From: Deuterostichococcus epilithicus
Lineage: Eukaryota; Chlorophyta; Trebouxiophyceae; Prasiolales; Stichococcaceae
Direction of reading: 5' to 3'
Length of the DNA: 64,000 nucleotides
Assembly: GCA_033439295.1 (NCBI GenBank)
Contig: JAVTLE010000013.1
Coordinates: forward strand, 2,914,001 to 2,978,000
This document shows, in pieces, positions 1 through 64,000 of the stretch. A program made the translations under genes and the position numbers. Numbering within the stretch: position 1 is the stretch's first letter; each line of letters begins with the position of its first letter. The notes under the pieces were generated by a model. The model did not search any database. It was not told where the DNA came from and saw only the letters and a list, made by a program, of their open reading frames with translations.

Positions 1-286
1 GATCATCGGAAGCCGACCGACTCGCCACCCATCGTGATGCGGCGGCCCTGCAGCAATAATTCAACAGGGATTTCGGCACAAACTCGAGAGCTTGCAGCAT
101 CCACAACAGCAGCCCAGCTGGCAGCTACAACAGCCTCCCGCGTTTGATAACTGCATACTGGCTGGTGAATACTGGCCACCCCTTGCTGGTGAGTGGGCTC
201 ATGAGCAGGCCTCGACGAATGCAACGCCTCCATTGGCGACTTCAAGTGATAGAATCGGAGCACAGGCTTCAGGAAAGGGAAGGCAC
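1..286. other. 3' flank, no gene seen
   Basis: This stretch lies downstream of the stop of the minus-strand gene at 287. I see no supported coding exon. It is probably 3' UTR and flank. Confidence 0.4.
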
Positions 287-3200
287 CTATCTCTTCACCT
301 TCTTGGCCTTGCCGGCGCTTCCGGCGCCAGAGACATGGCCACTGCTGCTGCTCGCGGGCTGCGCCTTCCGCTGCCGCTTCCTCTGCGGGCCCACCAATGC
401 CGAAAGCGTTAGCAATAGGAGTGAACCGGGGGCTGTAGCACCCTCCTGCACAGCAGCAGCCCTAAAGCCCGCAGAAGCCTCCCAGCTCTGAAGCAGGCGC
501 TGTGCACAGACACTGCATGACAGCTGCGACGCGTGGGGCTTCGCAATCTTGCCCGCACACAAGACCACCGCCATGCCAAGTCCTGTGACTGACGCAATGG
601 AGACAACAGGCAGCACGAGAAGCTCAATAGGGTGAGGGCGGCGCACCGGCAGCATGAGCGCCAGCAGGGCCAGCAGCGGGCCCAGCACTGGCGCCGTAAG
701 TACCGCCCACACCAGGTACTTGACAGTGGCCGCCTCGCCCAGCGGCGCCAGCAGCGGGTGGTTCCGCAGGAAGCGGCCGAACAGCAGCTCCAGCTCCGAC
801 TGCGTGAGCGCCAGCTGCGCGAGCAGGGCCTTGACCTGCGGGGGCATGCAATGGTGTGCTGAGCAGCAACATGTTATGCTGAGAAGCAACACATTCTCTG
901 ACTTTGAGGATGCCCAAACGGATGCGGGATCAGTTCTGCGTGTAAAGTGTGCCACACGACAGCTCGGGCAGCAGTGGCTGAGGTCCATCTGGCATCGAGC
1001 GACAGAGGGGTGCATGCGTGACACGGGGCCAAGGCGGCGTTGGTCGACAGGCACGCGGCGGGACTGATCCTCACGAGGGAGGGCAGCAAGGGCAGAGACA
1101 AAGTCGCAGAAATCGATAAGCAAGGGTGAGGAGGGGGCAGGGGCCCACCGGCTTCAAGTTGGTGACCGCGCGGGCCGCCTCACCAACCTTGCGCTTGAGC
1201 GCCGCGATGTGCGGGTGCTTCAGCACCTTCTCGTGCACATCGCCCGCCACCGTCTGCGGCGCATGGAAATCCCTACTCAGCCCGAGTGAGGCTGGAAAGG
1301 TGTACATGTCCTCTCTGCCGCAGGTCTTAGGCGAGTGCCAGAGCGGAGTGTGCTCTCCACTTGGTTCCGCCACACGAGGCGGTGGCCCGACACATGTTGC
1401 GTGCTTGCAGGAGCATCTCAGACGCGGTCGCTGCCGCAGCCGCCGCCAGGGCCGCGCCGTGTCATCCCTGCCGCAGCTGCTGGCTGCGTGCTCCTCAATG
1501 CCTTGCAGTCCAGGCCCCGAGATTCGCACAACACCAGCGCAGACAAACCCGTTTACGGTCGCATCAAAAGTCCGTGTCCGCCACACCACACCAAATCCAC
1601 TCCCTGCATGCATGTGTCTCGTAATCTCACCTTGGTGTAGTCGGCGTAGTACTGGGCGCTGGGGCCGGCGGCCTCCCAGGCCCGCCCCGCGACATCGCTG
1701 CTGCTGCGGTACAGCGTGCGGGAGGTGTCGGCGGTCGTCTCCCAGGCGGCGGCCGCCGCAGGGCGCACCCTCTGCGGGGGAGGGACAGGGGAGCAGCAGT
1801 GACAGCCAGCGCCGCAGCACGGCAGCCAGGACAGTCTGACCTGGCTGTGCCGGGCACCAGGACACGGTTCGCACAGGCCCTGCTTCTGCGGGGGCAGTTG
1901 CCGCAGCACGCAAGCTGCGAGCCCCTCGTGCTGGGCGCCGTCATGCGGCGCGCCATCATGCATGCCAGGCGCCTCACCCGCTCATAGCCGTCGGCGACCC
2001 AGTGGGGCACCCACTCGTTGTAGTGCTGCGCCAGGAGGTTGTCCGCCAGCTGCTGCGTGCTGTCCGCGCGCGTCCGAGCCGCCGCAAGCTCCGCCTCCAC
2101 CTACACCGACATACCTTGAGGTGCTCGCTAGCTGTTCGGAATTGCAAGGGTGTCAGAGGCATGCTCTCCTCCAGCAGCCTACGATGCTGCCCGCGCAATA
2201 TCCCCCTTCGGTTGCCGCCGGTGGCCACAGAACAGCTAGGAGACGCAGCTACCTTTGTGAGTGACGCCTGCGCCGCTGCCAGCTCTGCCTGCGCCTGCGA
2301 CAGCGCCGGCGCCAGCTTCTCCGCCTTGTCCAGTCGCGCCTGCAGCGCCTCCCTCGCCGCCTCCGCCACCTGTGTACCAATGCGTACCAAGTATGGTCAT
2401 ACGCAGCTGCAGGAAAGGCTGGGCAGGACTCGGTGCATGGCGATCTGTACACTGGAGCATGCCTGCAGGGCGGGGCCCTCGCCGCATGCTCGTAACTTGC
2501 ACAGGATGCGCGCCAGCTTCAGGCACCGCACGGCGGCAGCTGAAGACCTTGAAAGGACAGCTTGGTGTCGCCTCGAGAATGCGCCATGCCACCTCAGCCG
2601 CCTGCCGGAATTAACGGCGCCCGCTCTGCGCAGCTGCCATTGCAATCATCCATTCTGGCTGCTTGAGCTGCAACAGGATGTGAGACCAGGCAGACTCAGG
2701 CAGGCAGCGCTGTCCAGTTCCATCGCACCTGCTGTGCGTTCTGCGCGGCAGCCGCTGCGGCATCCGCGGTCGCCTTGCCCTCGCGCAGCTCGGCCGCCTC
2801 AGCTGCAGCAGCCGCCGCCTTGGCGTTGGCCTCCTGCACCGCTGCGTCGGACGACTGCGACTGCTGGCCCAGCACCTCCAGCTGCGCCTGCGCTGCCTGC
2901 GCCCAGGGGACAGGATTCGGTCTCAGCGGCATGGCGTGGCGGGGAGCGGGCCGCCAGCTGGTGTTGCCGTGCGAGAGGAGGTGAACAGCATATGCCCCAA
3001 GCCGTAAAGCCGTGGTGGCATCACCCTCATACCCAGGGCCTCATTGCTGGGGCTCTAAGCTGTTTATAGTGCGCACTTCCGCAAATGCTGCCGTGCAAAG
3101 CCCACCTCGGCCTTTGCCTTCTCCTGCTCATACGCAGTGCGCAGGCCACTGATGCGCTCCTCGGAGTCGCGCAGCGCCACCTTCAGGCCCTCCACCTCCT

Positions 3201-3644
3201 GTGAACCAGGTGTCCTTGCTGTGATCGGGGGTTCGAGTGCAAGCAAAGACTTTGAAATCAGCAATTTAACATGCATCGCATGCCACTGTGAAGATCTGAT
3301 AGAAGAGCTCAATGCGTCATAGGCCTGCAGGCCCGCGATGTGTTGGCAAGGTACTGCACCTAACGCGTTTACTGTGTTGGCTTGTCCAAAGCGTGATTGC
3401 AGCCTGCCGAGGACTTGCATGCAACGGTTTTTGAGTAGCATATTGTTTTGTGTGGCATCCTAGCGGCAGTCTGTAGACAATAAGCAGAAGGAACGGCAAG
3501 GGGCTAGCAAACAATCACCTGGGCAGCAGCCGACTCGACGTCAGCAGACTGAGCGACAGCGCCTGCGGCTGACGACGCCACAAGCAGAGCCAGAAGCATC
3601 CATCGTATGGCACCGGCACCGCAGCGCCGTTGCCAAACCGCCAT
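287..3644 (-). CDS. Signal-peptide coiled-coil membrane protein, plant AT4G31340/AT2G24420-like
   Basis: Exons, 5' to 3' on the minus strand, are 3519-3644, 3106-3198, 2729-2896, 2253-2369, 1978-2100, 1631-1771, 1149-1253 and 287-835. All junctions are phase 0, giving about 473 residues. Exon 1 encodes a clear signal peptide (RWMLLALLVASSAAGAVA). The next four exons are Ala/Glu/Gln-rich coiled coil. Then comes a segment with NEWVPHW and, after KVLKHPHIAALKRK, a C-terminal region with a hydrophobic span (YLVWAVLTAPVLGPLLALL), a second weaker one, and a basic tail ending KAKKVKR. From memory this order matches the plant AT4G31340/AT2G24420 family (secretory coiled-coil proteins with a C-terminal membrane span), whose function is poorly known. 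The coiled coil should lie in the ER or Golgi lumen (inference). The donor of the 1149-1253 exon could instead be at 1187. The start is the only ATG giving the signal peptide. Confidence 0.75.
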
Positions 3645-4862
3645 GGTGGCTTGCCCTGAGGTCCTCCAAAGTTGAACACGTGCAAATGCACCTTCACAGC
3701 CGGCACTTGGACACCTGCCCTTCTGCAGGCGGGCGTCTCTGGGAACAGTGATCACACTACAGACAGTGAAATTTGGCCTCGGTCGTTCTTCGACAACCTT
3801 CCCTGCATTCTGCCAGCTGGAGGGGATTTAAGTATGGGAAAGGGTTTCTGGCGACCCCTCGCGTTCGCAGCAGCACACAGCTGCGGATGCCAGGCCCAAG
3901 GTGCCCCGCAAGCCGCTACAGGGCGGCGGCGAGCAGGGACAGCAAGCAGTGGTGCGGCTCTACAGCAGTAGTATTGGCCCTGGTGTAAGACCTGCACATG
4001 CTGGTCTTCCTCAGCAACTCACCCTGTCACGAACAGCAGTGCCCTTCACACGCTCTGCTGCCGCCGCGGCGGCGGGAACGGAAGTTGCCGCCGCCATGCT
4101 GACAGGGGCTGACTACCAGCACAACCAGAGCGCACGGTCCAGCCATCGCCCATTTCTGCTTCCTTGTTGCGGAGTCCGTGGGGCGGGCGAGGTTTTCGAG
4201 TTTAAATTGATTGCTTGGAGCTGACGATAGAGAAGCAGTCTGTCATGTTCCTCATCATCAGAACCTCCAGCCTCCTCCCCCTCCAGACGCAACGAAAGTG
4301 CGTGGCTGCCGCTTGTGAGACCGCGGCCAACCGCGGACTATTGCATATTTCATGCAGCATGCAGGCGGCCGCGAATCAAGGTGTCTGATGCATGAAGGGA
4401 CTGATATGTTTGCGCACACGCGCCTCAAATTTATGCTCGACAGCCCAATGCATATGCCCGCTGCAGACTGCCTCTTTGCCTTTCCTTGGGAGTTGTAGTG
4501 TTATTTCTTCGGTGGCAGGCGGACTCGTACAGTCGTACGTCAGATGACGACTTCCGGACGCGACCTGAAGCTGGATTCGTGGAAACTGGCTGTCAATTCG
4601 TAAGCGCGCTGAGCCGCTGATCTTGGTTTGCTGATTTGCAATAGGCCAACAGCAGGCGTATGCACAAGATCTGCCTTCTCGCTGCCCACAAGGTAGCTCC
4701 ACTGGCAGAGGGATGGCTGAAGGCTCCCCGGAACCAGACGCGACTGTCGGGCAGCTAACAGCATTCCAGACCACTTGCAGGCATTCGGATCTGTTCATGC
4801 AAAGCTTTGCAAGGCATTCCAGTATCTGACAGCTTAGGCGACTAGTGTCGAAGAGTGCAGTC
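3645..4862. other. Divergent intergenic region
   Basis: About 1.2 kb between the start of the minus-strand coiled-coil gene and the start of the acyltransferase. Open frames here are compositionally unremarkable and lack splice-consistent partners. It probably holds both promoters and 5' UTRs. I see no other feature. Confidence 0.4.
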
Positions 4863-7718
4863 ATGCCTTCAGAAAAGGCAGGCAAGCCCAGCAATCACCG
4901 CCCCAAGCACGAGCTGCCGGGTCACATCTACGATCCGTTTCGCCGCACTGATCGGTATGGTATCATGGGCACGGCACCGCAGCCGTGGACGGAGTATGTC
5001 AGGTTGGCGCTGCTGGGCGTCACGCTGGTGCCGCTGAAGGGCCTCTTCTGTTTTGGTACGTGAGCAAACTGGCACGAAAGCTGCATGTTGCATTGCATGT
5101 ACTGATAATGGGAGCCAGAGGCTTTCAAGTGCGACGTCTCTTCGAGTGCATGCTGGCCGACCAAACAGCGCCGCAGATGCACTGGAAACACTTGTGCCAG
5201 GCCCTTGACCCTACCATGTGTGCCGCGCAGTTGGCGTTTTCTTCGCCTACCTCTGCAGCCTGATCTCGAGGCTGGTGCCCGTGGGTCCGCGCGAGGCCTT
5301 CCTCGAGGTCACGCTCAAGGTGTGGTGACTTTTGCTGTTCGCGCATGCCCCCAGCGTTGACTTCTGGCTTGTTGGGGTGTCCTTTTACGGGGTCCGTCTT
5401 CTCCAGGGTATACGCAGCAAGCTTAGCGCCCGTAGCGCAAGTCTCGGACCCGGCACACGAATGCTGTCCAAGACCTGCAGGCTTGATTGCCATTTGCTAC
5501 CGTGATTTTCCCGCAGTTCTCGGCGCGCCTGGTGCTGCTGGCAGTCGGCTTCTTCAGCGTGCGTAAGGTCAGGCTGTATGACGAGAGCAACCCGTACGTA
5601 GCCTCCAACATTCAGGTGAGTGCCCCTCCTGTGCATGCGTCCCCATGCGGATCACTGCTGCATCAATGTCGAGCCCTCCTTGAATCGCCCAGCGGCGGCG
5701 GCGGCAAGCTGCCAGCTGTGCAGTGCCAGCAGGTCGCAGCTCGAGGGGCCCGGGGGCGACCTTGCCTGGTCCTCGCAGGTGCTACGATCGGTACCAGAAC
5801 GTCATCGATGATGCTTGGGGGCATGGCATCTGCAGGGCAAGCGCAAGCTGGCGAGGGAGCAGCGGCAGGGGCGCGAGCAGCGGACGCCCATTGCGGTTGG
5901 CGCCATCCTGTCCAACCACATCGGCTGGGCGGACATCCTGGTGCACATGACGCAGTGGCTGCCCAGCTTTGTGGCACGGGACGCAACGATGCAGCTGCCC
6001 TTCATCGGCATTACTAGGTGGGGCGCCCCGGCACGGCGCGCTGCTGTGCCATTGGTGCCAAGAGCGTGTCGCAGCAGCGCTCGCTGATGCATAATGCCAC
6101 AGCTGCACGCTGGCCTGCGGCGCTGCGCTTGGTCGCACCTGCGGTCGCACTGAGTGCTGCACGTGCTGTTGCCATGTGATGCACCTCGTTGAAAGCTGCG
6201 CTTTGCGACCTGATGCCGCAGCATTGCCATGGGCTGCCTGTTCGTGGACCGCGAGAAGGGCTCGGGTGGGAAGGAGGTAGTCAAGGAGGTGAGCACCTGC
6301 AGCTGCGTCTTGGCACCTGTGGCAGCCGTACGCCGGTTGCGCGCCTTGCCACTGCATCTGTCTGCTCAGGTGCCCGGTACGGGATCACATGCCAGGCAGG
6401 CGTCGGCGTGCGGCGTGCACCTGGCAGATTGCATGAGCGAGCAGTCTGGGTCGGATTCGAGTCTAGAGCTCAGGGCAACACCCCTCTGCCTCGGCGCCCG
6501 GCCTTGCCGACACCAAAATCCCAAACCCTTCTGAACCCCACCAAACCCTGCAGAACTATGTTTCTGCAGTACATGGGCGTGGCGGCGCAAGTGAAGGAGC
6601 GCATGACCCAGGTGTCGTCGGGGGTGGGGCAAAACCGGCGGCCCATCCTGCTGTTCCCGGAGGGCACCACCACCAATGGCAACTTCCTGCTGCCCTTCCG
6701 CACCGGCGCCTTCATCGCCGGCGTGCCGGTGCAGCCCACCATCATCAAATACGGGCCGGTGGGTGTCCTGCCGGCTGCCGCCGACCACCATCCCGTCAGT
6801 GAACCTTGCATGTCGTGTGCCGTGATCGGCGCGCTTCCTGGTGGGAAGCGGGAGGCCTGGGCGCGGTGCGGCGTCCGCCTGCTGCAGCCAGCATCAGATG
6901 TGCTCACGGTTCTGGCAGCGTGCTGCACAGTCGGTGCCTGGGCGTCAGTCGGCCGGCGACCTCGCTGCAAATGCTATGGTTGATGGACTGAGTGTCAGTC
7001 TGGTTCTGGACCTCCCCAAATGGCTGCCCTAAACCCTAAACCGCAGAGCCGGGTGTCCCCGGCGTGGGAGACTATCGGCGGCATCTGGCACATCTTCCTC
7101 ATGCTGGCCAACCCGCTGCACTCGGTCACCGTGTACGAGGTGCGCACTCTGCGAACACTCAATCCCGAGTCTGTGTGCCGCATGGCTGCTGCTTCCTGAG
7201 ACCTCGTGTGCAGTCTGCACATGCACCGCCACCAGCAGTCGTAGCAATGGCGCCGGCTTGCGTGGCACCGCCATGGTGGCGCAAGCGTTCGACAGGATCG
7301 ATGAACCAAGCATGACCATCTTGTGCTGTGACGGCGCAGCTGCCGGTGTACATACCCTCGGAGGAGGAGAAGCAGAGTCCCCGCCTGTTTGCCGACAATG
7401 TCCGCAAAGTCATGGTGCGCTCCACCTGCCTGACTGCACCTGACGAGTCTGCAAGCAACTCGGTGTGCCTGCAGTGCGGCCCTCCGATTGATGTGTGTAT
7501 GCAGATGGGCGGCTGCCCACGGGGAGACAAACCACAGCTGGAACACAACCCCTGCATCTGGAAGCTCGCTTGCGGGGGGGGCTCAAGGTCATGTCCTCCC
7601 CGCTGCGCAGCTGAAGTACAGCGCACTGACGGCGCACGATGCGGGCTTTGACGACAAGCGGGTGTTCCATGCTGCACTACGCGGCCAGGAGATGCCCGTC
7701 ATCAAGAAGCAGCAGTGA
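4863..7718 (+). CDS. LPEAT/LPCAT-type lysophospholipid acyltransferase
   Basis: Nine exons fit in frame: 4863-5055, 5231-5319, 5517-5615, 5836-6017, 6222-6288, 6570-6758, 7047-7139, 7340-7414 and 7611-7718, giving 364 residues. Hydrophobic segments near residues 45-85 and 100-110 anchor it in the membrane. Family motifs are visible: SNHIGWADILV (the NHx4D catalytic block), RRPILLFPEGTTTNG (the FPEGT block) and SRVSPAWETIGG. These define the PlsC superfamily, LPCAT/LPEAT branch, which transfers acyl-CoA to lysophospholipids during membrane remodelling. The C-terminus reads IKKQQ, a KKxx-type ER retrieval signal. No EF-hands are present, unlike plant LPEAT2, so it is nearer to LPEAT1 in architecture. 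Substrate preference cannot be read from sequence. An in-frame ATG lies six codons upstream (4845). The acceptor at 7047 follows a telomere-like CCCTAAA pair. Confidence 0.9.
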
Positions 7719-9105
7719 TGGCGGTGCAGCGCGGCTGGCGCGCCCGAGCGGCGGCTGTGCCAGCCACTGCTGAGCGTTCAGTGTGGGGCGCCAGGGGCGG
7801 TGCTGTCCCCCAAGCGGTGCAAGTGTGGGCATGGCATGATGGCGGTCCGCAGCTCGGTGGTGGCGCAGCCTGGGGCTTTCCTGTGAAACATCTGCAGCAG
7901 CTCAATTGAGCAGAGGCGGGCACGTGCGAGCGGTTGATGGGACAGCACACATTTGTGGCCACGGCTGAGCTCTGGCAGTGATTTCAGCACTGGTGGCACC
8001 ATACCTTCACGCAAGATGCGGGACTTGTGAGGAGTAGTGAGCGCAGCTCCGCAAACACAGATGGACATCGATCAATCATTGCGGTGACACATTCTCTTCA
8101 TATTGACTGGACGGCAAGTGCCTGCTGCCTTCAGAGGACACACTATCTAGCAGATCCTAGATGCTCAAGCATGCTGATTTGGGGTTGCCACGATGACAAT
8201 ACTTGCCAATTATTGGTAACCCTGTGCTGTATGGCGATGAGTTCAGCTGCAAGCGCACCGTGGCTGGCACCCTCGCCGCCTGTTACGGTGGCCCAGGCGA
8301 AACAGTGCCAATGCATACCCTGCAGAAAAGGCTTGCTTGAGACTGGCATTGTGCCAGGCAGGCAGGATGCCACCAGAAGGCAGCTTCGAGGGCTGCTCAG
8401 ACGTCTCGCAGGCCTTCAATTTGTTACCTTAGCAGGCGGGTATGCGGCGCGGCGCTCGGCTGCAATAGCAGTCGAATGCGATACCTTTTCGGACTTTGGA
8501 ATTGAGAGTGTTCGAGGAAGTACAGCCATTCCTGCTTTGGCACGCCTGTGCTCGCCTGAATAATTTCCTTCAAGTTGGTTATTCAAAGATCGTTGGCTTG
8601 TCCGCTGATCTGTACTGGCAGCGGGGGGACAAAAGCAAATATCGAAGTGGAAAACAATGGCAGGACGAGAGGCGAGCAGCGCAGCTTCACACTCTTTATG
8701 CGTGAAATACACCAGTTTCATTGCTGTTGGAACGTGTGAAGCTCTGGCGCGGGCGTTCTACGAACAGGGTTGGCCGGTGACTCGTCCAACCGCCACCGCA
8801 GCGGATTTGGAGCAGGCGTAGCCCAGGTTGCCTCCCCTGGCGAACGACTTTGGTGATTCTGCGCTTGTGATCACGTAGCCAACACATACAGCTGCTCGAG
8901 GGCTGCCGCTGCTGATGGGCGCCATTCACCGGCTCGTCCGGCGGCGTCCCGGCGGCTGCCCTGATATCTCGCCGCTGCGTGCCATGTGCGAGACACTGGC
9001 ATGCCTGGTCGCTGCGAAGCCCGGCTTGTTCCCGTCTATTCGTGCGGACCATGACAAAATTTGCAATGGGAGGCCCTTGACTGGTGGGAAGCCTTCGGGC
9101 GAACA
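7719..9105. other. Intergenic region, no supported gene
   Basis: About 1.4 kb between the acyltransferase stop and the U-box gene. Its 3' part (about 8700-9100) may hold unrecognised 5' exons of the U-box gene. A long minus-strand open frame (8696-9865) covers it but reads as a shadow of GC-rich repeats. Confidence 0.35.
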
Positions 9106-9180
9106 ATGGCGCAGCAGACGCCACCGGCGGCCGCACCAGAGCTGGAAGCATGCCTCGACCTCGTGGCCGCCGAGCTGCAT

Positions 9181-9211
<31 letters not shown>

Positions 9212-10228
9212 GGCTGGCAGCAGCGAGGCCGCTGGTGGTGAGCGGCGGCGGCGGTGGCGGGGCTGGCAGCAGCGAGGCCGCTGGTGGTGGGCAGCGGCCA
9301 CGCGGCCGATGTCCAGCAGCAACAGCATGCGGAAATGGCTGCAGACGGCGGAGTGCGGGAAGGCGAGGTGGCAAGGCACCGACAGAATGACCTCCAACAC
9401 GTAGGGTATTCCGCTTCTACAAACCTGTTTGGGTCTGCAGATCTGCAACGCAGTGCTCACAGGTTCTCTGTCTGCATCTGCGACCGCACCTTGTGGCTGA
9501 CGTGGATCGGCAGGGTGTGAGTGCGGGCGCCCCATCGGCGCCGGACGCCGCTGCGTCTGCCAAGGCAGCAAAGACGCGGGCCGAGAAGGAGCGGCGCAGG
9601 GCGCGGCAGGGCGGCGCCGGCGACAGCGAGCCGGATGCTGGCGCTGAGGGTCCTGGGGGCAGCGGCACGCAGCCAGCCGGGGACGAATCAGCAGTCGGGG
9701 CAGCAGCCAGCGCCACAGCTGCGCCCGGCAGTGGCAGCGGCGGCGCATCAGCGGCCGCTCCTGCCGCGCCCGTGGATGGGGAACAAGCGGCGCCGCCGCG
9801 CAGCGTGCCAGCTGATGCGGCTGTGCTGCGGATAGCCGTCGCTGGCGACTGGACGATGTGCCCACTGAGCAAGGTGTGTGATATTTGTTTGCTGTCGGTA
9901 ATGTTTAGGTAACAGTGCACTGTGTGCTGAATGCACAGCCCTGCTTCAAACTCCGCTCAGTCTGACACATGCGATTTGTCTAAATCAGGATGCACTCTGA
10001 AGCTTTGAGCCTTTGACCTCGTCTGGCTTGCAGGAAGTCATGCGAAAACCATTGCTGTGCGCCTGCACCGATGGAAACAGCTACGAGCACGCCGCCGTCG
10101 CCGCATGGTTGGCCACGCGTGGTACCTGCTCTCCGCTGACGGGGGCGCCGCTGAGCAGGGCAGACCTCGTGCCGAACCATGCGCTGCGCAGCATGCTTCG
10201 TGACACGGCGGCGGCAAGGACTGCCTGA
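9106..10228 (+). CDS. U-box domain protein (putative E3 ubiquitin ligase)
   Basis: The 3' half is secure. An exon running to 9873 ends in DWTMCPLSK, and the last exon, 10034-10228, continues EVMRKPLLC, YEHAAVAAWL, SPLTGAPL and NHALRSMLRD before the stop. This is the U-box fold signature (CP-x-T/S-x-E-V-M-x-x-P, then SPxT and NHxLR), which recruits E2 enzymes without zinc. Ahead of it is a low-complexity Ala/Gly/Ser-rich stretch (about 9512-9800). The 5' end is uncertain. An ATG at 9106 opens an Ala-rich exon (MAQQTPPAAAPELEACLDL) that meets a 49-bp tandem duplication, where the plausible frame changes. A Gln/His segment (HAADVQQQQHAEM) follows in the other frame. Either splicing skips one copy, or the model is wrong there. 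The U-box is C-terminal. Confidence 0.7.
9193..9289 (+). repeat. 49-bp tandem duplication inside U-box gene
   Basis: Two nearly identical copies (9193-9240 and 9242-9289) have period 49. The duplicated segment ends in a possible donor (GTG|GTGAGC in the first copy). Because 49 is not a multiple of three, the frame AAARPLVV appears in different phases in the two copies. Confidence 0.85.
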
Positions 10229-10789
10229 ATGGCCGCAATGTAGGACAATGCATTCCAGCTTGCGATGGCAGAGCTGAAAGCTTTGACATTGCAGCAAAAC
10301 CGATCGTGTAGGCATTTCAGAAAGACAGTTTGCGGCTGCCAATGCATCTGACCATTGGATGACGGAGTGTGATCGTGGCTCGAGTCACGATCCTTCCTGG
10401 GGAGTTCGGCACGTTGCCAAGCATCTTGTGAGCCCAATGAAGCGCCAGCCTCGAAACTCTGGCGTTATCCAAGATGACGAAGCTGTTCGTACGTACGAAA
10501 CGCATGGTACATCATGCTGCCAAACCAAGCAGCTGAGCAGCCGTGCTCCCATTCACCAGGGGCAGGACAATGAATTGGTGCCCCAAACTAGCCCACATGA
10601 CCTACATTCTCTTCTACACCTACTGCACCCGCCAGATACCCGCAGCGTCCATGCTCCGCTTGCAAAACTTGCCTCAGAAGGTCTGGCCGCATGCGAGTTC
10701 GCATGGCATCCCAGCACAGCGCATCCCGGGCAAGCGGCATCTGGCGTGCCATCTGCCGCGTCCTTCCCCGGGCGCTGCCGCATGCCGCC
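10229..10789. other. Convergent 3' intergenic region
   Basis: Between the U-box stop and the CUL1 stop on the opposite strand. It should contain both 3' UTRs. No coding exon is supported. Confidence 0.4.
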
Positions 10790-13700
10790 TCACGCCATGT
10801 ACTTGAACGTGTTCGGTTTGTCCTGCAGACCGTACCGCCAAGCGCGTCAGTGCCATGCCACACCTCTGCCATAGAGACGGCAGCGCAGGAACGGCAGCGC
10901 CCATGCCCGGCTGGGTTTGTGATTGCGATGGATGCAGCTGTCCGCAGAAAGTTCATAAGCCCCCAGAAAGTAAGAGGCGTTGAACACAGGAAGCAGGAAG
11001 CGGGAAGGAGGCACACCGCGTCGCGCTCCAGGTACTCGCGGTCGATGAGGCTCTCGATCTGCTTCTTGATCATGCGCGGGTCCGGCTGGAACATGCGGCT
11101 CAGCTGGGTGATGACCTCCATGGTCAGCTGCGGGGGCAGCCGGCAGCAGGACTCGGATCACAGCCCGGCGATGCGCGCGACCGTGCTGCGGCGCGCAGCG
11201 CGCAGCACGAGCGGCATCAAGAGCACAGGAGGCAGCAGAACGTGCTGGGGATGGACACCGGCTGCTGTTTTGCACAGCAAGACCACCAGGCAACGCCCTG
11301 AATCACGCAACTGCACCATGTGCGATGGCGACACGCGCGGGGGCAATTGTCAGCTGCACAACGGGTGGGGGGAGCAGCATAGCGAGCTGGAGCGCTATCG
11401 CAGCAGAAAGGAAACCCACCTGCTGGTGGGGCATGACCTTGCGGGATTTCATGGTGCGCACGATGGCGGCGTCGATCGCGTGCTGCCGGTCCTTGGCCAC
11501 GTCCTCAGTCACCCGCTTCTTCTCGTCCGCCACCGCCGGCAGCACGATCTGCAGTGACGACAGATCTGGGTCTCGACACCCGAACAGTGCAGTGAACGAG
11601 GGGGCTGTTGGTGGCCGCATGCGGCAGAGGCCAGGCCTTGCCGCCAGACAAAGAACTCCGTCGCCGCTCGGCACAGACCCACACAAGAGCGGTGCACTGC
11701 CTGTGGGGCGGATCTCGCATGCTGCTGCGCCGCTTACACGATCCGGCCGGCACCGATGGACATGACCAGCCAGTACCAATGGACCGATGGAATGATCCAA
11801 CTGGTACCGACAGACATGATCCGGCCGGTCCCAAAGGACACACACCTGCACAACGAAGTTCGGGGAGTCGCGCTGCAGCCCCATGGTGCAATGCTCGTGT
11901 GCGCGGTGCACGCACCTTGATGCGGCGCATCTTGTCGGTGAAGCCGGCGTTGACGGCGAAGGAGTCGCCCTCCCCGATGGCCTTGCCCTCCGGGCTCTTC
12001 TTCAGCACCTTGTACTTGGCGCAGGCCAGAGAGTGCAGCACGCGTGTGAGGTCCTCCTTCGGCATGCGCAGCGCCTCCTGGAGCTCCCCGAAGGACAGCT
12101 CCTCGTCTGCGGGCAGTGGAGAGGCACGAGGGTGAGCGTTGCAAAGGCGTCGAAGAAGCCTTCGAAAGGGCGACGCCACTCTGCTGAGGCCTCGACTGCG
12201 GCCGCACATGCGCCTGGGGCAGCTGCCGGAGTGACACGCCTCGCGTTCAAGCGGCAAGCGCGAGCAGGACAACCATGCACCGAGCGCGAGTCTGCGGTCG
12301 GAAACACATCAGCTTTGCTGTAGGCCAGCTTGCAGCTGCGCAGCGCCTCCTGGAGCCTCCTGGTGCAAGGGCCGGAGGGAGCATCGTGTTTGAGCACAGT
12401 GGCCCCCTACGAAACCCCCACAGGACCGCGAAACCAAGTGCCGCAACAAAGGCACCGAAGGAAGAGCCAAGGTGACGCACTGTCGTTGAACTGCAGCAGC
12501 ACGGCGGCGTGGTAGGTGGTCGAGCACAGCAGCTCCACGGGCCGCGCGTCGAAGTTGCCCTTCACGGTGACGCCGCCCAGCGAGTAGATCCACGCCAGCT
12601 TGCGGTTCTTGGTCGTCGTGTCGTAGAAGGTCTGCACGCCGGCAGGGCAGCAGGGATCGGGGTTTGCGGGTCACACGAGGGCGGGAGGACGCCGCTATCT
12701 GAAGTGCCGAGTCCAACGCAGGAAAAAGTGACACTGCTGCTGTGATGAAGCAGCTCGCATTGCTGTGGCGCCCAAAAGGCCCTGGTCAGTGTGTCACCAT
12801 TCGCAGGTTGGCGACCCTGGCCAATGGTGCATGCCAGAGCCGGGTGATGTTGGCCAATGCGAAAGCCTGATTCCAGCAGCCTCTCGGCTCATGTGCTGGC
12901 AAAATGAATGCCAACAGCAATTGGCTGTTGCACAGCAGTGGAGCCCAGTTTTGGCTATTGCCAATGACACTGAAGCATCTTCCACCTAGACACAGTAGCT
13001 GGCACTGCGGTGTGGCGAAGATTGTGCCACAGCGGCGCCAGCATGCCATTTGTAAGGACTCTCAGAGTCATGCTAAGAAGCCTTAGAACCGGGTTGGGCC
13101 ACCTCAGTTTCGAGAGAATACGGGTGGGCCCACACCTTGAACTGCGCCTGGGAGTCCACCATCTCCTTGGGCAGGTCCATGTCGACGACCTTGTATGAGG
13201 GCCAGAAGCCAGTGGTGAGCACGCTGACGGTGATGTCGCAGCCGGCGGGCGCGGCCGCGGCGCCGCCCTGCTCCGCGCGCCACTCCTCGAAGCGCTGCTG
13301 CATGTCCCGCGCCAGCTGCAGGTCGCTCACCATGCCCTCCATCTGCAGGGGCGTCAGTGAAGGAGTTGGTAGTCAGAGAGTCAGGCCCCGTGAGTCACTC
13401 GTAGGTGTTAGTATCTGAGTACGTTGGTTTGCGACGGGCGCTGCCAGCCTGACAAACGCTGCTGCATGCCAATCGACGGCTGCATGTCGCTCAGCATCCC
13501 CACTGTCTGCGCGGCAACATGCAACATAGAGTGATGACTGTTATCAGAGGCTTGAGAACTGGAGTCGCTGGTGTGCAGATGCAGGCCAGTGGATGCGAGT
13601 GCTCCCCACCCAGAGCGCTGCTGCAGGCCGAGCCACGCCGCGGGCTTCAAAGTCATGACACTGACGCTGTCAAAATACCCAGCAGCGGGGCATCCCAACA

Positions 13701-16700
13701 GCGAGTCTGCACCTTGACGTGTGAGCCACAAAGCTGTCTCGGGCCGCAGAGTGCCGCATGGTGCTTCAAGTCCAGGCGCCCTCTAAACGCATCATACCCC
13801 CAGCTGATATGGGACGCCCTTGGTTTGTGATGCGAGGCATCCTTCTCGGGGACGCAACACGCCTCTGCGCTGATTTGTGTGCTGCGAATTTTCGAGCGAG
13901 CACTGCCTGGGGCCATCGCCAAAGGGTGATGAGTGTGGCTCTCTTGTCGGGAAGGGCTGTTGCCACACGTTGGCAATGGAATGTGCGTGACACTGGGCTG
14001 CGCCAGCACGACCCGGAGCCGTTCTTGTCAAGAACGGGATTTAAGAAGGCTGTCCGCCAAACCTTGGCGTGCGACACACGGATGCTGGGCTCGCACCAGC
14101 ACAGTTCGGGTCCAACCCATGTTCTTCTACATACTATGCTCCTGTCGGAAAAGAGGTCATTCACACCTTGGCAGTGAACTGCGCGCCGCACTGCTGCTTC
14201 AGCTGCGCCAGCACGCCACGTTCATGGTGCTCCGCCGAGCTCTTCTCGATGAGCAGCCGCCGCGACAGGCGCTTGCGGTAGAACTCCGCAAACAGGTCCT
14301 TGTCGGAGATGTAGGCCAGCAGCCGAATGACCTTCTCCAGCACGCCCTCGATGGCCTCATCGCTCAGCTTCTCCGAGCCGCCCTGCAACCGTCGTTTTCA
14401 GCGGAATGTTTTCGCGAAATGCAGACAGACACTCCTTCCGTCAAGGCGCATGCATCTCCTGCATGCTGCCCTGCTGATTGTATTGCAGGCACACACAAGT
14501 CGCTCTTGTGCTGAGACACCGCTTGTGTGCGAGGAGTTTGTGACGCACCTTCTTGAGCAGCGCGTTGCAGTAGTCGGCCATGAGCTGCGCCATCTGGCAG
14601 TTGGCGACCGGCTTGTTGCAGAAGGACTCGAAGGCTTCCTTGAGGGCCTTGTGGAACAGGCTCGCGCTGTTGAAGCAGCGCTCCACATACTGCAGTACAC
14701 GTACAGCATGTCAGAGAGCGTCACTGCAGCACATCTGCGCGGCTTGGCCGGCGGCGCATGCACCGTCCGCCCAGCACTCTGCGGCCGTGCCGCCCCGCTG
14801 GTGCAGGTCTTTTCGATAGTGCACCACATTGTGGCTGGACAGCCACGGCCGAGCCGTAGGTCGACCTCGGTCTGCCCGTTCCCTCGCGGGCTCACCGAGG
14901 AATGCAACACCACCCCGATGTTGGGGGTACACCTCTCAACCCACCTCTCAACCCACTCAGCCCGGCGCGAGATCCACACCTGCTGGTACTTGTCGTGCAG
15001 GTCCACGACCTGGCGCACGAAGCCCGACTCTGCGTCCTCTGCGCCCGGCGCCGCCCGCCTCTTGCCTGCGGGCGCGGTGTCGACCCGTCAGCACGCTGGC
15101 GCCTCGATTGCAGCAGCAGGGTAGCAGGGCGGCACAGCACCCGGCGGCACAGTGTGCGGCGGGAGAGCTCACAAGCGGCTGCGACAGCACAGCTGCGTGC
15201 CGCCCTCCTCCACGCATATGGGGCAGTGTGCATATGAGGCAGTGCCCTAAACCAGCTTGGAAGTGCTTCTGCGCACGCGCCATAAGCTGTGCAGGCTGAA
15301 CAGAGTATGCAGGACGTCCAGGAATGCCTTCCAAAGCCCCAGCATGAATGGCCAGCCTCGCTGGAGCTCGAGCCATACAGGACGAGCTTGACGCAGCATG
15401 CGTGGCCGAGCTGCAAGCCTGCACTATGCATCACAACACAGGCTCCATGGCGCCGTGCTGACACCAGCGCGCCGCCTGGTCGTGAGCGCGCCATGTCAGC
15501 GCGACATGCAGTGGCTCCTCGTCGTGTCGGCTGTGCACCCCCGCGCATCAGAAGCTGAACCCTCAATCTGGTAGGTGCAAGTTCTTCCACGGCTCGCACG
15601 TGCACGCTGACAGGTTGGGAGCATGTCGGCACATCCCGGCACGCACCGGCGGCGGCCTTTGCGGCGGCGGCCTCAGTAGCCTCCTTCACCAGTGCCATGC
15701 CGTCCGCCTCCACGTGCCGCCGGAAGGCGTCCGCGACCGGGTCCAGGCCCTTGGGGATGCGCGCAAACAGGCGGTACATGCGGGCCAGGTCCTCCTTCTG
15801 TTGAGAGGGAAGTCACGAGGGCGGTGTCAGGAGTCCAGGATTCCGATTTGCACGACGGAATCGTATGCGTGCGGATGCGGCCACGGCGCTCTATGTGAGA
15901 CTGCATTCGAGAGGTCGACATGTGTGCCAGCACAGGTGGTGCATGGCCAGAACGGTTGGTGTGCGCGAGCAGTGATACGGAGTTGCCGTCTGGCAGCGCT
16001 GCTGAAACAGCAGGGTAGGTACTGACGACTGGAAATGCAGCAACCACGAGCAAGAGGATGCACACTGCCATGTCAACGGCATTGCTTCCTAGCCACCTCT
16101 CAACAATAGCAGGGTGTGTGTGTATTCCAGGTTGATGTGTCAGGCAGCAACAATGACCGGCCCCATAAGCGCGGAAGCAAATGCAGACCTTGTCGTCGCG
16201 CAGCAGTGCGGCGCAGCCAGAGTTCTCCTTCTCCAGCAGCTGCTGCTCGTAGTGCGCCAGGACCTCTGTCTCCACCTGAGCGTGCCAGCAAAGTAGACCC
16301 TTCACTGCCACCATGTCTTTCGGACCATTTGCAACTTGGACTTAATATTACTAAAGCAAATTGTGGGGAGGCATCCAGTCGGTAGCGTGTGGCCCCGCAT
16401 ACAGGACCTGCAGCTGCCACTCTGTCCAAGAAGCCACACACGCAGGTGCTGCCCGTCAGGCTGGGATAACGCAGCTGGCCAGGGTCGGCGCCATGTGAGA
16501 GCAAGCGCTATCAATATCAAATTCTAGACAGCACCCCTTATCGTTATCATCATCGAATTCTGAAACTGAATGCCAATTATGAACAAACCTGCTCCAGCAG
16601 CTTGGGCTTGGTGGAGATGTGGAGGTAGTGCTGGACGCGCTCCTCCTCCTGCCGCAGGCACTCCTCTGCCTTGAGCATGTACTCCGGGCAGCTGTCCTCC

Positions 16701-19344
16701 GCAATCCACACCGCCGCCTGCGCGTGGATATTGGTAATGCTGTGAACCACAGGGCTGCGGAGGCCGGGAAGCGGCCAGAGAGCGCTGGGCACGGATGCAT
16801 CCTGTGACCAGGTTATCTGTGACAGGACTGAGCATGCACTCCAGGCGGCTGTCGTCTATGAACCGAGCCTGGGAAACTCAAAACCTGCACAGGTGCAGGG
16901 TCGGTGGCTGGGCTCTGACCAGGCACAGCGCAGGCGAATTGTCCAATGGTGCACATGCCAGCCATTTCCCGGCTCAGACTCAGCACATGCCTTGGCAGCC
17001 TGCCAGCCCTGGCGAGTCAGGCGTACAGGGTGTTGTGGGCTACAGCGGCGCTGCTGTGGGGCTTCAGGCATGCCACAAACCTACAAGCACTGCTGCCCTC
17101 AACCATCCCACGCACTTGATACACCACCCCCACACATGCTGGCGTACACCGGCGCAAGCGCTAGTGGAGGCCGGCAATCCAGTTCACCTCATCGAGCAGA
17201 AGGTAACATCGAGAACCAACCTTGCGCTTGTAGAAGGCGGCTGTGGAGGTGAGCAGCTCCGACTCGAAGTCTGCCTCGTACGCTTCCATGGACTCCATGC
17301 CCACCCTGATGTAGATGTCCAGCACATTCTTCACCAGCGCCCGATCAATCTGCACATCGTGCATGACAGGCATTGCAGTCCGGAGAAAAGCTGAAAAGCT
17401 GCTTCCTTCTGAGCCCTTGTCAGCTCAGTGAGCTGTAAAACCTTCCAGCACCCTTCTCTGCCGGCGCCCAGGCCATCTGCATGTAGGAGGCGCCTGGCAA
17501 TGCTGTGAGGGCTATGAATGAAGTCCTCAACAAAACAGGATGCCAGGGGCTGCATGCTAGTGTGTGGACGCCGCCGTGCAGGTCTCCACCAAAGGCCAAG
17601 CCTGCAAACACGATCGTTTGTCAGGTTGCTGCATGCCTATTGCTGGTCAGCTATTGTCACAAGTCATGTGCTCAACGCAGAAACCGGGCCGCCAAGTTCT
17701 GCGGAGCGCCACATCCCAGGCACCCAGGCGGTGGGAACTCAGCTCGCTGCACCTTCGCGGCGGCAGAGGCAACACTGCTGGGCGCCAGTGTGACGTTGCG
17801 CAGTGCAGAACTTGGCCAAAAGGCAGCGCCTAATCACCTCTTCATGCTCCGAGCTAACGCCGCAAGGCGCCATACCAGCAGCTTCTGCTCGGCAGGTTTC
17901 CTTATGATCATGCATGCATGCATGCTTCCAGCCACCGCCTGGCACGTTGACTCGCAGAACGACTGCACAAGGGTGGGCGCTGGCGGTGCACCTGCTCGTT
18001 TTCCCGCTCCCGCTCAATGAGCATGAGCAGTGCGTCCCGCGCTCGCCGCTTTATCTCCGAGTAGACCTGGTCTGCAGCAGGACAAAGGGCGGGCTGCTTT
18101 CACAATGGTGCCTAATCCTTCCAGGTTAGCAGAGCTGAGAATGTGCAGGGTGCGGCACGACGAAGACGAACGGACTTGACAGTGCATGCACAGAATTGGC
18201 AGCTTCCGATGCGGGAAAGTAGAAACAGCCTCTGTCACACTGGATGAACAGACCGTTACACATTGGCTGCAGGGCCCACTGTACCTTTAAAGCACTGCAG
18301 GCCCACATCGTTCAGCGACGATAATGAATGTCGCGAAATGTAGTACCTGCTCAAGGTCCAAGATTGAGTTGAAGATTTGCGATCGAGATCTGTGCAAAGG
18401 GCAGCCAGCTGCGGCGGGAATTGCCGGCATGGAACAACAGGTGGCCACAGCCCGAAGAGGCAGGAAATCTTATGCAAGCAAAGAGTTATGCGCACCGGTC
18501 CAGATAGTTGAAGAACCGCGACAGCCACCGCGTCATGATGTTGTGATTGTTCCACCGCCGGTGCAACTCCCGCAGCAGCTTCTCGTCCCGCTGGTCCCGC
18601 AACGACGGCAGCACCTGTCGTTGGTTGTGCCGGGTTGTGCCGGAAAATCGTCAGCTCGGCCAACGCGGCCAACGCCAAGTGCCGGAATGGTGTCCACAGT
18701 GTTCCACCACAGGTTCAGACAGCTGTGCAACCCATGCATCAGTGGCCGCTTCAGGCACCAAGACAGAAACGCACCGACTCATTGATATAGTAGCAGAAAA
18801 CGTCGCGGTAGCGGTTGTACAGCGCCTCCGAGTAGTCGTGCGGTGGCTTTTGCGTGCACATATTGTAGATCGTGCTGCAGCGACAGCGAATGGCGAGACA
18901 TCAACATGGACGCCACACGCACCCAGCAATATGCAGATTCGCGTGCACAGGGGGGGGGCGGATATCAGAGCGGGATCATGCAGATGGAAGTATGGCTGAA
19001 AACACAGATGCTTCGGTATGACCGCAAGGCAAGCACCGGCTGCCACTAGCTGCAAACCAAGCGCAGGCGCCCTGGGACGCGCACTCACGTATACAGCTGC
19101 ATGTACAGGTCAGCATCGAAGCTGGCCTCGTCCTCGCCCTCTAGCAGCCGCTTGAGCTTCGTGACGCCTTTCTGCAAGTCAGCAGAATCGCGCAGGTCGC
19201 AGCACGGCCGCGCTTGGGCAGTGGACCACAACGTGACCTGCGGGCCTGCAGGACACGCATATGCGGCTTGCAAGGCTTCTGAGATGCATGGCTCGCCTCC
19301 ATTTTGCTCCAGCCCTCCTCAAGCTCAATTGGCTTACGATCCAT
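10790..19344 (-). CDS. CUL1: Cullin-1 (SCF ubiquitin ligase scaffold)
   Basis: Nineteen exons join in frame to 750 residues: 19297-19344, 19089-19171, 18775-18874, 18496-18614, 18285-18346, 17992-18071, 17221-17349, 16589-16717, 16189-16275, 15647-15797, 14980-15065, 14549-14689, 14167-14382, 13136-13342, 12481-12631, 11916-12106, 11420-11548, 11017-11127 and 10790-10822. The N-terminus ([29 protein letters not shown]) and cullin repeats carry the SKP1/F-box contacts. The cullin-homology part has [32 protein letters not shown] and [11 protein letters not shown] for RBX1 binding. The neddylation site is intact ([11 protein letters not shown]), and the end is NTFKYMA. Order and length match plant CUL1 rather than CUL3 or CUL4. 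SCF complexes ubiquitinate F-box-selected substrates in nucleus and cytosol. Intron 1 begins GC (GAG|GCGAGC), the only donor that keeps the conserved frame. Intron 13 carries a decayed copy of the next exon's 5' edge. Confidence 0.95.
11736..11840. repeat. Imperfect ~24-bp tandem repeats in CUL1 intron
   Basis: About four degenerate units related to GATCCGGCCGGTACCGATGG and CATGATCC lie between the CUL1 exons 11420-11548 and 11916-12106. They look like a small minisatellite with no coding role. Confidence 0.6.
13444..13506 (-). repeat. Decayed copy of CUL1 exon 5' edge
   Basis: On the minus strand a GCAG acceptor is followed by 63 bases that align without gaps to the first 63 bases of the real exon starting at 13342. 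By eye about 44 of 63 bases match. Translation shows GMLSDMQ and MQQRL beside GMVSDLQ and MQQRF. It lies in the intron upstream of the functional exon. Confidence 0.75.
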
Positions 19345-20060
19345 GTCGTGCTGTTTTGTGTACCCCTTGGCAAGTCTGCCGGCAGAGCCGGCAGCCGCGG
19401 CTGTGGCTCACGGACCTGCCAGAGGCTTGTGACTTTCAATTGCTGCTGCTGCACCTGTGGAAAGCGTTGAAACGCTCGACGCGACTCCCAAGGCAAACTG
19501 GACAGTTGAAACACGGTTTGGCGAGGACTTCCCCAATGCGCCTCGATGCCTGACAAGCCTCGTAGACGATGGAATAATGCTACGTCGAAACTGCGTCATT
19601 GACACCCCGCAAATGTGAAAATGCACAGCACAACTGGAACGCAGTTGAGTTGGTCATCCGGGTGTGACAAACTACTGGACGACGTGTGAACTATAGGCGT
19701 AATATCTTCAGCAGTGTCGTCACCCAGCATCACATACCGGTCGAACAAGCACATGAAGCGCTCGCACTGCTTCCTATCATGTGCAGAATGAAGATGTACT
19801 TGGACTAGCTCACAGCACCGGGCTGGTGGTGATCAGCGACTTGAGGTTTGAAACACACAACGCGGCTCGACAGTCTGGCGCACTTTGATCTGCAAACTTC
19901 TTGTTACGTGTGGCGCCACTCGCATCTCTGATTTGGGCCTGGATCCAGACGTTCTAACCTGACTGCTTGCTAGCTTGATGTGGCGAACGGAACTTTGAGC
20001 ATTTGAAAACAATTATTGCCGGTGATCAGTGGCGGCGCCGGTCCGTCGGCGTGGCGCACC
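19345..20060. other. Divergent promoter region of CUL1 and golgin
   Basis: About 0.7 kb between the two start codons, lower in GC than the flanking exons. No gene is seen. It presumably holds both promoters and 5' UTRs. Confidence 0.45.
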
Positions 20061-23000
20061 ATGAGCAAGAGCTACTGGCAGCAGAAGCTGCAGAGCTCGT
20101 TGCAGCAGTCCCTGCAGACGGTCAACAGCACCGTCTCCAGCATCTCCTCAGATGGCGCCGCCAGGTTAGCGGTGCACAGGAGATTCACCCGACGTCACTC
20201 GCATTGGTGGTCTGCGGTCGACAATGCCAGTAAAAGCGTAATTGATAGCTGAGTGCTCAGATACGTGCCGAACACGAGTCTCGCGGAGGTCTCGAAAACC
20301 ATCTATGACGCCCACGCAGGCTCAAGGCGCTGTCCCTTGCGGAGACGGCCGCGGCGCCCGGCACGGCATCGCCGCCGCCGCAGCAGCAGCAGCAGGAACA
20401 GCAGCAGCAGCAGCAGTACCTTCGGCTGCCGATGGAGTCGGCGCGGAAGCTGCGCTTCTACGACCGGCCTGACCTGAACGAGCTGGTGCAGCAGCACGCA
20501 CGGGACAAGGCGCAGCTGGCCGCCGCTAACGCCGCCCTGCGCCAGGTCGGTTCGGGCTGTTCACTTGCTGCCCAACCCTGCTTCCGACCCGACTATTTGT
20601 TGCTCGGACACCACCCGCTGACACCCGGTGGAGCCTGTGCAGGCTGGCGGCTGCCGTGCTGCAAGCCAGCACTCCTGATTGGCACATCCCACACGGAGTG
20701 CACACACAGCAGCAACAGCAATATGTGATGATAGTATTCAATAAAAGCAGTTGCGTGACGCAGGCGCTGAAGGAGCGGGGCGCGGGGGACGCGGAGCTGG
20801 ACACCGAGGAGCAGCGGAAGGCGGAAGCACTTCGGGCGGCGGACGAGGGCGTCGCCACGGTGCTGCTGGCGGCCGCACAGGCGGAGGTGGCTCGGCTGCG
20901 CGCCGCCGCCGGGGCCGCCGCAACGGCGCAGGCGTCCCTGCAGCAGCTCAACGAGGTGCGCGACTGTTTCATCGTTTGCTCATCTAAGGGTTTAGGGGTT
21001 CACCTTTCACCTGTCACCTCCAATGTCACCTCCAACTCCCATTTGAGGTGCATGTCCCCAGGCGTCAGTCATGGTCCGGACGGATCAACCTAGTGTGCTG
21101 GTCGCGTCGTCCGCTTGCATGACGTGACTGGGCAGGCAGCAGCGCCGCTGTATGTTTCAACGACGATGATGCCCTGCATGTGGCACAGGAGGAGCTGCAG
21201 CGGGCGCGGGACGCCAGCAGCCCGCAGCAGGAAGCGGAACAGGCGGCGGCGCAGGCGGCGCGGCGGGAGGCGGATGCGTCAATACAGGAAGCGGAGGCCG
21301 CGGTGCGGGCAGCGGACGCAGCGCAGCAGGACGCAGCCGCGGCGCTGCGCGAGGCGGCCGAGCTAGCTGAGCAGCAGGCGGCGCGCATCGACGAGCTGGA
21401 GCGACGGTGCGAGGAGTCTCGCTTCCTGTACTGTCTTGTGGTCCTCAATGAGTCGACGTGCGTCCGCACACCGGCTGGCGTGCCCTTACGAGACATGGTC
21501 GACAGTTGTGTGGCAGCGCGCCTTTTGTGAACAATTGGTTCTCACTTCCTTCTCTTAGAAGCGATGCAGCAGCTTTCACGCTGCAGGCCGGCTGGTCATG
21601 TCTTGAGCAGCATCGCCTTTATTGTGAATCACGGATGGCAGGCATGCACGCAGGCTGGCAGAGACGGCAGAGGCGCAGCCGGACGCTGCCGGCGGCAGCG
21701 AGCCCGGTGTCGAGACTCCGCGGTTCGCGCTGGACGGAGAAGCCGGTCCGAGCGCTGGCGTGGGTGGTCAGACTGGTGGCGCGGCGCCGCTAGATGCCCT
21801 GCGCCACAGGCTTTCACCGCCCGTGGACGGCAGCGGCGCCCCGACAAGGTGGGCGCATCTGGTGGCGGAATGCGTGCGGCAATGGGAGTGCCGGAACCCC
21901 TTGCACACCAGGTGTCTTTGCAGCTTTTTGTTGAGCATGCGGCAGCGACGTCCTCCTGCCTGTGAGGAGCATGTTAACAGAGCAGTACCGGGCCGTTGAT
22001 GCTTTGTGCGTTTGCTCCAGCATGCCCCAATCTCGCAGCAGACACAGCTTTTCTTAGTAAAACTTTGGGGCGCCGCAACAGCACCAAATGTAGATGCTGC
22101 CTGCTCTACAGCAGGGGCTTGAAGACCCGGAGCGCGCCGGACCTGAGGCGGTGCCCGGCGGGGAGGGATGCAATCGATCCGCCTGGCCCCTCCCCGCTGC
22201 CGCGGCACCTGCAGGAGTCGGAGCAGCAGGCCACCTCTGCGCTCATGGGTGGGCTCCGACCGTGCACATGCATCCCAGAGTGCTTCCACTACCTGTCGTG
22301 TCGGCACCCAGCTGCTTTCCCACCGCTACTGGCGGGGCAGCGCTCTGTGGCCGATGTGTCTCACCCTCACGAATCGCATCAGCTGCTCTCGCGCTGCCGC
22401 AGGCAAGATCCAGCGGATGGAGAAGGAGAAGCAGCGCTTTGTGGATGAGGTCACCGACCTGTCCGCTCAGGTGCAGCTGTGTGTTATCAAGTCTGCTTAT
22501 GCTTCCTTGCCAAGAAGGGTTTGCTACCGCAACACCCCTTGGGCTGGCTGCTGCACCGCAGTCGCGCACTGCATCATGTATGCGGCCCGAAGCATGTCAT
22601 GGCTGTGGAGGGAACCCTGGACGCCAGCGTGCAGCGAAGGCCCGGTGTCACTGCCCGTCCTATCCGTGTGGTTGACAAAATGCTTCACTGTCAACTCTGC
22701 TGCAGGTGGTGGCCTTTGAGGAGCGGCTGGCAGTGGCGGAGCACCGCGCCGGTGCAGCGGAGGCGGCCCTGGAGCACACACAAAAGGAGCTGGCCGAGAC
22801 ACAGGCCACCTCTGAGCGTCGCCTGCAGGCACGCTGTTGCTGCAGTTCTGCTTCATCCTCGATCAGCACTCGTTTCGCAGGGGAAGACTGACAGGAAGAT
22901 TGCTGTTCTGAACAGGAGCTGCGCAGCCGGGTGGGCGCCAGCTCGACGCAGGCTGGCGAGATGCTTCGAGAGGCGCAGGCCATCTGCGACGAGGCAGAAC

Positions 23001-26000
23001 GCCGAGCTGAGGCCGCCGAAAAGTCAGTTCCGACTGGCCGTGGCCTCCGCCCGCCATGCCTGCCGTTGCTGCTGCTGTGCTGCTCGTTCCAATGCCGGCA
23101 CTGCAGCAGTGCTGCTGTAACATGCACAAGGCTGCACAACGGCTTCCTGCCGCTGCCTCCCCCGAGCGCGCTCGTAGGCAGGCGAGGGGCGGAGGCATCC
23201 CGGCACAGCCTGCCGGAACCTCACCGGCACAGGGTCTGGTTGCAGGAACCTGGAGCAAGAGAAGGCGACGCGGTCGCAGCTGGAGGTCGAGGCGGCGTCG
23301 CTGCGCCGGCAGTACGAGTACGCCAAGGCTGCCGCGGCCAAAGGTACATAGTCTCTGTTTTGCTGGGATTGTTCTTGAATTTCTGTACGGCCAGCATGCC
23401 GCCCGGCCTCCCGCTAGAAAAAAGGGCAACCGGCTGTCTCCGTGAGCTGCAACCCTGCTCTGCTGTATGCTGCTGGCCTCAAGACCGAGGCGGAGACGCA
23501 GCTGGTCATGAGTTCACGGTGATGCAGGCGACTGCCGCGCTGTCCAGGCTAAACCCTGAACCCTTGGCGCAGGCAGCCACGACTCCGAGTGGGGCCGCGA
23601 CATCTGCAAGGTGCCAGCCTCCAATGCTGCTGTATGACCATCTCCAGCATTGACGTGGCTGCGCTGTCTCGTATTGCACCCGTTTTTGTGTCTCCCAGAC
23701 GCCGCGTGAAATGCATTGCCAATCCTGACCAATCTGAGTGCCGCCTTGCACGGCGTGTGGCCGCCTTGGCAAGGATCGCCGCGTCAGGGCCTCAACCGTC
23801 GGTTTCCGACATGAAATGGTCAACATTCTCAATCCGGTCAGCAACCTTGTAATATCATAACAAAATTCCTTCTGCAAAACAGAAGCTGGAGGCGGCGGAG
23901 GCACAGGCGGGTGTCGCTGAAAGGACGCGCCAGGCAGCGGCAGTCGTAGCGGAGCAGCAGGCAGGCGAGCTGCGCAGGTGCGAGCACTGGCGCTGGAACC
24001 AGCAGAGTATGTGCAAGCGTATGCTGTTGTCTTGAGAGGAGGGCCTGTGCAGACGGCCGGGCCACACACGGGGTGCTCACAGTGTATGCGCCGCCCTTGC
24101 CTGACGCACTGCGGCCGCAGCAGCTGGGACCTGCGCACTCGACTGGTTGGCACCGCTGCTGCGTCTGCACAGTCAGTGCAGGATACATCCACTGAGCGCT
24201 CAGAGTCTCGTGCAGGCTGCTGGCGAACGCGGAGGCGGAGCAGGGCGCCCTGGAGCGGCGGCTGGCGGATGCAGCGGAAGCAGAGGGCCGCTACCTCACC
24301 GAGCTTCGCGACCTGGAGGCGGCCGCTGCGGACAGGTATTTCATTATGGCTGGCCTGATCTGCAAGTCGTGCCGTAAAAATTCTTATGGGTTCTCTCCCG
24401 CAGCCACTCCCGGCCACGGCAGGGTGCCTCGATGGCGTGCTAGCACCTCTTCGCCGTCCAGCTGACGGTGATGCAGCTGCACGAGTGGAGAGGCGGCAGG
24501 CGGCGGGTGGCGCCATCGCCGCAAGATGGGAAAGGCCATCGACACCTGTGAGACGCACGACCGCTCGCCCCGCAGGGAGGAGCTGGCTGTTCGAGCGGCG
24601 GCGCTTGAGGAGCGCCTGCACGAGCTGCGTGCTGACCAGGGCCAGCTGGCCACCTACAAGCAGGTCAGACTGCCCGACAACCTTGTCAGGACTGCCACCG
24701 CCTGTTCCCCGAGCCCCTTGCTGCATGCCGGACAGGCGGGGCGGCCAGTATCCGACCTGCACAGCCATTGTACGGCGACATCGTGTCTCCGCCGTGCCAA
24801 TCCTTGCCGCGGTCGCCGTGGGGCCGGAGGCGGCCAACACACGTTACCAGGGACCGCAAGCCGGCGGCGACTTCTGCAAACGGATCTGCGATTTTGCATC
24901 GTGACCTTCAAAACTGCAGCTGGCGGCGGAGGCGGAGGCGGCCAAGGCGCGCGTGGAGGGGGAGCTGCTGCAGACCGCGCGGATAGCGAGCAACATGGAG
25001 GCACGACTGCGGGAGGCGCAGGCAGTCGCCGACGCAGCCCGCTCGGCCGCCGCCACCGCCGACCGGCGCGCCTACGAGGCGCGCACGAGCAGCACATGAG
25101 CAGCACATGAGCAGCACCCCACGACGTGCATCCCCGCCGGACACCGTGGCTGCCTGGCTGGCGCCTTGCCTGTGAACTTGCGGGGCTGACGGCAGGCTGC
25201 GCCTGGTGCCTGAGTCAAAACCCGCGACCCCAGGTGTTTGCTTGCTCCTGCTTCGGAGGGAGCAGGAGGAGCAAGGGGAGCTTGCTCCAGGCATGACCAG
25301 CGCACGGAGGCACAAATGGATGGGGCGAAGGATGGACTGCTGAGCCCTGTGCCCCGGGAGACCCTCGCAGGCGGAGCGCCGTGTGGGCCGCGAGGTGGAG
25401 GCGCGCCTGGCGGCCATTGGGACGGACCGCGCCGCCTGGCCGGCGGCGGCGCGGCAGGAGGCGGAGCGACTGGACGCAAAGGCCGCCGGGCTGACCGCCA
25501 TGCTGGCGGGGCTGCAGGCGCAGGTCGAGGATGCCGCGGCAAAGGGGCGGCAGGATGCGCGGAAGCAGGTGCGGTTTCGTTTGCAGGGTTTTCCTTTCAG
25601 GGTGTAGGACTCCTCCGCACAGTCTTCGCGGGTTTGGAGTGTCTGCACGCTTGCCTGCACGAGGCTGCGGGCGGCGGCAGTCAGCTGTGGAGGCTGTCTC
25701 TGCGACGTGCCGGCCTGATGGGGGGACCAGTGCTGCAAGGCCACTTCAGAGCCCTGGAAGTGTCGATGATTGCTTGTGACCAATACCTGGATGAAAGCAA
25801 TTTGTCACGAGGTTCTCGCACACTGCCATTCCATCACAGCAGCTCGTCGAGGGTACTTGCCTGTGCGGCCGGGCGGCGGTTTCAATGTGATCAACACAAC
25901 CACGCCACCGCCACCGCCAGAACGACTGCCACTGACTACTCGTACCTCTTTCACATGAAGACTGTCGGATCCTGCAAGGAGCTCGGCCGCAGCGTCAGGC

Positions 26001-27644
26001 TCCATGCGCTGTGAAGGCGCAATTGTCTGCTGCCTGGGGATGGGCTGTCATACAGGAGACCTGCCTGGCGCCTCCCTCTCTGCTGGCTGTGACTCCTGCC
26101 CAGCACACTGTCGCAGTTCGACCTGCAGCGGCTGGCTTTGACACCTCCCCAGCTTGCTGGTGCGTTTCGACCTGCAGCGGCTGCCTTTGACGCCTCTCCA
26201 GCGTGTTGTCGCAGTTCGACCTGCAGCGGCAGCTGGACGACGCCAAGCACCGCGCCGAGCGGGCGCGGCAGGAGGCCGCCGCCGAGGCGGTCGCCGCCAA
26301 AGAGGCTGCGGCTGAAGCCCAGGCGGAGGCGAAACGACTCAGGGCTGAGCTGGAGGCGGCAGCCCAGGAGGCGATGGCATCGCACATGACGCCCAGGTGG
26401 GATGAAGATAGAGTTTGTGCGACGGCGTCCGCAACCTCGAGAACAGGGGTTGGAACAGCGACCTGCATGGCGCAAGAGCTTAGCTTTTTGGCAAGAAGAA
26501 ATTGCATCCTGGGCACAGAGCGTCCAGCAATTGGCCTGCGGCAAGTCTCGCCGAGTTCTCCAGACGGCAGGTAGCACATTACTCTGAGTCCCGATAGCCC
26601 AGCTTCTCGCCCCTCGTCCGGCGGCCGGCACACATGATGCTGACAGGCTGACTTTCGTGTGTCTGCAGGTATGCCTCCAGCCCCACGAAAGGCCTCCAGC
26701 GCGGCGGCGGCGGCCTGCTGGGCAACGGGCACCACTCGGCCAGCGAACCACGGCCGGCGCGGCCGCCGCCCTCGCCCCGGGTTTTAGGGTTTAGCGGCGG
26801 GGACGGGCCGCAGACGCCGCAATCTGCGCGCATGGCCGGCCAAGGCGGCAGCAACACAAGGCGGGGTGGCGACGCAGGTGCGTGCTGGAAGTCCCGCATG
26901 CACATGCCCATGGCAGGCGTGCTGGTAACGCCGGCTTATCGGCGACGACATCTGGGGCTGGAGGGACGATCTGAGCTGCGGCTGTGGCGCCGACCCGCAT
27001 TACCGTCCCGGGCCGAACAGCCCGAGCCTGTCGATATCGAAAGACTGCTGCGGCACAAGGCTGCTGCAGCAGGAGGCTGCTGTGGCACCGGCTGCAGGGC
27101 GCGCTGAAAGCCCGATCAACGCAATGGCAGCAGGGGATACGAAGTCTAGCTCAGCATCCCCCGATGCAAGCTTGTGTGCGTGTGTGGACAGGCGACGCCA
27201 TCTCGGCGGTGGACCTGGTTTATCTGAAGAACGTCCTGCTCAAGTTTATCGACGCACAGTCCTCCGGCAAAACACAGGTGTGCCCTGTGATCCTGTTGTT
27301 TCCCCTCGAGTGCCTGGCGAGTTGCCGCCGGTGGCGGCGCCCTGCACTGCCGCAGAACGCTTGCTGTAGAGGGGACCGCCCAAAGACCCAACCGGTGCTC
27401 GCTCCTCACGAACCTCAGAAGGCGCATGCGTCGCCGACGGCCAACAGCCACCAGCCAGCACCGCGTTTGTCGCCCTGTGTCCCATCCAATGCTGGCTCAC
27501 GCGCAAAAGCCTGCGTCTGTGCAGGAGCGAGATGCATTGCTGCCGGCGGTGGCGACGCTGCTGCGTGCAACGCCGGAAGAATTCCGCGCGCTTCGCACCG
27601 CCGTCTCGAACGCCTCCTGGTGGCCCGCCTTCGCCGCCAGTTGA
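20061..27644 (+). CDS. GRIP-domain golgin (Golgi coiled-coil tether)
   Basis: The start sits in a good context (CACC-ATG) and reads MSKSYWQQKLQSSLQQSLQ. Phase-consistent exons are 20061-20164, 20320-20545, 20764-20955, 21189-21406, 21654-21848, 22115-22248, 22403-22470, 22706-22828, 22916-23022, 23246-23343, 23883-23977, 24216-24335, 24576-24663, 24920-25078, 25371-25568, 26215-26396, 26669-26877, 27192-27277 and 27525-27644, about 907 residues. Most are Ala/Glu/Gln/Arg-rich coiled coil, with a Gln run in exon 2. The last two exons encode a GRIP domain (DLVYLKNVLLKFID, then ERDALLPAVATLLRATPEEF), which binds Arl1-GTP on trans-Golgi membranes. One phase break between 23343 and 23883 implies a missing exon, perhaps near 23480 (TEAETQL). 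The introns after 22828 and 25078 fit only GC donors. A telomere-like motif lies in or beside the 26669-26877 exon. Confidence 0.88.
26113..26235 (+). repeat. 49-bp tandem copies of acceptor and exon start (golgin)
   Basis: The sequence TTCGACCTGCAGCGGC occurs at 26117, 26166 and 26215, exactly 49 bases apart. The third is the true 5' end of the exon after its CGCAG acceptor. The first keeps the acceptor; the second has GCGT instead of GCAG. The intron therefore carries two earlier copies of its own 3' splice junction. Confidence 0.85.
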
Positions 27645-28212
27645 GCCGGGCACTGCGGGCCTCGGGGGTGTCTGCGTGGTCTTTCTTGACTGCCGGTCGG
27701 CAGGGCCCTTCAGGATGGGAAACCGCTTGTGGCTGGATGAGGAGATGCCGCGCACCGTTCAGAGCCGACGAGGGCCCGCTAGAAACCCTCGGAATGTGGT
27801 GCGGGAACGAGTACCTCCATGCGCACAGCACGTCACGTGTGGAAACACCAGTCACAGGCGCCAGCCTGGGGGCACCTCAGCACATGCGAAGCAGCTGCGG
27901 TGGATCGCCTCAAATTCATACAGCATCATTGGGCGGCTTTCAGAGTGTGTCAGGCAACTGAGACGTTGCAGGACCCGCCAGAGCCTGATCCGTCCGGTGC
28001 AAATTGTTTGCTTGTGGTTTGGTTGACCTAGAACACAACCACTGCAGTGACCTACACCCAAGGCCCGCAAATTCAGCGCAGAGTAGCCTCTCACTTCGTG
28101 ACACCAGCCATCAAACATATCCACCATGCCCGACAGTGCCGCTCGCCTGCTGCCGTGTGCCGCCCCGTTCCCAAGCCCGATGGGCCGCCGCCAGCGGGAC
28201 GGGCAACTACCC
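27645..28212. other. Convergent 3' intergenic region
   Basis: Between the golgin stop and the stop of the minus-strand TMEM144-like gene. No supported exon. The right end contains a CCCTAACCCT motif that overlaps the neighbour's stop codon. Confidence 0.4.
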
Positions 28213-31200
28213 CTAACCCTTTGCAGCGGCGAGTGCCGCGACGCCCGCCACGACGGCGGCGCTGCCGGCCAGCAGTCCCGTAAAGGCTCGCCGGCCGCGA
28301 ACCTCGCCATAGTATAGCGCCCCCCAGCCGGTGGACACCAGCAGCTGTGCCTGGCATGCCGGCCATGCGAGCGCCAGCCCCAGCTCCTGAGAGGTGCAGC
28401 ACAAACAGTGTGTTGACGATCATAGTCAACCCGGCAAGCTCGTGGCCTGCACGCCCATGTGCCTGCATGCAACTCCCAGGGTCGCCGTTGGCAGCTGTGC
28501 ATGGCGCGCCGGCCACGCCACGCTGGCGTGTCAGTCCCAGCTCCTGCGGCACGTCTGGTTGGTCAACCTCGCGATCGATGTGGATCAGAACCAAGGAGCG
28601 CTTGTCCAGTGTGCACCTTCCTGGGCTCGTTGTGGTACACTTGGAAAGGCTGCGCTTGCGGCTCCCCTATCCCACATGCGCTGCCATGGCTTCTGAACCA
28701 ACCCGGAGCTCGGGTCCGCCAGAACAGGTCAAACTTGACTTGGCTGCATCCCACGGAGCAGGGGTCAGGCCGCAGCCCCACCAAAACTTTCAGGTTTAGC
28801 GTTTAAACCCCTTAGACCTACCTGAGTGGCCACGATGCCGAAGAAGTTGCCGGCGCTCCACAGCAGGCCCGCCAGCAGCGCCGGCGGCGCCGCGGCCCGC
28901 CATGACGGCTCCAGCTTCCGCCTGCACAGCCGCGACCGCGGTCGCTGCCATTGAAGGCACCTTCGGTTCAAGGGGCACTGTTCCGCAGCCAGTCTTGCAC
29001 CGGAACCGCAGCTCAGCCAGCTCTCGAAAATATGTCAGATGAGCACGCCACCCCCTCTTTTCCGGCGCCGCAATGCGTCTCAGGATCACCTGGCAGACTC
29101 CACCGCAGTAACGTTTTGACTGGCAGGCTCTGCAAGCTGCCCTCCACTCCCACGCGCGCTCTCATATATACAGGATGCAGACAGTGTGACTGGCTGCAAG
29201 GCACCGCCAGGGACCACGTTCTGCGACTCCCTGCAAGTACTGCCTCGGGCTGCTGCAGCTGTCTTTGGAGACGCACTGGCGCAGGTGCGGCGCGACAGCA
29301 GCGTAGGCGGCCGCTACCACAGCCGTCACCAGCGCGGCACCGACACCAAAAGAGACCAGGTACTCCATGCCGGTCACTGTGCGATTGGCGTACTTCAACG
29401 GCACCTGCGCATCACCACGGACGCCGATCGTGAACACTGTTCGCTCTGTGCAGTGCCAAGCTGGAGCTGAAGGGTCTGAGGCNCTCCCCCCCCCACGACC
29501 GCGCGCTCGGCGCACTTCGGCGGCACCTGCACATGCCACCGCGGCAGACAGTGCGCAAGCGCCGCAGCGCATGCCCCCCGCCGCACATGCTGCCGGGTTG
29601 CGACGTGCAGGGTGCAACAGCAGGTGCCTGCCAGCCGTCTGCAAGACGGCAGAGTGCGCACAACACACATGGTCGGTGCCAGTCGCAATTGTCATGCTCG
29701 CATGCCTCTCGAGACCTGTGCCAGGTTTGATGCCAGCCGCGCGTCTGGCTGAACACCATCTGAACACGGCCGGCGGAACACCCGCTGCTGACACTACACA
29801 GCTCTCCGCTTGTCGAGAGGCATTATCACCCACCAGGAGCCATTGGCGGCGCAGGCATGCTCTACGCAGGCATTCCAGCTGCCGTCCCCTGGTAGATGTT
29901 GATACCGCTGCTGACTTTCTGCTTTTGTACATCACTCACCAGGAAGGAACCATTGGCGACGCCGACGTACACCGCGCATGCGATGCCGACGCCATAGCTG
30001 GCGCGTCCTGACACAGCACCGGCGGCAGTGTCGGCGACCGGCGCCTCCGTGGCAACGGCGGCAGGAGCATGTGCAGCAGCTCGCGCATCGGACGGAGGCT
30101 CCTCCGGCGGCGCCGGTGGTGGGAGGAAGGTGCCTGCAGCTAGCTCGACTGCGCCAGCTGTCAGCATGTCTCTATGACTGTCTCCATGTCCCGTGTCAGG
30201 TGATCGAGGGTTCATCATCTGCGGGCCATCCAGCGGCAGCTGCAGAAGCTTTGCCAGGCTGGGAAGCGAGTAGCATCCGACCTACCTCACCTTCTGCGCT
30301 GCTACTGCCATCCCCGCTGCCATCCACCAGGCGCCGTGTCTCGGAGTCAGCGGCTTCCGCGTCCAAGGCAACTGACGGCGGCGCCTTGCCGCCCCCTGGC
30401 CGTGGCAAAGCTGCGGCGGAGCCTGAGATCACGCCCACAGCCGCCATGCCCGCCGCCATCAGGCACAGGCCTGCAGTGCAGGTCCTGAGATTTCACAAGA
30501 GCGACCAGTGGAACCAGCTGCCAGGGCCAGGCTTTGGAGTATCTGGTGGAAACCTATGGCTGCTTGCATCCATATTCTTAATTAGAAGTAAAGGAGAGTT
30601 TTGTGGTTTATGATTTCTGTCAGCGGCCACCTGTCACCGCCAGCGGCAGGCTGCGGATGCGCTCGTTGAACACGGCGGATCCCCAGATGAAGGACACAAA
30701 CACCGACAGCCCGCTCCAAAGCGCCTGTGAAACCGCCAAACCCGCGGCCTGGATGGCGACGATTGCCGCAATGCCGTTCAGCACCTGCGTGCAGCCGCAG
30801 CGTCCTTTTGGCTGACAAACTCAACGAGGTGGCATGTGAAACATTGCAGCATTGAAGCTTGGCCAAGTCAGCATGCTCCTGCACCTGCAAGATGCCTGCA
30901 GAAGGGAGGCCAGCTGTCGTATGCTACTGTCAGGATCAGCAGCACGAGCTGAACGGTATGCAGAGACGGCGCACCCATATAGCGGCGCCGAGGGTGCCCC
31001 ACCATGTGAAGCGCAGCGGCGCGGCCAGCAGCGCGAGCCAGCAGGTCGCAAAGCACGCCGCGCTCTTGTAGCCCTGCACCACTATCGGGTGCACCTGCAC
31101 GCACCGCAGGCAGCTGACGCGCTGCACATTGCGTGTCGCTTGCGCTGCCAGCCACAGCCAAGGCGGGACCGCTGCTGATGGCTGCAGCTTAGACATCGCT

Positions 31201-31361
31201 TGCATGCAAGGTCCCAGACCGGTATCGGCGCCTCGCCTGTACCTGATACTGTTGCGCACCTGGGCTTCCTGCAGGCGACGGCTCTTGATGGGCACGCCGA
31301 AGCTGCCAAAGGAGGCGATGGCGCCGAGCACCGCCGCCGCACCCAGCGCTGGGCTGCCCAT
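28213..31361 (-). CDS. TMEM144-family multi-pass membrane protein (putative carbohydrate transporter)
   Basis: Eight exons fit in frame, 391 residues: 31260-31361, 30975-31094, 30631-30784, 30291-30470, 29940-30157, 29277-29404, 28822-28921 and 28213-28386. Family blocks are clear: FGSFGVPIKS at the N-terminus, QGYKSAACFATCWL, FTWWGTLGAAIW, GLAVSQALWSGLSVFVSFIW, FNERIRSLPLAVTG, LLWSAGNFFGIVATQ and GLALAWPACQAQ with YYGEVRG. These match TMEM144 (DUF1632, drug/metabolite-transporter fold), with about ten membrane spans. Between the halves is a soluble Pro/Ala-rich linker (about residues 145-250) of low complexity. A sugar or nucleotide-sugar substrate is a family-level guess; no substrate can be read. 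Three of its introns carry decayed copies of neighbouring exon edges. Confidence 0.87.
28494..28543 (-). repeat. Decayed copy of TMEM144-like exon 8 start
   Basis: The minus strand reads CGCAG then GAGCTGGGACTGAC, matching the true acceptor and exon start at 28386 (CAG then GAGCTGGGGCTGGC). Similarity resumes at GGCCGGC and GCACAGCTGC. The copy is 157 bases upstream in the intron and is not in frame. Confidence 0.65.
29498..29526 (-). repeat. Decayed copy of TMEM144-like exon 6 start
   Basis: After a GCAG, the minus strand reads GTGCCGCCGAAGTGCGCC, against GTGCCGTTGAAGTACGCC at the real exon start (29404). The translated edge VPPKCAERAV mirrors VPLKYANRTV. Offset 122 bases. An N at 29483 and a C run lie beside it. 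Confidence 0.7.
29834..29860 (-). repeat. Decayed copy of TMEM144-like exon 5 end and donor
   Basis: The minus strand reads CGCCAATGGCTCCTG then GTGGGTG, echoing the true 3' exon end CGCCAATGGTTCCTTCCTG then GTGAGTG at 29940. The intron base runs that follow are also similar. Here the copied edge is the donor side, 106 bases downstream. Confidence 0.65.
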
Positions 31362-32364
31362 GCCGCGCCAGGGCCGCGTGTGCCGTCACATGCCGGTGTC
31401 GGGCCAGGGTGTGCGGCTGGCCGGTCTGCCGAGCACCTGCTGAGGAAGGCCGGAGACTTGCGGGTGCAGCGCTGCGCGAGAGCGCGTGTCAAGCGGCGCG
31501 CCTGTGGAATGTTTCGCAGCCCAGAGGCAAGTCAGCCATTATGACGCAAATTTGATCACATGCAAAAGAGACCTATGCAGATAGATTGGCAACGGAAGAG
31601 GCTGAGCGAGTGGACTTCGAAAGAGTGGGAGTCACTTTGTTATGCCACGCAAATCTCTCCAAACTCGCGCACGAAACTTGCTGCACTTACCGAAGGCCTA
31701 GCGCTTGATGCGGACAAGCGGACATTGCGGAGGAGTCTGCTGTCAAGCGGCATGCCGCTGTGGAAGCAGGCCTTGACGCTGGAAGCTGACCTGTCGGGCT
31801 GTCAGACACGAGCGGTTGAATTGGCAGACGGCTGTCGAGCTTGCGCCACACAGTAGCCTTCGTAACCACAGCACTGACGCATCGATCTCCGTCACGGATC
31901 TGATCGCAAACTCGTATCTGGAGGCGCAGACACCGAACCGTGGAGGCGTACGCCTAGGTCGCAGCAATCGTGCGCAGAAGGTCGGACTTAACCGACAATC
32001 AGAGTTGCGTGTTGCACGTCTGCCGGCGCGCAAACTAACAGCAGCATCTTCGACTTATATCTCAACGCTTACAGCAGCACACAGCGCTGATCCGCCAGAC
32101 TTCCGTGGCGTTTGACGGTTAGCACTGCTGCAGCAAAGCTGCAAACGGCTTTGTCGCACTCCTGCGCTACAGCGGCGAAGATGCAAGGCGTCTCAAGAGC
32201 CTTGGATATCATTACAACTGAGCTGCTTTAGCAGCGATGTTGCGGCTGCAGCCTGCGATCGAGTTTCTCGTGCATGGATTGACGAGTTCCGAAATGTGAC
32301 TCGGCAGCTCGGCAGCTCACTGGGTCAGCACAGACCAATCGATTCATATCAAGAATCTTGCACT
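31362..32364. other. Divergent intergenic region
   Basis: About 1 kb between the TMEM144-like start and the SGNH protein start. GC falls compared with the genes. Short open frames at 31560-31856 and 31816-32115 (+) have no recognisable domain or splice context; I do not call them genes. Confidence 0.4.
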
Positions 32365-35300
32365 ATGCAGCAGCAGCAGTTCCTAACGTCCACTGCGAAG
32401 GCATCAGCCGCACCGCGCCACAGCAGCGATGGCTCGCCAAAGTCAGCCGGGCGAGTCAAGAAGCAGCTGATCTTCAACGTGGTGGCCTGCACAATGGCGA
32501 TATTTCTCGTGCTGCGCTCGGGGATGGAGCGTCTGGCGCCGGACTGGAGCCATGCCCACCTCGGCGACCACCTCCTGCTGCATGCGCATCGAGGAGGTGC
32601 GGCAGGTGTTCAGCTCCTTTTTGCACGTATACCACTATCTGTAGAATCCAGGTGAAGTTTGCTCTTAAACTGATGTACTATGGTGTGCGAAAGTGTCAGG
32701 TATATGCTGATAGATGCATGCACAGGCTGGTGCCGGTGGCATGGCATAGCAGACGATGGCCACCGACTGCCTGCTTCAGGTCGGCGGAAAACACACTGCC
32801 TGGTCCTCTTTCAAGCACTACAGGCACGAAAGCTGACTTCGTGACGTTTCCGCCCGCAGGTGGTGGTGGCATCACAGTCGAGCAGCCACCCTGTGAGTAC
32901 GGCAGCATGCCGGGCCGCTGGGTCAGCCGCAACAAGCAGCCGCCTGAGTGGCGGCTGCTGGACAGGCGGTGCGCCCTACGCCCGCTGCTGAAGGGCGTCA
33001 CGAAGGCGCCGCCAAGCGGTGGGTGCAGCTTCTTGCGGATGGCATCGCTGGTCGTCTTGCGGATGACGTTGCTGGTCGTCTTGGGGAGCTGAGCATGCAT
33101 GCATGCGCATGGGTATCCAGCAACTGTGGCAGCACCTGCACCCCTGCACCAATCTGTCAAGGAGGCTTTGCCGGAAGGCGCACAGGCGCACACTGCATGC
33201 AAGTAGACGCAGTGCACGACACGGTGCATGCGGCCTTGCGACGCACAGTCAAACCGTTCAGCAGCTGTGTCAACCCCTACGGTCGACCACAGGCGCCACA
33301 GAGCGCTGAAACACATGCATGCATGCATGACAGGATAGCCTTGCCCATTCATGCCCTCGAAGTACGTTTCATCACGGTACATGCTTCATGTTGCTGCAGG
33401 CGCGGCGCCGATGGGCGTCCTGCTGATTGGCGACAGCACTGACCGGCGGCTGGTGGAGTCGGTGTGCCCGCAGAACCCTCTCTACTTCGCAGACCCTGAC
33501 GACGAGGCACCGGCGTTCCGTGCGCTGCAGTGCCAGCTGCCGGGCCTGACCATTGCGGCGTACCCCATTTGGGGCATCTTCGCCAAGGGTAGGAGGCGGC
33601 TTATTTTGATCCTCCTGCAGGCACGAGGTCCATGTCATGATCCTCCAGATGCTTTGTTATATCCTGCACGTTAGGTGCAATGTTCGACCAGCAGCAACGT
33701 GGAGGACTGGCGGCTGCTGCTGTGGTGCAGATATGTAACCACCTGAGCAATCTTGAATACTCACTCGCATGCAGGGCCATACCAGGACAACTTCCGTGAG
33801 TCGTGCGCCGTGCGTATCCCGCGCGCCTTCAGGCTGTACCAGCAGCGGTTTGGCCGGTGCGCTCCTCTTCGGTTTGTCAGAATGGCTTGCGGGGTTTTGC
33901 GCCTGCCTGTGCAATACCCACACAGACTGCCCAAGCCTGGCACGTCTTCCTGAGGCCGGACAGCATTTGGCATGTGCATTTGTATCTGATACGCCTCCTG
34001 CTTACGCCCTGTCCTTTGCACATCATGTGCAGCACAGCTTGCAGGGTCTACTGCGTCGATATCTGCATGCATGAGCGGCGCCAGCTTGCACGACATTTGC
34101 TGAATTGCCACGGGGGGACCACCGCAGGGCGCCGGACATGGTCATACTGTCGTCCAACTTCTGGGACATCGGCGCCATGCGGGTGAGCAGCTCCTGTCAA
34201 CGATCCCATCCCCTAAAAACCAGGCGTGCCGTGCTGCTGCCCCGGCTTCATGCCGCATGCACCCTATAATGGCCTACGAGGCAGCTCAGACTCGGCCATC
34301 GCAGCTCGATGACCTGCGCTGCAGCTCCTCTTGAAGGATCCCTCCTCTCAGGGCTTCTGTTTGACCGACCTGTGCCACACCACCTGTGCCACAAAGGGAC
34401 TGCAACCCTCAGCCCATGTCGTGCCCGGCGACTGCAGAGGCGACGGCCGCTGTGGATCGATGGGCGCGACGACCTGCCATACGACTACTTCCAGGACTGG
34501 CTGCGGGATGCGGCCTCGGCGATGCGCCTGGTGGCCGCCGCCGCGCCGCCCGGCACGCCGCTCGCCTGGCATACGCAGCACTACCCGCAGGTAGGAAGCG
34601 CAGCAACGAGTATGCAAGTTTGTCAGTCCGGTGCCGGGTGCAGCCGCAGGAGTCCTTCCACCGGGAGTGAGCTCGGCGGCAGGCCCGCTGGGTGGGGTCA
34701 CAATGAACCGCACAAGGCGCCGCCAGGAAAAGGCGCACACCTGTTGCGCATGGGGCGCCAGCTCGCAGGCAACTGCTGTCGTCGCATGACATCAGGGCAG
34801 GAGACACCGGCACAGGGGCCTCAGTGCATGTGTCTAGCTGCCTGCAGTTCAACCCGAAGACAGGGCGCAACCAACACCACCACCTCGGCCGGCGCGCCCA
34901 CGTCACACAGCTCAACGCCGCCGGCCGCCACGTGTGCACGGCGCACAAGGCACGCCTTCTCAGTGGCTAGAACGGCCTGTCCTGATCTTTGAAATGTGCC
35001 TCCCCCTGGCAGACTGCTTTCGCAGCCCTGAGCGAGGGCCGCTCTACTGGGTTCTCGCTGCTACCGAACGAGGAGGGCGCTGCAGTGTGCCCAGCGAAAG
35101 GATTCCGGCTGCACTTAGCATGACGAAGCCGCTGCCGCTGTGCGGCAGGCCTGCCTGCATTTGAGCCTGAGGCGCGATCGTTCAGACGATGGCCGCCTGA
35201 CGCTCCAGCTCCTACACACGCTACAGGGCTGCCACCTGGTGGACCTGGAGCTGATGACGATGCAGTGGGGCGACCCTGCCGCCTACCTTAGGCCAGGCGA

Positions 35301-35463
35301 CCCCATTCACGAGAACGGCGCCGTCGCGAACACGACCTTGAATGTGTACCTCAACATCCTGGCGGAGGCGCAGCGGCAGCAGCAGTGGGCTGCTGTGGCG
35401 GTGGGTGCGCAGGCCGAGGCCGCACCGGGGCGGGCTGCATCCAGGCGGCTGCTGCTGTCGTGA
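32365..35463 (+). CDS. Type II membrane SGNH/PC-esterase-like hydrolase
   Basis: Eight phase-consistent exons give 396 residues: 32365-32596, 32860-33018, 33400-33588, 33775-33856, 34128-34182, 34438-34590, 34848-34931 and 35227-35463. After a polar, basic N-terminus (ending RVKKQ) comes one membrane span (LIFNVVACTMAIFLVL), giving a type II Golgi-like topology. The lumenal part begins with a Cys block (PPCEYGSMPGRWV). Then come VLLIGDSTDRR (the GDS Ser block), DMVILSSNFWDIGAM (the block with Asn), YFQDWLRDA, and RPGDPIHENG supplying the D-x-x-H pair. This layout resembles the PC-esterase superfamily (PCED1/FAM113 and TBL polysaccharide O-acetyltransferases). The reaction is probably acyl or acetyl transfer or hydrolysis on a glycan (inference). 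A different donor choice in exon 1 would change only the stem region. Confidence 0.8.
33032..33086 (+). repeat. 24-bp tandem repeat in intron 2 of SGNH gene
   Basis: Two copies of about 24 bases (CTTGCGGATG followed by GCTGGTCGT) and a partial third sit shortly after the exon 2 donor. They differ at three or four positions. Confidence 0.7.
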
Positions 35464-36098
35464 TGGCCTGCAGCCGCGCGGTGTCGTCCTGTGTGCTCGC
35501 TGCCAGGGCGTTCATGCCAAGACGGCTGGAAAATGCCCGCTTGGTGAATCAGGGAAGTGCTCAGTCAGGATCGGTAGTGAGAGAGTGCATCAGCATGTCG
35601 GCTTGCACCTGATTCTCCATCGTACAAAACCGTGCTTGTAATCTGTCGGCATGTCTGGTGGGCTAGGTCTGGCAATGTAGCTGAGGTGCGCTTGCGCCGA
35701 TTGCGAACAGCCACCCTGCTGAGAAGCAGCGGTGAACATTCTGCTGACAAGCAGTCTCCGGGTTTTGTGCTGCTGGTGCCACTGTTCATCATGACAGCAA
35801 CCAGGTGTCTCTCCAGGTGTCGAACTACAACGCATTTGACGGCATCACGGTTCATCATCATCAGCAACGCCTGTACAACCAGCCCTGTGTCCAGATGTCG
35901 ATGCACATCGCATGTGACGAATGTTTCCATGCAAACTTGAAACAGCTACACATCACAGTCCACATCACGTCCACCATGTCGAGAAGCAGTTTCCACTCCG
36001 TCCTTGTCGCTGTAGTGCCGCGCATTTAGCTGAAACGGCTGGCCCGCTACCCCAGCAGCTGTAAGGTGACACGACGACGTGCCGGCGCTGCTGCCCCA
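35464..36098. other. Convergent 3' intergenic region
   Basis: Between the stops of the SGNH gene and the BTB gene. No exon is supported. It presumably contains two 3' UTRs. Confidence 0.4.
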
Positions 36099-38037
36099 TC
36101 ATGCGTTGAAGGTGAACTCCAGCAGCGCGAAGCGCCTCATGCACACTGGAGGTGGTGCCGCCGGCGGCTTGGCGCATGACGCCGCCCTCTGATGCTGCTG
36201 CCCCGCGGCACCCGCCCGTCCCTGGCGCAGCAGCTCATCCAACTCCCCTTCTTCCGGGCCGCCCCCGCCGCCAACTTTGCCACCGCCGCCGTCACTGACG
36301 CCTCCGCCGCCGCCGCCGCGGCTGCTGCCCAGCTGCTGCGGCACGCCCGGCACCTCAGCAATGCAAGTGCTGCTTCCCTCTGGCTCTGCAGCGGCGCGCT
36401 CTTGCCACTCCGCATCATATGTGCACACCACCTGCGGCAGCCATCATCCGGTTCAGCATCTCTGGTAACTTCAGAAGCAGCAGCAGGTCATAAACATAAG
36501 TCCAGCACAAGAGAAGTTGGCAGCTGGTCTGGTCTCGCAACAGTGACCTGCATGTCACACTGTCAAACCAGCAGCTTGTGCATGAAAGCTGGTCGGATGA
36601 AATTTCGCGCCTGCATGGATGCAGGCTTGCCATACCATTCCCCTGCAGGGGAATGCGCACAGGCCGTCCGTCACAGGCGGCAGGCGTTTCATTTCTGTGC
36701 TCAGGAAGCGGCATCAATTGTGTGACGTGAAGGCTCTGCATGAAACTGCAGGAGGCCGATGCGAATCTTCAGAAGCACTCGGCTGCAAGAGCCTGCTGCG
36801 AGAGCGTGGGAAAAATTTTCTGAAAAGAATGGCGTCTCATTCATGACCGAGCATGCCATGTCGTCCACCAGGACGCGCCTGCGCCCCAGCATGGTCATGA
36901 TATTCGAATCCATTCCGGCACGCCAGACTCTTTCGCCTGCGCAAGAACAGGGAGGTGAATGCACCGGACGGGTCAACTGACATGCATTGCCGCCGCACCG
37001 GTAGGCCTTGCAGTGCGGCAGGGCGATGTCCCAGCCGCCGCCGGCAGCAGCATCGCCGCCCCTACACTTTCCAGGGTGGGCCTCCTTGCAGTTTTTGGCG
37101 CCGCCGCCGCTGCCGGCACCATGCCCGCCGGCGGAAGCAGGATGCAGCGCCAGCGCCCGCCAGAAGCCGCGGTCCATGTCCAGGTGGGTGCCATGGCGGC
37201 GCAGCGCCTCCTGCGTGCGGCATGCGTGTGGACACACTGAGGTTTTAGGAATCGAATAAGAAAGCACTCGCTACTCACAGACACTTCGGTCCGTGTCCAG
37301 GTGCGGTGGGTGCATGGCGGCGCAGCGCTTCCTGCGTAGTGGGCCCACGTGGTGTCAAAAGCTGACGCACCAGGTCGTGGTCGGACAGCTTGGTGGGCAG
37401 ATGGCCACATCGCATGTAGTCCAGCACCAAATCAAACCCCGACTTGTTGATGTCCAGGCAGTAGGCACCGTCTTCCACCTGTGGGATGATGATGGCAGCA
37501 TTGTGCCATGTGCAAATGCTGACATCAGGTTGCGTTTGATGTATGCCTCAGAGATGAGAGCTGCATGTCTGCATCATCATGTGTCAAGGTTCAAGGGCAG
37601 CGGTAGCACAGCAGCCACTGTCAGCTGTGGTACACACGCACACACAGCACCGCCACAGCCTGTGGACCACAGGTGTGTGCCCGCTGCCGCCTAGTGCATC
37701 GAGGCAGGCGGAAAGGTTGCAATTTTGGTTCAATGTCGGCGCCCCTGTGTCTTGTGCCATGATCTGCAGCTCTTTGCTGTTGGTTTTGCAACAATTCGTT
37801 ATGCAGGTCCATGACCCTGCTGACAGCTCCAAAAGGCTTCACCTCGAAATCGGTCTCGCTCTTCAGCGCGAGGGCGAACAGTCCGGAATGCTTGCAAAGG
37901 GTGCCGACATGTGACTTGACGAGCTTGCCGTCCCGAAAGCGAAGCGACACCAGGGCATCCTTCTCAGTCGGCAGCCGCACCCGCAGGCCTGGCGACCTGG
38001 ATCGGCTGCTGCCGCCGCCTCTCATGGCTGATCTCAT
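36099..38037 (-). CDS. BTB/T1 (KCTD-type) domain protein
   Basis: Exon 1 (37843-38037) and exon 2 (37371-37478) join in phase 0 to give a T1-type BTB fold: DALVSLRFRDGKLVKSHVG, SGLFALAL, then VEDGAYCLDINKSGFDLVL and DYMRCGHLP. The motif D-x-N-x-x-x-F-x-x-(V/I)-L-x-(Y/F)-(M/L)-R is typical of potassium-channel tetramerisation/KCTD domains. Exon 3 starts at 37210 (EALRRHGTHLDMDRGFWRAL) and is rich in Gly and Cys; its donor is unclear, somewhere near 36850-37000. The last exon (36099-36431) is Gly- and Glu-rich and ends RRFALLEFTFNA. KCTD proteins oligomerise and often act as CUL3 adaptors; that role is only a family-level possibility. No membrane span is seen, so it is not a channel. Confidence 0.7.
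37283..37331 (-). repeat. Decayed copy of BTB gene exon 3 start
   Basis: The minus strand reads ACGCAG then GAAGCGCTGCGCCGCCATG, against ACGCAG then GAGGCGCTGCGCCGCCATG at the real exon (37210). After about 20 near-identical bases it keeps CACCC and CCTGGACA with small insertions. Offset 121 bases, in the intron upstream. Confidence 0.8.
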
Positions 38038-39893
38038 GTTGGTGGCTGCCTAGCCCACGCAGTGCAGCTCAGTTTGTGACTCTATGATCAGATATTGCAC
38101 AACGGCGGAAGTGCTGGGCAAGCACAAACGCCGCCATGAAAACATTTGGCGGCATTTCAGTTATCATGGCATTGCACCAATCACATAGGGATCTCCAAGG
38201 AATATATCGGAAAGGGATGGTTAAAAGGCAACTTGTCGGTTTCTGAAGCCTTGCTCACCTACTAGGTTGCGGTGATACCTGCTGCTGACGGGGAGGGGCG
38301 CTCTCTAGTCTGGGAGCCAGCGTTCACTGGCACTCCGATCGAGCTGCCTCCAGACTGGCAGCTGAATGCTGCAAGTCGCAAGCAACTCTTGGGCAGCAGA
38401 GCAGGTGGACGGCTGCTAGCAGACGGGCGACGGAAATGCAGGGGAGCAGCTAGGGCGGCTACGTAGGGCAGGTGAGGTCAGGGGATGCGGATGAGGTACC
38501 TGACAGACAGGGCGGTGGGCGGCAAACCCAGCGGCACCGCCGTTCTGCGCGGCGACAGCATCTTGCTGGGTGACAAGAACAACATCAAGGTTTCTTGTGT
38601 CGCCTTTACCTTCCTCCTGCGCTGAAGCCCTTCAGGCAGGTGCAACTAGATTTTGTGCCAGTGGCCTTCTCCATTTGTCATAATCATGATGCAAATGGCG
38701 CCATTGTGCTCGAGCAGCGGCATGTGCGCGCTCTGCGCCACGGCCGACAAGTGGATCAAAGCCAGGGCAAATGCGTGAGGATCAGTCAAACGCTCCGTGA
38801 CCAGTCGATAGACTCCTGACATAGATGGCGCAAAGCTCTTGTGTGAGCATGCGTGTGACAATAATGCTGCTCTAAATGGCCCCTCTGCGCAGCACACTGA
38901 ACTGCAGACGAGCTGCAGTGCAGCTCTCTTTTCTCTTTATTTCAAGACTCCAGATGTGCTCCCAACATCAAAGCTGGATGCACCGCCTATACGAAAGCAG
39001 GTGGGAGAGCACCTGCTGGTGGCAGGGCAGGAATACCGCCTACTTTTTGTTGGCGGGTGCTACTGTGACAGATCACAGATGTGATAGTTGTACAGAGGGG
39101 CTGGGCCTGAAGCAGGGTAGTGGTGACAGAGTGGACACAGGCGTCGCGTATGAAAACACTCCCCGTGGGGCGCGTGCCGCTGGTGAGCGAGCCCGAGCCG
39201 CCGCTTGCACAGCGCTGCCAGACATGATGCGTGCTTATCAGTGGTGGTCGTATGGTATTGCAGCGAGCCTCGTGCGTTGAGCAGGAGCTGGTCGTTCGCT
39301 GCTGTTGTCGGGGCAGAGAACTCCTGCGCAAGACGCACCAGCGATGGGTCATGAAGGGTTTATGTGGTGGCAGCGACCAACGACTGCGCTGCTGCCTCCG
39401 CCGCCACCACTGTCACCGCTGCCGCTGAGTGCCGCCAACGCTGAAACCACTCCACTCGCTACCGACAACGTTCGCTGCCTGAACGAGTTGGGGCGTGTCA
39501 TGGATACTTCTAGTTTCAATGGTAGCAGGCAAACATGCAGGGGCAATGTTGATGCTGTCCAAATAAAGCGAGGTTTTGGCGATGAGCTGAGATCTGCAAG
39601 ATCTCCATCGGCATTGCACAAGCGTCAGGAGTTGCAGGCAAAGACTGAACTTGCTGCATCATAAGAATCTGTTGAACCGAGACGTGTCTGCGCTGCCTTG
39701 GTGCAGTTATCAGCAGGTACGTCATTTTGCCATTTGTGGTTAGCTCGAGCAGGGCACGTGCTCAACACGCTGACCGGCGCGATCGCAACTTCGCGCGCTC
39801 AAATCCACATCTTGAAGAACGAGAGAGCCGACATCTTGTACAAACTTCCAGGTCAACCCCAAAATCCATCGCTGAGCCACCGAAGAGCTGCAG
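38038..39893. other. Divergent intergenic region with unassigned open frames
   Basis: About 1.9 kb between the BTB and FHA gene starts. Plus-strand frames at 38272-38466 (contains PIELPPDWQLNAASRKQ), about 38490-38623 (contains SGTAVLRGDSILLG, faintly like the Sm2 strand of Sm-like proteins) and 39305-39664 cannot be joined into a supported gene. They could be exons of an unrecognised gene. Confidence 0.35.
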
Positions 39894-41566
39894 ATGGCTT
39901 CTTCAGCAGCTCGTATCATCGGCGCGCCCCTTGTCGGAGCTCGCGCATCTATCCGCAACTTCAAAGGCAAGAACTTGCATATCATTAACCTAAGATGCTA
40001 CAAGAGGCCTGGACAATCGCAACGTTGCCTGTGGGCTGCATGAGTGCCATGTGCGTGTGGGGCAGTGCACCCCAATTCATTCCGAGAGCATGGCAAATCT
40101 CGTGATCTGAGGCTGAACAACAGGATATAAAGAAATCTTACTAAATGGCCTTCCGAGGCACTGCGCATATGCCTTCCGCTCTGTGGTGCTACAGGGCAGG
40201 CTGCGGCACGTCCGGCACCCCGGCGCATCGTTATCCGCAGCGCGCTCGTGCTTGTGCCCATCGGTGCGTCGTATAAACAGGCTTTGCATCCTTTCACTTT
40301 CTTCCATCGCTTGAAAGAGCTCAGATCCTCATTTGAGCATCAATCAGGTGATGCACATGTGCATGGCGCTGTGCGCCTGCAAGTGCGGTGCATCTGCAGC
40401 CAAATGGCATACATGCCTGCGCATCTACACTTGAGACTACTGCCGCAGGAAGTCCCTCGGTTGCCGCATGACACCGCCCGGCGGCTGATGCAGGCCTTGG
40501 TCCTGCTGCACCCACCGCTGCACCACCCACCACCGCGCAAAAAGCAGGGCTGGCGCAAGGAAGGCCCGCCGCTTCCCTGACCGACAATTTCCGTCTCCTG
40601 CTCCATCCCTGCAGGTGATGGATCGTCGGCGCACCTCAAGGACAAGACCGCTGACGCAGTCAAGCAGGCGGGCGAGTTGCGGCTGAGCGGCAGTGGCACC
40701 TTTCAGGCGAGCGGCGCGGCACCAGGCTTTGCCCGCTTCCAGCCGGTCTCCTGTGATCCTTGTGCATCCGCTGCTCATGCACAAGTTTGAGGCACTGTAC
40801 GCTGCTGTGATCTGCCCCGCCAGACCAAACGGTCCTTTGCAGGTCGGCGGCGCGGCGCCCGCCGAGCTCGTGGTGGACGTGCCGACCGTCTCCTCCAAAC
40901 ATGCCAGCCTGACCGTCGGTGCGCACTAAGACCTCTCGACGCCTTGGCGGAGAGTTGGTGCCTCCTGCAGCAGCAACGCCCGCTACACGCCGTTTGTCGA
41001 CAGTGGGCCCCATGTCCCTCTACCGCCAAGAGGGCATCGACGGAGCAAACTGTGCAGCAGATGCACAACCCCGCGCTGCCAAAGGGTGTCTGACAGTGTC
41101 TGACACGACACATAACCGGAACATGCATGTGCTGCGCAGAGGACGGCAGAGTGCAGGTCACCGACCTGGGCTCCACGAACGGCACGTTCATTGGGTGAGG
41201 ATGCTAGCACACCGACTCGTCATAATGTGCCAGCAGCCTCATTGGCCGCTGCGGCTGCACGGCAGCCGCACAAACCACCATTACTGATGGCGCGCAGGGG
41301 CAAGAGGCTGAAGGCTCAGCAGCCGCACGAGCTGCCGGTGGGCTCCGAGGTCTCATTTGGTGAGGCCTTCTTGCCGTCTCCTCCTCCAAGCTTGCCACAC
41401 TTCGATTGCAGATGCGCAGCCTTCTCTGTCGCAGCTGACGTTGTGATTCTCATCAACAGGCGATGAGCACCTGGCGCTCTTCAAGTTGGAGGACCGCCCA
41501 GATGATGCCGCTGCTGAATCTGCTGCACCGGCGGCAGAGCCCGATGCGGGGCCATCCCCTATGTAA
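39894..41566 (+). CDS. FHA-domain protein, predicted plastid-targeted
   Basis: The FHA exons are firm and in phase: 40615-40745, 40843-40918, 41140-41194, 41298-41359 and 41460-41566. They read GDGSSAHLKDKTADAV, VVDVPTVSSKHASLTV (the conserved S-x-x-H), VTDLGSTNGTFIG (the phosphothreonine-loop N-G), KRLKAQQPHELPVG and DEHLALFKLED, ending in an acidic Ala/Pro tail. FHA domains bind phosphothreonine. From memory the block before the domain (GDGSS...) resembles plant plastid FHA proteins such as At2g21530. A first exon at 39894-39966 (MASSAARIIGAPLVGARASI) looks like a transit peptide, and a GC donor (AAAG|GCAAGA) puts it in the right phase for 40615. Another exon could lie in the 648-base intron, since the spacing to the FHA core is short. 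Confidence 0.75.
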
Positions 41567-42058
41567 ATATGCCGCCACTGAAGCCACCCTGGGATGCTGC
41601 GGCTTGCTAATGCAGCAGTGATTAGCCCTGAGGATGGCGCGCGCTAATGTCAATATGGGCGTTTTCACGCCTTTCAGCGCGAGCTTTTCATGAATGGCAA
41701 TCGCCGCCATCAGATCTTGCAGATTGTGCGATTGCAGGTTACAACGTGTTTCAGATTACAACGCTTCTCAAATTTCAATGATACGCCCCAATGTCACCAT
41801 CAACTGCCATCAAAATGAAATACCAAAACTACTTTCTGTTCAGGACAGCTAAAACGAACGGTGCTGATGACATACCAGCCTGTCAGCCCACAGCACGCGG
41901 GGGGCCCAGTGCATGTCAGGCAGCAGCTGCCCCTGTCAGGGCACTGTCACCGGTACTCTAGGTCCACCCCGACAAGACAGGCAGGTCTGCGCCCATGACA
42001 CCGTGCAGGCTCGCCCGCCCACTGGTCAGGCTTCCCGTCTTACTCACCGCAACCCGCC
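41567..42058. other. Convergent 3' intergenic region
   Basis: Between the FHA gene stop and the PGR5 stop. No supported exon; expected to hold both 3' UTRs. Confidence 0.4.
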
Positions 42059-43293
42059 TCATGCCAGGAACCTGTGCGCAGCAGGTGCAGGGTCACGGCC
42101 CGCTGACGACAGCATAGGCGGCACGTGCGAGAGGCTGCCGATGCTGCAGTAGCAACACCATAGGGACGTATGGGGGCGAGCACCGAACGGTAGATGCGCC
42201 GAGGCGACTCGGTGCGCAGGAGCCAACAGGTTGCCAGTTGCACAGTGAGCAAGGAAGTTGGCAGGCACGCACCCGAGCCACTCGCCGTTCTTTTTCGCAG
42301 TCTGCAGCACCGCAGCAACAAGTCAGCAACGCGGCCTGAGGGAGCGACAGCCAACAAGAGCCCCACTGGCCCAGATCCCGCAGCTGCAACGAGGCTCGCC
42401 GTATCGGAGGAGGAGGCGCACGAGGAGCAGGACAGAATGCACATTGCGCCCACTGTGCCCAGGCTGCAGCGCCTTGGGACGCTCAACGTGTGTGTGCGAA
42501 GCACGGGACGACAGACCTATTGGCTTGACCCGGCAGGGATCGCAGTAGCAGGGTTTAGAGGGGGCGCACCCGGATGAGGCCCTGCGCCTGCTTGCTGCTG
42601 GCTCCGAGGTACTTCTGTACAAAGTCTTTGATGACTGCAGGACAGGAGGACTGTGCCTCAGATGCGGCGCCCAAATGACTGTGCGCACGCGCACGGGGGA
42701 ACAAGCAGGGGCGAGGCGCGATTTGCGGCAGCACAGGGGTAACGCAGCAGATTGCGACGGCCGATTGTCTGGCGCACAGCGCCGTCACCACATGTACGGC
42801 ACAGTGCAGCAACCGGCACTGGCTTGCCGGCGCCGGCTCGCCAGCCCTGGCAACCCCCGGGCGGGAAGCTGCCACCAGGGGGCCAGGGGGCCGACGAGAG
42901 CGCCGGAGGGCTTTGGTGCGGTTGGAGGCACACACCTTGGGAGTGCAGCGAGATGGCTTTGCCTCTCAACTTGTTGAACTCCTTTTTGCCGATGACATTA
43001 CGCGCCTGCACCACCAGCGGCGCAAAGGGCCCCGTGGCGCCCTTGTTCCCCATGCGCGTCACCTCGCGGCTGGGTCTGCCTGCAGTGACAGCCGAGCCCG
43101 CGGACCGTGAGGCTTTGCCCGTGGGGTTGTGCTGCGGCTGACGCTGGATCAGGCGGTGCACAAAACAGAGGCTTGGCAGAAGCAGCTGCGCAGTGCTGGC
43201 GATCTGACAGGCTTCGAGGCTTGCACGCAGCCTCGGCCGGGCATACGCATGAAATGGCTTTTTGCGCTCCTTGAACCGAAAGCTTGCTGCCAT
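42059..43293 (-). CDS. PGR5: PGR5 (proton gradient regulation 5), plastid
   Basis: Four exons (42936-43293, 42570-42634, 42273-42301, 42059-42071) join in frame to 154 residues. The mature part is unmistakable: GPFAPLVVQARNVIGKKEFN, KLRGKAISLHSQ, VIKDFVQKYLGAS, KQAQGLIR, AKKNGEWLGFLA. PGR5 is a small stromal, thylakoid-associated protein that with PGRL1 promotes antimycin-sensitive cyclic electron flow around photosystem I and protects it in fluctuating light. The first 70 or so residues are basic and Ser/Arg/Ala-rich (MAASFRFKERKKPFHAYARP), acting as transit peptide; this is longer than in Arabidopsis, so a hidden intron in exon 1 is possible. The last exon carries only four codons plus stop. 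A telomere-like CTAAACCC motif lies just after the exon 2 donor. Confidence 0.92.
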
Positions 43294-45039
43294 GCTACCA
43301 GGCAGCCCACTCAGCAACCTGCACGGTTCGGCCTGCAGCCTCGCGAGGGGGCTGGCCCGAAAGCTCAGGAGGCGCCGCGGGGCGCCCTGCACGCGTAGAG
43401 GGGTCACCTGACTGACGAACTTGCCGTTCCAGCAATGGGCTGGCCTGCAGGGCGACGCCCGCGAAGCTGTTGCATGAGCATCCCCTGATGCTGTTGCTGG
43501 CCGAGTACGATTGCGCGAGCGCCTGCTGCGCTAGTCGCTGCCGCTGCTGAGTGTGCTGCTGGGAGCCAAAGGGTACACGTCCGCTCCGTGCTGACGCTGG
43601 GCCCTGCACTGGTGAAGCAAAAGGCCTGGAGCACACAAGAGGCTGCATTGGAGCCAAGTCCTCAAGCCCACGTCTCCCGAGGCTGTCCACCTGCAGATAT
43701 ATGCGATGCTGAGCTCGCAGTTGCGATGACTGATCAGTACACGGGTGCTTGTGTCGCAGACTTTGCCGGGCATGTGCTATGCACCATCATCCACGAAAGG
43801 AGTGGATGGCAGATGGCAGGCCTTTTGCGCGGGAGATGATCTCCTATCTCCCATCTCAAGGAAGCGCGGGAACTCACGAACGCCGCCAAGCAATTCGCCT
43901 GGCGCAGAGGACCGCGGGCCACCTGACTTCATGTTCGCATTCTCATCCGGATGTTAACGGTTGATCGGCGGGCGGCTGAAGATTGGGCTTTCCACCTTGC
44001 GGGCGCAGCTGCTTGTGGGCTGCTTGTGGTGCTTGCGTGTGCGTGGACGCTTGCATGCATTGTAGCATCGAAAAAAAAGTGCAAAATGATTGAGTTGTGG
44101 ATGTAGCACCGATAGCAACGTTGGCTCTTCTATCAACCAACTCCGGCTCCAAGTTCAGCACCAACCAACCGCATCTCTTGCCGCAGCGCATCTCTTGAAG
44201 CATCCTGCCTGCAAAGCGCTGTGCGTGCTGGGTGCCGCCTGTGATGATGACCGGCATGCTCCTGAAGCCTGAACTGACAGGCAATGCGGGCATGACGTGT
44301 GCAGCCTGAATTTACGCAAAATTTTGCGCAGTATCCAGCTCGTATTGAACAGAGTGGATTTCAGCGGCGGAAATGTGTGCAGACAAGTTGTGGGTGCCAG
44401 CCATGTAGCCCTCTGCCCGGACGGGGGGCGAAGTGCACTCAGGCGTTGGCTCGCTCGGTCGGAGTAGGGAATCGTACGCATTCTATTAGCGACCTTCGAA
44501 TCGGTTTCACGCATGCCCGTGACTTCGGATTGCGGCACGTCCGTCGGCCAACGGGCAACCACCGCAGCCTCGCTCGCCCTCAGCGGCCTGGTGAGCTCAT
44601 GAGCTCTCTGGCGATCGATGCGCCTCGAGTGGCTCCTGCTGTCTCCGCCACTGCGCATGGTATTGTCAACGTAAAATAATCAAGAGAGCAAGAACTCTTC
44701 CTGGCACGCACGAGCATGGTGGTGTGGGTCGGTGATCGTGCGCCACCAGCACTCAGCGGCGGTCCGGATGCCATGGCCGCCGCGGCAGGCTCATTGGCGT
44801 ATGCCTTCTAGAGCTGGCGGGCCTGCCGGCTGAAGAGCTCTGGACGATGGACCTCATATAATGGCAGGTTCGCCAGCCGCTTCCAAATGTACCAGCGAAT
44901 GTCACAGCCAAATTCGGTCACGTAAAGCTGACGGACAGTGCTCCTGGCCAACGCTGGCCAGGCCAGTCGTGCAGCCGCAACATTCTACGCCGACGTTGAG
45001 CGACGACCCAGGATTTCTCATTGCTGCTCGACCGCGACC
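43294..45039. other. Divergent intergenic region
   Basis: About 1.7 kb between the PGR5 start and the small secreted protein. Composition is closer to intergenic than coding, and open frames on both strands lack recognisable domains. Promoters and 5' UTRs are expected. Confidence 0.4.
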
Positions 45040-46545
45040 ATGAAGCTCTCTCCGGCTACGTGCCGGCTGGTCTTCGCGGCGCTGCTGCTAGTCGCCGTCG
45101 ACGCCCGTCCATGTGCGTACTTCTTTCGGCACTTGGCTGCTCAATGTTCTGTCGCCAGTCGCAAGATTATCTATATTATTTAGGATCACAAAATAAACCT
45201 CGTCGAGGACTCTGCATGGCTTCCATCGCGCATGCGCGCCGCAACAAGCGCATCGCGGTGATGTAGTGCCACCCTTGCTTGTGTCCAGCTGTGGAGTGCA
45301 GCTGCTGCGGAAGCCGGCTTGCTTCGTTGCACCTGCGTGAAACGCTAGCAGACAGGCCTGCGCGCAGATAAATGCAGCGCCTACGAACTGTTACCTGCGT
45401 GCAGTGGCAAAACAGGGTCCGACGACCGTCCAAACTCGAAACGTGAGCAGCTGACTTATGGTTGATATCCAACAGAGTCTGGCAGCCTGTCTAGGTGCAG
45501 GAAGTTCATCGTTTCATGCGTAAACCGCATAAAGACACAGTTTGCGCGCACTTGCCGAAATTCAGACAAGGCAGAGTAGAGCAGCCTTGTTCATGCCGAC
45601 TGAATGGGAGAGACTTCGCAGCTGCGATCCTGAGACGGCTGGTTTCGCACCTGCTACATGCCTTAGACTTCAGGCCGGATACGGTCGGCTGCATGGTGGC
45701 AGCACCATCAGCATGCTGTGCTGCAGCAGCAGCTTCCAGTCTGCTCCTCATCGGCCGAAAGCTGTACCATGCAGTGACGAACGCTGTGCAATATCGAGTC
45801 ACTCACATTCGCTTTGGAGTTCAGAACTGGGCTCATCAACTTTGCAGGTTACGATCAGCCCATGCGCCGTGCTCTGCGAGGTGAGCACGCCAGCTGCACC
45901 AGCATGCTGCGTGGCGCATAAAACACCGTACTGCCGCCTCATCAGCACCGCCATGTGCATCATCTCGTCAGCTTTTATTACAATACGAGCTGCTGGCCAG
46001 CTTTTACAGAGCTGCTGGTGCTGATTTGAGAACACGGCTGCACGCACGCACACAGGTGTTGCCGCGAGTGCAGTGGAGACCTTCAATGGCGTGAGGTGCG
46101 ATGCGTAGCGCCGCCATCGTCGAGCGTGCACGTGTCACACACGCAGAGTCGTTCTGCAAGGCTGCGCGCTGAACAAGATCTTGCAAGTCCTGCTTGTGTA
46201 CTTGCTGCTTCAGGGCGCATGTGCACCGTTTTGCGGCCAGCATCAGACCACGCAGCACCCTGTCAGCCACACGCAAGGTTTTGATTCTGCAGTCATTGGC
46301 AGGCAAGCTTCTAAGTCGTGTTGCTGCGTGCGCGCAGCGATGGCACCGAGGGCATCGCCAACGCCAACATCGAGAACGTGAACGACGCTAACGCACAGAA
46401 CACCGCCAGCATCAATGCGGCAAATGCGCAGAACACCGCCAACATCAACGATGCCAACCGCCAGAACTCTGCCAGCATCGCCAGCAGCCTCAACACGAAC
46501 TCTGCCAACCTTGGCCTGCCTCTGCGCTTTGCCAGCGGCCGCTGA
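45040..46545 (+). CDS. Small secreted protein with Asn-rich 11-residue repeats
   Basis: Exon 1 (45040-45116) encodes a strong signal peptide (CRLVFAALLLVAVDA). It ends in phase 2 at a GTACTT donor, and exon 2 (46338-46545) starts in the matching phase after a CGCGCAG acceptor, giving 94 residues. The mature chain is almost entirely four 11-residue units: NDANAQNTASI, NAANAQNTANI, NDANRQNSASI and ASSLNTNSANL, preceded by a partial unit (IANANIENV). Small hydrophobic residues recur every 11 positions with Asn/Gln/Ala/Thr between, which suggests a right-handed coiled coil or a solenoid. I recognise no family. It could be a cell-wall, stress or antifreeze-like secreted protein. The 1.2-kb intron is unusually long here and may hide an exon. 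Confidence 0.6.
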
Positions 46546-48154
46546 GCAGCGCCTCAAAATGATGCGAAAAGCCAAGTACGCTTGTGAGGAAGGTAGAGTC
46601 AGCGCGGTCAGCCCTTGCTGCAAAGGGGCATGGCAGCTGATGAATTGGGTGCATCATACAGTAGTGTTTTGGGAAGGGGTGATTGGCACGAATCATGATT
46701 CAAGCTTGTGCGTGGGCGCGCCCGCACGGGTCGTGCAGACAATGGCGAATGGACATCAAACGCGGCGTGGACGCTCTTAGCGGGCTTTCGGGCCCGGATT
46801 ATTGTTTCTATGATAGAGTAGGCTTTCCGGCCCTGATTGTTTCGTCCTAATCCAACGCGCTACTGGAGGATTCAAGGTCCTGCTCAATGTTCCTGATGAT
46901 GGGACGCCATTGTATCTGTAACGGCAATTTTCTTGATGCAATGCATGATGTCGCGGCTCAAGTCTTGCCATCGTTACGTGGCGTTTGCGTTGCAACCATG
47001 TGTCGTTGTATAGTTCGATCATTGCTCGTATCTGTAAGTAATGGAGGCCGCTCTAACGCAGCAGCGCAGCACTGCGTACCCTCATCTCGCTGTGCGTGCA
47101 TTTTCGATGCGGTTGCTGCCATGAGGCTGCAGTTTACATACATTTCATGTGACTTACATGCCGGCTCGGTCAGTGGCACGGAGTTGCTGATGCCGCTTGC
47201 CGCTGCCACCCTACTGGCAGCATGCTGGCGCGTGCAGCTCCATCGGAGTGTCAGTGAACGTTGGCTCTAGCTCACAGGGCGCCCCTGTCCGTCAATTGGG
47301 TAGGTGACCAAGGCCTTGGGCGACGAGACTTCTGGCTGTCCACAGTCCCTTTCGGGATGTTTAGATCCTCGCCAAAGCGTTGGCATTGTCGCGGATGCTG
47401 TCAGGCAAAATTGGGAAAGAGCTGGCACTGCGGCATGTAGCCATCGGCACCGCCAGCTGGCAGCCTGGGCAGGGCTGATGACGACATCAAACCCGTGGGC
47501 TAATGCCGTGGCAGCGCTTGAGTGGCAGCGGCGTGCAGTCTTCAGCCCCCGCACAGCGCCTTCAGAGGGCGCCAAGCAGATGACTCAAACACTTTGGATC
47601 TCGTGCCCAGTCTGGGCTCGAGGAAACGACTTCTGGCACATCTTCCCTGTCGGCACCTAAGCTGCATGCCATCATGAGGTTCAGACTTGGATCGCACGTG
47701 TTGGCGGCGGAGACCGGCAAGACAAGATGCCGAGTTTGAAGCGCATCTGCACGTCTTGTGACAGTGGCGCTGTGAGCAGTGAGCAGCTTCGCTCGGTAAT
47801 GGCCGGTGTAGCACCGCTTTGGAGGGTCGTTTGTTTGCCACGGTGCTGCGCTGCCGCCATGCATGATGCAAAAGCTGCTTTTTAACAGCAGAGAGTGCAT
47901 GGCGTCTCCACTCATGCTCGCGTGTTCAGCGCAGCAGGCGGGTTTTCATCAGCGCTTGCATCTACATCATGGCCTATTGGCAATCAGGATACACATGGCG
48001 GTTTGGTTATCTGATGCTTTGATGCTTTGATGCTTTGATGCATGAGTGAGCCTGGTGGATCTCTCTCTCCAATGAGGCCTCTAGTACATTGACCCCTCGC
48101 CAAACTCGGTCGGCGAGGCTCTGACACCCCACTGACTCCACAACGCATAGCAAG
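46546..48154. other. Intergenic region, no supported gene
   Basis: About 1.6 kb. A plus-strand frame at 47304-47660 is open but has no recognisable motif. The right end holds a short tandem repeat at 48012-48041. Confidence 0.4.
48012..48041. repeat. Short (GATGCTTT)n microsatellite
   Basis: Three and a half perfect 8-base units of TGATGCTT lie just upstream of the second BTB gene. Confidence 0.9.
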
Positions 48155-49240
48155 ATGAGGTTGGCCAAGTTGCCGTTGGATGCTGCAGCAGTGGTGCAGC
48201 TGACTGTCGGCGGCCACCGCCACAAGATGACTGTGGGGATTCTGACGGGCTGTTCATCGTATTCAGCTTGCCAGCAGCAGATGACGCAGTGCAGACCACT
48301 GTGATGGACGACGATTTTGTTTTTGCATTGACCAAAACGGAGGCGTGTTTGCCGACGTTCTGAGCTACATGCGCAGCCGGTAGATCCGCTGCGACATGGC
48401 GGCAGCAGATGTGGTACGGCCATGTTATAAGAAGTCAGCAGAAAACTACAGACATCGCGTATTCGTTCATTGCTCGTTGCAGGACGTCCGATTGACATCA
48501 GTTTTCGAAGTCACAAGCACAGAAAATTTGATATTTGTTGAGTATTGTTGCTTATACCAGGGACCGTGCCACTCTGATTGCGAATACCACCTGCCTCCAG
48601 CAAGCGCGGTGCAGGAGGCCATGCAGCAGGAGGTGGACTTGTTCGGCATGGACCATCGGTGCATGGACATACTGGCGGAGAGCGCAGAACGGCATTGCAG
48701 CAAGATGCAGAACAGCTTGCAGAAGAGCGCGAGGCGGCGGCCGCAGCGGCTGCACGGGTAGCCTCGCGTGTGCCGCCGCCGTCTCCCATGCAAATCCACA
48801 AGAGGATCAATATTGTCGACCTGGATGAGGAGACACGCTGAAGCACCCCGACAACTCCCGCACCTGCCATTGGTCAACAGAGCGCATGAGGGTCGTCAGC
48901 ACCTACGAGAAGGAGGTCCGCTTCTGGGACTGCCCTAGCAGCATTGTGGCCCATGATGGGTGGGTGTTTTCGTCTGTTTCTGTGTCAGTTTCCTTCTCTA
49001 GCTTGCTGCCCTGGCGGAGGCCTCACATAACGACAATGCCCCTCTACTGCGCCTGCTCAGACACCGCCATTGATGCTGCGGACTTCACGTCGTGCCTCCC
49101 TTGCTTTTGCTGGCAGTGCTAGTATGAGTCTGTTGGGGCCTGGCCGAACAACACCCAGTGCAGGTGTGTTTGGTGCTGCAGTCCCTACAAGTGCGGGCGG
49201 CAGTGTCACAGCCACTAGAACCAGGGAGGGTGGAAGGTAG
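48155..49240 (+). pseudogene. BTB/T1-domain gene with interrupted reading frame
   Basis: The start (48155) opens with MRLAKLPLDAAAVVQLTVGG, a T1/BTB first strand. The next T1 segments appear in other frames: DGLFIVFSL near 48240 and IDQNGGVFADVLSYMRSR near 48334, with no splice signals between. A later exon has VQEAMQQEVDLFGMDHRCMD (48609 on) and then, in another frame, QLAEEREAAAAAAARVASR and HKRINIVDLDEE. Farther on, plausible exons read VVSTYEKEVRFWDCPSS (about 48880-48955) and SLLGPGRTTPSAGVFGAAVP (ending at 49240). At least three frame changes inside conserved segments suggest a decaying host paralogue of the BTB gene at 36099-38037, or sequencing indels. Family similarity of the pieces is clear; functional status is not. 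Confidence 0.5.
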
Positions 49241-49455
49241 AGAAGTATCAATTCGCAGTGCTAGAATACACCGGGTCAGTCGCGGACAACTAGGTCCAAG
49301 CCATCAGCATGGCGAGTCTGAGGCCAGCATTGATGCGAAACTTGCGGTTTGAGAGGTTGTTGACCAAGTAGACCCTGAACAAACCCTTTGAAACCTGAAC
49401 ACGGGCATTGGAAAGTCACTCCATGCGTCAGGAAGAAACTCATCGTCAGTGTGTG

Positions 49456-51199
49456 CTATACATTTGGCGCCTTGATCAGCCCGGCGGTCCAGGGCACGCT
49501 GGCGGGTGCCGTCTTGTGCTCCTGCCTGTATCCTTCGGAGTAATCGCCGCGGGAATTAACGACCAGGTTCGTTGCCGCCAGGTCGGTGTTGCCGTCCCAG
49601 CCGTCCTGCCGCTTGAGCCAGCAGGCTCCCGTGGTGTGGTTCCTGTAGAAGAAGGTTGTAGATAAGTCGGCCTGCTTAAAAAACGCCATTCACATTGGTG
49701 ATGGCAGCGCCATGCCAAGAGCTTCACTGACTCTGTCCAGCGGCTCTAAGCAGCCAGCCACAAACCGGCGTGCTGCTGGCGGAAATTCAGGTCGTCTGTG
49801 CGCTGTGCCTCTACAAGACCCGGCATTAACGCAGACAGGGAGGGCTGCGCCGCACCAGATGTCTGGCGTCCAACACACGCCGCTGGGGTCGCCTGCAGGC
49901 ACACCACTCGTGTCACACTGCCACTGCGTCTCCCCGCAGTGGTGCGCTCACAGCTCTGGCGCAGCTGCAGCCTGCTGTCTACCAGCAGCCAGCAGGCTGC
50001 TATGCCACCTCACAGTGTGCTTCCTCGAGCCAGTCCTCGTCAGAGTCCTGGACCTTCTGCTGATGATGCTCTCACAGCCGACAGCATCTGCTGGACACCT
50101 CCCCCCAGTGCATCATACTACGGAGACGCACCGCACCACACCCAGACATTGCAGCTGTCGGGCGGCGCCGACCGCGCCTTGCAGGCGGCGCAACAGGCGG
50201 CAGCGGAGCGTGTTTTGTGGTCCAGGCCCCAGCTGATGCCGGCGCCTTCGTAGTCGGCGTGGGGCTCTGCATGGCAGTCGTCCGGCAGTGGCTCCTCCAC
50301 CAGCTCGTGCTGCATCAGGTTTGCACAAGAAAGATTCAGCTTCGTGAAATGGAACCCCCAAGCGGATACTGGTGCCTTTACTAGCTCGTGCTGCAGTGAG
50401 GTATGCACAAAAGACTAGCCCGATGTGTGCAGCCTCACATTTACACAGCTGCTGGACCAGCTCATGCTGCATTTCAACAGCCACATCGTCATCTACAAGT
50501 CCGGAGGCACAAGCATCGGCTCGTTGACCAGCTCGCGCAGGTGGAAGCCAGGATTGCCGTCCACAGCTTGCCATTCTGATGTCAGGGCCTGGTGCGCGCT
50601 TTGGCGTGGGAGCAGAGCCGCTTTGAGCAGTTGGGTCGTCAATTGACACGTCTCGAAGCACCGCCGTGCATATACGAGAAACAGGACATCTTGACTCACT
50701 GCCAGAGAGTCTGTTGTACTCAGCGCGCTATCCAACAGCCTGAGGGTCCTGCCAGCACCCACCTGTTCCAGTGCGTCATCCTTGCCAGTGTAGTAGTAGA
50801 TTTTGCTGCTGTTGCCGTCGGCAGAGGCCGCGGATGCCGGCTGCCCTGCAGCGCTAACCTGCTGCATTGCGGCGGCAGCGGCAGCGGTGATGCTGCCATT
50901 AATGCTGACGCCGCCTGCTGCCGACGCAAGCTCCTGCACAAACATGCAACCATCAGGAGGTGTCCACCTGGAATGTCATCCTGCCTTCTGCTTCAGGATC
51001 TGCTTGCTGCAAGGTCGAGCCTGTCCTGGATGCCCACCTGCCGCGCGCTGGCTGACGTGAACGACACGACCGGCACAGGGTTGCCGCGCAGCGCGATGCC
51101 AGTCGCAACCAGGGCGGCGATGGTGACGCTCCAGAAGCACAGGCAGCGCGCCCGCCGGCGTGTCCGCCGCCTTTGCGCCGCCTCGATGCGTGCTCGCAT
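49456..51199 (-). CDS. Type II membrane protein with Cys-rich Apple/PAN-like domain
   Basis: Five exons join in phase to 244 residues: 51038-51199, 50763-50933, 50132-50309, 49856-49892 and 49456-49642. A basic cytosolic tip (RIEAAQRRRTRRRARC) precedes one membrane span (FWSVTIAALVATGIAL). A Ser/Ala/Gln stem follows. The lumenal domain has an ordered Cys/Trp pattern: PDDCHAEPHADYEG, AAACCAACKA, SCNVWVWC, GVCWTPDIW and TGACWLKRQDGWDG. The CC-x-x-C plus W-V-W-C and CWLK spacing is like algal Apple/PAN-type domains that bind glycans or proteins. The assignment rests on the cysteine layout only. The 37-base exon (49856-49892) is supported by phase and by its Cys/Trp motif. Two decayed copies of the exon 3 acceptor edge lie upstream in the intron. 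Confidence 0.65.
50362..50411 (-). repeat. Decayed copy of exon 3 acceptor edge (Apple/PAN gene)
   Basis: The minus strand reads TTTGTGCATACCTCACTGCAG then CACGAGCTAGTAAAGGCACC, matching the true junction at 50309 (TTGTGCAAACCTGATGCAG then CACGAGCTGGTGGAGGAGCC). Both the intron end and the exon start are copied. Offset 81 bases. Confidence 0.75.
50446..50467 (-). repeat. Second decayed copy of the same exon edge
   Basis: The minus strand has ATGCAG then CATGAGCTGGTCCAGCAG, again like the exon 3 start (GATGCAG then CACGAGCTGGTGGAG). Offset 157 bases from the functional junction. Confidence 0.55.
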
Positions 51200-52093
51200 G
51201 AAGCTACCCCCAGAAGGATCGACCCCTTGACGCTGTCGTGGCGAGCAATTGCTGTGAAGATGTAGCCTCACCGGGCTGCCGGCACTCTCGCTCGGCGCCG
51301 CGCTGCCTGCAGCGAGCACACATGTGTTTGTTCTGTTGAGGATCAGAGTGCAGCATGGTCAAGATAAAACAACCGACTGCATTGGCAGCATCTGCACGAC
51401 ACTCCCCCCTCCATTCCCTCGCCGCAGCGCAATGCCGATGGCCGCATGCTCCTGCGGCAATGATCACACCACCGTACGATGACTGCTGCAAGTATGCTGT
51501 GCAGGTGAGATCGGCTCACCGTGTCTGTGCTCGAGCACGTCTGCCAACGCGCCAAGTAGGCGAGGTCAGGTCGCCCAGGTGATCTGCGATGCTCTGGCGG
51601 GCATAACAGCCTTGGTACGGGCTGAGTCCGGCTCGGAAGAGGAATTGTACGTTTCGAAAGACACAAATGCGAGTGTATGCTGCCAGGCTGAGTGAAAAGC
51701 ATTGATCAGTCATGCACGACACAAGTGTGAGGGTTCAGCACAGCGGTTCTTTGCGTCCAGCGACGAATGGGTCGATGACCGGATTGTGACGTTGCAAAGC
51801 AGATGCCGTTTACCCACATCGCAAGTTGCGCGGCAGCTTATAGGCCGGTCGACGATTGCGCTAGTCGCTGACCGCTCAGTGTCAACCCTCCTGACCGAAA
51901 TGCTGCGCCCGGTCGTGCGCCTCATCGCTTGGCTAGCGAATTGAGATCGAAACTGCAGTCAACAAATGCCCTCGGATCACGCGTTTCGGATCGGCTCCAA
52001 GTTTGAATCGTAGCAATATTCGCTGCCCCTCATACCGCCACTGGCTGCAGCAGCCCGGCCTAGCACGCAACCCGCGGCTTTGCGGCCGGCTGC
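51200..52093. other. Divergent intergenic region
   Basis: About 0.9 kb between the Apple/PAN gene start and the PQ-loop gene. No supported exon. Presumed promoters and 5' UTRs. Confidence 0.4.
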
Positions 52094-54730
52094 ATGCCAG
52101 CCGCTGGCTGCACAGGCGCCATGCTGCCCACCGGCCGACCTGCGGCGGCGGTGCCGCGTGCGCAGCAGTACACTCAGCTTGTCAGCCTCAACTCCTTCAG
52201 CGGCAGCCAGCTCGATCAGCGGCGACCAGCTCGGAGCCAGCAGCGCGCACTGATCACGCACACAGTCGCAGCATATGGCTGCAACGCTGATCGCACCCGG
52301 CTGAGGGAGGGGCTACATGGGCTGCACAGCCTGCCGCAGCAGAGGGGGAGGCGGCGGCGCGGTCGGCCCGGCGGCCGGGGACCAGCGGCCGTCTCGGCGG
52401 GCGTATTGCAGCCGCAGGTCCACCACATGACGCTGACGCAGCTGTCGGCCCGATTCCTGGTGAGAGCTCCCGACAGCCAACCATGTCACGCCGGGTTTGT
52501 GGACCGTGCTCTTGAATGGTGCACTCAAGCCAGCCCTGCGACTGGGAGGGACGAGGGGGACTCTAGGTGACCCCTTGCCTGAAGGACTGAACCCTGCCTG
52601 CAGGGCTACGCCGTGCTGGTCGGCTCTTGCTTCCGCAGCACGCCACAGATCATGCGCATCATCCGAGCAAACAGCGCCGCGGGCGTCTCCCTGTTTGCCA
52701 GCATCGCGGAGCTGGTCGCCTACAGCATTACCTGCGCCTACAATTGGCGCCTGGGTGCGACCCTCTGGCTGTCCATGTGCGACTGTCAGCCATTGCCCCG
52801 GCTGCTTTCGGTTGCCTCACAATATGTCACACAACTCAGGGTGGACTACGATCCTGTCTGAAAGGCAATCCCGGGCAGTACTGAAGGGAATGTCCTCTCT
52901 CCAGCATGCACATTGTCTCTTCCGACTGCTCTCGGTGATCGAACAACTCTTCTGCTGCAACCACGCTCCCGCAGGCTGGGCATTCAGCACGAACGGGGAG
53001 GGGGCGGCATGCTGGGTGCAGGGCATCTTTGTTGCGAAACCAAACCGCTGTGCGATCCCCATGCAGGCTACGCCTTCAGCACGTACGGGGAGGTGGCAGC
53101 GTGCTGGGTGCAGGACATCGCGCTGATTGCGCTCATCAGCCGCCACATGCGTACCGGGCACAAGCGGCTGGCCGCCGCTGCGGTCGCCTTCGCCGCCTAC
53201 TGCTGGTGGCTGCTGTCGGACAGCTGCACCCTGTCCACGCTCACAGGTAGGCATAGACGGGCATTGTCTTATGTTGCGAAGCATCGTCAGGAGCCTGTAA
53301 ACTAGGACTCTCCGAAGCAACTCCACGACCGACGACCTTGTGGCGGCGCGGCAACAGCCAGTCTGTGCATTGCGCTGCCGCTGCATGCTCCGTGACAAGA
53401 CATGCTCATGCGCTGACACAACAGGATAGTGACACGACTGTCTTCGCCTCTGAGGCCGGCTGACCGTTTGGTTTCCGCCGCCGCCGCAGTGCTGCAGGCG
53501 TCCACCATCTCCATGATCGCGCTGGGCGGGCGGCTGCCGCAGATCGTGCTCAACATCAAGCGCGGCGACAGCGGCGAGCTGTCCATCACGACCTCCGCCC
53601 TCAACCTCGCAGGTGCTGCTCGCAATTCCAGACGCCCTTGCGAGCTGAGAGTTCTGCAGAGTCCACGAGCCTTGCGGTTCCGTGATGGCCTGCTGCACCT
53701 GGGGTCGGTGGGGCAGGGGACGGTGGACTTGTGCTTGTGGATGAGGACCGGCGCACTGCTACCTGCCACCTGCTGCCCTAAACCCTAAAGTGCGCAAGCG
53801 CCCGCAGGGCGACCGGAGGTTGCTGCTCAGACTGCACACCGCTAGGATGCATGCGCGCATTTGGGACGCTGGTGATGACCAAGGACGTGCTGCTGCTGGT
53901 GCATCCAAGGTCTAGGACGAGACCACGACGACATCAGAAAATTCCCCCTGGCCCTTGCGGCGCAGGCAACCTGGCGCGCGCCTTCACGACGCTGGTGCTG
54001 ACCAAGGACGCGCTGCTGCTGCTGGCCAACGCGGTGCAGGGCTGCCTCAACTCCGTGCTGCTGTACCAGACGGCGATGACGGCGGTGCGGCGGCGATCCG
54101 AGCAGCGCCGGCGCCTAGAGGCCGCTGAGCTGGCTGAGTTCGGCGATGACGATGAGGTGAGGCGTGGCGGGTTGGCTCTGGTCGTAAGGGCTAAACGCAT
54201 TCATTGTCTACACCTGGCGGTAGGCTCCTTGTTTTACGCCTGTATTCAATGGCTGGGAGTCAGAGTCAGAGTCGGAAGCCACACAGTTGTGCTGAGGGGC
54301 GCAGCCGGGAGATCTGGGTTCCCGCCCCTGCACCTGCGGGTTGTGAGGCTGATGTCTGATGCATCCTGCTGGCCGCATCTGCGGAGGATCTTGGGACTCT
54401 TGAAGACATCCCTGATCAATCGCCCCGGAATCAATGAGAAGAAGTCCATCGCACTGCCACCCAATGACCCTTGCCCCCGGCCTTCACTCCTCGAGGCAGG
54501 CGCCGGAGGCGAGCGTCTCGCCGGCGGCCATTGAGGCGGTAGAGGACGCGGACGAGGCCTCGGCGGCCACGGCCATGGCGGAGGCCGCGGAGGGCGGCCT
54601 GGCTGACGGCGGCTACGGCGGCGTCAGCAGCGGCATGCTGCTGGAGCCTCCGCCGGGCGAGTTCATGGACCTGGCCGGCGGGAGCGGCGGCGGCGGCGGT
54701 GGCGGCGGGCCCGGCACATCAGACTTCTGA
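52094..54730 (+). CDS. PQ-loop membrane protein, MPDU1-like
   Basis: Exons 52094-52459, 52604-52754, 53067-53246, 53490-53612, 53966-54156 and 54500-54730 fit in frame (about 413 residues; an in-frame ATG at 52121 is an alternative start). Two PQ-loop repeats are visible: CFRSTPQIMRIIRANSAAGV with SLFASIAELVAYS, and LGGRLPQIVLNIKRGDSGEL with SITTSALNLAG, followed by ARAFTTLVLTKDALLL and QGCLNSVLLYQ. Spacing and residues match MPDU1 (mannose-P-dolichol utilization defect 1), an ER protein needed to use Man-P-Dol and Glc-P-Dol in N-glycan and GPI assembly. The N-terminal 100 residues are low-complexity and the acidic, Gly-rich C-terminal tail is an extension not found in animal MPDU1. Two introns hold decayed copies of the following exon's start. 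Confidence 0.85.
52975..53027 (+). repeat. Decayed copy of PQ-loop gene exon 3 start
   Basis: After its own CCCGCAG acceptor, 53 bases match the true exon start at 53067 at about 45 positions without gaps (for example CTGGGTGCAGG and ACGGGGAGG shared). Translation gives FSTNGEGAACWVQG beside FSTYGEVAACWVQD. Offset 92 bases. Confidence 0.85.
53846..53903 (+). repeat. Decayed copy of PQ-loop gene exon 5 start
   Basis: After CTAG, the sequence reads RAFGTLVMTKDVLLLV in translation, beside RAFTTLVLTKDALLLL in the real exon (53966). Bases ACGCTGGTG, TGACCAAGGACG and TGCTGCTGCTG are shared. Offset about 121 bases. Confidence 0.85.
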
Positions 54731-55365
54731 GGCAGCATTTTTGAAACGGGCTCCAGAGGTCTGGGACCGTATCAGCGGGGTCGGGTCAGCAGCTCGTCAG
54801 TTTAGTCCTCCAGAAGGAGAGGCGAGACGGAGGGTCCATGTACATCAAAATATTACCGGAGTCATGGCCTATGCACGAGGCAGCCTGGTGTATTCGATTT
54901 GTAGCCATGCTCCAGATTGGTCTGATGCAGAGCGATGGCTCGAGTTTATACTCAGGCATAGACGGGTATCAGCTCTGCATTGTTGCCGCACACCTGTTCC
55001 GCTTGTGCGCCTGACTAACCGGCCCAGGATAAACATTGCTGAAGGCGTGCACCGGCCGGACAGCAGACACGGCACATCAGGCTCAGTTGGCTTGCAAATT
55101 TGGCTAGCAACCGACAATTCGCCGGTAAGCGTGAACGGTATGGTGCAGCATTGCAGATCAAGAACAATCGCCTTCCTGCTGCCCCTAAACCCTGCACGAG
55201 CAAGTACACACCTCCTGCCCGGCCTCGCCTCTGCGGAACAACGGCGTGAAGTTTAAGCGCGAACGCGACTCCAACAGCTTTGGATCCTGCCGTTGGCCTG
55301 AAGCCTCGCCGTCGGCCGCCGGCGCAGCCCGGGCGCCTGAACAGCCCGAAAAGCTCCGCAGAACT
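54731..55365. other. Intergenic region
   Basis: Between the PQ-loop gene stop and the next plus-strand start. It contains a CCCCTAAACCCTG motif at about 55183. The frame of the next gene is open upstream to 55246 without an ATG, so an upstream 5' exon is possible. Confidence 0.4.
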
Positions 55366-59638
<4,273 letters not shown>

Positions 59639-60198
59639 GTGCGCTGGTGTGAGCTGGTGACGATACAAAGCGCCAGGGCAGGATGCGAGCCTTTGGGCTC
59701 GCCGCTGAATTGCCGTTGTCCGGGCCAAAGCCAGCGCTGCCGTCAGACGCACACGCCCCATACACAATCGTTGGCCTAGGCTTGTACGTATGGCTAGAGA
59801 GGTCGGTATTGCTCGGCGGCCCATCCAGTCAAGGACTGCTGCCATGCATAAACCAAGTGCTACCTGTGACAAATGTGTGTCGTCTTTACGTGGTTTACAA
59901 GGAGTGTCTTTGAGCCTACCCCTGACGATCGGCAGATCTGTGGTTTTGCTACCAGACGTTCTGTGAAGTGGCCACCAGCGGTGGGTCTTCACATATACCA
60001 ATCCCTATCCCTGTCCCTGCGCCACGCACCAGGGCCCATGTGACCCATCACCGCATGCTGCTTTGTCATGGCTTGGCACGCCTGCCACCTCCTCGCACAG
60101 CCGCTCTGCACCACAACTTGCAGTGGGTATCAACAGCGACAACCTGGTCCAATTACCTGAGACTGCGCCACACTCCAACGATCCAACCCTTCGAAACC
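59639..60198. other. Convergent 3' intergenic region
   Basis: Between the Q-rich gene stop and the SLX9 stop. No exon is supported. Confidence 0.4.
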
Positions 60199-61777
60199 CT
60201 ATGCGGTGTCCATCTGGCGCGCCGCCCGCCGCTGGCCCTTCGTGCGCCCGGCCTGCTTCGTCTTTGGCGGTGGCGGCGCCGCCGGCATCGCTGCTGCCAG
60301 GTGCGCTGTGACAGCGGCAATGGGGTCCGCCTTGAACTGTGGGTGCGCCAGCACCTGCTGCAACCGCGCTGTCTCGTTGTCCCTGCGCCACATCGCGGGC
60401 AGAGGTTTGGCGGGATGTGCAGGGCGGGACGACAGTTGCCGTGACGTGCCGCAGCGGCATGCCATCTCCTCGCGTCTGCGCTGGTGGGCAGCGTGAGTCG
60501 CAGGCTCCTGCGGCTCCTGCAGATTGACGCCCTTCCACCACGTGCGCTCACTGCACTGCCTCCTGCTGCACCGGCGAGCAGGCCCGCGAACTGGCGCGGC
60601 CTCAAGCGCAAACCGCTACAGTCGTGCAGAGCTCAGTGCCGAGTCACAGCATGCGCAGTCGTCAATGTCCGGCAGCCGGCTGATTATCACGTCGCCCCCT
60701 GACCACAGGCTGAACCCAACTCAGACACATGGTCCAGGGAGGGGAAACCCACGTGATTCTGATGCGCTGCTTGCAGCCGCCGACGCCCAGGCCACGCTGC
60801 GCCTTTGGCGGCCGCTTGTCTGCCGCCGCTGCAGCTGCCGCGTCCGCTAGCGAAGCCGATAGCGACGAGAGGTCTCCGAGCGCCGCGGACAGCGGCTTCC
60901 GCTTCTTCTTCTGCAGTGACAAGCACGCAAAGACTGAAGCGCCTGACTTGAGACGAAGCAACGGGCTGAGCAAGTGCCACGCGCAGTGGTTTCCGCAGCA
61001 AGAACTGCACAAGAAGCGCGCTCGTGCTTCTGCGGCAAAGGTGAGCACGGTGCGCCAGCAGCGAGGGCTGCAGGTATGCAGCTGCTGAGGTGCAGGCGGA
61101 GCAAAAGGCGCGGCAGGACAGGTCATGCATCTCATGAGCGCGGCCGTGGCCGAGCGCACCGCCAAGTTCAAATGCCAAGATGATGAGATCAGCAAAGGGG
61201 TTTCGCCTTCTTTAAGCCACTCTTCAAGCTCAGTGCTGGCGGCCGGTTCTCCGTGATCCCTGCAGCACGGCCAGAGAGCGACTCATGCAAGGATTTGCAC
61301 TCGACGCAATGCTGGGGCAACTGCATCGATGCACTGCGGCGCGTCGGCCCCCCCAGACTCACGCTGCATGAAATGCGCCTGCTTTGCGAGCTTGCGCTTG
61401 ATGTGCGCCGGTGGTGCCGGTCCCTCTGCTCCCTCTTCCCCTTCCTCGGCATCGATGGCGGGCTCATCCGTGGCCTGGAGCGAGATGTTATGTGCGTCGC
61501 TTCACCACAGTTCGATGCAGAGGCGGCGCTGCTTTCATGATATCGTGAGGAGGTGTGACACGTACATGCATCCATGCCAAAGCGGCATGCATGCCAGACC
61601 GGCAATGCGGCGCACCTTTGCTTTGGCTCTCCGGCGCTTGGCCTTTTGCACACGCTTCTTTACCTGCAATAGGGGTTTGTACCTCTATCGCCGCCGACAT
61701 CTGTTACTGCACAAGGATTGATGCCACATCCTCACTTGGCGCTTCTCTACGCTGCCGCCAACACCAGCACTCACCAT
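60199..61777 (-). CDS. SLX9: SLX9-type ribosome biogenesis protein
   Basis: Six exons join in frame to 198 residues: 61736-61777, 61616-61663, 61363-61474, 61207-61259, 60753-60910 and 60199-60382. The chain starts MVSAGVGGSVEKRQ, then a very basic block (VKKRVQKAKRRRAKAK), an acidic stretch (DAEEGEEGAEG), HIKRKLAKQAHFMQR, a second Lys block with RKPLSAALGDLSSL, and the diagnostic C-terminal motif ARLQQVLAHPQFKADPIAAV before a basic tail. The order basic-LGDL-(F/V)xxVLxxPxFxxxPxxAxxxHL is that of SLX9/FAM207, a 90S/pre-40S factor acting in the nucleolus and in 40S export. Length fits the family (yeast about 210). The intron after 61207 fits only a GC donor (AAG|GCGAAA), which also gives the right phase. 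It shares a 386-base divergent promoter with HAT1. Confidence 0.85.
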
Positions 61778-62163
61778 GCAAAGTAGCCTCGGTTTTTGGC
61801 GACGACGAGGAGTGCCCTCAGAGAGTCGCCCTTCTCTTAGGTTGGATGGCCCCTGCCAGTCAATATATGCGTGGTATTCTTGGCTTGCACGGTGCCAGAT
61901 TTGAGATTGCACTTGAACTTTTGGCGATGGCCTCGCCGGCGCCAGAGAACACGACGAGATAGGGCAGGGCGATGCAACAAATTGCAGGAATGCTCTTGCT
62001 AGTCGCGCACGCGCAGAGGCAAGCATTTTTCCTGCCTCCGGAAGCAGCTGCGCCAATTGTGCGCCATCCTCTGCTGCCATGCACACCATGTTCAAAGTGC
62101 CGATTTGAATTTGCGAAACTCATGAATTGCGTCAGCCGTTTTGAGGGCCAGCGCATAGCAGCA
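61778..62163. promoter_or_regulatory. Compact bidirectional promoter region of SLX9 and HAT1
   Basis: Only 386 bases separate the two start codons. I see no TATA box or other defined element. The HAT1 frame is open upstream to 61972, so the HAT1 start could lie farther left. Confidence 0.45.
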
Positions 62164-64000
62164 ATGGCCGATCTGGAAGCCCCGCCGGCCGCCAAGCGCG
62201 CCAGGCTCGACGCGGATGCAAGCAGTGATGATGGCGAGGCGGAGGAGGCTGGCATCGATGCCAATGAGGCGCTGCGCTTCCACCTGCTGGATCCGGAGGC
62301 TGCGGCGAAGGGCAGCCTGATCTCCGCGGCGGCCTTTGCCCCGGACATGTGCCACCAGGTGTTCGGCGACAGCGAGCGGATCGAGGGATGGGACGAGGTG
62401 GACGGCTTCGGGCTGGACATGTGGTTCAGCCAGGCCGATTTCCGCGCCTTTGTGGAGGTGCTTTCATGCATTGCGCACGACTTGATTGTCTTGCAATCTG
62501 CCCAATGATCTAGCTATGGTCACAGCTGCAGCCCGCTCACACTGTGTCCAGCGGCGCCGCGGCTTGTTTCGAAGAAACATTCGCAATTTCCAAGTTCCTC
62601 GACGGTTGAAACGATGCAGCAGCCGCTCGCTTGATCACGTTGCACTGGGGAATGCAAGCACGGCTGAGGGAGTGCTTCGGCAATCACGGCTGTGCACCTC
62701 CCCAAGCGCAACATCGCTGCCGAACCCATGCAGATGCGGCCGACGCTGCGACGGCCGCCGCCCGGCGCCACTGACGTCCTGGCCAAGCTGGCACCCTGGT
62801 TCCCCAAGGGCTTTGCGCCCAGCCGCGCGGATTTTGCGGCGCCTGCGCAGCGCCTCGACCGTGCCCAGATGGGGACGCCGCTGTGCGAGCCGGCGCTGCC
62901 TGGCGGCACCCGCCTGGCAGTCTATAGGCACAGGGTAGCGGATGCCAGCCAGTACGTCCGGGTGAGCAGCTGAGTCGTCAACTCTGTCCGAACTAGCACA
63001 GCAAAGCGACTGGGAGAAGTATGCAGACATTCCTGGGCGCATTTTCATGGCCTGACACGTCTCACAACTCCGGCAAGTGCTGAGTGTCGCACATCATAGC
63101 GGTTGATGTCAGGACACTGCTGCGACGCCGGCGCCGCAGGCTGCGCCGGCCCGTTGCGGGCGACGTGTTGCTGTTGCTCACCATCTCGAACCTGGTGCAG
63201 GAGAAGGTCAGCAAGCACCAGTTGAGGCGCAGCTGAGCATGTTTCCTCTATGACATCATCATGTCACGCCCCCGCAGGAGCTGCACGCGCGGCTGCAGCC
63301 GCTGCTGATCTTCTTCATCGATGCCGCCAGCTTCATAGACGACGACCGGGGCGCGATCGACCGCCGCTGGGAGCTGTACACTGCGGTGGAGACCACGGCG
63401 TCTGGCCACGACCTTATCGTGCGCCACAGCCCCCAGTGCTTCGCTTGCCCTCCAATGCCTGGTCCTTGGCGCTTGACGGCGCCGTCCCTCATGCCGGGTC
63501 CCGGGGCCGGCAGACCTGCAGCATGTCCGCTCGTGCTGCACGCTGAGCACTACCCTGGCACGAGGGGCTCGGCAGCTTGGGAGGGGGCATGACAGGGACT
63601 GCGACAACTCGCAAGGGAAATCTGCGCCAGGAGCTGGACATTGCTGCTGCTGCTGCTGCTGCTGCTAAACCCTAGCCCTGCTCCGCAGGTGGGCTTCGCG
63701 ACGACTTTCGAGTTCTTCGCGTGGCCGGACCGCAGCCGCCTGCGGCTCAGCCAGCTGCTGGTGCTGCCGCCTGCGCAGCGGCGCGGCATCGGCGGCGCGC
63801 TGCTGGAGGCGGTGCATGTCACCGCTGAGCAGCGCAATGCGCTTGACGTGGTGGTGAGGGCCAGGGTTTAGGGTAGGGGTCGGATTCCTGCCGTGTCAGC
63901 ATGCGTTGCTGCCAGCGCCGGCAGCTGCGCACTGTCCTTTCTGCCGGCGCTGCAGGCACATCTGCCTCCCCACCTGCCACGCAGCGGCGCCAGTCGCATC
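62164..64000 (+). CDS. HAT1: Histone acetyltransferase type B catalytic subunit, 5' part
   Basis: Exons 62164-62457, 62734-62961 (or from 62707), 63278-63418 and 63689-63853 are all phase 0, and the gene runs past the window edge. The start [16 protein letters not shown] is followed by an acidic stretch, then the HAT1 N-terminal domain ([32 protein letters not shown]), [33 protein letters not shown] with WELYTAV, and the acetyl-CoA core [20 protein letters not shown] plus [17 protein letters not shown]. The Q-R-R-G-I-G-G loop is the GNAT motif A. HAT1 acetylates new histone H4 at Lys5 and Lys12 before nuclear import, with an RbAp48-type partner. Missing here is the C-terminal catalytic part, which should continue from the donor at 63854. 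A CTG run and CTAAACCC motif lie in the last visible intron. Confidence 0.92.

Follow-up and report, generated by a model that had tools for sequence, protein, structure and literature searches.

The 64-kb window, i.e. the whole stretch of DNA presented above, carries U-box, cullin, golgin-like, TMEM144-like, BTB, PAN-like and PQ-loop genes in which exon edges recur at short offsets (Table 1). Gene models are predictions of a self-trained gene finder. Pfam matches were obtained for eight of ten models checked, one of the eight falling just under the cut-off, and supported the cullin, TMEM144 (28.2-29.7 kb), PQ-loop and U-box models; in the PAN-like gene, PAN_4 scored 26.5 against a cut-off of 27. 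Pfam gave no match for the BTB model or for the adjacent TMEM144-like model (29.9-31.4 kb). Every offset listed in a prior reading of this DNA from its letters (hereafter the sequence-only reading) was located to within 2 bp. The pair at 28323/28475 is a third that fits an offset of 157, where two had been listed, and the 53853 copy, with an offset of 123, corresponds to the second of the listed offsets of 121. Both members of the 92-bp PQ-loop pair were placed in exons by the gene finder.

Table 1. Exon edges and their copies in the 64-kb window
Feature	Position	Strand	Evidence
49-bp tandem duplication of exon end and donor, U-box gene	9193..9298	+	96% identical, partly low-complexity GCG
Working cullin exon start, 164-bp pair	13275..13342	-	Pfam Cullin spans junction in one stretch
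Decayed intronic copy of cullin exon start	13438..13510	-	Offset 164, 73% identity, S 141, AG kept at junction
Working cullin exon start, 157-bp pair	16672..16717	-	Pfam Cullin for gene model
Intronic copy of cullin exon bases 19-46	16829..16856	-	86% over 28 bp
Three 49-bp tandem units from intron into exon start, golgin-like gene	26082..26233	+	TRF; i84E19 in gene model
Working exon start, TMEM144-like gene	28323..28386	-	Pfam TMEM144
Intronic copy with AG, TMEM144-like gene	28475..28546	-	Offset 152-157, S 129 and 114, acceptor score 5.2
Exon piece of 122-bp pair, TMEM144-like gene	29376..29420	-	Pair alignment
Copy upstream of the 29376 exon, TMEM144-like gene	29498..29544	-	77% over 47 columns, S 117
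106-bp pair, TMEM144-like model, marginal	29825..29987	-	S 100, 70%; at predicted gene end
Working exon start, BTB gene (name from the sequence-only reading)	37161..37210	-	No Pfam match
Intronic copy with strong AG acceptor, BTB gene	37278..37337	-	Offset 117-121, 82% over 60 columns, acceptor score 5.1
Working exon start, PAN-like gene	50289..50309	-	Repeat pairs; no match in edge test
Two decayed copies, PAN-like gene	50370..50472	-	Offset 81, S 134; offset 157, S 85 (pairs 50289/50291)
Upstream member of 92-bp pair, PQ-loop gene	52964..53027	+	82% over 67 columns, S 208
Downstream member of 92-bp pair, PQ-loop gene	53053..53119	+	Exon start at 53067
Intronic copy of PQ-loop exon bases 11-59	53853..53901	+	Offset 123, 86%, S 175, acceptor score -2.9
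Working exon start, PQ-loop gene	53966..54024	+	Gene model; Pfam PQ-loop for gene

The frequency of such copies was assessed in 234 kb of DNA, comprising the window and 17 other 10-kb stretches (i.e. 18 sequences). Repeat scans were compared with far-offset control sets. In the window, 47 ungapped segments at offsets of 20-399 scored at least 18, many of them accounted for by a GCA microsatellite at 58.4 kb, and none was found in either of two sets of 380 far offsets. In the 234 kb, at least 67 complexity-filtered segments scored 16 or more, with a filter that dropped long alignments, against a mean of 0.75 for four far-offset sets. An edge test was then scored against foreign introns as the null, intergenic gaps mistaken for introns being excluded from the main counts. 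At offsets of 75-180 bp, 29 of 613 edges matched their own intron where 1.9 were expected, whilst all other offsets yielded 8 matches for 5.0 expected; a 20-kb hold-out gave 2/58 against 0.1. The 29 matches had offsets of 94-170 bp (median 127), and the acceptor-side range (94-170) overlapped that of the donor side (122-163). The sequence-only reading had described nearly all copies as acceptor copies; acceptors are indeed the majority (22/29), but the donor side contributes seven.

Sixty-mers exceeding the 99th percentile of the null were found at 30 of 348 exon starts (3.5 expected) and 13 of 341 exon ends (3.4 expected), whilst interior 60-mers gave 5/204, 1/191, 1/98 and 2/86 (2.0, 1.9, 1.0 and 0.9 expected). 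The comparison of exon edges with exon centres that the sequence-only reading had proposed thus came out, for the 234-kb sample, with edges above chance and interiors little so. Copies were present in 12 of the 18 sequences; the excess over chance is real and extends beyond the window. In a stacked ungapped profile, strong matches lay nearly all at 90-170 bp; the profile means were uninformative because the offsets jitter. The event list also contained more edge pairs than expected at 180-300 bp (13 vs 1.75) and 300-600 bp (10 vs 2.25), several of them within arrays, whereas the edge test had no clear excess at 180-600 bp. Repeats of 15-75 bp occurred in noncoding DNA as well (5 of 14 events). 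The visible class of duplications measures about 90-170 bp, and shorter ones of about 20-60 bp make up a class of their own.

Inclusion of a splice site in the copies was borne out in part. An AG lay near the copy junction in 15 of 19 acceptor cases (the 19 include one intergenic gap), as compared to 57% of random intron positions. A strong acceptor (score of at least 5) within 6 bases of the junction was found in seven cases only, as compared to 4.7% of random positions; the gene-finder introns behind the random-position figures, and behind the spacer and upstream-exon statistics given below, included some intergenic gaps. Working acceptors had a median score of 5.8. In the 53853 copy similarity begins at exon base 11 and the sole nearby AG is weak and 3 bases off; in the 16829 copy it begins at exon base 19.

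The extent of the duplicated unit is clearest in an array at L003 7118-7436, where three copies lie 120-123 bp apart. Here an alignment at 88% identity took in 104 of about 120 bp, with 213 columns at 74% across all copies, showing that in this young array the duplication covered almost the entire unit together with its intron part. Similarity also extends into the intron at L016 2273 and L018 4659. Across 18 acceptor copies (none in an intergenic gap), intron-flank similarity was barely above chance, with a mean z of 0.40, 0.15 and 0.04 in three tests. Simulations fitting the exon similarity predicted more alike flanks (of eight settings, the best gave a joint P of 0.005 and the other seven ≤0.00025), and the total log-likelihood of -28.7, a figure uncorrected for selection bias, went against plain duplication; some intergenic gaps were counted as introns in the sequence pools used for the null or the simulations in this test, in the noncoding-only test and in the mapped-identity test. 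The copied exon extent averaged 59.8 (sd 19.2, n = 18), and simulated random break-points gave means of 58-63 with sd of 16-21. A fixed-distance unit centred on the junction was not needed.

In two arrays (L014 and L012 1128-1449) each intronic copy paired with the exon and the event lists held no copy-copy pair. Exon-mapped identities were 0.73-0.76 for exon-copy and 0.57-0.61 for copy-copy comparisons in L014, and 0.67-0.70 and 0.58, respectively, in L012. On the exon-copy measure, unrelated pieces of intron gave a baseline of 0.65 (sd 0.07), and the L012 values lie within it. This star pattern, for which copies were compared via their alignment to the exon, is weak evidence and was absent from the L003 array and two L018 arrays.

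Mismatches between copy and exon occurred at rates of 0.186, 0.203 and 0.263 at codon positions 1, 2 and 3, in a set from which the filter had omitted long alignments; the copies show no coding constraint. Coding or mutually exclusive exons were rejected, the position-3 excess being mild and such as synonymous changes in the exon would give. Repeat-induced mutation was also rejected, since substitutions of every kind were seen. Simulation suggests that most events are old, at about 0.2-0.3 substitutions per site. Young events are scarce at 75-180 bp; pairs of at least 0.87 identity appeared in the event list only for L018.

The copies are probably relics of short tandem duplications that happened to span exon-intron junctions, and mostly an ordinary by-product of duplicated DNA being masked by splicing. 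Such a duplication would produce two acceptors or two donors; splicing at the outer site, presumably the one used after duplication, would leave the protein unchanged and turn one exon-edge copy intronic, a position forced on the spare copy by the geometry of the event. The spare copy would then decay unconstrained. Its exon-derived half would remain recognisable longest because the working exon is conserved, so that the visible part of an old copy is the exon-facing half. Repeated duplication at some loci would give arrays. The duplications may have originated in replication slippage or in break repair, for which Pol alpha-primase or Pol theta would be candidates. Tandem duplication across an intron-exon boundary has been described for a potato RdRp gene, in which one recent event created a new intron (Ma, Lan and Niu 2016, PMC4974935). 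Relative to the case as described there, the copies reported here recur across the sampled genome, seem mostly old, formed arrays and sit within an existing, longer intron. Insertions of <100 bp are described in PMC8355091 (2021) and share with our events the direct duplication of local sequence in short stretches; as compared to those described, offsets in our visible class are larger, at 94-170 bp, and a microhomology or overhang signature at the break-points is unreadable after decay. No genome-wide account of the exon-edge pattern was found in the literature searched, which covered few subscription journals. If the sampled rate holds genome-wide, roughly one in twenty-odd tested exon edges would record a splicing-tolerated duplication, which would be a common route for intron lengthening and for the gain of splice sites that compete with the working ones; the growth of introns in a compact genome could then be measured.

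The sequence-only reading had taken the repeated inclusion of junctions as an argument against random duplication. This was not established: selection purges most within-exon duplications, geometry places the spare copy of a junction-spanning event in the intron, and with age only the exon-facing half remains visible. Placement in noncoding DNA is less easily accommodated. A neutral uniform-placement model for 75-180 bp predicts about 18 noncoding-only events, and only one was seen among 35, the others being 32 edge and two exon-only events. This shortage requires either an old burst or some targeting. A process tied to splice junctions that preferentially duplicates about 120 bp at exon edges (e.g. 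through R-loop breaks, exon chromatin or pre-mRNA-templated repair) is rather unlikely, though it would account for the dominance of edge events when noncoding positions are about twice as numerous as edge positions (101346 vs 51811), for the weak intron-flank similarity and for the overlap of donor and acceptor offsets. A wider form is similarly unlikely, namely a transcription- or splicing-linked process duplicating about 100-170 bp at exon edges, possibly mainly the exonic part, with introns growing as exon-edge copies are added serially; the scarcity of similar-sized duplications elsewhere and the lack of intron-flank similarity are compatible with it. The exon extents, however, agree with random break-points, and an ancient burst could explain the missing noncoding-only duplications, because at an age of at least 0.26 substitutions per site such pairs are nearly undetectable (detection ≤0.01). 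The small number of young events does not discriminate between these readings. A junction bias that survived a test on young events would suggest that local duplication is tied to transcription or splicing.

Retention of the copied sites as functional decoys that tune splicing (i.e. as alternative acceptors, poison exons or competing sites) would fit the seven of 19 copied acceptors that score close to the working median, and the better preservation of exon halves than of intron flanks. Judged from the sequence, such a role is nevertheless improbable: coding constraint is absent, 12 of the 19 copies lack a strong acceptor, the L014 copies seem to diverge independently, and, by a rough estimate, sites are retained about as often as neutral decay would leave them.

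Very little probability attaches to the Rogers model of intron gain, in which an exonic AGGT segment is duplicated in tandem and the repeat is the birth scar of the intron. One locus, L009 6728-6835, has the expected form, its offset of 108 equalling the intron length and its intron opening with an exon-start copy. It is, however, the only such case among the 29; in 25 the intron length exceeds the offset, which argues against the by-product of intron gain raised by the sequence-only reading, and the sequence upstream of the copy is unlike the upstream exon end (36.8 vs 36.0 in the null). The intragenic tandem duplications of Hellsten et al. 2011, as cited in PMC4974935, likewise carry splice sites within the copy, but there the offset should equal the intron length at birth. 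Direct repeats near splice sites are also described in PMC11782384 (2025) as insertion scars of 4-30 bp (mean 11.4) that pair the surroundings of both intron ends; these too lie at exon-intron borders, whereas the pairs reported here join an exon edge of about 30-70 bp to sequence well inside the neighbouring intron.

Chance, low complexity or gene-finder artefact is highly unlikely and is refuted for the bulk of the copies, since the excess survives far-offset and foreign-intron controls and the hold-out and most models checked have Pfam matches, even though some pairs lie in repetitive coding sequence, two models lack a match and 1.9 of the 29 edge matches are expected by chance. An intron-like mobile element inserted with a long target duplication, to which the bounded offsets might point, together with spacers that measure 39-111 bp for 19 of the 22 acceptor copies, is barely credible, as spacers show no relationship from gene to gene (mean 35.2 vs 32.9 shuffled; maximum 62 vs 66) and only two of 6000 sampled between-locus intron pairs scored at least 100 (0 shuffled), with no family seen.

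Two further candidates were rejected. Competing pairing, examined by matching spacer or intron to the reverse-complemented exon edge, gave no clear signal (35.1 vs 36.3 and 51.4 vs 47.2, sd 8.8), and an mRNA-derived copy was set aside as no upstream-exon-end signal precedes the copy. Edge copies were not significantly enriched in introns bearing telomere-like motifs (2/22 vs 27/400 others, P = 0.66), and the number of strong telomere-like tracts lying no more than 8 bp from an event boundary (2/22 vs 0.38) did not reach significance (P = 0.057). Of five telomere-like tracts near the 5' splice site, four read TTTAGGG, while the sense strand of the one at 42553 has CTAAACCC.

The genome, of which the window forms part, comprises 46.8 Mb in 21 contigs and appears alga-like in its GC and gene content. 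The main sample of 234 kb consisted of the window and 17 stretches of 10 kb (i.e. L002–L018), each from a different contig (17 contigs); a hold-out of 20 kb flanking the window (i.e. L019 and L020) was added later. Genes were modelled with a hidden Markov finder whose training on the sampled sequences converged on a CAG/GTGCG donor, a YGCAG/G acceptor and 446 introns with a median of 204 bp. Pfam, run on ten window models, gave matches above cut-off for cullin (two models, the larger with an E-value of 6.8e-119 in one stretch), TMEM144, PQ-loop, U-box, acyltransferase and HAT1; a PAN_4 match fell slightly under the cut-off, and the BTB model and a second TMEM144-like model had no match. GC donors, a choice allowed to the gene finder, were predicted for a high share of introns (39 of 460 predicted introns in the window and L002–L018). 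A single N adjoins a C run at window position 29483, and a few Ns occur in several other loci.

Decayed second copies of exon starts (acceptor side) and exon ends (donor side) within the adjacent introns are real and recur in most sampled stretches. All eleven offsets (i.e. distances between the members of a pair) listed by the sequence-only reading were located in the window, one differing by 2 bp. Ungapped self-matches scoring at least 18 at offsets of 20–399 bp numbered 47 in the window as compared to 0 and 0 in two far-offset sets, many of them deriving from one GCA microsatellite. Complexity-filtered matches scoring at least 16 numbered 67 across the 234 kb against a far-offset mean of 0.75, with 100–140 bp as the fullest 40-bp offset bin.

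The same reading had proposed comparing copy rates at exon edges and centres; on this sample, the excess was clear at edges and small in interiors. Exon 60-mers were scored against their own introns (411 of at least 60 bp, 110 of them in the window) and hits counted above the 99th and 99.9th percentiles of a null. Exon starts exceeded these levels in 30 of 348 (expected 3.5) and 18 (0.35) tests, and exon ends in 13 of 341 (3.4) and 8 (0.34). Interior 60-mers gave 5/204, 1/191, 1/98 and 2/86 (expected 2.0, 1.9, 1.0 and 0.9) at the lower level and 3, 1, 1 and 0 (0.20, 0.19, 0.10 and 0.09) at the higher, peaking beside the edge (bases 61–120), within reach of edge copies. At scores of at least 84, copies at 75–180 bp were found in 29 of 613 edge tests (22 acceptor, 7 donor; 1.9 expected) and at remaining offsets in 8 (5.0 expected). 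The 29 were spread over 12 of 18 sequences, with offsets of 94–170 (median 127, mean 131, sd 20). The hold-out gave 2 of 58 at 75–180 bp (0.1 expected) and three copies at 214–223 bp (0.2 expected at other offsets), possibly two-unit spacings. An earlier set of 33 cases, four of which adjoined intergenic gaps, showed no similarity extending beyond the aligned exon end (0.292 versus 0.314 in the null) and no clear extension on the junction side (0.336 versus 0.314).

The copies are best filed as recurrent, apparently old, junction-spanning tandem duplications. A duplication across a junction would be hidden by splicing at the outer site, whereas one within an exon would alter the protein, so that an edge-over-centre excess would be expected without targeting. 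Edge copies would also be easier to see: the working exon is held by constraint, whereas in the intron flanks both members of a pair decay. The inclusion of junctions had been taken to argue against random duplication; the edge excess stands but need not carry that inference, since untargeted duplication also predicts such an excess, and junction copies may simply be better preserved. Among nine fully exonic pairs, the start offset was divisible by three in seven, and at both ends in four.

Junctions may instead be actual targets of duplication. The chance of detection by age was simulated with a corrected filter. When duplications were placed uniformly and their ages fitted to the 30 edge loci, this model predicted about 18 noncoding-only events in the sample at 75–180 bp; 1 was seen, the event list holding 32 edge, 2 exon-only and 1 noncoding-only events. 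As simulated noncoding-only pairs were nearly undetectable at 0.26 or more substitutions per site, an ancient burst could reconcile these counts, which a constant rate fails to do under the model. Short noncoding-only repeats were detectable by the same pipeline (5 of 14 events at 15–75 bp). Edge pairs in the event list numbered 13 versus 1.75 at 180–300 bp and 10 versus 2.25 at 300–600 bp, several being members of arrays.

Intron flanks of copy and original were little more alike than chance in 18 acceptor cases, with mean z of 0.40 (Stouffer 1.7, Fisher P 0.14), 0.15 and 0.04 in differing null samples. Simulated neutral duplications with near-observed exon similarity gave about 1 to 2.6, the joint P over eight settings being 0.005 at best and at most 0.00025 in the other seven. 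Any one of three causes could account for this shortfall against the neutral simulations: selection that destroys the surplus acceptor, a heavier load of indels in introns, or a copying process that takes mostly exonic sequence. The copied exon extent (59.8, sd 19.2) agreed with simulated random break-points. Copied acceptors scored at least 5 in 7 of 19 cases, as compared to 4.7% of random intron positions. Mismatch at codon positions 1, 2 and 3 was 0.186, 0.203 and 0.263 (1407 sites, first event list), which fits an unconstrained copy plus synonymous changes of the exon itself.

Arrays were also observed. L003 7118–7436 holds three copies spaced 120–123 bp apart, the last two sharing 24 bases before the acceptor and most of the exon start, and L014 119–523 holds three intronic exon-end copies in steps of 107–117 bp. 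Several arrays lie within the 10 kb of L018, a local hot spot of duplication. At L018 1880–2561, the apparent working exon follows about five decayed copies of a single exon start, which codes for LDLYCGCGGL (presumably DNA cytosine methyltransferase-like), with an apparent alternation of two unit types. Copies in L014 and L012 1128–1449 pair with the exon, no copy–copy pair being in the event lists; mapped through the exon, exon–copy identities were 0.73–0.76 and 0.67–0.70 versus copy–copy identities of 0.57–0.61 and 0.58, respectively, which points in the same direction, but unrelated pieces already gave an exon–copy identity of 0.65 (sd 0.07). This pattern was missing in L003 and two L018 arrays.

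Coordinates of duplications and repeats
Sequence	Position	Feature
L018	372–833, 4501–5006, 5880–6375	further duplication pairs/arrays, some younger than most (identity up to 0.92)
L019	7145–7446	hold-out intron, edge copies at 214–223 bp, beyond main range
L020	8598–8845	hold-out intron, edge copies at 214–223 bp, beyond main range
Window	58427–58562	long GCA repeat, glutamine-coding, in predicted exon
Window	7033, 15248, 20991, 23552, 42553, 53781, 56685, 57896, 63668, 63867	telomere-like tracts
L002, L003, L004, L005, L010, L011, L012, L016, L017		telomere-like tracts

A genome-wide account of decayed exon-edge copies within introns was not found in a literature search. The nearest precedent is a potato RdRp gene, in which tandem duplication over an intron–exon boundary created a new intron (PMC4974935). 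Small tandem duplications are described as products of break repair in PMC8355091, and the direct repeats of 4–30 bp at intron borders, as outlined in PMC11782384, differ in arrangement from the copies here.

Strong (CCCTAAA)n telomere-like tracts were intronic in 22 of 25 cases (2 intergenic, 1 exonic), introns making up 98 of 234 kb; CCCTAAAC occurred 9 times in the window as compared to 0.44 expected. Eight of the 22 intronic tracts lay 13–35 nt upstream of the 3' splice site, reading CTAAACCC, and four lay 14–36 nt downstream of the 5' splice site, reading TTTAGGG.
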